Assembly (NCBI GenBank): GCA_938035945.1 | Contig: CALHOU010000029.1 | Location: forward strand, 1 to 64,000 | DNA: 64,000 nt | Direction: 5' to 3' | Source of the DNA: an uncultured Granulosicoccaceae bacterium | GTDB lineage: Bacteria; Pseudomonadota; Gammaproteobacteria; Granulosicoccales; Granulosicoccaceae | Shown here: positions 1 to 64,000 of the stretch, piece after piece | Numbering within the stretch: the stretch's first letter is position 1 | Layout of the letters: each line of letters begins with the position of its first letter | Notes under the pieces: generated by a model | The model's database searches: none | Seen by the model: only the letters and a program-made list of their open reading frames with translations | What the model was told of the DNA's origin: nothing | Position numbers and translations under genes: made by a program

Positions 1-728
1 TCACCTTGTGTCGCAGCGTTAACTAACGCATTCTGATGTGACTCTCTTTTTAATATCGGCAAGCAATAATAATGTGGCCGAATACCACCGACCAACATGT
101 GATTTCGATTAAGCAGCAAGTGATGTGGTGTGATCGTACCAGCGGTGTTTCGAGCTTGGCTTCGTACAAACTCAACACCTTGCGAAGTGGTTACATGTTC
201 AAGCACGATGCGCAGCTCTGGCAAACGTTCGCGAAGCGGCGCTAGCACTTCATCAATAAATACTTTTTCTCGATCAAAAATATCAACATCCGTATGCGTG
301 ATCTCACCGTGCATGCACAACACTATGTTGTTTTCGCTCATGGCTTCAAGCACAGGCATCACTTTATCAATAGAGGTAACACCTGAGGCTGAATTGGTAG
401 TAGCACCAGCAGGATAGAGTTTCACCGCCTTAATGACGTTGTTTGTGGATGCACTCACAACATCTGCAGGGTTAGTTTCATCGGTTAAATACAAAGTCAT
501 TAAGGGTTCGAAGTGTGACTCACCCAAGGCGGATTTTATTGCAGAATCGATTCGCTTTGCGTACGCACGCGCATCAGCTTCGGTGATCACCGGCGGCACC
601 AAGTTCGGCATTATGATCGCACGCTTAAAGTGTTGTGCCGTAGCGCTTACGACACTTTCAAGCATGACGCCATCACGCAAATGTAAGTGCCAATCGTCTG
701 GTTGTCGAATGGTGAGTTGTTCTGTCAT
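1..728 (-). CDS. pyrC: Dihydroorotase (PyrC), C-terminus cut by window edge
   Basis: Open reading frame entering from the left edge of the window, starting with ATG at 728 and running off at base 1, so about 242 residues are visible of a family that is usually about 345. Dihydroorotase catalyses the reversible cyclisation of carbamoyl-aspartate in pyrimidine synthesis, in the cytoplasm. Near the N-terminus the metal-binding HxH is visible in WHLHLRDG. Further on, KLYPAG contains the lysine that is carboxylated to bridge the two zinc ions, and CMHGE and LEHVTT supply the later histidine ligands. The sequence resembles the short E. coli-type PyrC rather than the longer PyrC2/DHOase type. It starts 11 bases after the mntR stop on the same strand and may be co-transcribed with it. 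The ending cannot be judged. Confidence 0.93.
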
Positions 729-739
729 AACAAAGTTGT

Positions 740-1237
740 TTAATTATTTGATTCGGCAATGATGCGTTCGAACACGGCCAATGTTTCATCGGACACATGA
801 TGCTCTACACCTTCAGAGTCATGCTTTGCAGTTTCTTCACTGACACCGATCGCTAGCAAAAAGCGAAATACAATATCGTGTCGTGCACGACTTTGGTCAG
901 CCAAGGCTTTGCCTTTTTCGGTTAAAAAAATGGAACGATAGGGCTCGCTCGTTATGTAGCCGTCTCGCTGCAGGCGAGTCAGGGTTTTACTGGCGCTGGG
1001 TTGCGATATACCAAGTCGCTCGGCAACTTCCACCAGGCGCGCTTCACCCTGACTGTTGATGAGATCATCGATCAGCTCCACGTAATCTTCGGTAGCCTCC
1101 ATCTGGTGCGCTTGCCGCACCCGCTCGAAGCTCTCGGCCTGTTGGTCGACGGTAGGCAGACTGCGTTCGCTGTTTTCAGGTTTGGAGGACAATGGGCTCG
1201 TTGTGGCTCTTTGACGGGATAGTCCAGAGTATAGCAA
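740..1237 (-). CDS. mntR: MntR, manganese-responsive DtxR-family repressor
   Basis: Metal-dependent transcriptional repressor of the DtxR/MntR family that in enterobacteria shuts off manganese uptake when Mn(II) is sufficient. After a poorly conserved N-terminus, the stretch [11 protein letters not shown] then [10 protein letters not shown] matches the start of E. coli MntR. A winged helix follows ([17 protein letters not shown]), then a dimerisation helix with the metal-ligand motif [12 protein letters not shown]. The length (165) is close to the E. coli protein. The upstream-most start is a TTG at 1237; another TTG at 1192 is possible. The first ATG (1102) would remove conserved residues, so it was not chosen. 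The gene is divergent from a metal ABC importer only 38 bases away, which fits autoregulation plus control of the importer from a shared operator. Confidence 0.9.
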
Positions 1238-1244
1238 GAGCTTT

Positions 1245-1274
1245 GCTTATTTAGCCAAAAGGTATAAACTAAGC
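1245..1274. promoter_or_regulatory. Candidate MntR operator between mntR and the importer
   Basis: An imperfect dyad, GCTTATTTAGCC-AAAA-GGTATAAACTAAGC, fills most of the 38-base gap between the divergent mntR and the importer genes. The outer GCTTA/TAAGC arms and the inner CC/GG pair match, with one-base slips between them. E. coli MntR binds a dyad of similar size with an A-rich centre, so this is a reasonable operator candidate by position and symmetry. It sits immediately before the importer ATG (1276), so promoter elements must overlap it or lie inside mntR. Confidence 0.45.
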
Positions 1275-1275
1275 C

Positions 1276-2211
1276 ATGGCTAAACTTTGTGCAAATCAGA
1301 AACTGTTCACACCGCTACTGTCCGCCGGGCTGGCGCTGCTGCTGGTAACCGGGTGCAACAAAAACGAGCCAGACGAAAATGAGCGGCTGTTGGTGGTGAC
1401 CACCTTCACTGTCATTGCCGACATGGCAAGCAATGTCGCGGGCGATGCCGCGGACGTGGTATCAGTGACCAAAGCCGGCGCTGAAATCCACAACTACCAA
1501 CCCACACCGAAGGACATCGTGCGCACAGATAAAGCCGATCTGGTTCTGTGGAACGGTTTTGGGCTTGAGCTTTGGTTCGAGAAATTTTTAGAACAACTTG
1601 GTGATGTACCAAACGTTGTCGTCACTGATGGCATTACGCCCATCGATATACATACAGGCCCCTACTCGGGCAAACCCAACCCGCATGCATGGATGAGCCC
1701 AAGCGATGCGCTTACCTACGTAGATAATATTGCCGCTGCGATGGCAAACGCTGACAAGGCCAATGAAGCTACATACCTCGCCAACGCGCAAACTTATAAA
1801 CAAAAGATTGAACAGTTAGCGGCACCACTACGCGAAAAGATTCAAAGCATCCCAGAAGATCAACGCTGGTTGGTATCCAGTGAAGGTGCTTTTAGTTACC
1901 TTGCACGCGACTTAGGCCTAAAAGAGCTATACCTTTGGCCGATCAATGCCGATCAGCAAGGAACGCCTGCACAAGTGCGTAATGTCATCGATACAGTGAA
2001 CAAACACAAAATTCGAACCGTGTTTAGTGAGAGCACCATTTCATCCAAACCCGCTGAACAGGTCGCACGCGAAACTGGCGCACACTACGGCGGCATGTTG
2101 TATGTTGACTCACTGAGTGAACCGGATGGTGCTGTGCCAACGTACCTTGATCTAATACAAAAGACTACAAATACCGTCATTGAAGGTCTATTGGTAGAAC
2201 GCAGCGAGTGA
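1276..2211 (+). CDS. Metal (manganese-type) ABC transporter substrate-binding lipoprotein
   Basis: Cluster A-I solute-binding protein (SitA/MntC/PsaA/ZnuA family) that delivers a divalent metal to the membrane permease. A lipoprotein signal ends in LVTGC with the lipidated cysteine at residue 27. The four metal ligands of the manganese-binding members are all in place: His72 (EIHNY), His137 (NPHAW), Glu203 (SEGAF) and Asp278 (YVDSL). Zinc-binding ZnuA proteins instead have a third histidine at the Glu position plus a His-rich loop, which is absent here. Manganese (or iron) is therefore more likely than zinc, in agreement with the adjacent mntR. Its stop overlaps the start of the ATPase gene by four bases, and four importer genes form one operon. 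Confidence 0.9.
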
Positions 2212-3206
2212 AAACACCAAATGCACATACCCAGAGTGGCAATCACGCAGCGCAAAGTGGTGCTGGTATTGGTGATACTGCCGAAGATCGCGAACGTGTT
2301 CGTGAACTGCAAGACTGTGGTGATGACCCGTGCGGTATAGAAGCAAACAATGTCACCGTCATCTACCGCAACGGCAACGTCGCTTTAGAGAATGCAACGT
2401 TCAATATTCCAACCTCCACCATTTGCGCGTTGGTGGGTATCAATGGTTCGGGTAAATCAACGCTATTTAAAGCACTCATGGGTTTTGTACCGTTAAGTAT
2501 TGGTAGTGTTTCGATACTGGGACACCCTGCTGGAAAAATGCTTGCCCGTAATACAGTCGCCTATGTTCCACAAAATGAAGAAGTAGATTGGAATTTTCCC
2601 GTGTTGGTCGAAGACGTTGTCATGATGGGGCGTTACGGTCACATGGGATTGCTGCGCATTCCATCAAAAATTGATCAAATTAAAGTAGACACTGCGCTTG
2701 AGCGCGTGGGTATGAGTGAGTATCGCAAGCGCCAAATCGGTGAGTTATCGGGTGGACAGAAAAAACGTGTGTTTCTTGCCCGCGCTTTAGCACAAGAAGG
2801 TAAAGTCATTTTGCTTGACGAGCCGTTTACCGGCGTAGATGTCAACAGCGAAGATGCCATCATTGAACTACTGCGAAGCCTTCGCGATGATGGGCATGTC
2901 ATTTTAGTCTCAACTCATAACCTTGGCAGTGTGCCGCAATTTTGTGATCAGGTTATTTTAATTAATCGCACTGTACTCGACTACGGTGAAACTGAATCTG
3001 TGTTTACGCAAGATAATTTACACCGCGCATTTGGCGGTACTTTGCGATTTCACGTACTTACCGGTCAAGACCTACACGACGATGATGACACTCGCCAAGT
3101 TACGGTTATATCCGATGATGAACGCCCCATCGTTCTGTATGGCGATGAAGCAAAAGCAAAGTCCAGCAGCCAATCTAATGATGACAGCGATGACACACAA
3201 CCATGA
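2208..3206 (+). CDS. Manganese-type ABC transporter ATP-binding protein
   Basis: ATPase of the metal importer, powering uptake from the cytoplasmic face. Walker A (GINGSGKST), the Q-loop ([10 protein letters not shown]), the ABC signature (LSGGQKKR), Walker B ([12 protein letters not shown]) and the switch histidine (STHNLGS) are all readable. The ATPase domain is like SitB/MntB. Two oddities are a roughly 45-residue hydrophilic N-terminal extension before the core (first beta strand [10 protein letters not shown]) and an acidic, Asp/Ser-rich C-terminal tail of about 60 residues. Both gene ends overlap their neighbours by ATGA, typical of translational coupling in this operon. A later start that would trim the extension was not supported by an obvious methionine in frame. 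Confidence 0.92.
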
Positions 3207-4099
3207 GTGTGCTGCTAGAACCGTTTAGCTATAACTACATGGCTACGGCCATCTGGGTGAGCGCCTTGGTGGGAGCGGTATGTGCATTTTTATCGGCCTA
3301 CCTGATGCTTAAAGGCTGGTCGTTGATTGGCGATGCCTTGTCTCATTCCGTTGTACCTGGTGTAGCTGGTGCCTATATGTTGGGTTTACCCTATTCTCTG
3401 GGTGCGTTTATATCAGGCGGATTGGCCGCAGCTGCCATGCTATTCATCAGTCAACGCTCCAGTTTGCGAAATGATGCGGTGATCGGCTTGGTGTTTACCG
3501 GCTTCTTCGGTCTTGGCTTGTTTTTGGTATCACTCTCCCCAACGTCGGTCAACGTAAATACGATTATTTTTGGCAACATCTTGGCCGTTTCGCCAACCGA
3601 TGCAATGCAGTTAGTATTAATAGCGGGTGTAACACTGTTGCTGTTAGTCATCTATTGGAAAGATATTATGGTGGTGTTTTTTGATGAGTCGCATGCGCGT
3701 TCAATTGGCATGCATACCAATGCGATCAAAATCATGTTCTTTACCCTACTCAGCGCATCTACCGTGGCTGCATTACAAACAGTGGGTGCATTTCTCGTCA
3801 TCGCTATGGTCGTCACCCCGGGAGCGACTGCGTATCTACTGACTGATCGCTTTCCAAAGCTCATCGTAATCAGCATTCTAATTGGCAGCATCAGCAGTGC
3901 TGTGGGTGCCTATTTAAGCTTTTTTCTAAACGGTGCTACTGGTGGCATTATTGTGCTGTTGCAAACACTGATATTCTTGCTCGCGTTTATTTTCGCACCG
4001 AAGCACGGCGTACTGGCGAACAAACGTCGTGCGCGAGAAAAGCAACACGCGCTGTCGAATGCACCAGTAGATGTTGACCGTGGAATCAGACAGCCATGA
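3203..4099 (+). CDS. Manganese-type ABC transporter permease 1
   Basis: Integral membrane permease of the ABC-3 family (SitC/MntC/ZnuB type). The protein of 298 residues is mostly hydrophobic with about eight predicted membrane spans. The conserved [23 protein letters not shown]-like region near residues 36-60 and the [21 protein letters not shown] segment near residues 195-215 are family signatures. A charged cytoplasmic C-terminus follows APKHG. It is a paralogue of the next gene, and the pair probably forms a heterodimeric channel with the upstream ATPase. ATGA overlaps on both sides place it in the same transcript. Confidence 0.9.
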
Positions 4100-4944
4100 A
4101 TTGGCTTTTGGAACCACTGCGTTTCGAATTTATGCAGCAAGCCTTAATCATTGGTTTGTTGGTGGCTGTGCCAGCAGCTGTGCTTTCCTGTTTACTGGTA
4201 CTACGTGGTTGGTCATTAATGGGCGACGCGGTGGCGCACGCTGTGCTGCCAGGCATCGTGCTCGCGTACATCGCGGGATTACCTATGGTATTGGGCGCAT
4301 TCGCATCGGGTATGTTGTGTGCGTTGGCTACCGGTTACTTAACCGAACACAGTCGGTTAAAGGAAGATACCGTCATGGGCGTTGTGTTCAGTGGCATGTT
4401 TGCTTTGGGTATTGTGTTATTCACGTTTGTGCACACCAACTTACACCTGGACCAAGTTTTATTTGGCGACATTCTTGGCGTGTCCTGGCTTGATGTCCTG
4501 CAAACGGGAACCATTACCGTTTTTGTGTTAGTGGCATTTATGGCAAAAAGACGCGACATTCTTGTATTCGCGTTCGACCAGGCGCACGCTGGCGTCATTG
4601 GCATTAACACACGTCGCATGCAATACGGCTTACTTGCCTTGCTATCGCTTGTGATAGTGGCGTCAATAAAGGCCGTTGGTATTATTTTAGTTATTGCTGT
4701 TCTAATCGCACCAGGTGCGATTAGCTTTCTACTGACCGAGCGCTTTGAACGTATGTTGCTGGTTGCCATTGCCGTAGCTACGCTATGCGCGCTGCTTGGA
4801 ATATTGCTCAGTTACCATATTGATAGTGCGCCAGCCCCAACCATCGTGGTATTGCTAACACTTGTATTTATTATTACTTTTTTGTTCGCACCTAAACGCG
4901 GTATTTTCCGACAAAGCAAGCAGGCCGCCACTACCAGACGCTAA
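4096..4944 (+). CDS. Manganese-type ABC transporter permease 2
   Basis: Second ABC-3 family permease of the importer (SitD-like), 282 residues. It repeats the signatures seen in the previous gene: LRGWSLMGDAVAHAVLPGIV near residue 36-56 and VGIILVIAVLIAPGAISFLLT near residue 194-214, and ends in APKRGIF plus a basic tail. Two different permeases in one operon is the arrangement of SitABCD-type systems, whereas zinc importers usually have one. It is the last gene of the operon. No clear terminator hairpin with a U-run is visible in the 40 bases after its stop. Confidence 0.9.
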   Translation: MNWLLEPLRFEFMQQALIIGLLVAVPAAVLSCLLVLRGWSLMGDAVAHAVLPGIVLAYIAGLPMVLGAFASGMLCALATGYLTEHSRLKEDTVMGVVFSGMFALGIVLFTFVHTNLHLDQVLFGDILGVSWLDVLQTGTITVFVLVAFMAKRRDILVFAFDQAHAGVIGINTRRMQYGLLALLSLVIVASIKAVGIILVIAVLIAPGAISFLLTERFERMLLVAIAVATLCALLGILLSYHIDSAPAPTIVVLLTLVFIITFLFAPKRGIFRQSKQAATTRR

Positions 4945-4985
4945 GCACTTCTCTATCCAATAACCACGAATTGCATGTGGTTGTT

Positions 4986-5004
4986 AATGAGAATGATTCG
5001 TATT
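4986..5004. promoter_or_regulatory. Fur box upstream of the iron-binding protein gene
   Basis: The sequence AATGAGAATGATTCGTATT is a 9-1-9 dyad with 7 of 9 positions symmetric and close to the Fur consensus. It lies 43 bases in front of the ATG of the Fe(III)-binding protein, where a repressor site is expected. Iron-replete repression by Fur is inferred. Confidence 0.75.
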
Positions 5005-5046
5005 ACTATATGTATCAAATCAGGCAAACTCGAAGACTTCGCCAAT

Positions 5047-6069
5047 ATGAAGACCAGAATTATTGCAGCACTGGCCTGCTCAACAATCCTTGGTACCTTG
5101 CTCAGTACAAACGCGTTTTCAGCTGAGTCGGTCAACGTTTATTCCTACCGACAACCCTTTCTGATTGCGCCGATTTTCGATAGCTTCACAAAGCAGACTG
5201 GCATCAAGGTCAACACCGTATTCGCTAAGAAGGGTCTAGTTGAGCGTTTGAAAAGCGAAGGCAAAAATAGCCCTGCTGATCTTTTACTTACGTCAGACTT
5301 CAACACCATCAATGCCGCCATCGATGCCGACGTCGTAGAAGCGGTGACGAGTGATGTTTTGTCTGTAAACATACCAGCGCAATTTCGCGACCCAGACGGC
5401 TTATGGTTTGGTCTAACCAACCGCGCTCGACTCATCGTGGTATCGAAAGAGCGCATGACGCAGAACCGACCGGAAACCTATGAAGACCTGGCAGACCCAA
5501 CTTACAAAGGAAAGATCTGCACGCGCAGTGGTAAACACAACTATATGGTGGCGCTAACGGCATCCGTTATTGCCCACGCTGGACAAGATGCTGCAAGAAA
5601 GTGGTTATCAGGTGTTAAGGACAATCTAGCACGCAAACCACAAGGTAACGATCGAGCGCAAGTTAAGGCGATATCGCAAGGTGAATGCGATATCGCGATC
5701 ATTAACTCCTACTACATGGGAAAAATGCTGGCGGATGATAAACAGATTGCTTGGGCCAACTCGGTTGACTTGATTTTCCCTAATCAAGCTGACCGTGGTA
5801 CACACATGAATATCAGTGGTGTTGTATTGACTAAAAGTGCCGGCAACAAAAGCAATGCCATTAAGTTAATGGAGTATTTATCGTCTGCTGATGCGCAAAA
5901 AATCTATGCCGAAGTTAACTACGAATACCCAATCAATAAATCAGTCAGCCCATCGGAACTGGTGCAATCCTGGGGCGACTTCACCTATGACACCCTACCC
6001 CTAACGCAAGTATCAAAGTATCGAAATGATGCGTCTCGATTGGCCGATGAAGTGAACTACGACTACTAA
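5047..6069 (+). CDS. Fe(III) ABC transporter periplasmic binding protein (FbpA/FutA type)
   Basis: Periplasmic ferric-ion binding protein of the transferrin-like FbpA/FutA family. The ATG at 5047 gives a normal Sec signal peptide (basic KTR, hydrophobic core, cleavage after AFSA). The reading frame extends upstream to 4975, but that would put a long non-signal sequence in front and overlap the Fur box, so it was not used. The paired iron-binding tyrosines are visible as Tyr222-Tyr223 in INSYYMGK. Other family features are VNVYSYRQ at the mature N-terminus and ADLLLTSD. The gene is preceded by a Fur box and followed 37 bases later by its permease, so the two are probably one iron-regulated operon. 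Confidence 0.9.
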   Translation: MKTRIIAALACSTILGTLLSTNAFSAESVNVYSYRQPFLIAPIFDSFTKQTGIKVNTVFAKKGLVERLKSEGKNSPADLLLTSDFNTINAAIDADVVEAVTSDVLSVNIPAQFRDPDGLWFGLTNRARLIVVSKERMTQNRPETYEDLADPTYKGKICTRSGKHNYMVALTASVIAHAGQDAARKWLSGVKDNLARKPQGNDRAQVKAISQGECDIAIINSYYMGKMLADDKQIAWANSVDLIFPNQADRGTHMNISGVVLTKSAGNKSNAIKLMEYLSSADAQKIYAEVNYEYPINKSVSPSELVQSWGDFTYDTLPLTQVSKYRNDASRLADEVNYDY

Positions 6070-6106
6070 ACGACGTGTTCAATCACACAGGCCGATTATC
6101 AGCCGC

Positions 6107-7873
6107 ATGAGCAAGACTGATAGCAACGATAAGCGACTTTTAACCACTGCCACTTATGGCGGTGGTTTGTCGTTTGACGGAGACGAATCAGCGGCGACAG
6201 CAGACTCCTACACACAGACACAAACCAAGAACAGCATTTGGACGGTGGCTGCGTTGGTGGTTGCTGGCATTGTTTGCTTACCACTATTATCGGTTATTTG
6301 GTTAGCTTTTTTCCCGGAAGAAAATATTTGGCCCCATCTTTATAAAACAGTTCTATCTACCTATGTACTAAACACTATCATCTTAATGTTTGGCGTAGCC
6401 GTTGGCACCTTGGTCATTGGCACCGGTTGCGCGTGGCTAGTAACTCACCATGAGTTTCCCGGAAGAAAACTATTCAACTGGGCACTACTTTTGCCATTTG
6501 CTGTGCCAGCCTATGTCATCGCCTATGTGTACACCGACTTGCTGGAATTTGCAGGCCCAGTGCAAACGCTCCTGCGAGACGCGTTCGGTTGGCAACTGGC
6601 CAGTGATTACTACTTCCCTTCGATTCGCACACTGCCCGGCGCAATTATCATGATGGTGTTGGTGCTTTATCCGTATGTGTATTTGTTATCGCGTGCAGCG
6701 TTTTTAGAACAATCCGCATCCATTGCCGAAGCTGCGCGTTCGCTCGGTGTAAGTCGCAGAGCTCGCATTTTTAAAGTCGCCTTTCCGATGGCACGCCCAG
6801 CCATTGTCGTCGGCTTGTCTTTGGTGATGATGGAAACCTTGAATGATTACGGCACCGTGGATTACTTTGCCGTGCGAACACTGAGCGCAGGCTTGTACGA
6901 TGTTTGGCTTGGTATGAATAACCTCGGCGGTGGCGCGCAAATAGCGACTTTGTTATTGATATTTGTAATGGTATTGATCGGTTTGGAAAAGTCGAGTCGG
7001 CGTAACCAACAAAACTTCCAACCCATGTCGAGTCGTTTTAGACCTACCGAACGAAGCCGGTTACAAAAATATTGGGCGCTTGGCGCAAGTACGTTTTGCG
7101 CGATTCCTGTTGTGCTTGGGTTTATTATTCCAGCCTGGGTTCTGTGTAGTTACACCATCTCCTATTTTGAAGAATCTTGGAATGCCAGCTTCTGGCAAAG
7201 TGCGCTGCATAGCATAGGACTATCCGCGGTTGCAGCTATCACGGCAATCGCTGTGGGCATTCTACTGAGCTATAGCAAGCGTCTGCACCCAACACGAAAC
7301 GTGCGCTGGAGCGTTGGACTGGCAAGTTTAGGCTATGCGGTACCTGGCGCTGTATTAGCGATTGGCATCATCATTCCATTTGCGGCATTCGATAACACAG
7401 TGGATGCGCTAGCGGAACGTTTTTTTGGCGTATCTACTGGTCTTCTGCTCAGTGGTACCGTATTCGCTTTAGTGTTTGCCTACACCGTACGTTTTCTTGC
7501 CATGGCTTACGGTGCAATCAATAGCAGCATGCAAAAGATCAGTCCGCACATGGACGATGCCGCCCGCTCATTGGGACACTCACCCGGTACTATTTTGCGA
7601 AAAGTGCATCTACCATTGGTTCGTGGCGGCATCCTAACCGCGGGGCTTGTGGTTTTTGTTGACTGTATGAAGGAGCTACCGGCAACCCTTGTGCTGCGAC
7701 CCTTTAACTTTGATACCTTGGCCACCCAAGTCTATCAATTTGCCTCCGATGAGCTACTCGGGCAAAGTGCTATTTATGCATTGTTGATCGTGCTTGTGGG
7801 TCTAGTGCCAGTCATCTTACTCAGTACACGCATAGATCGATCGCGTGAGCTAAGCGACGAATCAAGGTTTTAG
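6107..7873 (+). CDS. Fe(III) ABC transporter permease, fused two-domain (FbpB/SfuB type)
   Basis: A 588-residue membrane protein made of two homologous permease domains, as in FbpB/SfuB iron transporters. Each half has an EAA-type loop that docks the ATPase: [20 protein letters not shown] near residue 205-225 and [20 protein letters not shown] near residue 485-505. About twelve membrane spans are expected. A hydrophilic N-terminal stretch of about 45 residues precedes the first span. No ATP-binding subunit follows; the next gene is convergent and overlaps the end by 12 bases. The ATPase must therefore be encoded elsewhere or shared with another system. Confidence 0.88.
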
Positions 7874-8623
7874 TTTATAACCTGTTTTGAACATCGCCCA
7901 AACGATGACCATACAAGCAAACAAGAACAACAATATCATTGACAGACTAACACCGACACTTACGTCCGACACTTCAAAGAAGCTCCAGCGAAATCCGCTG
8001 ATTAAGTACAACACTGGATTTAGCAAGGATATTTTTTGCCAAAATTCCGGCAACATATCGACCGAGTAAAAACTTCCACCAAGAAACACCAAGGGCGTAA
8101 TGATTAAAGACGGAATAAGCTGAAGCTTTTCAAAATTATCCGCCCACAAGCCAATGATAAATCCAAATAGACTAAACGACACACAGGTTAGAAGAAAGAA
8201 CCCTATCATCCAAAACGGATGGGCTATGCGTAAATCGACAAAGAAGGTAGCCGTTATTAAAATTAGCACGCCTAAAATAAACGATTTTGTTGCAGCAGCA
8301 CCAACATAGCCAATCAATATTTCGAAAAATGAGATGGGCGCTGACATAACCTCATAAATGGTTCCGGTAAATTTTGGGAAGAAGATGCCGAACGATGCAT
8401 TAGATATACTTTGCGTTAACAGGCTCAGCATCATCAAGCCAGGCACAATAAAAGCGCCATAGGCAACATTATCTACCGACTCAATGCGTGAGCCAATCGC
8501 CGACCCAAACACCACAAAATATAAAGCCGTTGAAATAACCGGGGCGGCTACGCTTTGTAATAGCGTGTTTCGAGTACGACGCATTTCTGCGCGGTAAATG
8601 GCTTTGACTGCTTCTATGTTCAT
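7862..8623 (-). CDS. ABC-2 type exporter permease (YadH-like)
   Basis: Membrane subunit of an ABC-2 family exporter, 253 residues with about six membrane spans (for example [14 protein letters not shown] and [20 protein letters not shown]). The [16 protein letters not shown] segment followed by [12 protein letters not shown] is characteristic of the YadH/NodJ branch. It overlaps the upstream ATPase gene by four bases and so forms a two-gene exporter with it. The substrate is not predictable from sequence. The 3' end overlaps the convergent iron permease gene by 12 bases. Confidence 0.88.
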
Positions 8624-9555
8624 GCGTCGGCCTTTACTATGTCAACGAAAATATCTTCCAGCGAACTCTGCGCGGTATTTAAATCTTTTATCGATAACCC
8701 GGCTTGCGATAAGTCACTCAGTAGCGCGGTCATACCGGTGCGCTCTTTGCGTGCATCAAATGTATACGTTACCTTCGTGCCATTTGCAGACAACTCTAAG
8801 CCGTAGTCGCTCAGTTGCGCCGGTATGGCATCAATACTGTTTTTAAGTTCAACTACCAATTGCTTCTTACCCAACTTTTCCATCAAGGCGGTTTTTTCTT
8901 CCAACTCAAGCAGCTCACCGCCACTGATAACACCGACCCTATCGGCAATCTCTTCAGCCTCTTCTATGTAGTGGGTAGTAAGAATGATGGTTACCCCGCT
9001 TTGTCGTAGACGTTCGACGATGTTCCACATATCTTTGCGAAGCTCTACATCTACGCCCGCAGTGGGCTCATCTAAGAATAATATGCGAGGTTCGTGCGAT
9101 AAGGCCTTTGCAATAAGTACGCGTCGTTTCATTCCGCCAGAGAGTTGTTGCACCATGCTATCTTTCTTATCACCTAACGTGAGTTCATTGAGTAGTTCTT
9201 CTAGGAATTTGTTATTGGGGGACTTACCAAACAAGCCACGGCTAAACGCTACAGTGTTGCCAACTTTTTCAAACGCGCCCAAAGTAAGCTCTTGTGGAAC
9301 CAGACCGATAAGTTCACGGGTTTTACGAAAGTCTTTGATTATGTCGTAGCCCGCTACGGTGACCGAGCCGGAACTGGGGGACACCAAACCACAAATAGTG
9401 GATATAAGCGTAGTTTTGCCCGCGCCGTTCGGCCCGAGTAAAGCCAGGATTTCACCTTCACGAATATCCAGATCAACGCCTTTTAAGGCCTGATGACCGT
9501 TGTCGTAGGTTTTGGTCAACCCTTTGATACTTATTATTGGAGTAGATTCAGTCAT
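8620..9555 (-). CDS. ABC exporter ATP-binding protein (YadG-like)
   Basis: ATPase partner of the ABC-2 permease downstream. It contains Walker A (GPNGAGKTT), Q-loop (VPQELT), signature (LSGGMKRR), Walker B ([12 protein letters not shown]) and the switch histidine ([16 protein letters not shown]). After the ATPase core of about 225 residues there is a C-terminal domain of about 80 residues, seen in many YadG/CcmA-type proteins. The ATG at 9555 (MTEST) was chosen because the frame upstream only offers a GTG at 9570 adding five residues, with no better ribosome site. It starts shortly after the stop of the pdsS-like kinase gene (9579), which is on the same strand. Confidence 0.9.
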
Positions 9556-9578
9556 ACCCCATTGTCGCACACGAGAAC

Positions 9579-11738
9579 TTAAAGTGGGATGATCATGCCT
9601 ACTTGCACGCCTTTGTCAGTGTTGCGCACAGAGACGCGCCCACGATGGGCTTCTGCAATCATTCTGACAATGTACAGACCTAAACCCAAGTGCAACTCGC
9701 CATCATCGTCGGTTCGATCAGAGAACATGGGGTCAAACAGTTGTGACTGGCGATCAAGGTCGATGTGCGCACCATTGTTGGCAACGGCCATGCGTACCAT
9801 CAGTCGGCCGTTTTCATAAAAGGATTCGAGCATCAGTGTTACTTGCCCGTCAACGGAGAAGCCAACCGCATTGTTAACCAACTTATCGAATGCCTGCTGC
9901 AGCAGTTCTGCTGCAGCATAGACTTCGACTACCTCGGGTTCTGATGATGCATATTTAACGCGCGCTATGATGGTGGCATTTGGATAGACCTGCTGGTAGC
10001 GCTGCAAAGAGCCACGAAACCAATCGAGTAAATCCACCGTTTGCATTTGCGATTGCTGCACCGTTTGCTCCAATCGCGTAGATTCAACCAAGGCACGAAT
10101 GATCGCACTCAGTTGATCAGCACCGCCACTGGCTCTGTCCATCAAGCTAACGGTTTCAGCGTCGAGCCGGTCCCTGTCCATATTTTCAATCGATGTTTTA
10201 ACCACGCTAAGTGGCGTGCGTAATTCGTGCGACAAGCGACTCGACAGGGCTTCTAAATACTTGGTGTAATTCGCCGATCGCTCTAGCAGCGCCGTGAGGT
10301 TTCTCGACAAGTCCCCTATTTCATCTTTTGCATCACTCTGTGGCAACCCCCTTACTCGACCATCATCGGCCACCGCTCTGGTCGCAAGCTTTGACAAAGT
10401 GCGGATACGCATCGACAACATACTGGCGTAGACCAACAACACAAGACCTGCGAGTAAGCTTACAAGCGTAAGTAGACTAAACAATCTGGCAACACGACTC
10501 GATGAATAGGCCGACGCCAAGTCTTCATTCGATTCGAACAATAAAAAACCATTGGGCTCATCTCCGCCTAATGGCACCAGTGTACCCAACACGACATCGC
10601 GTTCTTGCGTGACATAGTGTTTGGTTTCTGCCTGACCCTGCGCTAAGGCATCGACTTCATCAACTGGTATGTGCAATCGGTTCATTAATTTAAAGGGTTG
10701 ATCCCGTACTTCGTTGTCGGCTACAAAGTAGGCAAAGATACGAAACAACACCGCATTGAAAAAACCCCTTAGTGCAGGGTCGTATTCATACTCGTCTTCG
10801 GTTTTCTCATACAAGGAATTGATATCGGACAACAGGCGCCCCTGACGATCGAACAATCGCGCTCGCGTGCCAATGGTAACCCAGGGTTTAAGTCGCTCAT
10901 CAGCAACACTTGAGGCTAGAAAAATATGACCGGGCAAACTAACACTTTTACCTAAGTGCAAGGCCTTCATAGCCGCCGGGTCTAAAGTACCTAACCAACG
11001 TTTACGCTCCTCACCTTGTTGATCGACATCGACAAAGGCAATGCCAAAAATGGACGATGCCGGTGGTAGAGGCAAACTGATTTCTAACTGAAAACCACGT
11101 TGCGTGGCCACCCAGAAACCGTTATAGCGTGAAAGGTGCCTGCCGGCCTTTTGCCCATCTACATTGATAGAACCACTGGTGCCTGAGACAGGACCTGGTG
11201 CAACAGTTCGGAATAAAGCATGTTCGAGTTGGCCCTTATTATTGAGTACCATTATTTCAATGGCATCACCATTAACCAACATGGCTTGCTGGTCAACGGT
11301 TTCACCTTCTGCTAAATCGAACCTTGGCGTGGGCGGCTTATGGTAGATAACTTTGTTATCAGTTACTTTGGCAAATAAATACAGCCGGTTGTGTTTTGCT
11401 GCTAAACGAACGCTAAGCCAGTCACGCTCATTGCTATAGGAGAACACAGGCGCACGTAAATTGCCCCACTCATCGTCATAGCCATCGACAAACATGGGGA
11501 AGTTGGCACGCTCTGCATAAAGATCAGTTTCAGTTGCGGGTGTGCGACTGTTTTGCAGCTCGTCACGCAGTGCTTGAGATTCAGCCAGCGCAATACGCGC
11601 ATTGGCAACTTTTAGCGATTGCGCATCAACGCGTGTTTGTCGCAGTGATTCGTCGAGTTGCTTAACACTTTGCCAACCGATCACAGGTACTGCCAGCGTC
11701 AGCGTACCTGCTAGCAGCATTTGCGTACGCAAATTCAT
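9579..11738 (-). CDS. pdsS: Sensor histidine kinase of the dedicated-sortase type (PdsS-like)
   Basis: Membrane sensor kinase, 719 residues. An N-terminal membrane anchor (residues 5-22) is followed by a large periplasmic region. Within it residues about 75-230 ([11 protein letters not shown], then [20 protein letters not shown]) resemble a carbohydrate-binding/DOMON-like beta sandwich. A second span ([16 protein letters not shown]), HAMP-like linker, dimerisation domain with the phospho-accepting His504 in SHELRTP, and an ATPase domain with N-box (DKLVNNAV) and G-box ([15 protein letters not shown]) follow. The size, the N-terminus ([20 protein letters not shown]) and the partner regulator match the proteobacterial dedicated sortase kinase family as I know it. 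The regulator stops four bases upstream, so both are one transcript. Its cognate signal is unknown. Confidence 0.8.
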
Positions 11739-11741
11739 TGC

Positions 11742-12455
11742 TTAATAGTCCAGACCTTCCACCCAACGGTAACCAAGACCATAGACAGTTTGAATACAAT
11801 TAAACTCAGCATCAATACCGATGAATTTTTTACGAATCCGTTTGATGTGTGCTGTGATTGTTTGATCGTCCAAAACCACGTTAGCTGCATCCATTAGTTG
11901 TTGCCGACTTTTTACTTGTCCGTGTTGGCTTGCCAGACAACTGACTAACCAAAACTCGGTGACGGTTAACTCGACCGGTCTATCACGCCATAGGGCGACC
12001 AAGCGTTCCTGATCAATCGACAGCGGACCAATCGTTTGCACCGTTGGCGTTTCAGACTGGCTGAGCACGTCAACTCGGCGTAACAGCGTGTTAACGCGCG
12101 TAATGATTTGCGCAAGGCTTATGTCTTTGGTGAGGTAATCATCCGCGCCTAAACGCAATCCAGAGATAACATCCAACTCGCTGTCGCGAGCGGTTAAGAA
12201 CAGTATTGGCAAGCGCTCTGATAAGTTGCGCAAGGACTGGCACAGCGAGAAGCCTGCTTCACTGTCGTTGCCCAAACCAATATCAATGATAGCTAAATCC
12301 GGCATTCTCGCCTTCACCGCGTTTAGAGCGGCTTCAGCAGTGGCAAAATCCTGAACGGCATAACCGGCCTTTTCCAGTGCTAGGCGATAGTTATCGCGCA
12401 GCCCAGGTTCGTCCTCAACCAGAACAATAGTGCGGCTTGATTTTTCAGTTGTCAT
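11742..12455 (-). CDS. pdsR: OmpR-type response regulator of the dedicated-sortase type (PdsR-like)
   Basis: DNA-binding response regulator of 237 residues. The receiver domain has acidic residues Glu14-Asp15, phospho-acceptor Asp58 (AIIDIGLG), and conserved Thr and Lys (FLTARD, YLTKD). The winged-helix domain is distinctive: LTVTEFWLVSCLASQHGQVKSR then DDQTITAHIKRIRKKF and ending in VYGLGYRW, which fits the PdsR family rather than PhoB/OmpR of general use. It lies directly upstream of the kinase on the same strand and is divergent from a VIT-domain protein gene 97 bases away. In known systems the regulator controls sortase and substrate genes; here only a short substrate-like gene is left to be controlled. 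Confidence 0.85.
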   Translation of the reverse strand: MTTEKSSRTIVLVEDEPGLRDNYRLALEKAGYAVQDFATAEAALNAVKARMPDLAIIDIGLGNDSEAGFSLCQSLRNLSERLPILFLTARDSELDVISGLRLGADDYLTKDISLAQIITRVNTLLRRVDVLSQSETPTVQTIGPLSIDQERLVALWRDRPVELTVTEFWLVSCLASQHGQVKSRQQLMDAANVVLDDQTITAHIKRIRKKFIGIDAEFNCIQTVYGLGYRWVEGLDY

Positions 12456-12552
12456 AATTGGTCAGAATTGCTCCCATTTGAAGCGCTTTAGCGCCAGTGT
12501 GTCGTCGCATTCCACAGGTTTAATGGTCACATCAAAACCAACAGAGCCTGAC

Positions 12553-13266
12553 ATGCATCATACCGATTACAGCAACAATCTTCGCAAAGCACAGCACAAG
12601 TCAATTAAAAATTCGTCACCTATTCGCGAATCGCGTGATTATATTGATGATAAATCCAAGGATTTAATGCGAGCCGCCGCAGCCGCTGTGCTGGTACTGG
12701 TCGCACTATTACAGATGGATCCAGCGAATGCGCAGGATACTCTCGACATGCCCGGCTACGGCAGCTTGCAGCTGTCCGGCGCTAAAGCACAAAACTTGTC
12801 CAGCCAATTGAAAATGGTTATACACGATGAGCAAGTTAGCTTAATCGTCAAGCAAACGTTTAATAACCCTAGCGATACAACGCGCACGGGTGAGTACGTC
12901 TTTGCGTTACCGGAAAATGCGTTGATTTTAAATTGGGAGATCAGTCGCATGGCTAGCTCATGTGATAAAACCAAGCCCAGCGAGTGTCATCTGCAAACCA
13001 TTACGCATGTAAATCCGAGTAGCGATCACGTTGATTCGGCGTCCAACATACTCACCATCCCGCTGGGTGAACTGCGACCTGATCAACAGCTGAGTATAAA
13101 ATTGAATATCACTTTACCGACCGAAGCCAACGATACCCTACTGGCAGCCACTTTGCCGCCAGGCGATTTGCAAAACCAAGCCGAGCATAGCCAGCTAAGG
13201 ATTGCCGCTGAGTTGATTGGCTCAGTCGCATCCAGTCAACCCTTAGGTGTCATGCAACCGCTATAA
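12553..13266 (+). CDS. Short VIT-domain protein, probable truncated sortase substrate
   Basis: A 237-residue protein (ATG at 12553; an alternative ATG at 12667 starts right at the signal sequence). A long hydrophilic N-terminus precedes a hydrophobic signal (AAAAAVLVLVALL) with a probable cleavage after ANA. The remainder resembles the vault/inter-alpha-trypsin (VIT) domain: SSQLKMVIHDEQVSLIVKQT, FNNPS, GEYVFALPENA, and a late strand ILTIPLGELRPDQQLSI. In the marine proteobacterial sortase target proteins this domain is followed by a von Willebrand A domain, a long linker and a C-terminal LPxTG-like signal with membrane anchor. Here translation stops just after the VIT-like part and none of that remains. 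It is divergent from pdsR-like, as the target gene often is. It could be a decayed gene or a functional short variant. Confidence 0.65.
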   Translation: MHHTDYSNNLRKAQHKSIKNSSPIRESRDYIDDKSKDLMRAAAAAVLVLVALLQMDPANAQDTLDMPGYGSLQLSGAKAQNLSSQLKMVIHDEQVSLIVKQTFNNPSDTTRTGEYVFALPENALILNWEISRMASSCDKTKPSECHLQTITHVNPSSDHVDSASNILTIPLGELRPDQQLSIKLNITLPTEANDTLLAATLPPGDLQNQAEHSQLRIAAELIGSVASSQPLGVMQPL

Positions 13267-13274
13267 TCCTATGC

Positions 13275-14465
13275 ATGAAATTTGCCTCCCTAACTGCCCG
13301 CGTAAAGCCCTCTGATGACCTTGAAAGCGACCCGTGGCAAGTACACTCCATCGCCTGCGACAGAATAGACGCCGGAGAGGACATTGTTGTACTGAGTATT
13401 GGCCAAGAGGCCGATGAAGTCACACCTAGCATCATTGTTGATGCCGCCGTTGATAGCCTTCGGCAAGGCGATCATCACTACACCGACTGCGAAGGTACAC
13501 TGAGCCTTCGAACCAGTATCGCGCACTACCACCAATCACTCACAGGGCAATTCACCAAACCCGAGAACTGCATTACGTTTGCCGGTGCTCAAAACGCATT
13601 GTTTTCAGCGGCGCAAGTGTTGCTCGAAACCGGTGATGAAGTGATTTTGTCCGAACCGTATTACACGACCTACGCGGCTACCTTTGGCGCATCGGGTGCC
13701 ACGCTTGTTAGTGTGCCTGTAACCAAACAACACAATTATCAACTGCATGTCGATGACATTGAAGCCGCCATCAATTCTAAAACACAAGCCATTGTTCTAA
13801 ATTCTCCGAACAACCCAATGGGTACTTGCTATAGCCGCACTGAATTTGAGCGTATTGTGCATTTGTGTTTGGAGCACGATATTTGGCTCATTTTCGATGC
13901 GGTGTATATCAATATCGTGGAAGTTGACCCCAAGGATTTACCGCACGCCATACCAGGCGTCGATCGCGTGCTTATAACCGTGAACTCTTTGTCGAAGTCG
14001 CATCGTATGACAGGTTGGCGTATGGGATGGATTGTGGCTCCGGTCGAAGTCACGCAAAACCTTGCGCATCTGTCAATGTGTATGCACTACGGTCTGCCCC
14101 CGTTTATCATGAAAGCTGCAGAAGTGGCAATCGATCGCGCAAGCGAAACACCTAAGTTAGTGCGCGACACCCTTGCGCGCCGTCGCGCGATGGCCTCACC
14201 TATTTTAAGCAAGATTCAAGGCGCTACGTTTCATGATTCGGGTCAAGGGATGTTTATGTTGATCGATGTATCGGAGCTGGGTATCAACGCCTACACCTTT
14301 GCCATGCGTTTACTCGACGACTACAAAGTGGCGGTTTTGCCTTGTGACGGCTTTGGTGCTGCAGGTAATCAGTTAGTGCGTATCGGCTTATGTGTGGATG
14401 ATTCAAAACTTGAAGATGCTTGCGAAAATATTGTTGCCTGTGCAGCTTCTTTTAACGCTGCATAA
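13275..14465 (+). CDS. PLP-dependent aminotransferase, AruH-like
   Basis: Class I/II (fold type I) aminotransferase of 396 residues. The pyridoxal phosphate lysine is Lys241 in NSLSKSHRMTGWRMGW. The substrate/cofactor positions NSPNNPMGT and the C-terminal RIGLCVDD region are readable. Along the whole length it resembles Pseudomonas arginine:pyruvate transaminase AruH (for example HYTDCEGTLSLR, FAGAQNALFS, EPYYTTYAATFGASGA). Closely related enzymes use aspartate or other amino acids, so the donor is not certain. It begins 8 bases after the VIT protein stop on the same strand but has no evident link to it. Confidence 0.85.
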   Translation: MKFASLTARVKPSDDLESDPWQVHSIACDRIDAGEDIVVLSIGQEADEVTPSIIVDAAVDSLRQGDHHYTDCEGTLSLRTSIAHYHQSLTGQFTKPENCITFAGAQNALFSAAQVLLETGDEVILSEPYYTTYAATFGASGATLVSVPVTKQHNYQLHVDDIEAAINSKTQAIVLNSPNNPMGTCYSRTEFERIVHLCLEHDIWLIFDAVYINIVEVDPKDLPHAIPGVDRVLITVNSLSKSHRMTGWRMGWIVAPVEVTQNLAHLSMCMHYGLPPFIMKAAEVAIDRASETPKLVRDTLARRRAMASPILSKIQGATFHDSGQGMFMLIDVSELGINAYTFAMRLLDDYKVAVLPCDGFGAAGNQLVRIGLCVDDSKLEDACENIVACAASFNAA

Positions 14466-14482
14466 ATAATACGCGCGCCGTT

Positions 14483-15643
14483 TTATATTAACAAACCTTG
14501 TAACTTCGGCGTGTTGAACTTAGAAAAGCGGTTTTCTTCAATGCCAAACCAATCGCCTAACACGCGCTCATAAACACACCGATAATCCATCGTATAATCG
14601 GGGTCATCATTGATCAGCTTAGCTAAATCGGGCGCTGCACCATAAAGACCACCACGAACTTGTCCACCTGCCACAATATGCGGTGCTGCCGTACCGTGAT
14701 CAGTACCGCCGGATAAATTCTCCGCTGCACGGCGACCAAATTCTGAGTAGGTCATAATTAAAGTGTTGTCCCATTCACCATCGTTTGCCAATGCTCGGCT
14801 AAAACCGCTTATCCCATCCGATAAATTTGATAATAACTGCGCATGACGACGAACTTGATAATCGTGCGTATCGAAGCCGCCAAGTTGAACACGGTATATG
14901 GGTGTATCAACTCCCGCTCGAATTAGCCGAAGGACCTGAGCTAGCTGATCACCCAGACTGCCGCCAGGCAGTCGTTTCACCTTCGGTGCTTTTTGTAATT
15001 TGGCCGATAAGCTGTCCATTGTATGATGCAGCTCGTGCATTTTTCCGGCAACCAAATCCAGTGCGGTGTTGTATTGTTCGCCACCAGCCGGCAGAGTAAC
15101 GCTGGTAGATTCGATTTGACTGGTGGATTCAAGCGACATCCATCGTCCACCATCGGTATTAAATATATTTAAACCACCTTTTAAACTAATACCATGTGCA
15201 TCGCTGATTTGACGACCAAGCTTGTGCTGTATATCGTGTGTCATCCAACCTGTCCGACCAGCTTTAGCCCCATCACCACCAGATTCCCACAATGCGATTG
15301 AACTAAAGTGCGAACGATTAGGTTGTGGATAACCCAGGCCCTGTAGCCAAGCAAGCTCGCCTTTATCCCAAAGATTCATCATTGGCTCTAACGATGCATG
15401 CATGGCCATGTCATTGTCGATACCGATAACATCTTGTTGCGTTAAACCAATCGTTGGTCGAAGACGATGATAATGATCATTGCGAATCGGAACTAAGGTA
15501 TTCAAGCCATCGTTAGCACCGGCGAGTTCAACCAAAACGAGCCTGCGCCCCGAGGCAGCCGCTTTAGCGGCAAGTACGCGTTGCATTGGTGATAAAGCCA
15601 ATGATAATGCGCTTATCGTTTTGAGTAGTTCTCTTCTGTTCAT
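14483..15643 (-). CDS. DUF1501 family protein, Tat-type signal
   Basis: Secreted protein of the DUF1501 family (sulfatase/phosphatase-like fold), 386 residues. The N-terminus has a twin-arginine type signal (NRRELLKT then a mildly hydrophobic stretch ending LAAKA). Family features are LVLVELAGANDGLNTLVP near residue 35-52, MAMHASL near residue 80, and MTYSEFGRRAAEN followed by GTDHGTAAPHIV near residue 290-315. DUF1501 proteins are nearly always encoded next to a DUF1800 protein, as here, and the pair is thought to act in the periplasm. The biochemical role is unknown. The stop lies 17 bases from that of the convergent aminotransferase gene. Confidence 0.88.
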   Translation of the reverse strand: MNRRELLKTISALSLALSPMQRVLAAKAAASGRRLVLVELAGANDGLNTLVPIRNDHYHRLRPTIGLTQQDVIGIDNDMAMHASLEPMMNLWDKGELAWLQGLGYPQPNRSHFSSIALWESGGDGAKAGRTGWMTHDIQHKLGRQISDAHGISLKGGLNIFNTDGGRWMSLESTSQIESTSVTLPAGGEQYNTALDLVAGKMHELHHTMDSLSAKLQKAPKVKRLPGGSLGDQLAQVLRLIRAGVDTPIYRVQLGGFDTHDYQVRRHAQLLSNLSDGISGFSRALANDGEWDNTLIMTYSEFGRRAAENLSGGTDHGTAAPHIVAGGQVRGGLYGAAPDLAKLINDDPDYTMDYRCVYERVLGDWFGIEENRFSKFNTPKLQGLLI

Positions 15644-15678
15644 TGTCTCATCGCTTAGTAAAGTGCCTTACCTGTTGT

Positions 15679-18261
15679 TCAATAAACTTGATAGACCGGG
15701 TGGCTCAGCACAGTATTTAACTGTTGTTCCGCGATTTTTGTAACATCTTCAGATGCATTTTCGAACGCAATCGAACTGAGTTCTGGGAATACGTCCGCCG
15801 GTACGCCACCAATCAGCAACTCTGGTAAGGACAGCTCTGACTGTTCTATAACCCTAATCAAGCCTTGTAAATTCGCAACGGCAACTTGAGGCTCGGGTAA
15901 AACGGTATCGCGATCAATCGCGGCAGGGTAAGTCGCGTCAATCGTGAATTGTTGAGCATCGGCCAGAAAAGCGCTGTCATCGAATGACGCTTGCTGCGAC
16001 GACATTCTATCGCGCCATAGTTCTACAGAACGGATATACCTATCTTGTTGTAACTGTTTCGACAAGGTATCCACAAACAGCGGCAAACTGGCCATAAGGC
16101 TTTTTATCAGCTCCTGTTCTGTTGCACTCAAACTATCGAAATGGCACTGCAGCTGCTCATCGCTACGTCGCGTTAATGGAAATACCAGACTCTTTTCCTG
16201 AGAAGTGGTATCGACCCATGCGCACTCAGGCCATTGTTCGAAACAATCCGGCCAGCAACCAAAGGAATCAATTTTCAATGTGATGTCTTCGTCGCGCCTA
16301 CTGTTAACAGAGAAACTAAGCGTGTGAAATTGCTGCGTTGGGGTTTGTACATTGGCCAAGGCAATGGTGGCGTTCAAATTCTTTTTGTTTCTATTACCCC
16401 ATAACACGTTAATCGAAGAAGCAGAATAGCCTTCCGGTCTTGGCGTTATCGCTTGTGATTGACCGCGCAGGTCAAAGCGTATAGTTCCAGCACAATACAA
16501 ACGTCCTGCATCTCGGTTATTCTTGGGCGGACAAGCGGACTGTTGTTGTGCAGCAACTGAACTTATTCTTGTGCCATCGAACAGAACGGAATCTACGAAA
16601 AGATTACGATCACCTGATTTACCAGCAGCGTCATTCAAAAATTCCACTTTTAATTGCTTAGCTTTACTTACAATGTCAGCGGCTGGAAAAAAAGATTCAT
16701 CCTGCCACGCCAATTGATTGAAGTTTTGCATTTTACCGAAGCTTTGCGTGTCGTAGCCGAATGCTAACTCGCGCACCTCACTTGTCCACAACAAACGCTT
16801 CTGTTCATCGAGCAAAGATAATTTGTACTGCGGTGCTCCTTCATAGAAATGCCCGGCAACTCGAACTTGCAAAGGTGCGGTACGCGTATCGCCTGCTTGC
16901 ATAGAGACATCCGTCGACATCATCATGCTACCCGAGGCAACTCGCATCATCATTTTTTCATCCGAACCTGTGTTCTTCGTCGATGCCAATAGCGATTGCA
17001 AGGCCAGTTGTCGATTTAGAAGCCGACCGGGTATCACATACGCAGCACCCTCATCCCAGCCAGACACATTCGGTGGTGCGAATAAATCCATGCCAAGTAG
17101 CGCATGCAAGGCAGGCATTTGAGTCCAGGCTTGTTTAGGAAATTCTAGCGAGCGTGCTGTGCCAATTAACAGAGTGGCTGGGGATTTTATAATCGAGAGT
17201 CTGTTCTCTGCACTCCAAAATGCTTCACTACTGATAACCGCTTTGTACAAAGCTAACAAGTCATAGTCTGAGGCACGAAACAGCTCGGCATGAATACGCA
17301 CAAACTCGGCATCGGGTGCGCTATCCGAAATAAACGCGTGCCAGAATTTTTTAACCAAGTGCTCGGCTGCGGCTGGTTGATCCAATATAAGATCAATCAA
17401 GGCATCGCCATCATGCGGTCCAGTTTGACCGAACAGCGTTTTATCTTGCATGTCACGCCGATAACCATGAATACGAAACGTAAAATTACGCGTCTCGCTA
17501 ACACCGTAACCGGTCAAGGCCCTCGCCGCTTCTTTAACCGTCGTCTCATCATAGTTACCTTCGCCTAAGGTAAACAGTTCTAGCAGTTCACGTGCTAAGT
17601 TCTCGTTCGGCTTACCCTTCTGATTGGATTGATTATTCAAATACAACAGCATGGCGGGGTCGCGAATTATCGACTTGAGTAGCGCACGATAAGAGCCTGT
17701 GCCCTTTTCTCTGAACAATTGGTTTTGTTTTGCAACTGCAAGGCTACGACGATTGAGACCTTCATAGCTCGTGGCAAAGTGATCGTGCCAAAACAACACC
17801 AAACGTTCAGTCTGAGGCGAAGATGTTTGCAGCATGTTGTTAATCCACCAACGACGTAGCTCAACAATCTCTTGATCGCGTTGCCGATCAAATGCTTGTC
17901 GTTGCTGTATCGGAAGATCGCGACGCGTCCAATAATGCGGAGCCGGTGCGTCAACCCAAGCGGGCATGTTTATTTCGGGTTCTACATTAATTGAGTCAAC
18001 GATTGCGTTTATTGCATCAATACGCGAAAGCCGGCGCATGTGCATCAATTCCGCGGATGTAGCACCAAAACCAGTTCGGCCCAACAGGTGTCGCGCATCC
18101 GCCAAGTCCATAGGCTGGTTTAACCAACCGTACCCATTGGTACGATCAGACGATGCTTTGGCGTGTGCTTGGCTGGCGAGGAATGAACACGCAAGCAGCC
18201 AAACGCACAGCATGAAGCTCAGTGGCTTAACGGCGGCATTGCTAGTAGTCGGGATACGCAT
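15679..18261 (-). CDS. DUF1800 family secreted protein with carbohydrate-binding-like insert
   Basis: Large exported protein; from the chosen ATG at 18261 it is 860 residues. That start has an AGGA ribosome site eight bases upstream and gives a proper signal peptide (VKPLSFMLCVWLLACSF, cleavage near AHA). The frame continues upstream to 18384, but this would overlap the divergent DUF4864 gene. The DUF1800 core is recognisable from ARHLLGRTGFGAT, LFWHDHFATS, NQKGKPNENLARELLELFTLGEGNY and ALTGYGV, then LNRQLALQSLL. Between about residues 485 and 690 lies an insertion with strands such as QLKVEFLNDAA and DRNLFVDSVLFDG, like calcium-dependent xylan-binding (CBM36/60-type) modules. The typical DUF1800 C-terminus follows. 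The partner DUF1501 gene starts 35 bases downstream. Confidence 0.85.
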   Translation of the reverse strand: MRIPTTSNAAVKPLSFMLCVWLLACSFLASQAHAKASSDRTNGYGWLNQPMDLADARHLLGRTGFGATSAELMHMRRLSRIDAINAIVDSINVEPEINMPAWVDAPAPHYWTRRDLPIQQRQAFDRQRDQEIVELRRWWINNMLQTSSPQTERLVLFWHDHFATSYEGLNRRSLAVAKQNQLFREKGTGSYRALLKSIIRDPAMLLYLNNQSNQKGKPNENLARELLELFTLGEGNYDETTVKEAARALTGYGVSETRNFTFRIHGYRRDMQDKTLFGQTGPHDGDALIDLILDQPAAAEHLVKKFWHAFISDSAPDAEFVRIHAELFRASDYDLLALYKAVISSEAFWSAENRLSIIKSPATLLIGTARSLEFPKQAWTQMPALHALLGMDLFAPPNVSGWDEGAAYVIPGRLLNRQLALQSLLASTKNTGSDEKMMMRVASGSMMMSTDVSMQAGDTRTAPLQVRVAGHFYEGAPQYKLSLLDEQKRLLWTSEVRELAFGYDTQSFGKMQNFNQLAWQDESFFPAADIVSKAKQLKVEFLNDAAGKSGDRNLFVDSVLFDGTRISSVAAQQQSACPPKNNRDAGRLYCAGTIRFDLRGQSQAITPRPEGYSASSINVLWGNRNKKNLNATIALANVQTPTQQFHTLSFSVNSRRDEDITLKIDSFGCWPDCFEQWPECAWVDTTSQEKSLVFPLTRRSDEQLQCHFDSLSATEQELIKSLMASLPLFVDTLSKQLQQDRYIRSVELWRDRMSSQQASFDDSAFLADAQQFTIDATYPAAIDRDTVLPEPQVAVANLQGLIRVIEQSELSLPELLIGGVPADVFPELSSIAFENASEDVTKIAEQQLNTVLSHPVYQVY

Positions 18262-18368
18262 GGAAGACATCCTAAATTGTTTTTTGCCGCTTTTACATCC
18301 AAATTGCCGGAATGACACGTATGAGATAGGGTATCCCAATGCATTGTCGCTGAAATGAGGCTGAAACC

Positions 18369-18842
18369 ATGAGAAACATCGCACGCTTTTTCATATCTTT
18401 ATCTCTTCTGTCAACGAGTATTGTCTTCGCCGACAGCAACGCACCGACCCCGAGCACCGAGCTTTCGCCTGATCAAGTGGTGCTAATCGTGGTTGACGCC
18501 TTAAAACACAATGACCCAGCCAATGCAGACAACGGCATTGCTAAAGTCTATGAATTTGCATCACCGGGTAATAAATCTTCAACCGGTCCGATTGAGCGTT
18601 TCACGCGCATGATCAAAAGCGGGTTCTCAAACATGCTCAACCATGTTGACAGTGAATTTGGTCCGATGGAGGTTAATGACAAAACGGCGCTACAGGCCGT
18701 TTGGTTAACCACCAGCACAGGTCAGGAAGTTGGTTATGTGTTTCAAATTGGCAAGCAATCAGGAGGTGAATTCGATGGTATGTGGATGACCGAATCTGTA
18801 TGGCCAATCGGCGAGAGAAAACCGCAAGGACAATCGATATAA
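18369..18842 (+). CDS. DUF4864 family exported protein
   Basis: A 157-residue protein with a signal peptide (FFISLSLLSTSIVFA) and a single DUF4864-like domain: VVLIVVDALKHNDP, GIAKVYEFASP, RFTRMIKSGFSNMLNH, and a C-terminal FDGMWMTESVWPI. Proteins of this family are related to NTF2-like folds and their role is unknown. GAGG eight bases before the ATG is a good ribosome site. It is divergent from the DUF1800 gene and ends at a strong bidirectional hairpin facing folD. Confidence 0.8.
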   Translation: MRNIARFFISLSLLSTSIVFADSNAPTPSTELSPDQVVLIVVDALKHNDPANADNGIAKVYEFASPGNKSSTGPIERFTRMIKSGFSNMLNHVDSEFGPMEVNDKTALQAVWLTTSTGQEVGYVFQIGKQSGGEFDGMWMTESVWPIGERKPQGQSI

Positions 18843-18850
18843 CGAGCGAT

Positions 18851-18881
18851 CACCGTTGCTTTATCGATTAAAGCAACGGTG
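18851..18881. terminator. Bidirectional hairpin between DUF4864 gene and folD
   Basis: CACCGTTGCTTTA, a five-base loop and the exact 13-base reverse complement form a perfect stem between two convergent genes. Position and symmetry suggest a shared terminator, although U-runs on either side are weak. Confidence 0.75.
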
Positions 18882-18894
18882 CTAAATAGCAGCG

Positions 18895-19773
18895 CTACGC
18901 TGCAGGCATTTCAATCTTGTGTTGACGACAAGCCTGTTGCACCGTGTTGTGTAACAAGCACGCAATTGTCATTGGACCAACACCACCAGGCACCGGGGTA
19001 ATGGCACCCGCTACGGGTGCGGCACTAGCGAAGTCGACATCGCCGACCAATTTTTTCTTACCGTCTCGTTCAATGCGGTTTATACCAACATCAATAACTG
19101 CAGCACCGGGTTTAATCCAATCACCGGGAATCATTTCAGGCCGACCTACAGCTGCAACTAATATGTCGGCAGATCGACAAACTTCGTCCAGGTTTTGTGT
19201 GCGCGAATGGGCAATAGTGACGGTGCAGCTCTCCGCTAATAGCAATGCAGCCATTGGCTTTCCAACGATGTTCGAACGGCCTACCACGACTGCGTTTTTA
19301 CCGCTAAGACTGCCGAGGCGATCTTTTAGCATCATGATACTGCCCAGAGGTGTGCATGGCACAACGCCATCACCACCTGTGCTGAGCAAACCCACGTTGG
19401 TGAGATGAAACCCGTCTACGTCTTTTTCATAGTGAATGGAATCAAGTACTTTCGATTCATCGATGTGTTTTGGCAAAGGCAGCTGCACCAAAATACCGTG
19501 AATAGCATCGTCTTTATTTAAGGTATCAATTAGCGCCAGTAAATCAGATTCTGGTGTTTGTGCATCCAGCTTGTGTTCTACCGATGCCATACCCACTTCT
19601 ACGGTTTGACGAGCCTTGTTGCGCACGTACACTTCGCTCGCAGGGTCTTCGCCCACCAGTACCACCGCTAAACCGGGTGTGAGGTTATGCTCGGCTTTTA
19701 GTTTACCGACACGGGACGCGATATCCGCTCTTAAGCCCTCGGCAAACGCCTTGCCATCGATGATGTTACTCAT
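18895..19773 (-). CDS. folD: Bifunctional methylene-THF dehydrogenase/methenyl-THF cyclohydrolase
   Basis: FolD interconverts 5,10-methylene-, 5,10-methenyl- and 10-formyl-tetrahydrofolate with NADP in the cytoplasm. The 292-residue sequence is full length. The catalytic lysine sits in [10 protein letters not shown] (about residue 55), followed by [25 protein letters not shown], the NADP-binding [11 protein letters not shown], and the terminal [18 protein letters not shown]. The gene stands alone. It is functionally linked to the formate-THF ligase encoded 7 kb away on the same strand, because 10-formyl-THF made there is the substrate of FolD. Confidence 0.97.
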
Positions 19774-19960
19774 TAAAAAATATTCTCATTTGTGTTGGAC
19801 GGCGGAGTCTGAGCTGTCAGACTCCCAGTTCGGCTGCAAATCGGGTAAAGATTCACAACTTTTGTCTGCGCTATTCGATAGATACACCATTTTGTAAATG
19901 TACAGACCTAGCAATACAGCGTATGTTAATGGAATTACGTAGATCGTTTGGTTTAAAAAG

Positions 19961-20914
19961 ATGAAAAACCTCTCCTCAATCGGCACCTTGTTGCTTTTTT
20001 TCGCGTTAAGCGCCTGCTCCTCTGGATCATCCGATGAGCCAGACAACATGACAAGCACCAATACCGTACCAGCAAGTATGGAATCTACCGAGCAGTCCAG
20101 CGAACCTGCCGCAGACGATTCAACGACAGCTGAACCAACCAACCCAGCGACCGATACTGAACAAGTTTCGGACACGCAAACGGGCACGAATACAGAGGCT
20201 GCGGATGGCGGTACCGATACGGCAGACACATCACCCGATACGCCGCAGATTCCAGATGGCGTGGGCGAGCCAACCGATGCAGATAACACAAGTACACCCG
20301 ATGACAATGATGGAAACAATGCCCCGGTCGCACCAGGCATCGACCCAAGCTCATCATTTGGCCAGTTCCAAAATCGTATCCAGCAGTTAACCGCCAGAAC
20401 GTTGATTGCGCTGAATCGATCGCTAAGCCAGGGTGAGTTTCTGACTGAACAACAAGATCAATGCCTGGGAGCCTACGACCCAGCCATCGGTGACCCCTTA
20501 TTGTCTATTGAATGCGAGCAAGCCTTAGCCACCGGCACGGTGCCAATTTACATGCGGATTGCGTCGTTTGAAAATACACAAAATTGTCGCGCAAGTTTGC
20601 TTGATGCAAACGCAGAGGCATGTACTGTGGATGTCGCAGCACTGAGCGTGAATACCGTATGGATATTGCCGGAGGTTATGCCCGGTCAACCACAACGGCC
20701 ACAACCAATTGTGGGCGCGACGATAGAATATAACGTAGAACCAAATGTGGTAGTGCTTGAGAATTTAGAACAGAATCTAAGCGGTCGATTTTATTGCGAG
20801 TTTGATGCAACGACCGGTGAACCAATAACCTCAGACCAGATTGGCGATTGTGATTCGCAGTTAACTAAAATCACCAACCTGATCGATCAACATTTATCTA
20901 ATCAACTTCCTTAA
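19961..20914 (+). CDS. Hypothetical lipoprotein with acidic Thr/Pro-rich linker
   Basis: Not assignable to a known family. The 317-residue protein has a lipoprotein signal ending in ALSAC (lipidated cysteine about residue 19). Residues about 22-125 form a low-complexity linker rich in Thr, Asp, Ser, Glu and Pro, typical of a spacer between membrane anchor and a surface or periplasmic domain. The C-terminal 190 residues look folded and contain six cysteines (for example QDQCLGAYDP, SIECEQALATG, TQNCRASLL, EACTVDVAAL, RFYCEFDAT, GDCDSQL), which could form disulfides. It is divergent from folD (gap 187 bases, no gene), and its end overlaps the convergent heat shock gene by 17 bases. Confidence 0.75.
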   Translation: MKNLSSIGTLLLFFALSACSSGSSDEPDNMTSTNTVPASMESTEQSSEPAADDSTTAEPTNPATDTEQVSDTQTGTNTEAADGGTDTADTSPDTPQIPDGVGEPTDADNTSTPDDNDGNNAPVAPGIDPSSSFGQFQNRIQQLTARTLIALNRSLSQGEFLTEQQDQCLGAYDPAIGDPLLSIECEQALATGTVPIYMRIASFENTQNCRASLLDANAEACTVDVAALSVNTVWILPEVMPGQPQRPQPIVGATIEYNVEPNVVVLENLEQNLSGRFYCEFDATTGEPITSDQIGDCDSQLTKITNLIDQHLSNQLP

Positions 20915-21344
20915 CCGGAATTGGGCGTGCAGCACTCACCGCTGATTTGGAAACGGATAAGCTTAATACGCCATTTTTCATTGAAGCGTTGAGTGTCGAT
21001 TCATTTACATCTTCAGGCAGTTGAATGACTCGCTCGAATTTCCCGGAAGATGTCTCTCGATTAATCACGTCACCCACCTGCGTGTGTTGCTTAACGCCTT
21101 TAACCACGATTTCACCGCGATGAACACTGACATCGATATCGCTTAGCGAAACACCAGCAAGCTCTACCAGAAAGTGCCACTCGTTTTCAGTTTCGAGGGT
21201 ATCAGTTGCGGGCACCCAATCGCCCTGGTGGGTGTATCGAGCCGATGGCTTTACCCAATCGCCTTCGAATAACCGCCCAAGTTCTTCTTGGATTTTTTGG
21301 ATGCCCTCAAAGTTTATAAACGGGTCTTGACGGTAATTGCTCAT
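20898..21344 (-). CDS. Small heat shock protein, Hsp20/alpha-crystallin family
   Basis: ATP-independent chaperone that holds unfolding proteins. From the ATG at 21344, which has GGAGAG seven bases upstream, it is 148 residues. The frame reaches back to 21392, but without a ribosome site. The alpha-crystallin domain spans about residues 40-135: VPATDTLETENEWHFLVELAGV, SLSDIDVSVHRGEIVVKG, and the signature near the end NASMKNGVLSLSVSK. It ends with a short IPVKEVD tail. It overlaps the end of the convergent lipoprotein gene. Confidence 0.92.
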   Translation of the reverse strand: MSNYRQDPFINFEGIQKIQEELGRLFEGDWVKPSARYTHQGDWVPATDTLETENEWHFLVELAGVSLSDIDVSVHRGEIVVKGVKQHTQVGDVINRETSSGKFERVIQLPEDVNESTLNASMKNGVLSLSVSKSAVSAARPIPVKEVD

Positions 21345-21415
21345 TAACTGCTCTCCACTAAATTTAAGCGATTTAAGTTTGAACTGAGTCAATCCTATTG
21401 CCTAATTCGCGTTTT

Positions 21416-22381
21416 TCAAGCGTTAACGAGCAGCCTCGCCGCCCCGATCAAGCCAGGATACGGGTCTTTGATCACAAAAGTGGGGATTTGAACCAATTCG
21501 TCGCTAACCCGCCCCTTGGCTTCGAAGCGCGCTCTAAATTGCGATTGCGCGAAAAATTCGCCCAGTCGTGGCACGATACCGCCACCAACATACACGCCAC
21601 CAAAAGCGCCGAGCGTTAAAGCAAGATCACCGGCATGCGAACCCAGTAAAGCACAGAAGATATGTAAAGCTTCTTCGCAGTGTGCATCGCTTCCGTTAAG
21701 ACCGTCGCGTGTCACCATTTCAGGCTCAAGTTCGGTCACAGGCACACCATCAATTTCCTGCAAGGCATTAGCGATATTTACAAGCCCCGGGCCTGATAAA
21801 AATCGTTCGAAGGAAACATGCCCAAAGCGTTTTACAAACACAGATAAAACCGCCATTTCACGCGCCGTTAAGACCGACGCAGAACAGTGACCACCTTCAG
21901 AATTCAGTGCACGCCAATTGCCTTGGTCATCAAGCGGAATCATTCCGGAAACACCAAAGCCTGTACCGGGGCCGACAACGCCCAAGGGTTGATTGGGTCG
22001 CGCCTCCCCACGTCCAACCTTTTCCAGGTGGTTCGGTACGATATGAGGAACCGACAACGCCATGGCGGTGAAATCGTTAATTACGTGCAGGTTCGGGATA
22101 TTTAATTCTTTACCTAAACCATCAATCGAAAACGACCAGCGTTCGTTATTCGTGAATTCAACACTGTCGTCTAGCACTCTGGTAGCGACCGCTATTGCCG
22201 CCGAATTGGGTGCATCCACGGACACGTCGTCGAAATAACGTCGTAACGCATCAGCAAGCGAGCCGTATTCTTCAGCTGCATAGGTTTTTGCTTGCTGCGG
22301 CCTATGTTGATCATCCACCAGTGCAAAACGCGCATTGGTTCCACCGATATCTCCAACCAGATTTGTTTGAGCTAAATTCAT
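21416..22381 (-). CDS. glk: Glucokinase
   Basis: Phosphorylates glucose to glucose-6-phosphate with ATP. The 321-residue protein matches bacterial group A Glk along its length: the phosphate loop LVGDIGGTNARFAL at the N-terminus, the catalytic Asp in HVINDFTAMA (about residue 100), the second phosphate motif VGPGTGFGVSGMI, SEGGHCSA, the substrate loop FERFLSGPGLVNI, and GGVYVGGGIVPR near the C-terminus. It stands alone on the minus strand between the heat shock gene and the formate dehydrogenase block. Confidence 0.95.
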   Translation of the reverse strand: MNLAQTNLVGDIGGTNARFALVDDQHRPQQAKTYAAEEYGSLADALRRYFDDVSVDAPNSAAIAVATRVLDDSVEFTNNERWSFSIDGLGKELNIPNLHVINDFTAMALSVPHIVPNHLEKVGRGEARPNQPLGVVGPGTGFGVSGMIPLDDQGNWRALNSEGGHCSASVLTAREMAVLSVFVKRFGHVSFERFLSGPGLVNIANALQEIDGVPVTELEPEMVTRDGLNGSDAHCEEALHIFCALLGSHAGDLALTLGAFGGVYVGGGIVPRLGEFFAQSQFRARFEAKGRVSDELVQIPTFVIKDPYPGLIGAARLLVNA

Positions 22382-22541
22382 GTATATGTATTATAAAAAC
22401 ACGTTAAAAATACAGGCGCACAACATAGCTACAGACACACGCCAACGTGCATTATACGATGCAATGATTTGAGATTGAGAATAGCTTAAGTTAAAAACGT
22501 AAACTGTGCAGCGCTTCGCCACGGGTTCTACGCTATAGCGC

Positions 22542-22571
22542 CCCAGACCTGACTAATTTATCAGGTCTGGG
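22542..22571. terminator. Hairpin after the formate dehydrogenase genes
   Basis: CCCAGACCTGA and its perfect reverse complement, with an eight-base loop, lie 14 bases beyond the stop of the formate dehydrogenase alpha gene. There is no U-run, so it may be a Rho-independent terminator of weak type or a 3' mRNA stabiliser marking the end of the long minus-strand block. Confidence 0.6.
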
Positions 22572-22584
22572 CTCGAGTTAAGCG

Positions 22585-25326
22585 TTACGCCGACTGGATT
22601 TGCACAGCGCAGAATTTGAATTCCGGTATTTTCCCGAATGGATCCAAGGCTTCGTTGGTTAATAAATTGGCCGCTGCTTCGTGGTAACAGAAAGGAATGA
22701 ATATTTCGCCAGCACTTAGCCCCGCGTCACTGCGGGCGGTAGCGGTGATTTCACCACGGCGTGATATCACTTTAACCCGACCACCGGCTTCGATATTCAG
22801 GCTAGCCAAATCTTCAGGGTTTAGTGTGATGATGGCTTCTGGTTCCACCGCATCAAGCACGCGTGAACGGCGCGTCATGCTACCGGTGTGCCAGTGCTCC
22901 AATTGGCGACCGGTCATAAGCACATAGGGGTATTCATTGTCAGTCGTTTCATCGGCTGAGATGATGGTTGCAGGAACCAGTTTGGCCTTTCCCGAAGGTG
23001 TTGGGAAAGTTTCCTGGAACACCACCGGCTGACCTGGGTCTTTGTCATCGGCACACGGATAGGTAACTGAATCATTCGCTTCTAATCGCTGCCAACTGAT
23101 GCCAGTGATGCTTGGCATGGCTTGTCGCATTTCTTCGTACACTTGCGACACATGCTCGTACTGCCAATCCAGGCCTAGACGATTGGCAAGTTCCTGAATT
23201 ATCCAAATGTCATGCTTTACCTCTCCCGGCATTTCAAGCGCTTGACGACCCATCTGCACACGACGATCAGTGTTGGTTACGGTACCGTCTTTTTCTGCCC
23301 AGCCAGATGCAGGTAGCACCACATCAGCGAAAGCGGCAGTTTCGGTTAAGAACAAATCCTGAACGACTAAGTGCTTTAAACTTGCCAAGGCTTCGCGAGC
23401 ATGATTTAAGTTAGGGTCTGACATGGCTGGGTTCTCACCCATGATGTACATGCCATGCAAGGTGCCTGCAAGTACCGCATGCATAATTTCAACAACGGTT
23501 AAACCAGGTTTATCATCAAGCTGTGCATTCCAGAACTCACTGAAATGCGCATGGGCTTCTGCGTTATCAACGCGCTTATAGTCGGGGAACATCATCGGAA
23601 TTAAACCTGCATCAGATGCACCCTGTACATTGTTTTGTCCACGTAATGGATGCAAACCAGAGCCCGGTCGCCCAATTTGCCCCGAGATCATACTCAAGGC
23701 AATTAAACAGCGCGCATTATCAGTGCCATGGATGTGTTGTGATACACCCATACCCCAGAAGATCATGGAACCTTTGGACGTTGCATACACACGTGCAACT
23801 TCACGCAGGGTTTCTGCCGGTATGCCACACACAGCTTCCATTTTTTCAGGGCTGTAGTTCATGACGTTGTCTTTGAGATCTGCGTATTCTTCTGTGCGCT
23901 TAGCGATAAAGTCGGCGTCAACCAAATTTTCATCAATGATGGTATACATGATGGCGTTGAGCATGGCTACGTCGGTATCGGGCTTGAATTGCAACATGTA
24001 GTCGGCGTGCCGCGACAGATCTGTTTGCCTTGGGTCCATAACAATAAGTTTCTTGCCAGCCTTGGCCGCATTCTTCATAAACGTAGCGGCAACCGGGTGA
24101 TTACCGGCTGGGTTCGCACCAATAACGACGAGTACCTCGGCTTCAGACACATCAGCTACTTGATTCGATACTGCACCCGAACCTACACCTTCAAGCAAAG
24201 CTGCAACACTGGATGCATGGCACAAGCGTGTACAGTGATCGACATTGTTAGTTCCGAAACCGGTTCTAACCAATTTTTGAAAGAGATAAGCTTCTTCGTT
24301 ACTGCCCTTGGCCGAGCCAAAACCTGCCAAACCCGATGGTCCGTGTTCAGCCTTAATAGAATTTAAACCGCCAGCGGCGAGTTCCAGTGCTTCTTCCCAA
24401 GACGCTTCACGAAACATTTTACTGGTATCACTTGGGTCAAAAAATTCGTTAAGGCCCTTGGGCACACCTTCTTTGCGAATCAGTGGTTTGGTTAAACGCT
24501 CTGGATGTGCAAGGTAGTCAAAACCGTAGCGGCCTTTCACGCACAGCCTACTTTTGTTAGCTGGGCCATCACGACCTTCAACATACAAAATTTTGTTGTC
24601 CTTAACGTTAAACGTTAACAAGCAACCAACACCGCAATATGGGCATACTGAATCGACTTTTTTATCAATTTTTTCTAAGCCAACATTCTGTGCAGGCATA
24701 AGCGCGCCGGTTGGACAGGCTTGCACACACTCACCACAAGCAACGCAAGAACTTGCACCCATATCGTCGCCAAGATCGAACACGATCTCGGCGTGATTGC
24801 CACGAAACGCCATACCAATAACATCATTGACCTGCTCTTCACGGCAAGCACGTAAGCAACGCGTGCATTGAATACACGCATCCATGTTAACGGCAATGGC
24901 GGGATGAGTTAAGTCAGCAGGCGCTTGTTTACGTGCTTCAAATCGTGGCTGACCAACGTCGAGTTTCTTCGACCAGTACATAAGTTCTGAATCGACAGTG
25001 TAAGTAGTTTCTGCCATATCGGACTGCAGAAGCTCTAGCACCATTTTTTGCGACTTCAACGTGCGATCGGTGTTGGTATTAACTTTCATACCTTCAGTTG
25101 GCTTGCGGATACAGGAAGGCTGCAGAACGCGTTCACCCTCAATTTCAACAACACAGACGCGGCAGTTACCATCCGCTCTTAACCCTTCTTTAAAACACAA
25201 ATGCGGGATGTCTACCCCTGCACGTTTTGCCGCCTGCAAAATAGATTCGTCACCGTAGGCATCGACAATCTTGCCGTTCAGCTCAAAGCTGACGGTGGAA
25301 ATTACATCTTGTGGATTGGCCGCCAT
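22585..25326 (-). CDS. fdsA: NAD-dependent formate dehydrogenase, alpha (molybdo/tungsto-bis-MGD) subunit
   Basis: Catalytic subunit oxidising formate to CO2, 913 residues, cytoplasmic. The N-terminus has a NuoG-like 2Fe-2S domain (CFKEGLRADGNCRVC), then a His/Cys cluster region, then two 4Fe-4S motifs CIQCTRCLRAC and CVACGECVQACPTGAL. A further cluster at CPYCGVGC opens the molybdopterin domain. The active-site residue is Cys369 in NNVDHCTRLCHASS (codon TGC), so this is a cysteine, not selenocysteine, enzyme. The C-terminal MGD-binding domain contains TGRQLEHWHTGSMTRRS. Its ATG overlaps the stop of the beta-subunit gene by one base (TAATG). It resembles the Fdh1A/FdsA family of soluble NAD-linked enzymes. 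The accessory protein FdhD is not encoded nearby. Confidence 0.93.
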   Translation of the reverse strand: MAANPQDVISTVSFELNGKIVDAYGDESILQAAKRAGVDIPHLCFKEGLRADGNCRVCVVEIEGERVLQPSCIRKPTEGMKVNTNTDRTLKSQKMVLELLQSDMAETTYTVDSELMYWSKKLDVGQPRFEARKQAPADLTHPAIAVNMDACIQCTRCLRACREEQVNDVIGMAFRGNHAEIVFDLGDDMGASSCVACGECVQACPTGALMPAQNVGLEKIDKKVDSVCPYCGVGCLLTFNVKDNKILYVEGRDGPANKSRLCVKGRYGFDYLAHPERLTKPLIRKEGVPKGLNEFFDPSDTSKMFREASWEEALELAAGGLNSIKAEHGPSGLAGFGSAKGSNEEAYLFQKLVRTGFGTNNVDHCTRLCHASSVAALLEGVGSGAVSNQVADVSEAEVLVVIGANPAGNHPVAATFMKNAAKAGKKLIVMDPRQTDLSRHADYMLQFKPDTDVAMLNAIMYTIIDENLVDADFIAKRTEEYADLKDNVMNYSPEKMEAVCGIPAETLREVARVYATSKGSMIFWGMGVSQHIHGTDNARCLIALSMISGQIGRPGSGLHPLRGQNNVQGASDAGLIPMMFPDYKRVDNAEAHAHFSEFWNAQLDDKPGLTVVEIMHAVLAGTLHGMYIMGENPAMSDPNLNHAREALASLKHLVVQDLFLTETAAFADVVLPASGWAEKDGTVTNTDRRVQMGRQALEMPGEVKHDIWIIQELANRLGLDWQYEHVSQVYEEMRQAMPSITGISWQRLEANDSVTYPCADDKDPGQPVVFQETFPTPSGKAKLVPATIISADETTDNEYPYVLMTGRQLEHWHTGSMTRRSRVLDAVEPEAIITLNPEDLASLNIEAGGRVKVISRRGEITATARSDAGLSAGEIFIPFCYHEAAANLLTNEALDPFGKIPEFKFCAVQIQSA

Positions 25327-27029
25327 TAGCTGTTGGCCTCCTGTTTAAGTTCGTGGGCGAAGTGTTTGATCACACTGCGTAACGGGTTTGGAGCTGCTTG
25401 ACCTAAACCACATATAGACGCATCTTCCATAACAACAGCCAAGTCTTCCAACTGCTCAATGTTCCACGTGTCTTTGGCCATTAACGCTGCCGCTTTGCCA
25501 GTGCCTACTCGACAGGGTGTGCATTGTCCGCATGATTCATGTTCGAAAAAGCGCATAGATGTAAGCGCCGCTTGCTTCGCTGAATCCTGATCAGACAATA
25601 CGACAATGGCCGCTGACCCAATAAAACAACCGTGCGGTTGAAGCGTATCAAAGTCGAGTGGAATGTCACCCATGGACGCAGGCAAGATGCCACCGGATGC
25701 ACCGCCAGGGAAATACGCATAAAATTTATGCCCGTCGAGCATGCCACCGCAATATTCTTTGATGAGGTCTTCCATGGTGATACCAGCCGGCGCAAAATGC
25801 ACACCTGGTTTCTTTACTCGACCGGAAACAGAAAAGCTTCGTAAGCCGACTCGGTCGTTACGCCCTTCACTGGTAAACCACTCGTGGCCTTTTTCTACAA
25901 AGTCGCGCACCCAATAAAGGGTTTCAAAGTTATGTTCAAGTGTGGGCTGCCCAAACAACCCTACTTGTGCAACAAACGGAGGGCGTAATCGTGGGATGCC
26001 ACGCTTACCTTCAATGGATTCGATCATGGCTGATTCTTCGCCGCATATATAAGCACCAGCACCTCGTCGCAATTCGATTTCAGGTAATTCGAATGGTGGG
26101 TCGGCTTGAAGTTTGGCAAGCTCTTGTTCGAGAATTTCCCGGCCCAGAGCGTATTCGTCTCGGGTGTAAACCCAAATCTTTTCGATATCGACAACACTTG
26201 CCGCGATCAACATGCCTTCGAAAAAACGATGAGGATCCTGTTCGATGTAGAAGCGATCCTTGAAGGTACCGGGCTCACCTTCATCAATGTTAACCGCCAT
26301 ATACCGAGGGCCAGGCTGGTTAGAAACAATTTCCCATTTCATACCTACTGGAAATCCTGCGCCGCCTAAACCGCGTAAGCCACCGGCTTTCATTAACTGA
26401 ATGATGTCGGCCCTAGCCGGTTTACCGTCGAACACTTTAGCCGCTGTTTTGTAACCGCCTTTTTCTTTGTATTGGTCGAAACTGATATGCGCATGAGGGT
26501 TGTCTGGTACTAGCTTGCCCGACTCAACCGCACTTTTAACGGATTCAGCCGTTGCTTTATCGACCGTATTGAAACCAACAACCGCAGCCGGTGCTTCAGC
26601 GCAACGCCCAATACAAGGTACTGGTTGAATACGCACACTTTCACCAAGCTCACTTTTGAGTTGTGCGATTAACTCGTTCGCGCCGCTTAACTCACAACTA
26701 ACCGAGTCACAAACTCGAACAGTTATTGCAGGCGGGGCAACCGCATCGTCTTTAACAACATCAAAGTGATGGTAAAAAGTGGCGACTTCATAAACTTCCG
26801 CTGGCGACATTTTCATGTCGTGCGCCAATGCCACCAAGTGCGCAGAAGAGAGGTGTCCGAACTTGTCTTGTACGAGATGAAGAAACTCGATCAGCAGGTC
26901 GTTGCGACGTTCAGCATCACCGAGTAAGTCGCGTACTTGCATAAGCGCATTGATATCAACCGCGCGGCCCTTACCTTGGCCTTTTTTGCGACGCCTCCGC
27001 GTGGGTACATTGTCAGCAGGTGTTGCCAT
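25326..27029 (-). CDS. fdsB: NAD-dependent formate dehydrogenase beta subunit, NuoE-NuoF fusion
   Basis: Diaphorase subunit passing electrons from the alpha subunit to NAD. Residues about 20-170 are NuoE-like (QDKFGHLSSAHLVALA, with the 2Fe-2S cysteines in CDSVSCELSG and CIGRCAEAPA). Residues about 200-560 are NuoF-like, with the NADH-binding GLRGLGGAGFPVGMKWE, the FMN-binding RGAGAYICGEESAMIES, and 4Fe-4S ligands in ESCGQCTPCRVG plus the downstream SICGLGQ. In many organisms these are two genes (fdsG and fdsB); here they are one, as in the tungsten Fdh1 of methylotrophs. ATG at 27029 (MATPADN) was preferred over 27062 because the extra 11 residues are not family-like. Confidence 0.92.
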   Translation of the reverse strand: MATPADNVPTRRRRKKGQGKGRAVDINALMQVRDLLGDAERRNDLLIEFLHLVQDKFGHLSSAHLVALAHDMKMSPAEVYEVATFYHHFDVVKDDAVAPPAITVRVCDSVSCELSGANELIAQLKSELGESVRIQPVPCIGRCAEAPAAVVGFNTVDKATAESVKSAVESGKLVPDNPHAHISFDQYKEKGGYKTAAKVFDGKPARADIIQLMKAGGLRGLGGAGFPVGMKWEIVSNQPGPRYMAVNIDEGEPGTFKDRFYIEQDPHRFFEGMLIAASVVDIEKIWVYTRDEYALGREILEQELAKLQADPPFELPEIELRRGAGAYICGEESAMIESIEGKRGIPRLRPPFVAQVGLFGQPTLEHNFETLYWVRDFVEKGHEWFTSEGRNDRVGLRSFSVSGRVKKPGVHFAPAGITMEDLIKEYCGGMLDGHKFYAYFPGGASGGILPASMGDIPLDFDTLQPHGCFIGSAAIVVLSDQDSAKQAALTSMRFFEHESCGQCTPCRVGTGKAAALMAKDTWNIEQLEDLAVVMEDASICGLGQAAPNPLRSVIKHFAHELKQEANS

Positions 27030-27059
27030 TATGTTGATCTCAATCAGTTCAAAACAAAA

Positions 27060-27110
27060 CACTGGATAACGTTACCGCATCCAGTGTCGATTGGCGCAAA
27101 CTTGTTTGCG
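27060..27110. other. Two hairpins between fhs and formate dehydrogenase genes
   Basis: CACTGGAT/ATCCAGTG (27060-27067 and 27079-27086) and CGCAAAC-TT-GTTTGCG (27095-27110) form two stem-loops in the 136-base gap. They may attenuate or process the transcript running from fhs into the dehydrogenase genes. Confidence 0.4.
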
Positions 27111-27165
27111 AACCCAGAGCACACTCAATTGCGTGCCCAGGGCTTTTACATAACTTAAGCGTAGC

Positions 27166-28839
27166 CTAGAACAAGCCTTCAACCACGCCTTTGTCGTTCA
27201 TTTTAATACGATTTGCCGCAGGTTCTCGCGGCAAGCCCGGCATGGTCATGATGTCACCACAGACAACCACGATAAAGCCCGCACCGGCCGACAAGCGCAC
27301 TTCACGTACCGGCAACGTGTGGCCGGTTGGCGCACCCTTGGCATCTGGGTCTACCGAGAAGCTGTATTGGGTTTTCGCAATACACACAGGCAAGTTACCA
27401 AAGCCCTCGGCTTCGAGTTCGGCTACCTGATTTACTGTTTTCTGATCTACCGAGATATCGTCAGCACGGTAGAACTTGGTTGCAACAGAACGTACTTTGT
27501 CCAGCAATGGCATATCGTCAGGATAGGATGGTGCGAAGTTCGCCTCACCACTGTCAGCCAAGCGTGCAACTTCAGCCGCCAGCTCTTCAGTGCCCGCACC
27601 ACCTTCAGCCCAGTGATTCGCGTCAATCGCCTTCACACCAAATTTTTCGCATGCATCTGTTACCGCTTTCATTTCCGCTTCAGTGTCAGCCGAAAATCGG
27701 TTAATGGCCACAACCACAGGCACACCAAACGATTGCACGTTTTCGATATGACGCTCTAAGTTTGTGCAACCATCTTTAACCGCTTGCACATTCTCTTTTC
27801 CAAGATCATCTTTAGCCACACCACCGTGCATCTTTAATGCACGTACCGTTGCCACCAAGGTAACCGCATCAGGCTTCAATCCGGCTTGACGACATTTGAT
27901 ATCAAAGAATTTCTGTGCACCAAGGTCGGCACCAAAACCAGCTTCAGTAACAACGTAGTCGGCTAACTTAAGTGCGGACTTTGTTGCGATAACAGAGTTA
28001 CAACCGTGCGCAATATTGGCGAAAGGCCCGCCGTGAATAAAGGCTGGATTGTGCTCAAGTGTTTGTACCAGGTTTGGATTAATTGCATCTTTTAGCAACA
28101 CGGCCATTGGGCCCGGCGCCATCACTTCCGATGCACGAATAGGCTTTCGCTCACGCGTGTAGGCGATAACAATTCTACCCAAACGTTCGGTTAAATCTTC
28201 AATGCTGGTTGCCAAGCAGAAGATCGCCATAACCTCTGAAGCCACAGTTATATCAAAACCATCTTGGCGTGGGTAACCATTACCCGGACCACCAAGTGAG
28301 CTGGTGATCTGACGAAGCGATCGATCGTTCATATCAACAACACGACGCCAGGCAACTCGGCGTGAATCAATACCCGCCGCGTTTCCCCAGTAGATGTGAT
28401 TGTCAATCAATGCAGATAACAAACTGTGTGCAGAGGTAATTGCATGGAAGTCGCCAGTGAAATGCAAGTTAATATCCTCCATTGGAATAACTTGCGCGTA
28501 TCCACCGCCGGCCGCGCCACCTTTCATACCGAAGCAAGGTCCCAAGCTAGGCTCACGCAAACACACCATCGCATCTTTGCCGATACGATTAAGGCCATCG
28601 GTTAAACCAACAGAGGTTGTGGTTTTGCCTTCGCCAGCTGGTGTTGGTGTTATCGCTGTAACCAGTATCAGCTTGCCGTTCGGCTTGTCTTTAAGCGATT
28701 CGATGTACTTGAGATCCACCTTTGCCTTCGTATGCCCGTAAGGCATAAGCGCATCATTGGGAATGCCCAATCTGTCAGCGATTTCACCAATTGGTTTTAT
28801 CGTTGCCGCTTGCGCGATATCAATGTCATTCACGTACAT
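27166..28839 (-). CDS. fhs: Formate-tetrahydrofolate ligase
   Basis: Ligates formate to tetrahydrofolate with ATP to make 10-formyl-THF (reversible). Length 557 is normal. The P-loop is in [14 protein letters not shown] near residue 65. [25 protein letters not shown]-type sequence near residue 105-130, [17 protein letters not shown] near residue 265, and [14 protein letters not shown] near 300 are characteristic. Upstream GAGAGGAA is a strong ribosome site. It follows the formyltransferase-like gene after a 266-base gap and precedes the formate dehydrogenase genes, so formate made from oxalate could be assimilated here or oxidised by the next enzyme. Confidence 0.96.
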
Positions 28840-29105
28840 TTCCTCTCTTTAAGTATATTTCCAAAGTATATTCCACTCGACTTAGATGCCTTATACACAC
28901 CCTTACATAGCCTATTTGCTACCGTTATTGGCACACATGCGGCATAGAAATGGAATTAATTTGGACCGAATCAAATCCGATATAGCATTTTTCGCTGAAT
29001 CGATAAGTTATCGAATTGTACACATTTAAGTACAAATAGCGACAATTTTAAGCTTTTTACGATAAATATAGAGCCCAATGATAGGTTTACTATTGGTTTA
29101 ATTAA
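28840..29105. promoter_or_regulatory. Upstream region of fhs with dyads
   Basis: AT-rich gap of 266 bases. It contains the exact palindrome CGATAAGTTATCG (29001-29013), an inverted repeat TTGTAC-N8-GTACAA (29016-29035), and two direct repeats of AGTATATT (about 28851-28875) close to the fhs start. A separate promoter for fhs and the formate dehydrogenase genes is likely; the regulator is unknown. The TGGTAT/ATACCA repeat of the other two promoters is not present. Confidence 0.4.
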
Positions 29106-30020
29106 TTAAGAACCTAACACCTCACCCGCCTTCAGCCCTGTACGTGAAGCGTAGTCTGCCGCTGACTCTTTGCCCGCATCAGCTTTCACCCGCATCACCT
29201 GAATCGAACCGCCATTCCCAGCAACAGTAAACTGCTTATCATCAACACTGATAATCTCGCCGGGAGCTCCAGCCGAATCACTCAACAACCGCGCTTCAAA
29301 TACACTAAGCTGCTCTGCGTTTCTAAGCGTCCACGCACCCGGCTGAGGAATACCAGCACGAATGATGTTGTATACCTCTTGAGCCGGCTTTGCCCAGTCG
29401 ATCTCCGCCTGTTTCTTACCAAACCACGACTCATAGGTGCCATCTGATAAATTTTGTTCAACGCGCGGCGCTTTGTTATCACGAACCAAGTCCAGCGATT
29501 CGATCATGGCGTCGACTCCCATTGGGAACAACTTGTTGAAGTACACATCAGCCAAGGTTTCATCGGCACCGATATCGCAGGTCTTCTGCATCAAAATGGG
29601 CCCTTCATCCAAGCCTTCATTGGGCCAAAAAATACTCAAACCTGTTTCAGTCGCACCCATTGCAATTGGCCAATTAATCGACGACGGCCCTCTGTGCATG
29701 GGCAACAATGACGGATGGTATTGAAACGAACCAAGCTTTGGTGCATCAAGCACTGGCTGCGGCACGAACAATAGAACGTAAGCCATCATACAAACATCGG
29801 CATCGAAACTTTTCATCAATTCAAGCGCTTCATCGGTTTTCCATGAGGCAGGCTGATGAACTGGCAAACCCTTTTCCAGCGCGAGGGCTTTTATCGGGTC
29901 GACCGGCCTGCCCTCTTTGTCCGGCGCTGTGCACACAGCCACAACATCTTCACCACGCTCAAGCAGTTTTTCTAAAACGGCTTGTCCAAAAGCTTGTTGA
30001 CCGTGTACAACAATTCTCAT
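29106..30020 (-). CDS. 10-formyl-THF hydrolase/formyltransferase-like protein
   Basis: A 304-residue protein of the formyltransferase fold. It resembles the N-terminal hydrolase domain of 10-formyl-THF dehydrogenase (ALDH1L) more than Met-tRNA formyltransferase. Catalytic His102 is in YHPSLLPMHRG and catalytic Asp138 in GLDEGPIL, with the same 36-residue spacing as His106/Asp142 of the rat enzyme. INWPIAMGATETGLSIFW and WAKPAQEVYNIIRAG are further matches. The C-terminal 90 residues form the usual small barrel domain (PGAWTLRNAEQL). It is encoded one base after frc, so translation is probably coupled. It might hydrolyse 10-formyl-THF to formate or move a formyl group between THF and another acceptor such as CoA; this cannot be decided from sequence. 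Confidence 0.8.
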   Translation of the reverse strand: MRIVVHGQQAFGQAVLEKLLERGEDVVAVCTAPDKEGRPVDPIKALALEKGLPVHQPASWKTDEALELMKSFDADVCMMAYVLLFVPQPVLDAPKLGSFQYHPSLLPMHRGPSSINWPIAMGATETGLSIFWPNEGLDEGPILMQKTCDIGADETLADVYFNKLFPMGVDAMIESLDLVRDNKAPRVEQNLSDGTYESWFGKKQAEIDWAKPAQEVYNIIRAGIPQPGAWTLRNAEQLSVFEARLLSDSAGAPGEIISVDDKQFTVAGNGGSIQVMRVKADAGKESAADYASRTGLKAGEVLGS

Positions 30021-30021
30021 A

Positions 30022-31269
30022 TTAGATTGCTCCCTCTGTTTTCATGGATTCAATATCGCTGGCTGAGTAGCCTAAGACGGATTGCAAGACATCCTCAGTG
30101 TGTTCACCTAACAACGGTGATCGTTCAACATCTACTGGCGAATCAGATAATTTAATAGGACAGCCAACCGTAAGGTATTTGCCACGCTCCGGATGATCTA
30201 CTTCCACAATGGTGCCGGTTTCGCGAAGTGAAGGTTCCTCGGCAATCTCTTTCATCGACAAAATGGGACCAACTGGGATGTTGAGTGGATTACAAATTTC
30301 CATCACATCAAATTTGTTTTTGGTTTTAGTCCACGCTTCAACCGCATCGAACACTTCGTTTAAGCGCGGTAGACGGGCTGCAGGTGTCGCAAAATCTTCA
30401 TGCTCTTTCCATTCAGGCTTGCCGATCACATCGCATACGTTTTTCCACACCGCCGCTTGGGTGATGAAGTAGGTGTAGGCATTTGGATCGGTTTCCCAGC
30501 CTTTACACTTTAATATCCGTCCCGGTTGACCACCACCAGAGTCGTTACCAGCTCTAGGCGTTGCATCCCCGAATGCGTGGCCTTCGCCAAATTGTGAATA
30601 TTCCTCCAGTGGGCCTGCATCTAAACGTTGTTGGTCACGCAATTTAACGCGACATAAATTAAGTACACCGTCTTGCATAGGCGCAAGTACCTTTTGACCT
30701 TTACCGCTTTTTTCACGTTGGAAAAGTGCAGTAACAATGCCCAGAGCCAGATGCAGGCCAGTTCCCGAATCACCGATTTGCGCACCGGTAACTAACGGAA
30801 CGCCATCTCTAAATCCAGTGGTTGAGGCGGAACCACCAGCGCACTGAGCAATGTTTTCATAGACTTTACAGTCTTCGTATGGTCCGGGGCCAAAGCCTTT
30901 AACTGAGGCTAGAATAATTCGAGGATTTAATTCCTGTATGCGCTCCCACGAAAAGCCCATCCGATCAAGCGCACCAGGTGCGAAATTTTCAACCATCACA
31001 TCACACTCTTTGACGAGTTTTTCCAGCACTTCTTTACCGCTGTCGGTTTTGGTGTTCAGCGTAATCGAACGCTTATTGTGATTAAGCATGGTGAAATAAA
31101 GCGAATCGGCACCTTCAACGTCAACCAACTGTTTACGCGTTGCATCGCCGACGCCAGGTCGCTCAACCTTAATAACATCGGCGCCGAAGAAACCCAGAAG
31201 CTGGGTACAAGTGGGACCAGATTGGACGTGAGTGAAATCCAGAATTTTAACGCCGTCAAGTGCTTTCAT
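30022..31269 (-). CDS. frc: Formyl-CoA:oxalate CoA-transferase
   Basis: Class III CoA-transferase that moves CoA from formyl-CoA to oxalate. 415 residues. The catalytic aspartate is Asp167 in [12 protein letters not shown], matching Asp169 of the Oxalobacter enzyme. Other near-identical stretches are [52 protein letters not shown] and [17 protein letters not shown], the last containing the glycine loop of formyl-CoA transferases. The match is specific to Frc rather than the broader CaiB/BaiF family. It lies between oxc and the formyltransferase-like gene. Confidence 0.95.
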
Positions 31270-31346
31270 TGTGTAATAACCTAATCAAATAATTTAAATG
31301 CTATTGTAGTCGGTGCGCCTTTCCAAAGGTCGTCGGCAGATACTTT

Positions 31347-33095
31347 TTACGACCTTTTTACCTTGCTTTGCGGATTCAGGTTGCCTATTCGTCCACTCTC
31401 GGTTCCAGCCGTTTCATCAATAACCGCATTGACCAATGTTGGCTTACCAGAATTCATTGCTTTGTTGACAGCTGCGGTGAGTTCATCGCGGGAAGTTGCG
31501 TGTGCGCCAACACCACCAAAGGCTTCCATCATTTTATCGTAGCGAATATCTTTGACAAACACAGTAGGCGCAACGTCTTCACCACCAGTGGGATTAACAT
31601 CTGTACCGCGGTATATTCCATTGTTGTTGAACACAACAATGCAAACTGGCAAGTTATATCGGCAAATGGTTTCTATTTCCATGCCGGAAAATCCAAATGC
31701 ACTATCCCCTTCAACGGCCAACACCGGGTTACCCGTTTCGACTGCAGCGGCCACAGCCGCACCCATGCCAATACCCATGATGCCCCACGTGCCAACATCG
31801 ATGCGCTTACGCGGCTTGTACATATCAATAATACTTCGAGCAAAATCTAGCGTGTTTGCACCTTCATTAACCAAGATCGCATCCGGACGGTTTTTAATAA
31901 TTTCCTTGAGCGCGCCAAGCGCTGAATGATAATCCATCGGATTAGTATCACTTCCAAGACGTTGGCGCATCTTTTCAAGGTTGCCATCGCGCTTATCTTT
32001 AATAGCAACAATCCAGTCGCTCGGTGGTGCAGACCAACCAACGCCCATACCCGCAAGCATGGCATCCAGACAAGAACCGATGTCGCCAACCAATGGGGCC
32101 GCTATTTCAACATTGCTATCCATCTCTTTGGGATCGATATCGATTTGAATAAATCTTTTCGACCCAGGCTCTCCCCAGCTCTTACCTTTACCATGAGATA
32201 ACAACCAATTTAATCGCGCCCCAATCATGACGACAACATCAGACTTTGCTAACGCCAACGAGCGCGCAGCGCCGGCTGACTGAGGATGGTCGTCAGGCAA
32301 CAAACCTTTCGCCATGCTCATTGGTAAATAGGGTATGCCGCTTTTTTCTACAAAATCTTTAACCGTATCGTCTACTTGTGCATAAGCTGCACCCTTGCCC
32401 AGAATAATAAGTGGACGTTTAGCATCTTTTAATACGGTAAGCGCTCGTTCAACAGCGTCAGGGGCCGGAATTTGTTTTGGCGCAGGATCTATAACTTGGA
32501 CCAACGATCGGCTGCCTTTTTCTGCATCCATAACTTGCCCAAACAATTTCGCTGGTAAGTCAAGATAAACACCTCCTGGCCTACCAGATACAGCAGAGCG
32601 AATAGCACGCGCGACCGCAATACCGATATCTTCCGCATGCAATACTCTATACGCAGCCTTGCATAAGGGCTTGGCAATGGCGAGCTGGTCCATCTCTTCA
32701 TAGTCGCCTTGTTGTAGATCTACAATTTCTCGTTCAGAAGAACCCGACAGCAAAATCATCGGGAAGCAATTGGTGGTGGCGTTAGACAGTGCAGTCAAAC
32801 CATTTAGAAATCCTGGTGCCGAGACAGTTAAACAAAGGCCAGGCTTACCCGTTAAGTAACCCGCAATAGCGGCGGCATTCCCTGCATGTTGTTCATGCCG
32901 AAACGAAAAAACTCGCATACCGGCAGCTTGCGCTAAACGACCAAAGTCTGTGATTGGAATACCTGGAACACCGTATATGTTGTTCAATCCATTTTTTTGG
33001 AAGGCATCAATTAATAAATGAAACCCATCTGTAAAATCACCCGTCTCTCCATCTTTGGAAATTTTCGATATTAGCGCCTTCTCTTCAACAGACAT
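31347..33095 (-). CDS. oxc: Oxalyl-CoA decarboxylase
   Basis: Thiamine diphosphate enzyme converting oxalyl-CoA to formyl-CoA and CO2. 582 residues from the ATG at 33095, which has GAGGTG seven bases upstream; a GTG at 33104 is the frame's other start. The cofactor-activating glutamate is in [10 protein letters not shown], and the ThDP-binding motif is [20 protein letters not shown] followed by NNNG. The family stretches [31 protein letters not shown] and [16 protein letters not shown] are almost identical to Oxalobacter Oxc. It follows the GntR regulator gene (gap 89) and precedes frc (gap 77), forming the core of the oxalate pathway. Confidence 0.96.
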
Positions 33096-33184
33096 TTTTT
33101 TCACCTCAAATTAGTTTTATAACGAGCGAGCTTAGCTTGCAAAACTGGGAACAACTACGTGCGCGAACTATGCTCTTGTATGAA

Positions 33185-33877
33185 CTAGTCCAGATAATAA
33201 ACATGCTTCTCGACGTGCTCAGCAAGCTTCAGCGCGTGTTCTCTAACCAGCTTTTCAACTTTGGCAGTTTCACGATTCATCAGTGCTTCTATAATCCGCA
33301 TGTGATCAATGATTGATTGAATCGTTCTATCCGGATCTTTAATGGTACTGGAGCGAATAGAGTGCATATGTGCAAACGATAATCGAGCAGTCGAAATTAA
33401 AAAATCATTTTTACTCAGTGAAATAATATCTTGATGGAACTTGATATTGTTTTCCGAGTACTCATCAATACGGGCGCCATCAGATCTTCTATCAGCTTGA
33501 TAGCCGTTACAGCGAATTCGAAAAGATTCTAATTCTTTGTCGCTTGCATGCAGTGTTGCCAATCTTGCTGCCATAGATTCCAGTGCAGCCCATACTTGGA
33601 TTATTTCCACAATTTCGCGCTTGGTTTTGCGTACCACAAATGTACCGCGACGAGGTATGTTTTTAACCAACCCTTCTTGCTCAAGTCTGGACAACGCTTC
33701 TCGAACGGGCGTGCGACTCACTCCTAACATGTCTGCTAGTTTGCGTTCGTCCAATTTAGGCGGCTCTTTAACAGAGTAAATATCCATCGATATAACCGCC
33801 GTACGCAAAGCATCAAATACGCGGTCTTTTAATCCCGGGTCACTTTGAATAGGTTTAATTCGCAAATCGTCAGTCAT
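33185..33877 (-). CDS. GntR-family transcriptional regulator (FadR/FCD type)
   Basis: DNA-binding regulator of about 230 residues. An N-terminal winged helix (ERKLADMLGVSRTPVREALSRLEQEGLV, then PRRGTFVV) is followed by an all-helical FCD effector domain with potential metal ligands (NIKFHQDI near the middle, MRIIEALMNRE and VREHALKLAEHVEKH at the end). FCD regulators usually sense organic acids. The frame opens with a TTG at 33895; ATG at 33877 is used here, and the choice is open because neither has a strong ribosome site. It lies between the transporter and oxc, so it probably controls this block through the TGGTAT-N5-ATACCA sites described below. Confidence 0.88.
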   Translation of the reverse strand: MTDDLRIKPIQSDPGLKDRVFDALRTAVISMDIYSVKEPPKLDERKLADMLGVSRTPVREALSRLEQEGLVKNIPRRGTFVVRKTKREIVEIIQVWAALESMAARLATLHASDKELESFRIRCNGYQADRRSDGARIDEYSENNIKFHQDIISLSKNDFLISTARLSFAHMHSIRSSTIKDPDRTIQSIIDHMRIIEALMNRETAKVEKLVREHALKLAEHVEKHVYYLD

Positions 33878-33902
33878 ACTCTGTTTATTATTCAAGCATC
33901 AA

Positions 33903-35420
33903 TTACACAGCGGCCGCCGCGGCAGCTTTGCGTTTTTTGTATTTCAAATAAACGGGGTACGCGATTAGCAATACAGCTAAAAATACACACGTACCACTAA
34001 TTGGGCGCGTTACAAAGGTTGAGAAATCACCGTGCGAGGCAAGCAGTGATTGCCTTAGCGAGCGTTCTGCTAATGGACCTAGCACGATTGCCAACACCGC
34101 AGGCGCAACGGGGTAATTAAGTTTTCGTAGCAGATAGCCAACGATGCCAAACAAAAACATGAGCCAAACATCGTGCATTGTTTGTGTCGGAGCGTAGCCA
34201 CCCACGATGCAAAGTATGTAGATCACCGGCGCAAGAATGGTAAATGGCATGGTGAGCACTTTGACAAATACAGGAATAAACGCCAAGTTGATAATAAGCG
34301 TGACAAAATTAGCAATATAAAGTGAGCCGATAAGTCCCCACACGAAATCAGGATGCTCTGTAAAAAGTAATGGTCCGGGTCGCAAGCCCCAAATGATCAT
34401 CCCACCTAATAAAATGGCGGTCGTTGGCGAACCGGGAATACCGAGTGTGATCATCGGCAACATGGAGCCTGTTGAAGCTGCATTATTCGCAGCCTCAGGT
34501 GCGGCAACACCTGCAACATTCCCTTTACCAAAACTGTCCGGGTCTTTAGAGAACGTTTTCGCTAAACCATAGGACATTAATGAAGCTGGTGTTGCACCGG
34601 CCGCCGGCAGGGTTCCAACAAAATAACCAAGTACCGAACCCAAGGTCGTTGTACCTATATAGGATTTGACTTCTTTAATGTTATTGATCAAAGAGCGGAA
34701 AGACATTTTGACTTTATGTACTGTCACTTTGCCTTGGGATGTTTCTAGCGTCCAAAGCATTTCCCCGATACCGTATATTCCAATGGCTAGCACAAGAAAG
34801 TTAATTCCGTGCATAAACCCTGAGATATCACCAAAGATGAGTCGTGGTTTACCAGAGATTATGTCCAAGCCAATGGTTGCTAGCACTAGCCCGATAAGGA
34901 TTGAAAATATAGTTTTTGGAATATCGTCTCCACCTAAGCCAATAAACGTAGCAAATGCCAAAAGCATCAAGGCAAATTCTTCAGGCGGTCCGAATTTCAA
35001 TGCAAAAGAAGCCAGGGGTGGAGCGAACAAGGTGAATAACACAACCGAAATAGTGCCACCAATAAACGATGCAATCGCTGCCGCTGTTAGTGCTTTATCG
35101 GCCTGACCGGACTGCGCCAACGGCCTGCCATCAAACACGGTAGCCACCGCCGTGGATGCGCCGGGTATGCCTAATGTGATTGAACTTATGGCGCCACCAT
35201 ACATGGCACCGTAATAGATCGCGGCCAGAAAAATAATCGCAGACGTTGGTGGAACCAAAAAAGTAATGGGCAGGAGAATGGCGACCCCGTTAACCGAACC
35301 CAATCCGGGCATGGCACCAACGAGTAAACCGACCGCGCAACCAATGATGATCATGGTTAAATTTAGCGGTTGTAGCGCTTCGAGTATCCCGGCGCCCAAT
35401 AAAGCTAATACCGAATCCAT
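33903..35420 (-). CDS. tctA: Tripartite tricarboxylate transporter large membrane subunit TctA
   Basis: Large integral membrane protein, 505 residues with about twelve spans. Signature segments of the TctA family are visible: VGAMPGLGSVNGVAILLPITF near residue 37-57, AIYYGAMYGGAISSITLGIPG near residue 67-88, and the repeat MITLGIPGSPTTAILLGGMI near residue 325-345. It begins immediately after the tctB stop with no gap and ends seven bases before the regulator. TTT systems use a soluble binding protein to import carboxylates with an ion gradient. The location between SucCD-like and oxalate enzymes suggests oxalate or a related dicarboxylate as substrate. Confidence 0.92.
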   Translation of the reverse strand: MDSVLALLGAGILEALQPLNLTMIIIGCAVGLLVGAMPGLGSVNGVAILLPITFLVPPTSAIIFLAAIYYGAMYGGAISSITLGIPGASTAVATVFDGRPLAQSGQADKALTAAAIASFIGGTISVVLFTLFAPPLASFALKFGPPEEFALMLLAFATFIGLGGDDIPKTIFSILIGLVLATIGLDIISGKPRLIFGDISGFMHGINFLVLAIGIYGIGEMLWTLETSQGKVTVHKVKMSFRSLINNIKEVKSYIGTTTLGSVLGYFVGTLPAAGATPASLMSYGLAKTFSKDPDSFGKGNVAGVAAPEAANNAASTGSMLPMITLGIPGSPTTAILLGGMIIWGLRPGPLLFTEHPDFVWGLIGSLYIANFVTLIINLAFIPVFVKVLTMPFTILAPVIYILCIVGGYAPTQTMHDVWLMFLFGIVGYLLRKLNYPVAPAVLAIVLGPLAERSLRQSLLASHGDFSTFVTRPISGTCVFLAVLLIAYPVYLKYKKRKAAAAAAV

Positions 35421-36119
35421 TTACTGGGCTCCTTCAGTTGTTGATGGCGACGCAGTTGGTTCAGCGCCTGCATCGGAAACCATCGCAACCGATTTCGCGC
35501 TAGCACGCTTTTTAAACCACCGAGATAACCAGTAAGCCAATACAGCAAAAACAAGTACAACCGGTATGAACACTATTGAATACTGCAATGTTGCTAATCG
35601 CTCGCCAAAGCTTCTTGCATAAATTAGATCGTACACTGGGTAAAAGGCAGGGTCGGTTATGGCTTTAGGCAATGGAATTGTAAGCGCAACTTCAAATAAG
35701 CAAAATATAAAAAATGGAATGCAAATAGCCAAAGACAAGGTTAAAGCCCATGAATGCCGACCGACAACACGCAGGTAAAACAATAAGAACACAATGAGGG
35801 ACGGGTAAATTCCAATAAACTGGGTACCGATAAGCAAACCTAGAATAGCACCGGCAGATACGCCCACAACAACAATTGTTTGTGCGCTCATATAAGGTTC
35901 TAGCGAATTGGATTCGGGTGTGATTCGCTTTACCCACCGATAAATCGTTAGCAAGCAGGTTACCAGCATGCCTGCTGACAACCAAAAGGGCCACGCACCA
36001 GAACCAGGCCCCTTGCCCTCTATCCAACCAATATTCAATTCGGCGCTTTTGACCATCAAACCGATGGAACACAGCGCCAGAATAATCGCAAACAACAGTT
36101 CAGCTGTTCTAACAGTCAT
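35421..36119 (-). CDS. tctB: Tripartite tricarboxylate transporter small membrane subunit TctB
   Basis: Small membrane subunit of a TTT transporter. 232 residues, longer than the usual 150-180 because of a hydrophilic C-terminal tail (ASAKSVAMVSDAGAEPT). The family hallmark GPGSGAWPFWLSAGML is near residue 38-53. Further spans include VVGVSAGAILGLLIG and a last one near residue 190-210. It is directly coupled to tctA. The sequence of TctB proteins is poorly conserved, and the assignment depends on the hallmark motif plus neighbours. Confidence 0.85.
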   Translation of the reverse strand: MTVRTAELLFAIILALCSIGLMVKSAELNIGWIEGKGPGSGAWPFWLSAGMLVTCLLTIYRWVKRITPESNSLEPYMSAQTIVVVGVSAGAILGLLIGTQFIGIYPSLIVFLLFYLRVVGRHSWALTLSLAICIPFFIFCLFEVALTIPLPKAITDPAFYPVYDLIYARSFGERLATLQYSIVFIPVVLVFAVLAYWLSRWFKKRASAKSVAMVSDAGAEPTASPSTTEGAQ

Positions 36120-36236
36120 GCTCGTACAGATTCTCTTTCTTTGATAGTGATGGTGTTTGGTGCTTTACATAGTTCAAATGGAGTGCGTCCTTGCTCTCCA
36201 CTAGACTTACATAAACAGACTATTCAAACGTAGAAA

Positions 36237-37232
36237 CTACTCGCCAGTTATCGCAGCAGCACCTACTGCTTCAATTAAATCAACGTGACGCTTTAGTTGA
36301 ACAGTATGGAACTCCGCCAAGTCATCACCTGCGGACCATTCACCACAATCAAGACCATCATCAACACAGAATTGTTGCCATTCATCTGATTCGAATACTT
36401 GTTTAAACAAATCAATGTACCAGGCTTGAGCATCGGCAGACATGCCTGGAGGTCCATTTAAAGAACGCTGCATATAGTACTCAATGTCTATACCCAACTC
36501 TTTCGCCGTTGGAATATCCGGATAAGCCGGTAGACGTTCAGCGGTAAATTGAACAAGCGGCTTTGTATTACCAGCACGGTAAAATTCGTTCTGCTCAGCA
36601 GGATTATTAACCGTTGAGTTAATGTGCTTACCAACCAAGTTTTTGGCAACTGTGCCGCCACCAGGAAAAGGAATGTAGGTAACGTCGTAACCAAATTCCT
36701 TTTCCATCATTGCAGTCAGGATTGAATCTTCCTGACCAGAACCAGTTCCTCCCACTTTCCAGTCAATGCCAGCAGCCTTAACCGCTGCAACATAACTATC
36801 AAGATCGGTTATGTCTTTATCATCGGTGTGAACCCACAATAAAAAGTTATCGATCGCCATACGACCAATGGGCGTAAATTTAGAAACATCAACGCCCAAA
36901 TCTTTTTGTATGACCGGTGTGGTGTAGAAGCTATTGAGTGTTACCAGAACCGTGTGATCATCACCTGCTTTGTCTTGCAAGTAACGTAAGGCTTCAGCAC
37001 CTGATCCACCTGGCTTGTTGATGGGTATAACTGGACGCGGTGATAAATCTTTCTTTTCGATTAAGCCTTGAATTAAGCGAGCGATTTGATCAGCACCACC
37101 ACCGGTTCCGGCCATGATAATCATTTCAATGGGTTTTCTTGGAGACCATTCAGCCAAGGCAGACGCTGAAAATGTCATTGCGGTAGTTGCTGCTACGACC
37201 ATAGGCAGTAACGGTTTGACGAACTTTTTCAT
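36237..37232 (-). CDS. tctC: Tripartite tricarboxylate transporter periplasmic binding protein TctC
   Basis: Periplasmic solute-binding protein, 331 residues from ATG 37232, which has GGAGG six bases upstream and gives a good signal peptide (LLPMVVAATTAMTFSASALA). The longer frame to 37286 overlaps nothing useful. TctC features include WSPRKPIEMIIMAGTGGGADQIAR, the substrate loop PINKPGGSGAEALRYL, and DWKVGGTGSGQEDSIL, PFPGGGTVAKNLVG, PTAKELGIDIEYYMQRSLNGP. A TGGTAT-N5-ATACCA dyad lies 55 bases upstream. Ligand identity is unknown; oxalate or another short carboxylate is inferred from the neighbours. Confidence 0.9.
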   Translation of the reverse strand: MKKFVKPLLPMVVAATTAMTFSASALAEWSPRKPIEMIIMAGTGGGADQIARLIQGLIEKKDLSPRPVIPINKPGGSGAEALRYLQDKAGDDHTVLVTLNSFYTTPVIQKDLGVDVSKFTPIGRMAIDNFLLWVHTDDKDITDLDSYVAAVKAAGIDWKVGGTGSGQEDSILTAMMEKEFGYDVTYIPFPGGGTVAKNLVGKHINSTVNNPAEQNEFYRAGNTKPLVQFTAERLPAYPDIPTAKELGIDIEYYMQRSLNGPPGMSADAQAWYIDLFKQVFESDEWQQFCVDDGLDCGEWSAGDDLAEFHTVQLKRHVDLIEAVGAAAITGE

Positions 37233-37286
37233 GTATTCCTCCATCTGTTTTTTGTGCATCGCGGCGATGAAAAACCGGATGAGCAT

Positions 37287-37305
37287 GTGGTATTACGCAT
37301 ACCAA
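37287..37305. promoter_or_regulatory. Candidate GntR operator upstream of tctC
   Basis: Inverted repeat TGGTAT-TACGC-ATACCA at 37288-37304, 55 bases in front of the tctC ATG in the sucD-tctC gap. The same arms with the same five-base spacer occur upstream of sucC (39564-39582). FadR-type GntR proteins bind short dyads of this kind. Confidence 0.65.
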
Positions 37306-37366
37306 ATTTAAACGTACCCGACCAATTGCTTAATGTCAAAAGCACATTCAAAATAAAAACTTGTTG

Positions 37367-38254
37367 CTAAATTCTTGTGTGTGAGTTCAGCACTGAAAAC
37401 ACCTCTTTTCCTATATTTATTGGGGAATTAGCGATGACTACGCCTGCCGATTCCAACATTTCTTTCTTAACCGATGCCGTCCCCATTCCGTGCTTATGTA
37501 TAGCGCCTGCGTGTCCCATGCGTCTGTTATGTGGTGCAGAATGTCCCGCTATATAACTTACGATGGGCTTTTTATACTCGTTGTTAGTCAGAAACTCAGC
37601 AACCTGTTCCTCTGCAGTGCCACCAATTTCACCAACGAGAACAATACCTTCAGTCTGCTCGTCATGTTCAAACAATTCGAGAATATCAACAAAAGACATT
37701 CCGCCAACAGGGTCCGCGCCAATGCCCACACATGTGGATTGACCTAAACCATTCTTGCTTGTTTGAATAACGACTTCATAAGTTAAGGTACTCGATCGTG
37801 AAACGATACCCACGCGACCGGGTCGAAATATTTCAAGCGGCATGATCCCAACTTTGCATTGCTCAGGGGTTACAACACCTGGGCAGTTAGGACCCAGCAA
37901 CCGACTGTTTGAGTGAGCCAGGGCCGAGCGCACACGAACCATATCAAGGATGGGGATGCGTTCAGTGATGCACACAATTAGCGGTACATCAGCGTCTATC
38001 GCTTCGAGTATCGCCTTGGCTGCAAATGTCGGCGGCACAAGAATCAGGGTGGCGTTTGCTCCAGTTATCTCTATGGCTTCAGTAACGGTATTAAATACCG
38101 GCAAACCTAAGTGTGTGCTACCACCTTTACCCGGCGTGACACCGCCAACCACTTGTGTTCCTAAGGCAATGGCACGCTCACTATAGAACGTGGCTTGCTT
38201 GCCAGTGAAGCCTTGGCAGAGCAATTTCGTTTGCTTGTCTACTAATATCGCCAC
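37367..38254 (-). CDS. SucD-like acyl-CoA ligase alpha subunit
   Basis: Alpha subunit of a succinyl-CoA-synthetase-like (ADP-forming) ligase. The frame extends upstream to 38353, but homology to SucD begins at [18 protein letters not shown], so a GTG start at 38254 with AAGG seven bases upstream is chosen (295 residues, normal for SucD). The phosphorylated histidine is His248 in [12 protein letters not shown], matching His246 in E. coli. CoA-binding [15 protein letters not shown] and GGVTPGKGG are conserved. A Ser replaces the Gly in the usual SRSGTLTYE (here SRSSTLTYE). It begins ten bases after the SucC-like stop. Location next to a carboxylate transporter and oxc/frc suggests a substrate other than succinate. 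Confidence 0.85.
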
Positions 38255-38264
38255 GATGCGCCCT

Positions 38265-39527
38265 TCACGTTGAACTGGTTTCGCGTATATTAACCACACG
38301 CTGCCACCAACTTTTATGTGGCTTTGCCTCACTTTTAGATGCAAGAGCAGCACTGACCCCAGTTACGGCCTCCATGGCGTCAGCGAAATCTGATGTGACG
38401 TAGATGTCTGGCAATGATGCACTCAAACGTTGATTAGCAAGTGATGCGTTGGTTCCCGCTAACCTAACAACCATTGGAACAGCAATATTCTGTTGCTCAT
38501 TAATCACAAGGATCGCATCAGCAACGGCGTCGCAGCGCATGATTCCACCACCGATAATATTAATAAACAAAACGTTGACGCTCTGATTGTGCAACACCAG
38601 TTCGATCGCCTGACGAATGACATCAACACTAGATGATGGTGGTATATCTAAAAAGTTAGCAGGTTTTAATTCAGCATCATTAAGCGCATCAATAACAGCC
38701 ATTGCCAGGCCAGCGCCCGCAGAAACGGTGCCGACATTGCCTGAAAAATGTACGTAATTCAGACCTAGACACTTGGCTTTAAATTCAGACGCTGGAAGAT
38801 GATCGTAGGCTACCATTTGTTCTTCGTGACCTTGCCTAAACAAGGCATTGTCATCCCATGCAATCGCCGCATCCAGCACGCTTAATTCATCATGCTCGTT
38901 TAGCCCAATGGGGTTTAATTCTATTAAGGTTGCGTCTTTGTCAATAAAAATGGACAACAATGTATCGAGCATTTGATTGCATTCGGCAGCTGCGTTTGCA
39001 TCAAACCCAAGAAACTCGTTTATCTTGGTTGGCACTTGTGGGTTTGCTATATCAACGGGAAAGCGTTTTATAAGTTCAGGTGACTGCTGAGCTAACGACT
39101 CAATGCCAACGCCACCCTCATTAGAGGCAACAAAACTTAGCGATCCGGTATCGCTATCTATACAAAGAGCGATATACTTTTCATCACCCACTTGCACGAA
39201 CTCTTCGATATAAACGCTGTTAACCCGCTCCCCTGCTAATCCAGTTTGATCTGTAACTAATACATTCCCGATCATTTGTGCCGCACAGGCTTTAACTTGA
39301 GCAACGCTTTCCACGACGCGGATGCCACCGCGAGACTGACTATCATTTTTGAAATAGCCTTGCGCGCGGCCGCCAGCCTGAATCTGCGCTTTGACGACGA
39401 ATTTGGGCAGGTTTAGATCACTTGCAATGCGGGATGATTCTTCGACGCTCTTAGCCAGACCACCGCGAGGGATGCGCACACGGGCATCACGCAAAATGTT
39501 TTTTGCTTGATGCTCCGTAAGATTCAT
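38265..39527 (-). CDS. SucC-like acyl-CoA ligase beta subunit
   Basis: Beta subunit of a succinyl-CoA-synthetase/malate-thiokinase-like ligase, 420 residues against about 390 for SucC. It has an ATP-grasp N-terminus ([36 protein letters not shown]) and a ligase CoA domain. The loop that in SucC reads FLDVGGGA is FLDIPPSSS here (residues 292-300), which is a marked change in a normally invariant region near the active site. The following [16 protein letters not shown] resembles malate-CoA ligase more than SucC. The C-terminus adds about 30 polar residues ending TSST. It is most likely an energy-dependent activator of a carboxylic acid, possibly oxalate; the true substrate is unknown. Confidence 0.82.
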
Positions 39528-39563
39528 GCGTCAAGTACAACCATAGGTCGAATTTCATGAGCT

Positions 39564-39582
39564 CTGGTATTTGGTATACCAG
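39564..39582. promoter_or_regulatory. Candidate GntR operator upstream of sucC-like gene
   Basis: CTGGTAT-TTGGT-ATACCAG, a seven-base inverted repeat with a five-base spacer, sits 37 bases upstream of the SucC-like start. The core TGGTATACCA (39572-39581) is itself a perfect palindrome. The arm sequence and spacing equal those of the site in front of tctC. Confidence 0.65.
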
Positions 39583-39700
39583 ATTATCACTAAGGGATTT
39601 ATTTGCAAGCGATATTTTGCGCCATGAAAATGGCTATGAGAGCGTGATTATTCTAAGGATTTGCGCGTAACTGCTGTTAGGCGACTTGTGCGGAAAAGCA

Positions 39701-39725
39701 CTGGTGGTGCATGGCGCACCACCAG
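39701..39725 (-). terminator. Terminator after the PanE-like gene
   Basis: CTGGTGGTGC and its perfect reverse complement with a five-base loop, ten bases after the stop of the minus-strand reductase gene and followed on that strand by TGCTTTT. This looks like a Rho-independent terminator separating the reductase from the SucC-like gene. Confidence 0.75.
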
Positions 39726-39734
39726 CAAAAAGTA

Positions 39735-40814
39735 TTATCCGGCCTTTTTAGACGTCCGATTGGACTCCAAATGCTTGTCAACATACGCCACTGTTTGCTC
39801 CAGTGAATCCAAGCTCATGTTGAACTGTTGGCCAATCGACTGAACCAGACTATCCACCCGCTCGATATTGTTCGCACCTGAAAAAACGGCCCGAGCGCCT
39901 GACGAAGGCTTACTTAGTCCTTTCGCGGCGTTCGCGTATTTATCGAAAGGCACCATGTCAGTTTCATTTGCGCCCATTTTCACACACAGATCAACTACCC
40001 ACTGATAAACGCGCTTTGACTCATCTAAATCAGCATGCACAGCATCTTTGATCGACACCATTTCGTCATGTTTAATACAACGGTAGTTTCCGGTTACCAA
40101 CATGCTCCACTTAGCCAACGGCACGTACAACGAATCGAATACTTTTAACTTCACTGGCAACGGCGTACTTGAACCATCCGGTAATTCAAAATCGATGGCT
40201 GCCATATCATCCTGCATCTGTTCGAGCATCTTTGTGTGAGCATCTGATTGAAAACGCGCAACTTTAAAGTTTGTTGGCAAACTCACTTCTAAAACATTCT
40301 TAGCTTCCTCAGGCGGACGAAAAGCTTGAGGGTCCGGGCTGGCTAGCGTGACCAGTCCGGGTTCAAAGTTTGCCCAAACAGAAGGATCAGTATAACTGGG
40401 CAATAGAGATTCGATATCGATGTTAGGAAGCCGCTGTAAGTAAGGTAAAGGCGGCATATTCATGATTGCCATTGCTGGTACTTTTGCTAAGCCAACTTTG
40501 TTCAATAATTCGCGAACACCTGGCACACCGTATTGCGGTTCCTGCATACCTAACACGACAAGGTCATAATCTTTTGGATTTACCTTTTCAGGCGTGCTAG
40601 CACGTAACGGTGCATTTAATTTCTTGGATTCCACATGCACTAATTCGTCACGTCCACGTACGGGAATCTTTACATGCGTACCTTCAGCGTTAATCAGATC
40701 CGCCGTGTTTTTAGTGCAAACCAACGTTACTGCATGGCCGGCTAATAGAAGCTTGGTTCCAAGCAACGAACCATAGGATGCCCCCATGATTAAAACGTTA
40801 TAAGAAATTGTCAC
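39735..40814 (-). CDS. PanE/ApbA-like ketopantoate reductase family protein
   Basis: NADPH-dependent 2-ketoacid reductase family member, 359 residues (ketopantoate reductases are about 300). The N-terminal Rossmann fold opens with VLIMGASYGSLLGTKLLLAGHAVTLV, where the glycine pattern GxSxxG replaces the usual GxGxxG. The C-terminal helical domain contains KWSMLVTGNYRC, the equivalent of the KLxxN region of the family. Start is GTG at 40814 with AGGAG seven bases upstream (40822-40826). It is the first gene of the minus-strand block and is separated from the SucC-like gene by a terminator. Its substrate is unknown; reduction of a small 2-oxo acid such as glyoxylate would fit the neighbourhood but is inference. 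Confidence 0.75.
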   Translation of the reverse strand: MTISYNVLIMGASYGSLLGTKLLLAGHAVTLVCTKNTADLINAEGTHVKIPVRGRDELVHVESKKLNAPLRASTPEKVNPKDYDLVVLGMQEPQYGVPGVRELLNKVGLAKVPAMAIMNMPPLPYLQRLPNIDIESLLPSYTDPSVWANFEPGLVTLASPDPQAFRPPEEAKNVLEVSLPTNFKVARFQSDAHTKMLEQMQDDMAAIDFELPDGSSTPLPVKLKVFDSLYVPLAKWSMLVTGNYRCIKHDEMVSIKDAVHADLDESKRVYQWVVDLCVKMGANETDMVPFDKYANAAKGLSKPSSGARAVFSGANNIERVDSLVQSIGQQFNMSLDSLEQTVAYVDKHLESNRTSKKAG

Positions 40815-41198
40815 AGAACTACTCCTAAATCAAAAACGGGTAAATGCCTAAGTAGCCGCGCATTCTCGAGGAAAGGCCCTTACAAGGCAATACGGTTAGC
40901 GAGAACTAAAACGGGTTTTGACACTTCAATAAGACGATTTGAGCACAAACCAAGCCACGAATTGAAGTAATGAAAAGGATAGGCTGAGGCTATCCAATGC
41001 TTTGGTAACAGAGCTACACAAGCTTATGCGCGCATGATGCGCACAAATGCAGTTTTTTCAGGCCTTAGTCGCGCTACAAAGGCAATGGACTGCGGTGTTG
41101 CGAAAGCCGTAACAATTGATACACAACTGCAGCAGGGTAATAAAAAAGAAATGAGGTAGTTTAGCTACGAACGCCTACACCGACAACGTTAAAAAGCG
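40815..41198. other. Intergenic region upstream of the reductase gene
   Basis: 384 bases with no supported gene. It contains the ribosome site of the reductase gene, a small hairpin TGCGC-N7-GCGCA (41027-41043) and presumably the promoter of the block. No TGGTAT/ATACCA dyad was found here. Confidence 0.6.
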
Positions 41199-41639
41199 TC
41201 ACTTCAAGGTAACGTAAGACAAAACATCCACTACCTGTTGCGGTGTTTGTGCCCACGCCAACGCACCTGCGTCTACTTCTTTTAGTGGGTGAATAATGGA
41301 TTCATCGTGTAACGTGATGTACGGCTTTGATAACGCCGAGCAATAACCCGCATCAAAGGCGGCGTTCCATTGCTTGTACTTATCACCGAAGCGGATGATG
41401 GCCACATCGCATTTCTCTAGTTGCACCCGTGTACGAATGGCGTTGACTTTTGATGATTTGTGATCGCGCCAAAAACCACTCGTTTCTTCACCTAATACAT
41501 CACCGGCAGCATCACTGGCTTCGTGATCGGTGACTGCAGAGGTGAATTCGACCGGCAAGTTTTTAGTATTTGCACCGTCGATAATTTGCTCGCGCCAATC
41601 GGTGTGGATTTCGCCTGATAAGTAAACCAGATATTTCAT
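41199..41639 (-). CDS. ytoQ: YtoQ family protein
   Basis: A 146-residue protein matching the YtoQ family (nucleoside deoxyribosyltransferase-like fold). Conserved stretches are YLVYLSGEIHTDWREQI at the N-terminus, FTSAVTDHEASDAAGDVLG, FWRDHKSSKVNAIRTR, and RFGDKYKQWNAAFDAGYCSAL plus PYITLHDESIIHPLKEVD. The function in bacteria is not established. It follows the universal stress protein gene by nine bases on the same strand. Confidence 0.9.
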   Translation of the reverse strand: MKYLVYLSGEIHTDWREQIIDGANTKNLPVEFTSAVTDHEASDAAGDVLGEETSGFWRDHKSSKVNAIRTRVQLEKCDVAIIRFGDKYKQWNAAFDAGYCSALSKPYITLHDESIIHPLKEVDAGALAWAQTPQQVVDVLSYVTLK

Positions 41640-41648
41640 ACCAATGAT

Positions 41649-42509
41649 TTATCGAAACAATAAAACCGGTATTTTACAGGAACGGATCATTTCTGTGGTG
41701 GTAGAGCCGATAATCAAATTGCGGATTCGGGAGTGCCCATAAGCCCCCATCAGCAACAAATCGTACTCGCCCTGCTCTACTTTTGCCGCGATGGCGGATT
41801 CAGGCTCGCCTTTGAGCACTTCAGAAGACACCTTATAGCCAGCGTTCTGCATGGCTTTGCTGGCTCGCTCTAAACCGGCTGCGTTGCTCGTGCCGGCGCC
41901 ACTGACGGTTATAAGGTGACATTCAACATCGGTAAAACAATCGAGCTTCGCTGCATACTCCACTGCTTTCCATGCGCTATTACCGCCATCGAACGCGATA
42001 AGAAAACGCTTGATGGGGCGAAACGAACGTGAGGCCACAAGCACCGGTTTCTGGCTTGAACGTACGACACGCTCCAAATTTGAACCTAAGTGCATTTGAT
42101 CAAAGTCAGCACCAATACCGCGTTTTCCAATAACGATTAAATCGATATCGTTTTCAAAGTCAGCAATGGTTTCGACAATTTCTGCATGACGTAATTTTAT
42201 ATCAACATCGTTTTTCTCCATGCCACCATCGACAAGGTAATCGCGAGCGTCTTCTAAAATAGCGCGTCCACGTCGATTAGCCAGCTTGGCTTTTTGCGCA
42301 TCGATTTCAGCGAGCTCTTCAAGCAATGCAGTTCTTGCACCTAAGCCAATACTGCCACTCAGGTTGGATGCATCATCAGAAATTTCTCGGCGACCTAAAA
42401 CATGCACAACGGTGATGGATGCGTTTAATCTTTTGGCGAAATATGCAGACAAATCACACACACTGTGTGAGTACATAGAGCCATCAATAAGTGAGACCAG
42501 TTTTGGCAT
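41649..42509 (-). CDS. Tandem universal stress protein (UspA family)
   Basis: Cytoplasmic stress protein with two Usp domains in 286 residues. The first domain (1-150) opens with VSLIDGSMYSHSVCDLSAYFA and ends with VIGKRGIGADFDQMHLGSNLERVVR. The second (about 155-286) has RFLIAFDGGNSAWKAVEYAA and ends with the ATP-binding pattern LMGAYGHSRIRNLIIGSTTTEMIRS. Such tandem Usp proteins are often encoded with SulP-type transporters; here the SulP gene stops 11 bases upstream, suggesting one operon of SulP, Usp and YtoQ. Confidence 0.93.
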   Translation of the reverse strand: MPKLVSLIDGSMYSHSVCDLSAYFAKRLNASITVVHVLGRREISDDASNLSGSIGLGARTALLEELAEIDAQKAKLANRRGRAILEDARDYLVDGGMEKNDVDIKLRHAEIVETIADFENDIDLIVIGKRGIGADFDQMHLGSNLERVVRSSQKPVLVASRSFRPIKRFLIAFDGGNSAWKAVEYAAKLDCFTDVECHLITVSGAGTSNAAGLERASKAMQNAGYKVSSEVLKGEPESAIAAKVEQGEYDLLLMGAYGHSRIRNLIIGSTTTEMIRSCKIPVLLFR

Positions 42510-42519
42510 TCGCGTGTTC

Positions 42520-44010
42520 CTAGTGACCTAACATGCGCTCCAGCGCACCGGGTTCATCGTGAATGGCTAGCTTATCAACTATTGTTTCGCTTGCCTCGTT
42601 TAATCCTTTGATTTCGACTTCTGCGCCTTCACGACGGAATTTCAATACCACCATGTCGAGTGCTGCCACACTCGAAATATCCCAAATATGCGCTTGTTGC
42701 ACGTCGATGATAACTTTTTCCACGGCTTCTTTAAAATCGAAAGAGTCGTTGAAGTCATCAACCGATGCGAAAAATATTTGACCCTCAAATTGATAGGTGC
42801 GTGTTGTTCCATCATCTGACAGTTCGGTTCTAACACGAAACAGTTGAGCGATTTTCCAGGCAAAGAAAATACCTGACAGTAAGACGCCGACCAACACACC
42901 AATGGCTAGGTTGTGTGTGCCAACAACGACGATAACGGTTGCCAACATAACCGCCGATGAACTTCGCGGATGGTCGCGTAGGTTTTTGATTGACGACCAA
43001 CTAAACGTACCGATCGATACCATAATCATGATGGCAACCAATGCGGCCATGGGAATTTGTTTAACCCAATCGCCAAGAAACACGATCATCAGCAATAAAA
43101 ACAGTCCAGCACAAAAAGTCGAAAGACGTCCACGCCCGCCGGATTTAACATTAATAATGGATTGACCAATCATCGCGCAGCCGGCCATACCACCAATAAA
43201 TCCAGTGGCTGTATTAGCAATACCCTGACCGATACATTCGCGGTTTTTATCGCTGCGTGTATCGGTTAATTCATCCACGATCGATGCGGTCATCAATGAT
43301 TCAAGTAACCCAACGGCTGCAACGGCGGCTGAGTATGGCAGGATAATCTTGAATGTCTCCCAATTTAAAGGGATATCAGGAATCAGAAAAATCGGCAGTG
43401 TTGACGGTAGCTCACCCATATCCCCAACAGTACGAATGTCCATCCCCATTATTAAAGAGATGGAGGTTAATACGATGATGCACACCAAGGGCGATGGGAC
43501 AACTTTGGTCAAGTACGGAAACAAATAGATGATGGCAAGACCGGCAGCCACCATGACGTAGGTAAGCTGCGGTACATTGATTAGCTCAGGCAGTTGTGCC
43601 ATAAATATTAGAATGGCCAAGGCATTGACAAATCCTGTCATAACCGAGCGCGACACAAATCGCATCACAAACCCAAGCTTGAAAACACCGGCAACGATTT
43701 GGATAAGACCGGCCAGCACGGTGGCGGCCAGTAAGTACTGCAATCCGTGATCTTTTACCAGCGTAACCATCAGCACAGCGGTGGCAGCGGTAGCCGCGGA
43801 GATCATACCCGGTCGACCACCAGTGATTGCGACGATGACAGCAATCGAGAAAGACGCATATAGGCCAACTTTCGGGTCAACGCCTGCGATGATGGAAAAG
43901 GCAATTGCTTCAGGGATTAGCGCCAGGGCCACCACCAGCCCGGCGAGCAGATCAGCTTTATAGTTACCGAACCACTCCTCTTGCAACTGCGGCAATAGAT
44001 CTGTCTTCAA
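42520..44010 (-). CDS. SulP family inorganic anion transporter with STAS domain
   Basis: Membrane transporter of the SLC26/SulP family, 496 residues. It has about 12-14 spans, with the family signature [28 protein letters not shown] near residue 28-55, and a C-terminal STAS domain (about 390-496; [23 protein letters not shown]). The start is TTG at 44010 with GGGAG upstream. SulP proteins of this bacterial type carry sulfate, bicarbonate or dicarboxylates. The residue signature does not settle the substrate. It leads the operon with the Usp and YtoQ genes. Confidence 0.92.
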
Positions 44011-44139
44011 TTGAGCTCTCCCACTGGACCGTGGTCAAGTGATTAGTAAAGTTAGGAACTGCCACGCCGATCGGCGCCACCTATAGCTTAGCTGCTGTGG
44101 CGATTCCTGTTGGCACCATCACTTGTGAACGACGTGAGT

Positions 44140-45495
44140 TTACTCCTCTGCCGCTGTCGCGACCTGCGTCGCTGAATTGGCTCGCATCATCGGGCCAAAC
44201 TCAATATAGTGCAGCGCCTCCAGTATGATGCCGTTAGTGTTTGCTGTGATCGCTTTATTGGGTTCGCCGCTGGCTTCATAGATACCTGAATACCAGCCAC
44301 GCTCTGCGTCGTAGTTTTCGCCAATGTGGGCAATTAGTTGTTGGGTGTATTCACCTTCATACAATGCGTGAAATCCAATTGCCGCTTTTGTACTCACTGT
44401 ACGAAACTCTGACGCATCTTCTCCGGATTCGGTTACGGCGTTCCATTTTTTGCCATCGGCAAAAACCGTGTTGTACACAAAGTACGGAGATTGATCGATG
44501 TTGTCTTCGCTCACGGCCGTCAGCACACCGGTTTTTTCAAACCGTGCCTGTTGCACATCAAACACACGTTTAGACAACTCTTTGGAGTAACGGTCCCAAC
44601 CGTACTCAATACCATCAAGAATATACGGCTCGGACACCACATAGTTCAATGCACCAAACTCGGATGGCCTCCGTGTATCGGCAGCTACATCAATGCCATA
44701 TATGTTGATCAGTTCGCTGTTGGTTTCGTAGTCCATCGCCTTGCCAACATCCCGACTGATCAAGGAAAAAGATTTCGCTGCGTACTCTTCATAGCCAAGG
44801 CGACCTTCTTGCAGCAATAAGGTTTTGCCAGCATCACTGATTGCTGTTCCAATCATTTCAGCATTATCGATAGCTGCATCGATTTTCCAGTGCGCCAGCA
44901 CGTCCCCGACTTCGCCTGTGTGCTTGGGGTATTGCCAAACCAGAATGTTTAGCGGCACCATAATTCGCCCAACATCAATAGCAGACCAACCTATACCTCG
45001 GTCTGTCTGATCATTGTTGTAGGTAACCATGGACATCGATTTCGTGTTGTACGATTTGTTCGGCAACAAATCTTCGAACAAAGGCATCGTCGCCAAGGTA
45101 GTTAGCAATGCTGATACTCGTTTATCAAACTCTGCTTCATCAACAATTCTTAGACGCTGCGCAGCGATCAATCCCAGCAAATAGGACGAGGTATCCCACA
45201 TCGTAGACGCCGGGTATTTATCGGCCGAATTCACCATGCCTGTTTCAGGCACATAGTTGTTCTCAAAATAACGCCACGCCGTTTTGGCCCATTCACGCTC
45301 TTGACTGGTTAAGCTTCTGTGATCGCGGGTAACGTCCATATCATCTTCAATATCGATTATCGTGGCATCAGTCAGTGTTGCCGGTGCAGGATTCCACTTC
45401 TCGAGCGAATACACAAGCCAAAATGCCAGCGTTAGGCCGATAAGAAAAACCAGCGCACTACGTGCTTTGATTAGATTTTGTTTGAACGTACTCAA
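44140..45495 (-). CDS. DUF3131 domain protein, membrane-anchored (paralogue 1)
   Basis: A 451-residue protein with an N-terminal membrane anchor (SALVFLIGLTLAFWLVYSL) and a DUF3131 domain, an alpha/alpha-barrel fold related to glucoamylase-like enzymes. Characteristic stretches are YFENNYVPETGMVN, TMWDTSSYLLGLIAA, LPNKSYNTKSMSMVTYNN, QEGRLGYEEYAAKSF and AVSEDNIDQSPYFVYNTVFADG. It shares these with the protein at 52477-54048, so the two are paralogues. It overlaps the upstream glycosyltransferase gene by four bases (ATGA) and is therefore probably translated with it. A glycan hydrolase or lyase role in processing the product of that transferase is plausible but unproven. Confidence 0.82.
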   Translation of the reverse strand: MSTFKQNLIKARSALVFLIGLTLAFWLVYSLEKWNPAPATLTDATIIDIEDDMDVTRDHRSLTSQEREWAKTAWRYFENNYVPETGMVNSADKYPASTMWDTSSYLLGLIAAQRLRIVDEAEFDKRVSALLTTLATMPLFEDLLPNKSYNTKSMSMVTYNNDQTDRGIGWSAIDVGRIMVPLNILVWQYPKHTGEVGDVLAHWKIDAAIDNAEMIGTAISDAGKTLLLQEGRLGYEEYAAKSFSLISRDVGKAMDYETNSELINIYGIDVAADTRRPSEFGALNYVVSEPYILDGIEYGWDRYSKELSKRVFDVQQARFEKTGVLTAVSEDNIDQSPYFVYNTVFADGKKWNAVTESGEDASEFRTVSTKAAIGFHALYEGEYTQQLIAHIGENYDAERGWYSGIYEASGEPNKAITANTNGIILEALHYIEFGPMMRANSATQVATAAEE

Positions 45496-47363
45496 GCGGC
45501 CTCCGCAAACTTCAAATCATGGGCATCATTGTCGTCATGGTTGCCGCTGACTTCACTGACTGCATCGGGTCGCCAAAACGCAGCCATTACAATGCCCGAC
45601 AGGGCCAAAATATTATTCAACCCCCAAAACGAATTTATGATCAATGCGGATAAGTCGAATTTAGGGTGTCCGAGCATGAATTGAACCCATGCGTAAACTA
45701 TACCCAGTGCCGTTAAAAACATTATCGTTGCTTGAGGCCAAACCAGTTTTACAAAGTAGCCGTCTTGCCGCTCTTTGGATGTAACCGGAAAACTGATCTT
45801 CTTACCGCGCAGCACGGTCCAAATAGCTTTGAGGTTCACCGGGAAGAACGACAAATAACTAAACTTGGCCTTCCTGCCAGACAAACCCCACATCGCAAGC
45901 ATGGTTCCAAGCTCTGTCATAAACAGAAAAGGAAATATGTGCTTATAGAAATCGAATGAATAGGCACTTACCGGTGCAATTGCAAAAAACAAAAAAACCA
46001 ATGGCGCGGTTAAAAAAACCATATTCCACAAACCACCAAAATACGACCAAACTGTCGATGCATACATCATGCGCTGCGGAAAAGACAAGCCTTCTCGAAA
46101 CAGGAAATCATCGTTTAAAGCAATGTCTAAAGTACCACCAGCATACTTAAACCGTTGTACGGTCCATGTTTCTAGATCTTGCGGCGAGAGCATTTTTGAT
46201 TCAACCGCTGGGTGCAATACCGATTTCCATTTGCGCACCTTGTCTGAATGCAATTCAATAGATGTATAGATATCTTCAGACACGTGAAACTTGTAAGGTG
46301 TAAATTCCTTTTCATGCGCGATTTTTTGCGTTATCAATTGCCGCACATTACTGCCTGCTTCAAATTCACCGGTGAGCTTTTGCAGTTCTTGCGATTGCGC
46401 ATGTGCCAGCTTATCTACTTCCGAGCTAAACTGGCGAAGAGCCGCCTGCATCACCGCTTCGCGTCTGTGCAGAGAGCCCGCACCACAACAAAATGAAGCA
46501 TTCGCCCAATTTCGTCGACGTAAGATAACGTCGTAGAATAGTTTCGGATCATTGACAAAGGGGTCTTCACCGACTTGTACCTTACCGAAAATACATTCGA
46601 CCATGCGACCAACTCGAGCACCGTTTGAACCGAATTTCTGTTCCAAGGAATCCGGTAATCTCTTGCCTTCAGGTAGATCAAAAAACCATTGCGGGGTCTG
46701 CACCCAAGCTACATCCGGGTCGCGAAAATACCCCAGGGTGTTTTCCAGAATGCTTGGAAAGGGTCGTGTGTCAGCATCACAGATAAGAATAAAGTCACCG
46801 CTGGTTTGCTCCATGGCATTGCGCATGTTGCCGGCTTTGAAACCAGTGTTGTTATCGCGCGTTATATAGTTACAGCCCATCTCCTCAGCCAGCTCTCGCA
46901 TGACTGCGCGATTTCCGTCGTCGAGCACATGGATTTTTATGTTGATACTGTGCGGATAATGGATTTTCAACGCATCTTGCAAGCTCAGGCGAACCAACTC
47001 CACTTCTTCATCGTAGGTTGGAAAAAACACATCAACAGACACCGGGCTCGGGCTCCTGTTTTCGCCCGAGTCACACTCTGTTATGCACGAAGGGGCGTTT
47101 TTTTGTTCAAAATCATCAACGCGCCAAATCGTGAACACGAATAAAACTAAACCGATATATGCACCGGTCTCGGCAAGTAACAGGGGGATGGCAATCCACA
47201 GCGCATCGAAGTTAATGGAGGACGTCCAGCGCCACTGAATATACCAAGCGCCGGTAACAATCGCGACGATCAAACAGATTTGCGCAAGTGTTTGCGCAAT
47301 AGGCGCTTTTTTTAGTGGCGGCGGCGGCTTGCGGTGCTCGAACTGTTCAAAATAAAATGACAC
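45492..47363 (-). CDS. Membrane glycosyltransferase family 2, BcsA-like, without PilZ
   Basis: Processive-type glycosyltransferase in the inner membrane, 623 residues. Two N-terminal spans are followed by a cytoplasmic GT2 domain with DDGN (FHVLDDGNR-type region near residue 145), the catalytic DxD at Asp196-Ala-Asp198 (CDADTRPF), the TED-like region and a QRFKYAGG segment at Gln403. About five C-terminal spans follow. In cellulose synthases the last motif is QxxRW; here it is QRFKY. No PilZ domain is present at the C-terminus, so direct c-di-GMP control as in BcsA is not expected. It follows the anti-sigma kinase gene and is fused by overlap to a DUF3131 gene, defining the core of an exopolysaccharide locus. 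Confidence 0.9.
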   Translation of the reverse strand: MSFYFEQFEHRKPPPPLKKAPIAQTLAQICLIVAIVTGAWYIQWRWTSSINFDALWIAIPLLLAETGAYIGLVLFVFTIWRVDDFEQKNAPSCITECDSGENRSPSPVSVDVFFPTYDEEVELVRLSLQDALKIHYPHSINIKIHVLDDGNRAVMRELAEEMGCNYITRDNNTGFKAGNMRNAMEQTSGDFILICDADTRPFPSILENTLGYFRDPDVAWVQTPQWFFDLPEGKRLPDSLEQKFGSNGARVGRMVECIFGKVQVGEDPFVNDPKLFYDVILRRRNWANASFCCGAGSLHRREAVMQAALRQFSSEVDKLAHAQSQELQKLTGEFEAGSNVRQLITQKIAHEKEFTPYKFHVSEDIYTSIELHSDKVRKWKSVLHPAVESKMLSPQDLETWTVQRFKYAGGTLDIALNDDFLFREGLSFPQRMMYASTVWSYFGGLWNMVFLTAPLVFLFFAIAPVSAYSFDFYKHIFPFLFMTELGTMLAMWGLSGRKAKFSYLSFFPVNLKAIWTVLRGKKISFPVTSKERQDGYFVKLVWPQATIMFLTALGIVYAWVQFMLGHPKFDLSALIINSFWGLNNILALSGIVMAAFWRPDAVSEVSGNHDDNDAHDLKFAEAA

Positions 47364-47378
47364 AATGCTGACACCTGC

Positions 47379-47397
47379 GCTTGATCTAAGATCAAGC
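47379..47397. other. Hairpin over the stop codon of the anti-sigma kinase gene
   Basis: GCTTGATC-TAA-GATCAAGC is a perfect eight-base stem that overlaps the stop codon of the kinase gene (47392-47394), 16 bases before the glycosyltransferase ATG. With no U-run it may be a processing or attenuation signal between the regulatory module and the glycosyltransferase genes. Confidence 0.5.
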
Positions 47398-47844
47398 AGT
47401 CACTGAAGCTAATTTAAAAGATAGCGACAAGGTGTTACAGCTTTGAATGCGCTGGTATGAAACCTCGTCACAGACAGATTTGAGCAGCTGTACGCCCCAA
47501 CCTGATTCGGGTAACCCGTCCATGTCTACGCTTCCATTGGGCATAATGACTTCTTGCGATAGCTGACCCGCGATACTAGTTGGCATTGGAACGCCATAGT
47601 CCTTTATTTTTATGTTCAAGCAATCTGCATCGTACTCGAAAGCAACATCAACAGAATTGCCTGATTCAGATCGGTAAGCGTGTTCGATTGAGTTGTTAAT
47701 CGCTTCAACCACGGCCAGCTCAACGCTGCTTGGCTTTGCGCCTGCTAACTCTAAATGAGAGCACAAGACTCGCACCGCTTCACCGACATGCTGTACTTGG
47801 CGTATGTCGCTGTCTATCGACAGATTAATTTTTCCAGTTTCCAT
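47392..47844 (-). CDS. RsbW-like anti-sigma/ATPase kinase
   Basis: A 150-residue HATPase_c protein of the RsbW/SpoIIAB family, the switch protein kinase of partner-switching systems. The N-box is VELAVVEAINNSIEHAYRS (about residue 42-60), and the G-boxes are DYGVPMP and GLPESGWGVQLLKS. It is encoded just after the STAS protein it would bind and phosphorylate, and after the phosphatase that would reverse this. The target is not obvious: no sigma factor gene is present, so it may act on a distant factor or on the polysaccharide machinery. Confidence 0.88.
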   Translation of the reverse strand: METGKINLSIDSDIRQVQHVGEAVRVLCSHLELAGAKPSSVELAVVEAINNSIEHAYRSESGNSVDVAFEYDADCLNIKIKDYGVPMPTSIAGQLSQEVIMPNGSVDMDGLPESGWGVQLLKSVCDEVSYQRIQSCNTLSLSFKLASVTA

Positions 47845-47879
47845 ATAGGCGTACTCAGTAGTTCAAAGTGGCGTCTGCA

Positions 47880-48218
47880 CTAGGCGCACATCTTTTGAAA
47901 ACCCTCATCAGCATTAGGATAGATATCAAATAATCGATCCATATGGGTGAGCTCGAATATTTCTTTTACGGCCTCATTCATATTACAAATAACAAACTCA
48001 CCTTTTTGTCCGGTTAGTTTGAAACTGGATATAACGGCCCCAAGGCCACTACTATCCATGAACTGAACTCTTTGTAAGTCAAGCATGATGCGCGACGTAC
48101 CATCATCAATTACATTGCTGACCACTTTCTTCAGTTCGGGTGCCACACTCGCATCGAGCCTGCCTGCAGTGACTGCTACAACTGCGATGCCTTCTTTTAT
48201 TTCTACTTCGAAACTCAT
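47880..48218 (-). CDS. STAS domain anti-anti-sigma factor (RsbV-like)
   Basis: Single STAS domain, 112 residues, SpoIIAA/RsbV family. The phosphorylatable serine is in FMDSSGLGAV (Ser56 or Ser57). The N-terminal strand FEVEIKEGIAVVAVTAGRLDAS and terminal FEL-like helix are standard. It would be phosphorylated by the kinase encoded 36 bases downstream and dephosphorylated by the phosphatase encoded 18 bases upstream. Confidence 0.92.
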   Translation of the reverse strand: MSFEVEIKEGIAVVAVTAGRLDASVAPELKKVVSNVIDDGTSRIMLDLQRVQFMDSSGLGAVISSFKLTGQKGEFVICNMNEAVKEIFELTHMDRLFDIYPNADEGFQKMCA

Positions 48219-48236
48219 GTTATCGATTCCTGAGCT

Positions 48237-49430
48237 TTATCGTTTGCCGGTGTATTCCAAAATGACCATTGATACATCATCTTCAAAGGTCTCCGATCCA
48301 TTCCAGCGCGTAATTTCACCATCGAACAAATCACCTAGTTCCTCTATCGGTAGATCGCGCCATTCCTGTATTCGACTCAGAAGCCGTTCTGAACCATAAA
48401 ACTCCCCTTTGTCGTTCTCACATTCAAGCATTCCGTCTGAATACAAGAACAACCGATCACCCGCCACTAAGGTGCTGCTGATCGTGCTGTAAGTCGCCTC
48501 TTTAAGCAGCCCTATAGGCATTCCACCATCACCCAAGGCTACCGCTTCACCAGTTTTTTTCGACAACTGAATCGGAGCTGGGTGACCTGCCTGCGTCATG
48601 GTTACTTCTCCGCTGGTTACATCAACAATTCCGTAAATCATTGTGAAGTAGCGGGAACTGTTCAAATTTCCCTGAAACTGACGATTCAGGTTCTGCACGG
48701 TCGCGATCACCGCATCAGCGGTTTGCGGATTATTTTTTATCGACTTCGAACACAAACCGTGACTGGACGGGTTTAATTGATTATTGATTGCGAACGATGT
48801 CAGAGCTGAGGCAATTCCGTGACCTTCCACATCGAGAATGTAAAATACAAAGTAGTCGTCCCCGAGCGGAAAGTAGTCAAACATATCACCGGCAACAAAA
48901 TTCGCCGGCTTGAAAACCCAATTGGTATCCAGACCCGCAAGCCTGAATTGGCGGGGTAATAAATCCTCTTGTACCTTAGCAGCGATTTTTAAGTCGGTAG
49001 TAACGCTCTGATAGGCGTATTCTAGAAAATCATTACGCGCCGTCATCCGGTCCTGCAACTCGATGATTCTGGTCGCACTTTGCAATCTGGCACTCAGATC
49101 ATCGTTTTTCACGGGTGTGCTCAGAAACGCATCCGCTCCGGCGCTGAGCGCCTTTTGCGGAGCAACTTCAGCTTGCGCACCAAGAAAGATAAAGTACACG
49201 TACCTATCCATAGTCGCGCTTCTTAAGCGCGCGCAGAATTCTGTACCCGTCATGTCTTTGATGGACCAATCACACAGCACCAGAGTCACGCCAATCTTCT
49301 CAATTATGTCTAAGGCTTGCTGTCCGTTGGTTGCCGTCATGGTTGTGAATCCGGCACCGTCAAGCTGACGCGATAACGCCACCCGCGTTTCTGCGTCATT
49401 CCCGACAACAAGTGCTGAAGTGCCTTCCAT
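48237..49430 (-). CDS. Receiver-PP2C (SpoIIE/RsbU-like) phosphatase response regulator
   Basis: A response regulator with a serine phosphatase output, 397 residues. Receiver domain (about 5-125): phospho-acceptor Asp54 in LVLCDWSIKDM, with the Lys in STPVKNDD. A short coiled linker follows (about 128-160). The PP2C-like domain (about 170-395) has FVAGDMFDYF, ILDVEGHGIAS, YGIVDVTSGEVTMTQAGHPAPI, GMPIGLL, YSDGMLEC and EDDVSMVIL. The conserved aspartates bind metal. An upstream kinase presumably controls it, but none is encoded nearby. It is the first gene of the STAS-kinase-glycosyltransferase-DUF3131 operon. The arrangement recalls HsbR of Pseudomonas, but the anti-sigma domain is a separate protein here. 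Confidence 0.92.
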   Translation of the reverse strand: MEGTSALVVGNDAETRVALSRQLDGAGFTTMTATNGQQALDIIEKIGVTLVLCDWSIKDMTGTEFCARLRSATMDRYVYFIFLGAQAEVAPQKALSAGADAFLSTPVKNDDLSARLQSATRIIELQDRMTARNDFLEYAYQSVTTDLKIAAKVQEDLLPRQFRLAGLDTNWVFKPANFVAGDMFDYFPLGDDYFVFYILDVEGHGIASALTSFAINNQLNPSSHGLCSKSIKNNPQTADAVIATVQNLNRQFQGNLNSSRYFTMIYGIVDVTSGEVTMTQAGHPAPIQLSKKTGEAVALGDGGMPIGLLKEATYSTISSTLVAGDRLFLYSDGMLECENDKGEFYGSERLLSRIQEWRDLPIEELGDLFDGEITRWNGSETFEDDVSMVILEYTGKR

Positions 49431-49690
49431 CTACGAACCAAAACTTACACGATGACAGTGATATTTAGTTGGCGGCGTAACGAGGTAATTCCTGAAAAAC
49501 TGTGTCCCTAAATGAACATTTAGTACTACCTAACTGAGTATCAGAAGTAGTACGCAAAAGAGGTGCTATAAGGGGTTAATTGCACGAGATTTTGTGAGAA
49601 GCATCAAAATATTTGCAGCTTTTAACAGCCCGTGAACTGGCCGTGTAACCTTTGGGCTGTAAAAAATAGCAATTGATACTCAAGGTTCCA
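49431..49690. promoter_or_regulatory. Region upstream of the partner-switching operon
   Basis: 260 bases without a gene, between the end of the outer-membrane protein gene and the phosphatase start. It contains GTACTAC/GTAGTAC arms (49523-49529 and 49547-49553) and a stem ACAGCCC/GGGCTGT (49625-49631 and 49654-49660). A promoter for the phosphatase operon is expected here. Confidence 0.4.
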
Positions 49691-52492
49691 TTAATAGCGC
49701 CAGCGATAGGTAAACGAAAGTATGCCATTGTCTTTAAAGTTATATTCAAATGCTTTGTTATAGCCCCAATTGTTGTATTCGAAGCTGAATGTAAACGGGG
49801 CGTAGTTTGCATACCCAAAACCATACGACCAACTCGTGTCACCACCCTTGAGCGGCTGACTAATGGTTGATCGCACGAACCACTTACCTTTTGGACTCCA
49901 TGAATTACTCCAGCTAAACACAGGGTCGCCAGATATTTTCTGGCTCAAAGTGACCGAGCTAGATACACGATGCTTTTCCATAAACCTGTTTTTCTTGAAC
50001 TTATAGGTTGCCGAGGCGATCGCATTATCCAGATCCAGATAATCACCCGGTAGCAATGGCCCCCAATGATTCAATTGAATCGAGAACGTACCCGGATGCC
50101 AATCGTCATAGCCAATACCCCAGGTATAACGAAACTCCTCATCATCAAACCGGTAGTTCCAAGAGCCGCGAGCAAACCAGTAGCTGTCTTTGATCGGCTT
50201 ATATGAGGCACCGGTCGTAATGCTAAATCCGTCACCATCCAGACCGCGGTTACCCAATGTTATGAACCCATTGAAGCCGCGATATTTTTTCTTCTTCGGC
50301 TTGGTGCGCTGCTCTTCGTTCTGCTGCGCCTCCTCTTTAAGCTCCGGCACCGTATCGAATCCAACTGCCGGACTGGTATCACCCTGCTCAAGCACCACTG
50401 GGGCGGACGCTAATAAGTCAGCGCTCTGTGCAACGATTTGCGCTATCGAATTACCGTGACGCCTAGCTGGTTTTCTAAACTTATCAGGTCGTCTGTAAGC
50501 TAAACCGTAGTTGTAGTATTCAACATCTCTAATCCATCGACGACCAAGTTCAGAGCTTGACGCAATGAGTGCTTTAGATTGGGCCGGTGTTAGTGATCGA
50601 TCGTCACCTGCGGGCTGGATGTCTATGTAGTCGGCTATGCCATCCACTAGCTTGTTATGCCGTTTGCTTGCACTGATGTAATCTGGAATGCCGTCGGCTG
50701 GGTCATCGGGCCTGAACGGCAGTACGTAATACAGATAACCGGGCCCTGTCACCATGGTCAACATGGATTCTTGTTTTTTAATAAGCTCGTAGCGATAGCC
50801 AAACAGTCGTCGTGCTACCAATCGAACACGCTCTTCATCGCTCATTTGATGCCGCGTTGGAGAACTTAGATCATTCTCAACCGATACCGTATTAGTGTCT
50901 GGCGAAGAACCCGGCTCGACAGCATTCTCAGTTTCTACAGCTGCCTCCAATTGCACTGAAGCGGCGCCTTGCAACACTTCAACAGATTGCGTATGTATGG
51001 ATTCAACTTCTGCCTCTTGAACCTGCGCTGTTGCCAGCGTTTGTGCTAATGGTGTGTCTGATTGAACTGGTAGTACTTTGTCATCGAGCGTGGCTGGGGC
51101 TGGTTTTGCGACGATCTCCACTCCGATCTCTAAGGCTTGTTCTAGATCAGCCTCTTGTGCGTAAGCGTCTGCGGCATCAAATGTGTCGCTGCTCTGCACA
51201 GCGACGGGCTGCTTCACCTTGGTGTCGGCTACATCAGCCCGCTTTGATTGTGTATCGACTGCAGGAGCGATTGACTCAGTGGTTTCAGTATCAATGTTGG
51301 TGTCGGTTGTTTGTACAATGATTTCTTCAGCTGTAACTGTCGAGAAATTGTCAACATCACCCGACACGACTTCGGTAACCGCTTCAATGGGACTGGTGAT
51401 TTCGGTGTTTTGATTTGACGCTAGTGTGTCAGGCGTTGCCTTTTTATCTGTGGCACCTTTCTCAGGTTGCTTTTTTATTTCTGACTTAGCATTGTCTGAC
51501 TTGGTTTCCGCTCTGTTTGCAACACCCGACTCTGCGGCTTGTGACTTAGCGATCTCGACGTTGGCTGCCTTCTCAGCAGAAGGTTTAGCAGCGCTCAATT
51601 CAGGTTCTTGCGTTTCAGTCTTCGGCCAATCAGCGATACCATCGTTCTTCGCAATTTCTTCACTCTCCAATACTTCCAAGCCCTTTTGTTCTGAACCGTC
51701 AGCATTTTTGGGCCAATCAGGCTTGCCGTCATTTTCAACAGGCTTTACATCCGCAACTACCGATTGCTGTGCTTCGTTGGGTTCGTCAGGAGAATGCGCA
51801 GCACAACCCACCTGCCATTGATAGGGGTACTCGGGTGATTGCTTATAGCTATCATGAACCACGCGTAGCGGAAAATAGGTTTCTGGGTCTAAGTACAACT
51901 CGCTGGTTTGCGGGTGCGGCAAACATTGAAACCGAAACAGTGTGGAATAGTCTACTTCATAAAATATAAACGGTGCGTCATCGTGTTTGAACGCATCAAT
52001 TTCCAATCTGTTTTCATGATCACCTAAAAAACCCAGGGCATGAAACCCTTTCCAGTCAATAGGAGATTCTGGGTCAGCAATACGTTGTTCTATTTTGTTG
52101 CCTATCAAGGCAAAATCATAGAACGTGTTGTCGAGCAATACTTCGCAATATCCCCACTGCAAAATCACTTGCTCAACATCTAATGCTAATTCAGGAAATC
52201 GTGCGCTGGTATTACTCAAGGCGTACAGAGCAATATCGAGCGATGCGGCGTGTAGTGATGGGTTTTGCGTTGAGCCGTACCACTCATTTGGCAACGGCAT
52301 TCCTGGCAATTCAATACTGTTAAAAGAGTTTAGGAGATTAGCAGCTTGGCTTGCATTGGCCGCACACTCTAGTTCCTTAGACAAGCTTAGTAGCGGCGGT
52401 TGTTTATCATCGGCGTAAGCCTGCGCACAACCCAAAACCATTAAACATAAGAGCTGCGTATGAACAAAGGCCGCCTTTATTCGCCTTCGCAT
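49691..52492 (-). CDS. Large secreted protein with C-terminal outer-membrane barrel
   Basis: A 933-residue protein with a signal peptide (LLCLMVLGCAQAYA). Residues about 30-240 form a cysteine-containing globular domain (CAANASQAANLLNSF, QWQVGCAAH). Residues about 245-560 are low complexity, Ala/Glu/Thr/Ser-rich, with repeated units (GKPDWPKN, DGIADWPK) reminiscent of short calcium-loop motifs. A second globular part follows (ERVRLVARRLFGYRYEL, PDDPADGIPDYISASKR). The last 190 residues are alternating aromatic/polar strands (GFNGFITLGNRGLDGDG, YWFARGSWNYRF) ending in FTYRWRY with a terminal aromatic, typical of an outer-membrane beta barrel. It lies in the polysaccharide locus, overlapping the upstream DUF3131 gene, so it may be an export pore or surface anchor. 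No family name is assigned. Confidence 0.65.
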   Translation of the reverse strand: MRRRIKAAFVHTQLLCLMVLGCAQAYADDKQPPLLSLSKELECAANASQAANLLNSFNSIELPGMPLPNEWYGSTQNPSLHAASLDIALYALSNTSARFPELALDVEQVILQWGYCEVLLDNTFYDFALIGNKIEQRIADPESPIDWKGFHALGFLGDHENRLEIDAFKHDDAPFIFYEVDYSTLFRFQCLPHPQTSELYLDPETYFPLRVVHDSYKQSPEYPYQWQVGCAAHSPDEPNEAQQSVVADVKPVENDGKPDWPKNADGSEQKGLEVLESEEIAKNDGIADWPKTETQEPELSAAKPSAEKAANVEIAKSQAAESGVANRAETKSDNAKSEIKKQPEKGATDKKATPDTLASNQNTEITSPIEAVTEVVSGDVDNFSTVTAEEIIVQTTDTNIDTETTESIAPAVDTQSKRADVADTKVKQPVAVQSSDTFDAADAYAQEADLEQALEIGVEIVAKPAPATLDDKVLPVQSDTPLAQTLATAQVQEAEVESIHTQSVEVLQGAASVQLEAAVETENAVEPGSSPDTNTVSVENDLSSPTRHQMSDEERVRLVARRLFGYRYELIKKQESMLTMVTGPGYLYYVLPFRPDDPADGIPDYISASKRHNKLVDGIADYIDIQPAGDDRSLTPAQSKALIASSSELGRRWIRDVEYYNYGLAYRRPDKFRKPARRHGNSIAQIVAQSADLLASAPVVLEQGDTSPAVGFDTVPELKEEAQQNEEQRTKPKKKKYRGFNGFITLGNRGLDGDGFSITTGASYKPIKDSYWFARGSWNYRFDDEEFRYTWGIGYDDWHPGTFSIQLNHWGPLLPGDYLDLDNAIASATYKFKKNRFMEKHRVSSSVTLSQKISGDPVFSWSNSWSPKGKWFVRSTISQPLKGGDTSWSYGFGYANYAPFTFSFEYNNWGYNKAFEYNFKDNGILSFTYRWRY

Positions 52493-54048
52493 ATCTCACA
52501 TTCCGATACTTCCGGTAGTTTCAGAAGATCAGAATCCAATTTTAGATCGCGGCTACACGATTCACAATGCGGTAATAGCGAACCGTATTTCTTATATAAG
52601 AAGCCACTAAGAATGACGCCATTTGTGTTTGCTGTAGTCACTTTGTTGTAGCCAGCACCACTTTCGTAAATACCCGAATACCAGCCCTTCTTAGGGTCGT
52701 AGGCCGATTCAATCGCATTCATAAGTACTGCGCTGTATTCATCCTCCGGATACAACAGGGCCATCGAAAATGCGGCTTTGGTTGATATGGTCTTCATGTG
52801 GTTGTAAGACACGTCACTGCTGTTAGTCGTCTGCCAGGCTTCACCGGCGTTAAAGATGGTGTTGTATAAAAACCAAGGTGCCTTATCGATATTATCTTCC
52901 GAAATAGCAGTCACAATACCGGTTTCACGCCAGCGTTGTTTTTGCACCTCAAATATATTTCGTACCAACTGCTTGTTCTGTTCGTCTATACCAAGCTCCA
53001 TCGCATCCATGGTGTAGGACTCCGTCAGAACGTAGTTATTGGCATGCCACTTTCTCGGGTCACGATTATCGTGCGCGATGTTAATGCCCATAATTTCGGT
53101 ATTACCACGAAACTTGTTTTCATAATCTGCAGCAACTGATGCATCAAAACCATATCGTTCAAATATTTTTGCCGCGTACTGTTCATACCCAAGCCTACCT
53201 TCTTGCCATACTTTGATATCTTCCGGATTGAACTTGTTAACCGCCAATCCAAACATTTGTTGCTTTTGAATAATGCGATCGTAATTCCAGCGCGATAAAG
53301 TTGTTTCTAAGCTGCTGTGGTATTTTGGATGCATGCAGCTTAATGTTCGAGTCCATGACAGCAAGCGAGCTAAGTCGAGCGCCGAGACACCAATACCTAA
53401 GTCAGTTGGTTTGTTTGCATAGTCCACCATCTGCAAGGTTTTAGTGTTGTACACTTTGTTCGGTGCTTCATCGTTAAAAAGCTTCATGCGTGAGAACGAA
53501 CCAATCATCGCCGTTATACGATCATCGAAATCTTTTTTCCCAATAAACCCAAAGTCGTAAGCAGCCACAGTCGCAGCCAACGCAGAACCGGTATCCCACA
53601 TTGTGGTTGATGGAAAGTTATTTACCGCGTTGACCAAGCCAGTTTCTGGGTTGTAGTTGTTTTCAAAATAAGTCCATGCAATACGCGCCATGCGCATGTC
53701 TGCACCGCTCAGTTTTTCGTTATGCACCACACAACTGTTCTCTGTAGGTTTAATCAAACAATCCAGCGAATTGGCGTTATCGCCGTCGCACATCTTGCCA
53801 TTATTAAGCGACGCAGGTGACATCATTGGATTGTCACTGCTTACATCGAGGGAGAATTTTCCGTCAGCGCCGTAGCCCGCAGAATAGCCATTGCTGGGCA
53901 AGTTGGTTTTCGAATAGAATCCTAGGCCCACGACGATTATCACGGCCACAACAATACCTGCCGCAATAGCAGCAAGTGACTCACCCACGGAGCGCCGGTG
54001 TCGATAAATCAACCGTTCCTCTGGTGGCTTGTTGTCATCAGTTTTCAT
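52477..54048 (-). CDS. DUF3131 domain protein, membrane-anchored (paralogue 2)
   Basis: A 523-residue protein related to the one at 44140-45495. It has an N-terminal membrane anchor (LAAIAAGIVVAVIIVVGLGFY) and then a linker with three cysteines. The DUF3131 domain has YFENNYNPETGLVNAVNNF, STTMWDTGSALAATVAAY, EAPNKVYNTKTLQMVDY, DLGIGVSALDLARLL, QEGRLGYEQYAAKIFER and AISEDNIDKAPWFLYNTIF. A C-terminal extension carries two CxxC-like pairs (PHCESC and ECEIC), absent from paralogue 1 and possibly metal binding. It overlaps the next gene by 16 bases and follows the acyltransferase by 19 bases. Confidence 0.82.
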   Translation of the reverse strand: MKTDDNKPPEERLIYRHRRSVGESLAAIAAGIVVAVIIVVGLGFYSKTNLPSNGYSAGYGADGKFSLDVSSDNPMMSPASLNNGKMCDGDNANSLDCLIKPTENSCVVHNEKLSGADMRMARIAWTYFENNYNPETGLVNAVNNFPSTTMWDTGSALAATVAAYDFGFIGKKDFDDRITAMIGSFSRMKLFNDEAPNKVYNTKTLQMVDYANKPTDLGIGVSALDLARLLSWTRTLSCMHPKYHSSLETTLSRWNYDRIIQKQQMFGLAVNKFNPEDIKVWQEGRLGYEQYAAKIFERYGFDASVAADYENKFRGNTEIMGINIAHDNRDPRKWHANNYVLTESYTMDAMELGIDEQNKQLVRNIFEVQKQRWRETGIVTAISEDNIDKAPWFLYNTIFNAGEAWQTTNSSDVSYNHMKTISTKAAFSMALLYPEDEYSAVLMNAIESAYDPKKGWYSGIYESGAGYNKVTTANTNGVILSGFLYKKYGSLLPHCESCSRDLKLDSDLLKLPEVSECEICEGE

Positions 54049-54067
54049 GTTCTATTGTTCACGTTCA

Positions 54068-55213
54068 TCAATGTACAGCTGGCATCGATGCCGTAGCCTT
54101 ACTGCCTGCCCAAGGCAGTGGGCCTAACCCCACCGTCCACGCAATCAGCTTGACTTTGCCAATTGCCATGGTGAGGCTCAGTGATAAAAACGCAGTGGCG
54201 CTATATTTCATAAGCACGTACCAATCCGGTTGGACGGATATGCCGAGGAAAGCCACGTCAATTAAGTCCATAATGGCCGGATGTATGAGGTACATCCCAA
54301 AAGAGAACCGCGACCACTGAGATAGCCGGTCTGGCCAATTCAGAAACCACGAGCACATGAATGCTGAGAGCACTGCGCAAGGCAACAAATAGTGCCCGTA
54401 GAAGATCAAATCCCGACGCACGATAAATTCGCCCGCCACGCCCACTTTTTGGGCGTAGATCAGCTTGATCAAAAAGCCTAAGCCCACGAAAAATAGGCTC
54501 AAGCCGAACAGCGGTTTGGCCACTTCTTGTTTGATGCCGCGTTGCCAAAACCCGTATAGGCTATAAGCAAAAAAACCGTAGCCGGTGTACGTAAGCACTT
54601 TGACGAATCGGATGACATACTCGCGCAATAACGGCTCATCGATCGTGCCCCAAATCCAAGTAGAAATAGAGAGGTTGATGTACAACATCGGCAGCACCAA
54701 CAAGCCCAGCAGTGGATAGGGCATGGCAAGTTTGTACACGCGATGAAACAACAGCAACATAAATAAGGTGGGTAAGAAGTGCATATGAAAATTTGAATTA
54801 CCCAGTACCAAATAACCCACCCAGCGACTTAACGATTCGATCTCGCTCATGATTGCAGCGTCGTAGCCCAAGTAGTGTGCTTTGTATAAGCGAAAGAAAA
54901 CATAGAAAACGGCCCAGAACGCAAATGGAACGAGCAGGCGCTTTGCTTGCAACAACATGGTTGGGATAAAGGGTGTTGATGATTTGGATAATTTTAACGA
55001 CAACAGAAACAGCGACACCAGAATGAAGAACTCGGTGCTGGCTATTTCAGAGACGCTACGCAACAGTACAGGAAACACACGATCATGTGCGGCTGCATCT
55101 CTAAACGCACCGCCTAAGCTATCACTTGATGTGTGTATGCCGATAATACAAAAAGCCGCAGCCAAACGGGCCCCATCGAGCCAGTTCATGCGTGTTGAAG
55201 CGGACGTACTCAT
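54068..55213 (-). CDS. Acyltransferase-3 family membrane protein
   Basis: Integral membrane O-acyltransferase, 381 residues, about ten spans. The family's catalytic histidine is in LAAAFCIIGIHTSSD near the N-terminus (about residue 22), after WLDGARLAAA. The late FGMYLIHPAIMDLI motif near residue 290 is also typical. Such enzymes transfer acetyl or succinyl groups to polysaccharides across the membrane. The location between two periplasmic-anchored proteins suggests O-acylation of the locus product. It overlaps the preceding gene by four bases (ATGA). Confidence 0.88.
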   Translation of the reverse strand: MSTSASTRMNWLDGARLAAAFCIIGIHTSSDSLGGAFRDAAAHDRVFPVLLRSVSEIASTEFFILVSLFLLSLKLSKSSTPFIPTMLLQAKRLLVPFAFWAVFYVFFRLYKAHYLGYDAAIMSEIESLSRWVGYLVLGNSNFHMHFLPTLFMLLLFHRVYKLAMPYPLLGLLVLPMLYINLSISTWIWGTIDEPLLREYVIRFVKVLTYTGYGFFAYSLYGFWQRGIKQEVAKPLFGLSLFFVGLGFLIKLIYAQKVGVAGEFIVRRDLIFYGHYLLPCAVLSAFMCSWFLNWPDRLSQWSRFSFGMYLIHPAIMDLIDVAFLGISVQPDWYVLMKYSATAFLSLSLTMAIGKVKLIAWTVGLGPLPWAGSKATASMPAVH

Positions 55214-55731
55214 TCGTGTACCACCCGCACTTTGGCTAACACCTGTGCACCGACGATGTGTTCTATACCGGGGTATTTGCCAGTCTTTTTGCCGGAATCA
55301 AACCACTGACCAAGCCGTGCATCGCCTTCGGCATTCACTGAGATCACTTCAATATCGTACTTATACCCTTGCCCAGGCCTTGTATAGTGTTTGTTTACGA
55401 ACTCGGTAGGTGATGTACCCAGGCGCTTTTTGGGCCAATAACGCCGGTCAGCTTTTTCAACGATGTACACCACCTCACCTGGCGGTACTGCGTCAACAAC
55501 GCCTTTTAAAGTGAAATTATCCCCTACCATTTTACCCGGTCGCGGAAACTGAATTTGCACGTAGTCACTTTTGTGACCAATACCGTCATCACGCTCGACG
55601 GTACCAGTGAGAAAAACCAAAAGGGTCAACACACCGGCAAGCAGAATCGGGAAACACGCAACCGCAAACACATACAGCGCACGTGATTGGGCCATACTAG
55701 ACTCTGAGACTGTGTTGTCGGCGCTGTTCAT
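55210..55731 (-). CDS. Hypothetical membrane-anchored periplasmic protein
   Basis: Unrecognised. 173 residues: a short cytoplasmic N-terminus, one membrane span (LYVFAVACFPILLAGVLTLLVFL, about residues 19-41), then a periplasmic domain of about 130 residues rich in beta strands (VQIQFPRPGKMVGDNFTLKGV, GEVVYIVEKADRRYWPKK). The strand pattern and a GDNFTLKG element resemble an Ig-like fold, but this is only a guess. It is coupled to the acyltransferase gene by overlap and probably acts with it. Confidence 0.7.
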   Translation of the reverse strand: MNSADNTVSESSMAQSRALYVFAVACFPILLAGVLTLLVFLTGTVERDDGIGHKSDYVQIQFPRPGKMVGDNFTLKGVVDAVPPGEVVYIVEKADRRYWPKKRLGTSPTEFVNKHYTRPGQGYKYDIEVISVNAEGDARLGQWFDSGKKTGKYPGIEHIVGAQVLAKVRVVHE

Positions 55732-55757
55732 TGTTAGTGGGGCAATAGGTAATATCG

Positions 55758-56327
55758 TTATGATTTGGGTTGTGCGCTAAGTGCTTCGACCAACACGGCT
55801 TGAATTTTTTTGGTATCGCCTTTGAAGTCCCCGCGCTTCCATCGACCAGCGAGAATATCGATCGGCGCCATCAGGCCACGCAAGGCATCTTTGCTTTGCT
55901 CCCATTTCTCACTTGTTTTCCAAATCGTTGTCTTGGTCGATAGCAGCATCTCTGCCGCCGCTTCACCCTGCTTCTGCGTGCCAAGTAAATCGGCTTTCAA
56001 AACGTTGGCATACACATCTTGCAAGGCAGCATGCTGATTCAGCCTTGTGATCTTTTGGTCTTTTGCTTTAAGTAATTTTGGATCTGCTTTGCTGGAGTTT
56101 TTAGCAAGCTTTACCTGTTGTGCTGAGAGCTGTTCCATGCGCGCTAACATATCTGTACCGATTGTCTCATTCTGATCTGCGACATCATCAAGTTCTGAGC
56201 GCAATTCACCGATCGCTTTTTGAAACGAGCCTTGAGTTATATGCAATGCACGTTGGGTTTGCATGTTTTGCACTGCCAACCATGCCACCACGGCCAGTGT
56301 GGCTGTGCTGAGAATTTTGCTAAGCAT
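55758..56327 (-). CDS. Hypothetical membrane-anchored coiled-coil protein
   Basis: Unrecognised. 189 residues: an N-terminal membrane anchor (ILSTATLAVVAWLAVQNM) and a mainly helical remainder with heptad-like runs (FQKAIGELRSELDDVADQ and QLSAQQVKLAKNSSK). Lys/Gln/Ala are common, and no cysteines are seen. It is the first gene of the polysaccharide locus, 26 bases ahead of the next gene. It might be a scaffold for the glycan machinery, but nothing in the sequence proves this. Confidence 0.65.
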   Translation of the reverse strand: MLSKILSTATLAVVAWLAVQNMQTQRALHITQGSFQKAIGELRSELDDVADQNETIGTDMLARMEQLSAQQVKLAKNSSKADPKLLKAKDQKITRLNQHAALQDVYANVLKADLLGTQKQGEAAAEMLLSTKTTIWKTSEKWEQSKDALRGLMAPIDILAGRWKRGDFKGDTKKIQAVLVEALSAQPKS

Positions 56328-56598
56328 TTCGACTACCGGTTGAATTGTCTAAGTCTGGGCTCTAAACCCATAGTGAGGTTATCGTCACATCGGAATCTAA
56401 CTTTTATACATATGAGTTCACATTTACTATGAACGTGGATATAACGTGTTAGTCACATTTTGTGAGCTCAATTCACGTTGTTTTTAGCGCCAATCGCTAA
56501 AGGTTTTACTACAGTGGTCGATGGGAAATCTCATCTGCAACAGGTGCGATAAAAAGAGCAATTATCGCCGGTGTTTTGCTTGGTCTTTCGGGCTGGTG

Positions 56599-56738
56599 AG
56601 TGAACACGTGTTCACTATAGGGCCCGTTGTGTCTCCACGTGTTCACTTTTCAAGGCTCCGTGGCTCTTGGTTTCTATATTTGCTAACTATGAAGCGCAGG
56701 ATTGATCTTGTGGGCACAATTGTCTCCACGTGTTCACT
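56599..56738. repeat. CACGTGTTCACT motif cluster
   Basis: AGTGAACACGTGTTCACT (56599-56616) is a perfect 18-base palindrome. The half CACGTGTTCACT recurs at 56636-56647 and 56727-56738. The last two lie inside a longer direct repeat, TGTCTCCACGTGTTCACTTT. This could be a multi-site operator. Confidence 0.7.
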
Positions 56739-56805
56739 TTTTGCTGGGGCAATGAAGTCAGATAAGGGTTTAGTTGAAAATCGCCAGTGGCGAAGGATTG
56801 ACTCA

Positions 56806-56965
56806 GGGCTTCGCCCCAACGCGGTGAACCGCGTTGCCCAAACGGCGGTGCCGTTTGTCGAACCGAGGGTTCGCATCACTCTCTTGGCGTGAAGCCTTGT
56901 ACTATTTGCGTTTGTTACTTGGGATGAGTTTATTCTTTTTCGTAACTGGCGGAGAGAGAGGGATT
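56806..56965. repeat. Compound palindromic repeat, copy 1
   Basis: 160-base copy of a near-identical repeat, with copy 2 starting 178 bases later. It contains three back-to-back hairpins: GGGC-TTC-GCCC (56806-56816), AACGCGGT-GA-ACCGCGTT (56818-56835) and AAACGGC-GGT-GCCGTTT (56840-56856). A segment resembling the T-arm/acceptor of the neighbouring tRNA-Ser in inverted orientation follows, and the copy ends in GGCGGAGAGAGAGGGATT. Confidence 0.85.
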
Positions 56966-56983
56966 GACTCGGCTATCGCCTCG

Positions 56984-57143
56984 GGGCTTCGCCCCAACGC
57001 GGTGAACCGCGTTGCCCAAACGGCGGTGCCGTTTGTCGAACCGAGGGTTCGCATCCCTCTCTTGACGTGAGGCCTTGTACTATTTGCGTTTGTTACTTGG
57101 GATGGGTTTATACTTTTTCGTAACTGGCGGAGAGAGAGGGATT
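56984..57143. repeat. Compound palindromic repeat, copy 2
   Basis: Second copy, same three hairpins at +178. Its right end runs into the 3' part of the real tRNA-Ser gene (57125 onward), so the final GGCGGAGAGAGAGGGATT is part of the tRNA itself. This shows the duplicated unit includes tRNA-Ser sequence. Confidence 0.85.
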
Positions 57144-57216
57144 CGAACCCTCGATACGCTTTAAAACGTATACTCCCTTAGCAGGGGAGCGCCTTCAGCC
57201 ACTCGGCCACCTCTCC
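57125..57216 (-). tRNA. tRNA-Ser (GCU)
   Basis: Reverse strand reads from GGAGAGGTGGCCGAGTGGC (57216) to CTCTCTCCGCCA (57125), with encoded CCA, 92 bases. The anticodon loop is CTGCTAA, giving anticodon GCU. A long variable arm, as in serine tRNAs, is formed by TATACG-TTTTAAA-CGTAT, and the T-arm is GAGGGTTCGAATCCCTC. The acceptor stem GGAGAG pairs with CTCTCC. Confidence 0.95.
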
Positions 57217-57264
57217 GTAAGGCGTTACTGATTGCTACTTGAATTACAACTTCTTGGAGCGGAT

Positions 57265-57341
57265 TGGCGCGCCCGGAAGGATTCGAACCTCCGACCGCCT
57301 GGTTCGTAGCCAGGTACTCTATCCAACTGAGCTACGGGCGC
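57265..57341 (-). tRNA. tRNA-Arg (ACG)
   Basis: Reverse strand reads GCGCCCGTAGCTCAGTTGG from 57341 to CGGGCGCGCCA at 57265, 77 bases with encoded CCA. The anticodon loop is CTACGAA, giving ACG (read as ICG). Acceptor GCGCCCG pairs with CGGGCGC. It lies 48 bases upstream of tRNA-Ser on the same strand, so they are probably co-transcribed. Confidence 0.95.
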
Positions 57342-57563
57342 GTAACTCCAAGCCCTGAAGTATGGCCTGTGCATCCCATATCGTCAACAATCAGTGACGA
57401 TTATTTGTGTTTAAAATCGATTAAATTTTGGCCAACGCTACGACCGCATGAAACTGGTGGGTTTTAAGCCGTGAGGGGTAGTACGTAAACCCGCCGTCCA
57501 AAGTCGATTCGAAAGGGGGGGTTAATTAAAAAAGCTATTGTTCTGCATGTTCACAAAACAAGT

Positions 57564-57770
57564 TTAATCGTCGACAACAGCATCAAGGACCGCTTCACCA
57601 GCCGCTTCTTCCTTTTTAATTCTTTCGTAAATCTCTTCACGATGTACAGCCACTTCCTTTGGAGCATTAACACCGATACGAACTTGATTACCTTTTACGC
57701 CGAGAACGGTGACAGTGACTTCGTCACCAATCATTAAAGTTTCACCAACTCTGCGAGTAAGTATCAACAT
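57564..57770 (-). CDS. csrA: Carbon storage regulator CsrA
   Basis: RNA-binding dimer that represses or activates translation at GGA motifs, controlling biofilm, motility and central metabolism. 68 residues. [24 protein letters not shown] and [28 protein letters not shown] are near-universal; Leu4 and Arg44 are the RNA-contacting residues. AAGGAG nine bases before the ATG is a strong ribosome site. The gene follows lysC and precedes the two tRNAs, as in many gammaproteobacteria. CsrA could also control the nearby polysaccharide genes. Confidence 0.97.
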
Positions 57771-58342
57771 ACTGAATTCTCCTTGCTACGTTCACTCAGA
57801 CCACACGTGTGACCAGTCTGAGAATTATCGCAGTTTAATTGCCAACTTATCGTGAACACATTGTTTCATTCGCGCGAATTCACACTCATGACACGTTCCG
57901 TCATTACAACGTCGTACTGACACACACTCGTTTAGGTGCTGACGCATTACATTGTGAACTACAGTATCTCAATACTTTGGTTTATTACAGATTCGAAGAA
58001 GGTAAAACTACGTATTAACTTGCTTTAGTTAACGCTAAATTTTATGCATGCAGCAAATCAATCACCTTGCATACTGTTATTCTAATGTTTATCCATTTTT
58101 TTAACAGCATGCGGTAACAACAACGAGACAAGTCGGCGCCAAACACGAATGTACTAAACACAACATCAGTAAACGGCAGAACTGATACTGAAATTCAATT
58201 ACTGAGCACTAATGTAGAATCAATTCCTGAATTTATACTTAACCAGGAAAACCATTTAGCTATATGCCTGAGTTGGCGTAGTCAGAGATTAAATTGTTGA
58301 TATGACCACATCAGCTATGCCCTTACTGATATGGCCGTGAAG
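57771..58342. other. csrA upstream region
   Basis: 572 bases without a gene. Near csrA, CTCAGAC and GTCTGAG (57795-57801 and 57816-57822) enclose the palindrome CACACGTGTG (57802-57811), forming a leader hairpin 25 bases upstream of the csrA start. Near lysC, CCACATCAG/CTGATATGG (58306-58314 and 58326-58334, eight of nine pairs) may be the lysC terminator. The rest is AT-rich and probably holds the csrA promoter. Confidence 0.55.
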
Positions 58343-59581
58343 TTAGCTTTCTTCACTCGCTTCTGCAAGTTCGAACTCTTCGTGTAAGGCACGAACACCA
58401 AGCTCAAGAAAGTTCTCATCGATAACAACCGAGATCTTTATCTCAGACGTAGTTATCATTCGCAAGTTGATACCATTTTCTGACAGCGCCTTAAACATGC
58501 GGCTGGCTATACCGGCATGAGACCGCATGCCCACACCAACAATGGATAGTTTAACGATGCGATCGTTACCGTGAATCGCCTCAGCCCCAAGTTCAGATTG
58601 TCGTTCGTTTAGAAACTCAATCACGCGCTTGTATTCATCACGATGCACAGTAAAAGTGAAATCGGTGAGACCATTTTCGCCAATGTTTTGCAATATCACA
58701 TCGACTTCAATGTTCAGGTCAGCTATCGGACCCAATATGGAATAAGCAATACCCGGTTGATCAGCAACGCCTGCAACCGTGATTTGCGCTTCATCCCGAT
58801 TAAACGCTATTCCCGAAACGAGCGCCTGTTCCATTTGATTTTCCTCATCATCTAAAGTTATTAAAGTACCCTCGCCCGGCTCAAAGCTTGAGAGCACACG
58901 GACCGGCACATTGTATTTTCCAGCAAATTCAACCGCTCGAATTTGCAGAACTTTTGAACCCAAGCTGGCCATTTCCAGCATCTCTTCAAAGGTTATTCGA
59001 TCAAGCCGACGTGCACGACTCTCAACCCGTGGGTCGGTTGTGTAAACACCATCAACATCGGTGTAGATTTGGCATTCGTCACAGCCTAAAGCTGCGGCCA
59101 AGGCCACAGCCGAGGTATCTGAACCACCACGACCCAGGGTTGTTATATCGCCCTGCTCATCTACACCCTGGAAGCCTGCAACAACCACAATACGGCCTTG
59201 CTTGATATCTTCGAGGATGGGTGCTTTGTCTATTTCGAGTATGCGCGCTTTACTGTGCGCGCTATCGGTCAGAATACGAACTTGCGACCCGGTGTAGGAA
59301 CGCGCGTCAACACCGAGCTCCTTTAAGGCCATCGCCAATAGTGCAATCGTGACTTGCTCACCGGTGGACAACAGCACGTCTAACTCACGCACATCAACCA
59401 CAGCAGGCATCATCTCGCGTGCAAGTGCAACCAATCGATTGGTTTCACCAGACATGGCCGACACCACAACAACGATATCATCGCCTGCCTGTTTTGCTGT
59501 ATGCAGCTGCTTTGCTACGTTTTTGATGCGCTCAGCCGTACCGACTGACGTACCACCAAATTTTTTAACCAGAAACGCCAT
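58343..59581 (-). CDS. lysC: Aspartate kinase
   Basis: First enzyme of the aspartate pathway (lysine, threonine, methionine), phosphorylating aspartate. 412 residues. The kinase domain opens with FLVKKFGGTSVGTAERI and contains LLSTGEQVTIALLAMAL, GFQGVDEQGDITTLGRGGSDTSAVALAAALG and YTDVDGVYTTDPR. Two C-terminal ACT domains (QITVAGVADQPGIAYSIL and KLSIVGVGMRSHAGIASRMF) are the allosteric sites for lysine/threonine feedback. It is encoded between alaS and csrA, as in Pseudomonas. Monofunctional, not fused to homoserine dehydrogenase. Confidence 0.96.
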   Translation of the reverse strand: MAFLVKKFGGTSVGTAERIKNVAKQLHTAKQAGDDIVVVVSAMSGETNRLVALAREMMPAVVDVRELDVLLSTGEQVTIALLAMALKELGVDARSYTGSQVRILTDSAHSKARILEIDKAPILEDIKQGRIVVVAGFQGVDEQGDITTLGRGGSDTSAVALAAALGCDECQIYTDVDGVYTTDPRVESRARRLDRITFEEMLEMASLGSKVLQIRAVEFAGKYNVPVRVLSSFEPGEGTLITLDDEENQMEQALVSGIAFNRDEAQITVAGVADQPGIAYSILGPIADLNIEVDVILQNIGENGLTDFTFTVHRDEYKRVIEFLNERQSELGAEAIHGNDRIVKLSIVGVGMRSHAGIASRMFKALSENGINLRMITTSEIKISVVIDENFLELGVRALHEEFELAEASEES

Positions 59582-59616
59582 TAGATTTTATTCACACAAT
59601 ACAAAAAAGCACGCCA

Positions 59617-62217
59617 CTAGGCTGTGGCTTTCGCTACCCAATCTCTTGCGGCACTAAACGCCGCTTCGATATCTTTCAGTGAGTCAGCACCTCCTTGCGC
59701 CATGTCGGGGCGACCACCGCCTCGTCCACCAAGTGCTTCGGCAACCACTTTCATTAAGTCACCAGCCGTTAACTGGCCATGCAAAGGCTTACTAACCGAA
59801 GACACTAAAACTGCTTTACCACCGCTTTCACTGGCCAACACGATAGCGCTATCGCCAAGCTTCTGTCGAAGCTCATCCATCACCGATCGCAAAGCTTTAG
59901 CATCAGCACCATCAACCACCTGGAATAAAGCCTTGACGTTGTTAATTGTCTCGGCACTGTCTGACATGCTCGAACCTGCTTGCGCTGACAATTTGCTTTG
60001 CAGTTGTTCGACCTGTCGACTTAATTCTTTTTGTCGGTCTTGAAGCTGTTGCAGCTTGGGGACTACATCTGCAGGAGACGTTTTCAACATGGACGCAACC
60101 GATGAGAGTTGCTGCTCTAGCTTTTGTGTATGTTGCAGGGCAACATCACCACTGAGCGCTTCAATTCTTCGCACACCAGCAGCGACGCCAGTCTCTGCGG
60201 TGACTTTGACCGCGCCTAAGTCTCCAGTTGCGCTCACATGTGTACCGCCACACAACTCAACGGATTGGTCACCCAGGGTAACCACGCGAACAACTGAACC
60301 GTACTTTTCACCAAACAGGGCGATTGCACCGGCAGCTACCGCTTCATCCATACTCATCTCTTTGGTTACACAGGGACTGTTGCGTCGAACTTCTTGGTCA
60401 ATCCATTGTTCAACTTGCACCATTTGTTCAGCCGTTACCGGGCCTGTGTGCGAGAAGTCGAAGCGCAACTGTTGCTCATTCACCAACGAGCCTTTCTGTT
60501 CGACGTGTGCACCCAACACATGACGCAAGGCACCATGTAATAAATGTGTGGCTGAATGGTGTCGTTTTATATGTGATCGTCGATCATCGTCAATGACAGC
60601 ATCCACCTGTTCACCCACCGACAAACTACCCGATTCAAGTACACCTGCGTGCATAAATGCGGCACGAGACTTTTGTGTATCCACAACGGCAAAGCGCGCA
60701 TTGCCGCAAGCCAATACACCGGTATCACCCACTTGACCACCCGACTCTCCATAGAACGGTGTTTGGTCTAACACAACCCAAGCATTCTGACCTTGTTCGA
60801 TTTTGTCGACCGACGTGCCGTCCACATACAACTCAACCACTTTTGCGTCTGCTTGCACGTCCTCATAACCAAGAAACTGCGTTTGCACATCAGACTTTGG
60901 TAATTCCCCTCCGTTAGTACCAAAATTACTTGCCGCTTGAGCAAGCTTACGCTGCGCTTCCATGTGTTCATCAAAGCCAGCTTGATCAACAGTCAGTTCT
61001 CGTTCACGCGCAATATCAGCGGTTAAGTCAACCGGAAAACCGTAGGTATCATAGAGTTTAAAAACCACTTCACCAGGAATAACGGTGCCCGAAAGAGCTG
61101 CCACTTCCTGATCTAAAATTTTCATACCAGAGGAAAGTGTCGCAGCAAAGCGTTCCTCTTCTTTTAATAGCTGCTGCTCGACATTGTCCTTTGCCGCAAC
61201 TAACTCTGGATACGCTTTACCCATCTCACTAACCAAAGCTTTGGTTAGCTTGTGAAAGAAGAGTTTTTCAGCACCAAGTTTATGTCCATGACGCACCGCG
61301 CGACGAATAATGCGACGCAGTACATAACCACGACCTTCGTTACTGGGTAGAACACCATCTGTTATTAAAAACGCACACGAACGAATGTGATCGGCGATAA
61401 CGTTTAAAGACGGGTTTTCAAAGTCTTCGGTGCCAGTGAGTTTTGCAACCGCTTGAATGAGGTTTTTAAATAAATCAATTTCATAGTTACTATGCACATG
61501 CTGCAATACAGCGGCTGTACGCTCTAAGCCCATACCGGTATCAACACAAGGTTTCGGCAATGGCGTCATCGTGCCGTCGGCAGCACGGTCGAACTGCATA
61601 AAAACCAAATTCCAGATTTCAATAAAACGATCACCGTCTTCTTCAGCCGAGCCTGGTGGGCCACCCCAAACGTCTTCACCGTGATCGTAAAAAATCTCTG
61701 AACAGGGGCCACAAGGACCGGTGTCGCCCATCATCCAAAAGTTATCTTTAGCGCCAATGCGAATAACCCGTTCTTTTGGCACACCGATTTTGTTTACCCA
61801 AATGGCTTCAGCTTCATCATCTTCTTCAAAAACCGTAATCCAAAGCTTCTCTGCCGGCAAGCCAAGCTCGTCAGTTAAAAATTGCCAAGCGTAGGCAATC
61901 GCATCCTCTTTGAAGTAATCGCCGAAACTAAAGTTGCCAAGCATTTCAAAGAAAGTGTGATGGCGTGCGGTGTAACCAACGTTATCTAAATCGTTGTGTT
62001 TACCACCGGCACGCACGCAGCGCTGAGAGGTAGTTGCTCGCTTGTAGTCGCGCACTTCATCACCGGTAAACAAGTCTTTAAACTGAACCATACCGGCATT
62101 CGTGAACAACAGAGTTTTGTCGTTTCCGGGGACCAACGAACTTGACGCCACAATTTCATGCCCTTTGGAGGCAAAGAACGACAAGAATTTTTCGCGAATA
62201 TCTGAAGTTGAGACCAT
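59617..62217 (-). CDS. alaS: Alanyl-tRNA synthetase
   Basis: Charges tRNA-Ala. From ATG 62217 ([23 protein letters not shown]) it is 866 residues, the usual size; the frame reaches back to 62316 but the added part is not homologous. The catalytic domain has [39 protein letters not shown] and [17 protein letters not shown]. The editing domain has the zinc ligands HHSATHLLH and CGGTHV. A C-terminal oligomerisation/C-Ala domain follows with [14 protein letters not shown]. The gene lies 52 bases after recX. Confidence 0.97.
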
Positions 62218-62269
62218 GCTACGGCGCCAGAGCATTGATAGATACTCTGAATTGTAGCCCAGTGAGTGG

Positions 62270-62797
62270 CTATTCTGACACCGTTTCTGCCGCCAATCGT
62301 ATTGCCTTGATGGCATCAGTCGACGAAAAGCCGCGCCGGTTCAAAAACCGGGCGCACTTGCCCATGAAAACCTGATCTGAATCTGACAACTGTGTCGAGG
62401 AAAATTTAGACAACAATGCATCGGCTGCAACCATCGACCAGTCGACACCACGCTCCTTGATAGCCGCTGCAATGGCGTCTTTGGCTAAACTTGATGAGAT
62501 GCCACGGCTGGTGATTTTGGCATTTATAACCATGGAGCCGTAGTTTTTGCGCAGCAAAGATTCTGCATAACCATTCGCGAATCGCTCATCGCTCTGGTAA
62601 CCAGCAGCCACTAGCTGTTCGAGCGTGGCATCGATGATGTCAGAATCGAACCCCGCCTCACCGAGCTTTTTGCGAATTTCTACGCTGGAATGTTCTCGGG
62701 AACCGAGAAGACGAATCGCTCGCGCGTACGCTTGCCGCGCGAGCTCTTCGGGTTTGAGGTTGGGGTCAATCTGTTTTCTGTCGCGACCGAAGCCCAT
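62270..62797 (-). CDS. recX: RecX regulatory protein
   Basis: Binds RecA filaments and inhibits recombinase activity. 175 residues, with the three-helix repeats of the family: [92 protein letters not shown]. It starts 14 bases after the recA stop and is probably made from recA read-through, as in E. coli. Confidence 0.94.
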
Positions 62798-62811
62798 AAC
62801 CGTGAGTCAGC

Positions 62812-63855
62812 TTATGCTTCGACTTCCAACTCCGGCTCTTCCTCTTCTTTTTTGCTCTCAACCGGTGCAGATAGAAGCAGTTCACGAACCTTGCGATCGA
62901 TGTCGTCTGCAATGTCAGGATTCTCTTTCAAGAACTGGCGTACATTCTCTTTACCCTGACCGATGCGATCACCGTTATAGCTATACCAAGCACCGGCTTT
63001 ATCCACGATACCGTTTTTGGAACCAAGGTCGATAAGCTCACCTTCTCTTGATGTGCCCTCGCCGTACAGAATTTCAAACTCTGTTTGACGGAACGGTGGT
63101 GCCATCTTGTTCTTAACCACTTTAACGCGGGTTTCATTACCAACAATTTCGTCGCCCCGCTTGACCGCGCCAATGCGACGGATGTCTAGTCGAACTGATG
63201 AATAGAACTTAAGTGCGTTACCACCAGTGGTGGTTTCAGGGCTGCCGAACATCACACCAATTTTCATGCGAATTTGGTTGATGAAGATGACTGAAGTGTT
63301 GGTGCGTTTGATGTTACCGGTGAGTTTGCGCAATGCTTGCGACATTAATCGTGCATGCAAACCAACATGTGAATCACCCATGTCGCCTTCGATTTCAGCT
63401 TTAGGTGTTAAGGCTGCTACCGAATCGACAACGATGATATCAATACCACCAGAACGAACAAGCATGTCGACAATTTCGAGTGCTTGGTCACCAGTATCAG
63501 GTTGTGAAATAAGCAGATCGTCTACGTTTACACCGAGCTTGGCTGCGTAGACAGGGTCGAGTGCGTGCTCTGCATCGATGAAGGCTGCAGTGCCGCCCGC
63601 TTTTTGACACTCTGCAATGACTTGCAGTGTCATGGTTGTTTTACCTGATGACTCAGGTCCGTAGATTTCGCATACGCGACCTCGCGGCAATCCACCAATG
63701 CCGAGAGCCACATCCAGACCTAAACAGCCTGTTGAAATGACTTCAATATCACGCGTATCCGTCGCGTCTCCCATGCGCATAATTGCGCCTTTACCAAACT
63801 GCTTTTCGATTTGGCCTAAGGCCGCTGTTAGCGCTTTCTTTCGATTGTCGTCCAC
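62812..63855 (-). CDS. recA: RecA recombinase
   Basis: Homologous recombination and SOS co-protease, 347 residues. GTG start at 63855 with AAAGGAG seven bases upstream. Motifs: [14 protein letters not shown], Walker [10 protein letters not shown], Walker B with [14 protein letters not shown]1 [19 protein letters not shown]2 [29 protein letters not shown]. The C-terminus is acidic ([13 protein letters not shown]), as usual. No CTGT-N8-ACAG site lies in the 145 bases available upstream. Confidence 0.98.
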
Positions 63856-64000
63856 GTTCGTCTCCTTTGTGAAGGTGCTACTTTGTTAAATGCTACTTTT
63901 TCAAGTTCTGCTAAAACGTAGCTACGGAAATACCACTCCCTGGGCGTTTAACCGTGACAGCGATTATTTCACAAAATGGGGACTTCGTGTGCTAATTGGC
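63856..64000. promoter_or_regulatory. recA upstream region (incomplete)
   Basis: The 145 bases up to the window end hold the promoter region of recA on the minus strand. Visible elements are the palindrome CGTAGCTACG (63917-63926) and two direct AAGTAGC repeats just before the ribosome site. A canonical LexA box was not found. Confidence 0.4.

What the first reader, a model, noticed from the sequence alone, without database searches (positions are those of the whole stretch)
9579..13266. Dedicated-sortase regulators without a sortase: truncated VIT substrate
The kinase and regulator look like PdsS and PdsR, normally found with a class-specific sortase and an LPxTG-type VIT/vWA target. Here the divergent neighbour has only signal plus VIT-like domain (237 residues), with no vWA domain, no LPxTG and no anchor, and the next gene is an unrelated aminotransferase. 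Either the system decayed here, or the pair now regulates something else, or sortase and full target lie elsewhere.
Basis: partly seen in the sequence, partly recalled or inferred. Interest (0 to 1): 0.7.

Follow-up and report, generated by a model that had tools for sequence, protein, structure and literature searches.

The report
Sortase regulators outliving their sortase
A regulator pair that in related bacteria sits beside a surface-protein-anchoring enzyme and its substrate has been kept here after the enzyme and most of the substrate were lost, and a DNA site shared with the relatives predicts what the pair still controls.

Summary
Kinase and regulator are the family's PdsS/PdsR orthologues. 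The divergent gene (ATG 12553-13266, 237 aa) has a long leader, a membrane helix and a degenerate VIT domain, but no vWA and no sorting signal. No class GN sortase or anchored target was found in the 86%-complete genome.

Relatives explain it. Eight congeners carry full target + sortase at this exact place, between pdsR and the same aminotransferase. The window's five-genome subclade has lost the sortase and most of the target. Other lineages lost them independently.

The pair is probably not idle. A tandem 10-bp repeat next to pdsR lies about 100 bp before the target start. A matrix trained only on pdsR-adjacent sites finds it before all 7 unlinked target-sortase cassettes of relatives (300 permuted matrices reach at most 2 of 7) and before targets or pdsO-like genes in other families. 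It also precedes a second, unlinked unknown gene in 16 of 16 genomes examined, including this one (contig C135).

So local decay is right, but the regulators appear to keep a regulon. The short gene's leader is conserved better than its mature part, which suggests a selected small protein. DNA binding and function are inferred, not shown.

The parts
9579..11738 (-). pdsS-like sensor histidine kinase, 719 aa
   Evidence: TIGR03785 full length, 394 bits; H-box SHELRTP and ATPase motifs conserved in the aligned genus orthologues; syntenic orthologues beside target + sortase in relatives
11742..12455 (-). pdsR-like OmpR-family response regulator, 237 aa
   Evidence: TIGR03787 325.6 bits; 87-92% identical in the subclade, pN 0.06-0.10 at pS 0.75-0.85
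12456..12475 (+). candidate PdsR operator, two 10-bp repeats AATTGGTCAG AATTGCTCCC, directly upstream of the pdsR start codon and 97 bp before the short VIT ATG
   Evidence: only exact AATTnnTCnnAATTnnTC in the 4.6-Mb genome; same element and spacing before targets, unlinked cassettes and a second gene in relatives
12553..13266 (+). short leader-helix-VIT gene, 237 aa, what remains of the sortase target gene
   Evidence: position, MHHT start and VIT homology to intact targets; Pfam VIT; model; leader under protein-level selection
13275..14465 (+). aminotransferase class I/II, ancestral 3' neighbour of the target-sortase cassette
   Evidence: PF00155 194 bits; follows the sortase in intact relatives
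8620..9570 (-). ABC transporter ATPase, 8 bp after pdsS, probably same operon
   Evidence: PF00005; follows pdsS in nearly all genus genomes
7862..8623 (-). ABC-2 transporter permease
   Evidence: NF011648 233 bits, over cut-off; linked to pdsRS across the genus

Best explanation
The window holds the regulatory half of a Pds-type dedicated sortase system in a Granulosicoccaceae bacterium, after loss of its effector half. PdsS is expected to sense an envelope signal and phosphorylate PdsR (from family knowledge). PdsR is inferred to bind tandem 10-bp repeats about 100 bp upstream of the genes it controls. In the ancestor the divergent gene was a VIT/vWA surface protein followed by its class GN sortase; in the window's subclade the sortase and most of the target were lost (shown by comparison). 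The pair was kept because it still has a regulon (inferred): the short leader-VIT gene, perhaps with the aminotransferase 8 bp behind it, and an unlinked gene of unknown function on contig C135; in several relatives also a replacement target-sortase cassette elsewhere in the genome.
For: Intact target + sortase at the same place in eight genus genomes. Tree: the window's subclade (support 100) is sister to intact G005/G016 (84), so this is a loss. Matrix trained on pdsR-adjacent sites only puts the best site of the whole locus 46-101 bp before the target in 7 of 7 unlinked cassettes; 300 permuted matrices reach at most 2. Same element before targets or pdsO-like genes of other families. Same element before the second gene in 16 of 16 genomes examined. 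PdsR strongly conserved in the sortase-less subclade.
Against: No binding or expression data. The pdsR-adjacent site overlaps the presumed pdsR ribosome-binding site, so part of its conservation there could be translational (not so at the other sites). A pattern scan of the genome shows no overall excess of sites (26 against 20 reversed). Clade C and G005/G016 lack the second gene. In G008/G019 the pdsR-adjacent site is lost and the second-gene site is weak (5.0-7.8 bits).
Confidence: 0.72

Rival explanations
1. Simple decay: target and sortase were deleted, the short VIT gene is a rotting remnant, and the regulator pair has nothing left to control.
For: Mature part of the short gene is poorly conserved (24% identity between G000 and G012) and its length varies from 82 to 263 aa across the subclade.
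Against: PdsR pN 0.06-0.10 at saturated pS; the leader's QMDPANA is invariant in protein but varies synonymously; operator kept in all five genomes and before a second gene.
Confidence: 0.13
2. A complete target-sortase cassette of the unlinked type lies in the missing 14% of this genome and is what PdsRS controls.
For: Three of the four closest relatives have one, each with the operator; the genome is 86% complete.
Against: Neither this genome nor its sister G022 (82% complete, support 99) shows one; missing it in both by incompleteness alone has a chance of about 2.5%.
Confidence: 0.12
3. Kinase and regulator belong to a general two-component family and have nothing to do with the sortase system.
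For: Both score below the curated cut-offs of TIGR03785 and TIGR03787.
Against: Full-length match, 279 bits above the next kinase model and 146 above the next regulator model; syntenic orthologues stand beside target + sortase and also score below the kinase cut-off; shared operator with target-sortase cassettes.
Confidence: 0.03

Closest known systems
Proteobacterial dedicated sortase system (NCBIfam TIGR03784 class GN sortase, TIGR03785 PdsS, TIGR03787 PdsR, TIGR03788 target, TIGR03789 PdsO)
   Same: Orthologous kinase and regulator; divergent gene with VIT homology at the target's position; same operator spacing
   Different: No sortase, no vWA, no sorting signal, no PdsO over cut-off; extra unlinked regulon gene; ABC exporter in the pdsRS operon
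Unlinked (type II) target-sortase cassettes of Granulosicoccaceae (L106-L112)
   Same: Carry the same operator about 100 bp before the target; sister clade of the linked type
   Different: Full target and sortase, unlinked to pdsRS, mostly in different neighbourhoods; none found in the window's genome
VIT/vWA protein with GlyGly-CTERM-like tail on G000:C5
   Same: VIT + vWA architecture, TIGR03788 228 bits
   Different: Tail GGNGGGALSFEMLLLLPFLMLAGLRLTRRQ with a rhombosortase over cut-off on C165; not linked to pdsRS

Membership tests
PdsS (TIGR03785) | score over the curated cut-off (612 bits) | tested here: not met
   394 bits; no kinase of 39 relatives passes, sortase-linked ones included, so the cut-off does not separate the two states here
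PdsS (TIGR03785) | full-length architecture and syntenic orthology to sortase-linked kinases | tested here: met
   profile 1-703 of 703
PdsR (TIGR03787) | score over the curated cut-off (335.7 bits) | tested here: not met
   325.6 bits, ten bits short
Marine sortase target (TIGR03788) | VIT + vWA + C-terminal sorting signal with anchor | tested here: not met
   VIT only; 19 bits against 551
Dedicated sortase system | class GN sortase (TIGR03784) in the genome | tested here: not met
   none by TIGR03784 or PF04203 in an 86%-complete genome; absence from the missing part not excluded
Dedicated sortase system | PdsO (TIGR03789), an optional member | tested here: not met
   only generic OmpA-type hits below the cut-off in the genus
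PdsR regulon | tandem 10-bp repeat about 100 bp before the start codon | tested here: met
PdsR regulon | PdsR binds the repeat and changes transcription | not testable with these tools
   needs an experiment

The most novel reading that the evidence does not exclude
After loss of the sortase the target gene was reduced to a PdsR-controlled small membrane or secreted protein with a job of its own, for example feedback on PdsS or a cue for the ABC exporter. This happened in the window's subclade (82-263 aa, conserved QMDPANA after the helix) and in parallel in another lineage (36-80 aa, conserved C-terminal helix YSLxILLxLGYVPG), both 97-114 bp after the operator.
Probability: 0.2. Interest if true: 0.75.

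Novelty: new variant of a known kind. Interest (0 to 1): 0.52.

Why it matters
Gram-negative sortase systems of this kind are known almost only as computed families; I found no experimental paper on them in the held library. A candidate operator with fixed spacing makes their regulation directly testable and ties unlinked cassettes to their regulators. It also exposes a second conserved regulon gene that may hold the clue to what the system is for. The comparison further shows that the regulators, not the sortase, are the stable part.

Tried and rejected
Operator first modelled with an 11-bp period; the repeat is 10 bp. Whole-genome pattern scan of G000 with one mismatch gives 26 hits against 20 for the reversed control, so the pattern alone does not define a regulon; only sites at a conserved position before orthologous genes were kept. 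Empty-site test for the unlinked cassette in G000 was dropped because the cassette sits in different neighbourhoods in most relatives (only G002 and G021 share one). The contig C5 VIT/vWA protein as the missing target was rejected: GlyGly-CTERM-like tail and a family of its own. A structure of the C135 gene was not attempted because its sequence lies outside what the structure tool says it accepts. Literature searches found no paper on the system.

Full report
What is there. The window is contig C29 of a 4.6-Mb, 86%-complete genome whose closest named relatives are Granulosicoccaceae and Granulosicoccus genomes. Reading leftwards from 12455 are a PdsR-like regulator, a PdsS-like kinase and, 8 bp on, an ABC-2 exporter pair. 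Reading rightwards is a gene with a conserved ATG at 12553 that encodes 237 aa, then an aminotransferase 8 bp after its stop. The 237-aa protein has a basic leader, a hydrophobic helix followed by QMDPANA (a plausible signal-peptidase site, by eye), and a VIT-like domain that Pfam recognises over 47 residues only. Aligned with intact targets it keeps the first and last parts of VIT but lacks their central conserved stretch. AlphaFold nevertheless gives a beta-sandwich whose nearest solved structures are inter-alpha-inhibitor heavy chain 1, with low TM-score; the alignment included intact targets, so the model leans on them. There is no vWA domain and no sorting signal in it, and no sortase in the genome.

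The locus in relatives. Eight genus genomes have an intact target (about 700 aa) and class GN sortase in exactly this place, divergent from pdsRS and followed by the orthologous aminotransferase. G023 has two further genes between sortase and aminotransferase. Four other genomes (G012, G014, G020, G022) have, like the window, a short gene (263, 90, 144 and 82 aa) at the target's position with the aminotransferase next and no sortase. G002, G009, G021 and L166 have a still smaller ORF there, and G008 and G019 have nothing between pdsR and the aminotransferase. On a tree of PdsR, PdsS and the ABC pair the window's five genomes form one clade (100) next to G005/G016, which are intact (84). At least three separate losses are needed.

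The regulators kept a site. Next to pdsR lies a tandem 10-bp repeat, AATTGGTCAG AATTGCTCCC in the window (12456-12475). The start codon of the divergent gene lies 93-114 bp from its first base whether that gene is a full target, a short VIT protein or a tiny ORF. A weight matrix was built from 16 pdsR-adjacent sites only. Seven relatives carry a second type of target-sortase cassette, a sister clade to the linked type, without pdsRS beside it and mostly in different neighbourhoods. In all seven the best site of the whole 7.6-13-kb locus lies 46-101 bp upstream of the annotated target start on the same strand; 300 column-permuted matrices reach at most two of seven. The 46-bp case (G002) has an annotated GTG start that is probably too early; the next ATG gives about 100 bp. 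The element also occurs before targets in Cellvibrionaceae, Haliea, Dasania and others, and before pdsO-like genes where these stand divergent from pdsR. I read it as the PdsR operator; this is inference from position and conservation.

A second regulon gene. In G000 the pattern is exact only at the pdsR site. The next-best of the pattern sites by matrix, 22.0 bits on contig C135, lies 100 bp before a 209-aa gene with no significant Pfam or NCBIfam match. A genus scan with the pattern hit the same position before its homologue in eight more genomes, although the proteins of linked-type genomes are only 23-25% identical to it. A protein search then found the gene in 18 of 27 genus genomes. One of these was cut off at its start and one was not examined; of the remaining 16, all have the site, 15 at 91-121 bp before the start and one (G039) at 155 bp. 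Scores fall to 5.0-7.8 bits in G008 and G019, where the pdsR-adjacent site is gone. Seven of the 16 were reached by protein similarity rather than by the pattern. A 41-position window taken at random from these loci reaches 5 bits with frequency 0.006. This gives a reason for the pair to persist without a sortase.

What happened to the target gene. In the window's subclade the leader is better conserved than the mature part: 63% against 24% identity between G000 and G012. The degenerate residues of QMDPANA are invariant in all five genomes yet every one varies synonymously, so selection acts on the protein there. The first codons (ATGCATCATACC) are instead invariant at DNA level and are shared with several intact targets. 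In the other lineage the small ORF keeps a C-terminal helix, with ten invariant degenerate residues all showing synonymous variation. The L166 genome, not used in building the matrix, has both operator and ORF at +100. I therefore think the short genes are made and used, but their function is unknown; feedback on PdsS is a guess.

Is anything missing from this genome? Unlinked cassettes occur in three of the four closest relatives. G000 (86% complete) and its sister G022 (82%, support 99) both lack one; missing a present cassette in both has a chance of about 2.5%. A hidden cassette is possible but less likely than common loss.

Membership. By curated cut-offs neither kinase nor regulator passes, but no kinase of the genus does, those beside a sortase included. 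I call them orthologues of PdsS and PdsR by full-length match, synteny and tree. I call the locus a sortase-less remnant of a dedicated sortase system, not a member of that system.

Shown: gene content, synteny, losses, the conserved DNA element and its spacing, purifying selection. Inferred: that PdsR binds the element, that it activates rather than represses, and that the short proteins act. The operator overlaps the presumed ribosome-binding site of pdsR, which suggests autoregulation, also inferred.

Noticed in passing
L036:9288-11408 (G000:C5) and L231 (G000:C165): A full-length VIT/vWA protein with a GlyGly-CTERM-like tail, and a rhombosortase over cut-off in the same genome: this genome may route a VIT/vWA protein through rhombosortase instead of sortase.
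   Followed up: partly
C-termini of targets in L088-L112 compared with L173-L224: The sorting signal looks like LPxTA in most other Gammaproteobacteria but LPxG(S/A)xGxDT in Granulosicoccaceae targets: a probable change of class GN sortase specificity.
   Followed up: partly
G000:C135:23306-23932 (L144, L277) and homologues L276-L293: A family of 180-254-aa proteins without significant Pfam or NCBIfam match, each examined member preceded by the candidate PdsR operator.
   Followed up: partly
window 12553-12564 and the same position in relatives: First codons ATGCATCATACC are conserved at DNA level in the short gene and in several intact targets, unlike the rest of the leader; reason unknown.
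   Followed up: no
L086, L092, L103, L166 (divergent from pdsR): A family of 36-80-aa ORFs with a conserved C-terminal membrane helix at +99 to +101 from the operator.
   Followed up: partly
L106-L112: Unlinked target-sortase cassettes sit in different neighbourhoods in most relatives, as if moved or transferred; no genome showed both cassette types.
   Followed up: partly
L172-L226: pdsRS without a linked target or sortase is common in other families too, for example Rhodanobacter, Dyella, Luteibacter and Exilibacterium.
   Followed up: partly
window 14483-18384: DUF1501 and DUF1800 gene pair; the DUF1800 protein also carries a CBM60 match. It stays near the pds locus in many relatives.
   Followed up: no

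Follow-up and report, generated by a model that had tools for sequence, protein, structure and literature searches.

The window, a 64,000-nucleotide stretch of DNA, carries 13 minus-strand genes between positions 22585 and 40814, all of them open frames, that extend from a formate dehydrogenase (Fdh) to a PanE-like reductase. The products comprise Fdh (two genes), Fhs, FmtL, Frc, Oxc, a GntR-FCD regulator, the TctABC transporter, a SucDC-like ligase and the reductase. Every gene named in a preliminary description of this DNA is present on that strand and in that interval, as judged from open reading frames and from profile scores (curated NCBIfam cut-offs, which FdhA, Fhs, Frc, Oxc and SucD pass, together with Pfam domains). 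The host is a marine bacterium.

Intergenic gaps from fdhA to panE, by rising coordinate, are -1, 103, 266, 1, 77, 80, 7, 0, 117, 80, -89 and 207 bp. The 89-bp overlap of sucD and sucC probably reflects a SucD start that was called too early, because residues before 36 fall outside the match to the family; the true start probably lies near residue 35. A terminator-like hairpin on the minus strand (40977..40995), located between ytoQ and panE and recognized by consensus match only, is a possible upstream edge of the operon, of which the panE-like gene is the probable first member. Such consensus hairpins number 31 in the stretch, against 22.2 expected from shuffles.

The same 13 genes occur in the same order in a congeneric genome (G020, locus L118), so chance is not an issue for this arrangement. 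The gene-order search that had been proposed for other genomes recovers the full order there and overlapping sets in many Alphaproteobacteria. This recurrence, together with the co-occurrence of FmtL and the PanE-like protein with Oxc across genomes, bears out the earlier view that the block is one oxalate utilization system, and the 13 genes are best read in this way. The block is not one of a kind, as much of it is common to many relatives.

Several members can be assigned from profile matches. Oxc, the oxalyl-CoA decarboxylase (31347..33104, minus strand), scores 997 bits with TIGR03254 (cut-off 739) and is the only match above that cut-off in the genome. Frc, the formyl-CoA:oxalate CoA-transferase (30022..31269, minus strand), lies 77 bp from oxc and scores 706 bits with TIGR03253 (cut-off 504). 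Fhs, the formate-THF ligase (27166..28839, minus strand), scores 918 bits with NF010030 (cut-off 652). FdhA (22585..25326, minus strand), a molybdopterin formate dehydrogenase alpha subunit with a NuoG-type N-terminus, exceeds its equivalog cut-off (TIGR01591, 778 bits versus 666), and its partner FdhB (25326..27062, minus strand) is a NuoE-NuoF type fusion (Pfam PF01257, PF01512, PF10589). The pair thus has the features of an NAD-linked molybdo formate dehydrogenase.

The GntR-FCD regulator (33185..33895, minus strand; Pfam GntR and FCD domains) lies beside a complete tripartite tricarboxylate transporter (TTT), whose subunits all score above Pfam cut-offs. These are the large membrane subunit TctA (33903..35420; PF01970, 503 bits), the small membrane subunit TctB (35421..36119; PF07331, 51.7 bits) and the periplasmic solute receptor TctC (36237..37286; PF03401, 88.7 bits), all on the minus strand; TctC resembles Bug-type receptors in the PDB. 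From linkage, oxalate is the putative substrate. No gene for the oxalate:formate antiporter OxlT lies within the block.

Published accounts give OxlT as the oxalate transporter (PMC12927642; PMC9476978), in keeping with the preliminary description, which held that oxalate clusters normally use an antiporter and have neither a TTT system nor a SucCD-like ligase, such that this block might be a distinct type. A survey of oxc loci contradicts that claim for the loci sampled, namely the best 80 named loci among the matches listed plus family members, a choice that leans the sample toward Alphaproteobacteria. Among the 45 well-flanked loci (7 kb or more of sequence to either side of oxc), tblastn finds TctA at 34, an OxlT-type gene at 19, either one at 42, and an ADP-forming CoA ligase, SucCD-like or fused, at 28, leaving 26 loci with no OxlT-type gene. 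An ORF-based count of the same loci gives 34, 20, 43 and 28, respectively. The layout is therefore common in this sample, and a distinct type marked by these two features is very improbable. TctA at many sampled loci is only 47-50% identical to that of the window. Frc is encoded at 89 of 91 oxc loci and a GntR-FCD relative nearby at 82. A 2023 study states that just two aerobic strains are known to have OxlT (PMC10192776).

The SucDC-like pair belongs to the ADP-forming CoA ligase superfamily, as indicated by a retained phosphohistidine loop (MGHAGA) and an ATP-grasp_2 match of 179 bits. Positions that we take to be the ATP-site Lys and Glu are also kept in SucC. The SucD-like alpha subunit (37367..38353, minus strand) passes its cut-off (TIGR01019, 419 bits versus 353), whereas the SucC-like beta subunit (38265..39527, minus strand) falls below both succinate-CoA ligase beta cut-offs (334 versus 375.6; 351 versus 370). 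Moreover, the acid-side loops are altered in both subunits: the canonical VGGGA of SucC is replaced by IPPSS, with a one-residue insertion giving GGG, and SRSGTL of SucD becomes SRSSTL. We call this form class II and, judging from sequence, consider it a candidate oxalate-activating ligase.

It is quite possible, if short of probable, that the pair is instead a normal succinyl-CoA synthetase, carried along with the cluster and at most supplying succinyl-CoA as a CoA donor. Succinyl-CoA is the donor for oxalate CoA-transferase (EC 2.8.3.2). That activity is recorded without a gene in passages of the 2023 study (PMC10192776), and class I copies with canonical loops are present at 16 of 91 oxc loci. 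In three alphaproteobacterial genomes the class I SucC is the only SucC found, and hence is likely the citric-acid-cycle enzyme. Nevertheless, the window pair is of class II, and a second SucC that groups with E. coli SucC is encoded elsewhere in the genome (G000:C19). A third kind of ADP-forming ligase, a 722-aa protein with both halves fused, is found at 22 of 91 loci, mostly without SucC, which also counts against this alternative.

The PanE-like reductase (39735..40814, minus strand; 359 aa) scores far below the PanE cut-off (TIGR00745, 20.6 versus 141). Its AF2 model (pLDDT 92.7) has a ketopantoate-reductase-like fold, with D-mandelate dehydrogenase and PanE proteins as the best PDB matches (lowest E-values near 1e-11 to 1e-12; TM-scores of about 0.55-0.65 when normalized to the query). 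This shared fold, and copies located away from oxc in several genomes, would suit an enzyme whose substrate is not oxalyl-CoA but a different acid, for example hydroxypyruvate or tartronate semialdehyde. We consider this rather unlikely given the distribution of the family. Among 57 relatives it is present in 14, all within the 17 that carry Oxc or a lyase-bearing cluster. Furthermore, in 23 chosen Oxc genomes it is complementary to a 338-aa PanE family: 13 encode the PanE-like protein alone, seven the 338-aa family alone, three both and none neither. This pattern suggests a candidate second family of oxalyl-CoA reductases. A CoA ligase accompanies the PanE-type gene at all of the well-flanked loci that have one (15 of the 45 by ORFs, 14 by tblastn), a link that falls to p 0.09 after thinning at 85% Oxc identity (16 loci).

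FmtL (29106..30020, minus strand) is, by sequence and motifs, a free-standing homologue of the hydrolase domain of 10-formyl-THF dehydrogenase. The earlier label 'formyltransferase-like' can be refined: the best sequence match is the hydrolase domain 4qpd (195 bits, versus 145 for the Fmt structure 1fmt), and the protein falls below the methionyl-tRNA formyltransferase cut-off (TIGR00460, 153.4 versus 201.5). The aligned HPSLLP and D motifs match that domain, and H102 and D138 are invariant in 33 sequences. By TM-score the FmtL model is nearer to Fmt (1fmt_A, 0.94, rmsd 1.7) than to 4qpd (0.88, rmsd 2.7), whereas Foldseek E-values place 4qpd first (2.7e-35). A second gene of the superfamily, 28% identical, is present in the genome (G000:C18). 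The nearest domain by sequence moves formyl from 10-formyl-THF onto a phosphopantetheine thiol (PMC8748788). FmtL may be a formyl-CoA/THF formyltransferase or a formyl-CoA hydrolase.

The distribution of FmtL ties it to enzymes that share formyl-CoA as a compound. In a phylum sample of 398 genomes, Oxc is encoded in 9 of 10 FmtL genomes versus 21 of 388 others, although the genomes are related and Fisher p-values overstate their independence. FmtL is absent from 21 of the 30 Oxc genomes of this sample. FmtL with at least 44% identity is encoded in 15 of the 57 relatives. Twelve of these carry Oxc, and in the other three a 2-hydroxyacyl-CoA-lyase-like gene occupies the oxc place beside frc-fmtL. 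Two relatives have Oxc without FmtL (G007, G025), and in each the contig ends where fmtL is expected. Exceptions to close linkage include a second gntR-fmtL-usp set without frc or oxc (G029), a second fmtL adjoining sucC on a 3-kb contig (G030), an fmtL 165 kb from oxc (G443), and one on a different contig from oxc (G389).

FmtL might instead hydrolyze formyl-CoA (EC 3.1.2.10), or hydrolyze 10-formyl-THF and do no more than trim the folate pool, a possibility of real weight that we still do not favor. The proteins of solved structure closest to it in sequence are hydrolase domains, formyl-CoA hydrolase is described in the 2023 study as lacking a gene since 1963 (PMC10192776), and a folate-only role suits a genome with an fhs-fmtL pair and no Oxc (G357). 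However, a formyl-CoA hydrolase would be expected to compete with Frc, and a 10-formyl-THF hydrolase adjoining Fhs would waste ATP. The latter also leaves the tie to Oxc and the lyase-like enzyme unexplained, and Fhs is absent altogether from five FmtL genomes. Four small genomes of one genus (completeness estimate 100%) have oxc, two frc genes and fmtL together with no Fhs.

Together, these genes likely form an aerobic operon for oxalate import, oxidation and assimilation. TctABC would import oxalate, and the SucDC-like ligase would spend ATP to yield oxalyl-CoA, directly or via a donor acid, and so restore the CoA charge that the reductase drains. From their well-characterized families, Frc is assigned to charge oxalate with CoA taken from formyl-CoA, and Oxc to decarboxylate oxalyl-CoA; formate is then predicted to yield CO2 and NADH via Fdh or 10-formyl-THF via Fhs. 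FmtL would act on formyl-CoA, most likely by passing formyl to THF. The PanE-like enzyme would reduce oxalyl-CoA to glyoxylate, which could become glycine and, with a folate-bound C1 unit, serine. This entry as glycine and serine is probable because glyoxylate carboligase (Gcl) is found in none of the 57 relatives, and it would explain why C1-folate genes reside in an oxalate operon. FmtL is absent at all four loci with gcl, and at a fifth with hyi only.

A more ambitious reading, which we consider doubtful as a whole, is that FmtL is a formyl-CoA:THF formyltransferase, class II SucDC a bacterial ADP-forming oxalate-CoA ligase, and the operons with a lyase in place of Oxc turned to another source of formyl-CoA. 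FmtL would then link CoA- and folate-bound C1 pools outside hydrogenase maturation, in the reverse of an ALDH1L1 half-reaction.

The preliminary description did not include the association of FmtL with enzymes that make formyl-CoA, the departure of the SucDC loops from the canonical form, the two complementary reductase families, or the lyase-like gene in the oxc place of three relatives. What is new is three predicted functions (FmtL, SucDC and the PanE-like protein), candidates for oxalate steps that are poorly known or lack a gene. According to the 2023 study, two reactions in the degradation of oxalate by bacteria have lacked a gene since the 1960s, namely the first loading of oxalate with CoA (EC 2.8.3.2) and the hydrolysis of formyl-CoA (EC 3.1.2.10) (PMC10192776). 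For such gaps the block offers candidates: class II SucDC or the 722-aa ligase may activate oxalate, FmtL may act on formyl-CoA and TctABC may serve in uptake. It also suggests a means to make serine from oxalate alone in an organism without Gcl. Should FmtL prove to connect formyl-CoA with folate, synthetic metabolism built on formate would also gain a useful component.

Known systems resemble portions of this arrangement. The Oxc-Frc-OxlT type of Oxalobacter formigenes shares Oxc and Frc, both above equivalog cut-offs in the window, but the block has TctABC in place of OxlT and adds the CoA ligase, PanE-like reductase, FmtL, Fhs and Fdh. The PanE2/ApbA2 systems for aerobic assimilation in Methylobacterium extorquens and Cupriavidus necator likewise place a PanE-family gene near frc-oxc, whereas the window protein differs in scoring below the PanE cut-off. 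The C. necator gene matters for growth on oxalate: deletion of apbA2 slows growth and deletion of frc-oxc abolishes it, and oxalate is assimilated by the glycerate pathway (PMC7486775), whose Gcl is the enzyme not found in any of the 57 relatives. E. coli YfdE, an acetyl-CoA:oxalate CoA-transferase, is described in parts of another report as a proposed primer of oxalate catabolism without formyl-CoA (PMC3720670); the window instead has an ADP-forming ligase and no second CoA-transferase. SucCD shares the subunit layout, histidine loop and ATP-grasp domain of the window pair, which departs from it in the acid-side loops and in SucC score. FmtL shares HPSLLP and G-D-G type motifs with the ALDH1L1 hydrolase domain, which is also its top match both in sequence and by Foldseek E-value, but FmtL is free-standing, has no carrier or aldehyde dehydrogenase domain, resides in oxalate operons, and has a TM-score that favors Fmt. 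Finally, the FmtL fold is related to the N-terminal domain of HypX (TM 0.66-0.69, about 18% identity), which sections of a published account propose to hand formyl from 10-formyl-THF to CoA (PMC6802093). FmtL is without the decarbonylase half of HypX, and its proposed reaction would run in the reverse direction.

The oxalate block lies on the minus strand at 22585-40814, within a 4.6-Mb metagenome-assembled genome that is 86% complete. Its 13 genes are transcribed in the order panE-like, sucC, sucD, tctC, tctB, tctA, gntR, oxc, frc, fmtL, fhs, fdhB and fdhA, where oxc and frc encode oxalyl-CoA decarboxylase and formyl-CoA:oxalate CoA-transferase, and fmtL encodes an Fmt-like protein. Intergenic gaps are mostly short, and the spacing between frc and fmtL is 1 bp. 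A terminator-like hairpin, recognized solely by consensus match, precedes panE, and a promoter scan was uninformative (16 found versus 27.7 expected). The preliminary description was right about this gene block. When the gene order was searched for in other genomes, all 13 genes recurred in identical order in a congeneric genome (G020, locus L118), which rejects a chance neighbourhood; the proposal that the genes form one unified oxalate system is judged mostly right. The block is patchy in the lineage: of the 27 genomes in the genus 10 have Oxc, as do 4 of the 9 remaining members of the family, several of these assemblies being incomplete.

Immediately upstream of the block (41199-42509) are genes for a universal stress protein and for a protein of the YtoQ family. 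The position of ytoQ beside panE is kept in G020, and a universal stress protein of ~286 aa recurs within other oxc loci. At 44140-47363, a cellulose-synthase-like glycosyltransferase gene adjoins one for a DUF3131 protein.

To place this layout among its relatives, the best 80 of at least 593 confirmed relatives were taken as named oxc loci, and the resulting locus counts therefore describe the closest relatives only. Adding 14 regions from the family and removing two duplicates and one region without oxc (L131) leaves 91 loci. The duplicates were L120, from family member G029, whose sequence is identical to that of L008 (Granulosicoccaceae), and L124, from a member of the window's genus (G026), which is identical across 20 kb to L010 (Granulosicoccus sp.). 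A well-flanked subset comprises 45 loci with at least 7 kb on either side of oxc, the other 46 being too short for paired tables. Because two fmtL genes (L044, L077) and one sucC (L029) escaped the ORF-based gene call and are recovered by tblastn, a tblastn recount is given beside the ORF count; the two differ by at most 1.

By tblastn, the 45 well-flanked loci (from the best 80 of at least 593, plus the family) carry frc in 45 cases, gntR in 41, TctA in 34, TctC in 33, fmtL in 22, fhs in 20, the transporter OxlT in 19, a 722-aa fused ADP-forming ligase in 18, SucC in 14, window-type PanE in 8, and a second, 338-aa PanE family in 6. The preliminary description had set the block apart as a possible distinct type, on the ground that normal oxalate clusters use an oxalate:formate antiporter and lack a tripartite tricarboxylate transporter (TTT) and a SucCD-like ligase. 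OxlT is the oxalate transporter named in published accounts (a passage of PMC12927642; PMC9476978). Nevertheless, the contrast fails for this sample because TctA is commoner than OxlT among the well-flanked loci, also after thinning to 25 loci below 90% Oxc identity (18 versus 7). As worded, the novelty claim is wrong. The interest rests instead on unproven candidates for three roles, namely the activation of oxalate, the handling of formyl-CoA and, as a second enzyme of this kind, the reduction of oxalyl-CoA. Within the open literature, no text was found that joins Oxc, Frc, oxalate and a tripartite tricarboxylate transporter, and no titles or abstract openings were found that describe these candidates. 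A term search returned no oxalate or formate passages from the available text of a kelp microbiome study (PMC9238374), and the available part of PMC6994688 yielded no operon layout. Near oxc or tct in 15 of the 91 loci (for example L125:1027-2823) is a gene for a ~600-aa protein with a weak, below-cut-off match to the zeta-toxin family, of the P-loop kinase type.

The PanE-like protein of the window has a predicted fold resembling ketopantoate reductase, and its sequence is not that of PanE. Proteins of this type occur in 14 of 57 relatives, all 14 among the 17 that bear Oxc or the lyase cluster described below. In 23 Oxc genomes, hand-chosen and each screened for the two families (in a 24th, G060, the screen covered one), the window type is present alone in 13, the 338-aa family alone in 7, both in 3, and neither in 0 (p 0.0005). 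Membership of the 338-aa family was set at 48% identity or more; if the 36-40% matches left out by this threshold (G067, G068 and G069) are counted, the distribution becomes 10 window-type alone, 7 338-aa alone and 6 both. A PanE-family protein of C. necator, ApbA2, is encoded near frc-oxc and aids growth on oxalate, as reported in PMC7486775. We infer that the two far-diverged PanE-type families share one job, and that PanE2 from M. extorquens would be akin to the 338-aa type.

The cycle formed by Oxc and Frc conserves CoA charge, and reduction of oxalyl-CoA to glyoxylate releases CoA. The freed CoA would need to be recharged for each oxalyl-CoA that is reduced. By ORF count, an ADP-forming ligase is present in 15/15 PanE-type loci versus 13/30 others (p 0.0002), and by tblastn in 14/14 versus 14/31 (p 0.0003), both counts being drawn from the best 80 of at least 593 plus the family. 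After thinning by Oxc identity, the p value of the ORF count is 0.0006 at 90% and 0.09 at 85%.

Three types of ligase are found at oxc loci, namely canonical SucCD (class I), SucCD with altered acid-side loops (class II), and the 722-aa protein in which both halves are fused. The window's SucDC pair belongs to class II. In its beta subunit VGGGA is changed to IPPSS and VNGAG to SAGAG, and one residue is inserted ahead of the GGI turn; in its alpha subunit SRSGTL becomes SRSSTL, and the phosphohistidine loop is retained. Similar but non-identical changes occur in class II copies from Chelatococcus (L049), Methylopila (L055) and an unclassified proteobacterium (L045), as well as in the second copy of Mesorhizobium escarrei (L019); the SucC of L121, interrupted by a contig end, was left out of the class II count. 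A separate SucC elsewhere in the window's genome groups with E. coli SucC. The ATP-site positions used for comparison are those presumed for E. coli SucC. Ordinary succinyl-CoA synthetase is the probable identity of the class I copies, and each of three small genomes has a class I SucC as the sole SucC found. A structural study, in the passage available (PMC11494057), aligned these enzymes by loops at two helix tips near the acid, and the mapping here was made by motif.

Two assignments were rejected. SucDC is not a malate-CoA ligase, as its SucC scores 270 bits versus a cut-off of 604 for NF010647, and the SucC proteins of oxalate loci are not a single family, as their tree is polyphyletic. 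In this tree, canonical class I copies fall among alphaproteobacterial SucC and the class II group is long-branched. A class II clade is uncertain owing to these long branches, and the class II loop changes stand independent of it.

Glyoxylate carboligase was detected in none of the 57 relatives by search threshold or by family cut-off, with E. coli detected as a control. A gcl-type gene, forming one cluster by similarity, lies near oxc at four loci (L021, L029, L036 and L067), all of which are devoid of fmtL; gcl was confirmed on L029, and hyi and tartronate-semialdehyde reductase on L021. Gene content suggests that there may be two designs, one leading to glycerate with gcl and the other to serine with C1-folate genes travelling beside oxc.

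The fmtL gene (29106-30020) is closely tied to frc, lying within 400 bp of it and on the same strand in 44 of the 46 loci that hold both. Within a phylum sample of 398 genomes (thresholds E <=1e-60 for FmtL and E <=1e-100 for Oxc, with the best 3-5 candidates per genome scored), FmtL is present in 10, Oxc in 30 and both in 9. The corresponding Fisher p value is 2e-10, rising to 3e-9 once the window's genome is left out; as the genomes are kin, it is only a rough guide. A constant partnership of FmtL with formate-THF ligase (Fhs) is ruled out by 5 of the 9 non-window FmtL genomes of this sample, which are without Fhs: four genomes of one genus, plus G443. These four (L204, L207, L208 and L209) are 1.7-2.1 Mb in size with a completeness estimate of 100%, and cluster oxc, two frc genes and fmtL, with a 142-aa frame separating the frc pair in 3/4. 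Genomes of genus g55 may be Polynucleobacter. Treating fmtL and the CoA ligases as simple alternatives was also rejected, since SucCD does not exclude fmtL. The 722-aa ligase does exclude it, with fmtL in 0/18 loci that have this ligase versus 21 or 22 of the 27 without (from the best 80 of at least 593 plus the family). G029 carries a second gntR-fmtL-usp group (L141:8385-11427), without frc or oxc.

Three family members, G027, G032 and G030 (assemblies 95, 84 and 91% complete), have no Oxc match and retain FmtL. Between gntR and frc, a TPP enzyme with ~25% identity to Oxc fills the oxc slot (L131:9771-11516, L138 from ~3153 and L139 from ~4825). The best match of the G027 copy is 2-hydroxyacyl-CoA lyase (PDB 7pt3, 267 bits), and none among the 25 matches listed reaches its NCBIfam cut-off. 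Identity to the G027 copy is 91% for that of G032 and 90% for that of G030, and the frc genes adjoining these two share 85-88% identity with that of the window. G032 retains the window's order, sucCD-tctCBA-gntR-X-frc-fmtL, where X is the lyase-like gene, and TTT genes are retained in 2/3 of the lyase-bearing loci. A third species in the genus of G027 and G032 (G035) has a true oxc in the same slot (L130). G035 also carries a trimethylamine-methyltransferase-like gene (L153:319-1902; 270 bits versus a cut-off of 525) near a window-type sucC.

FmtL occurs in 15 of the 57 relatives, each of which also possesses Oxc or the lyase-like gene, and 40/42 FmtL-less relatives are without Oxc, the lyase-like gene being scored in FmtL genomes only. 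Formyl-CoA chemistry is common to oxalyl-CoA decarboxylase and 2-hydroxyacyl-CoA lyase, according to a passage of PMC8411744. Taken together, the 15/15 distribution and this shared chemistry suggest that FmtL tracks a maker of formyl-CoA, not Oxc as such. Because the alignment indicates loss of the Tyr-Glu pair of Oxc (GDYEEMDQ), the lyase-like enzyme may be a poor oxalyl-CoA decarboxylase.

By sequence, FmtL most resembles the 10-formyl-THF dehydrogenase hydrolase domain, at 195 bits versus 145 for Fmt. Its identification as the housekeeping Fmt was rejected, given that it falls under the Fmt cut-off and that a second gene of that kind is present in the genome. For the predicted structure (pLDDT 95.2), the Foldseek E-value ranks the hydrolase domain first, whereas the TM-score is 0.94 for Fmt versus 0.88 for the hydrolase domain; because these rankings disagree, the fold does not separate the two. 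FmtL keeps the HPSLLP motif and the Asp motif, with H102 and D138 invariant across 33 sequences; we take the catalytic residues of ALDH1L1 to be His106 and Asp142. CoA bears the same phosphopantetheine arm as that engaged by the animal enzyme. There, as an excerpt of PMC8748788 states, the hydrolase domain hands the formyl group of 10-formyl-THF to the phosphopantetheine thiol. For HypX, a remoter relative of FmtL, transfer of the formyl group to CoA itself has been put forward as a proposal (PMC6802093).
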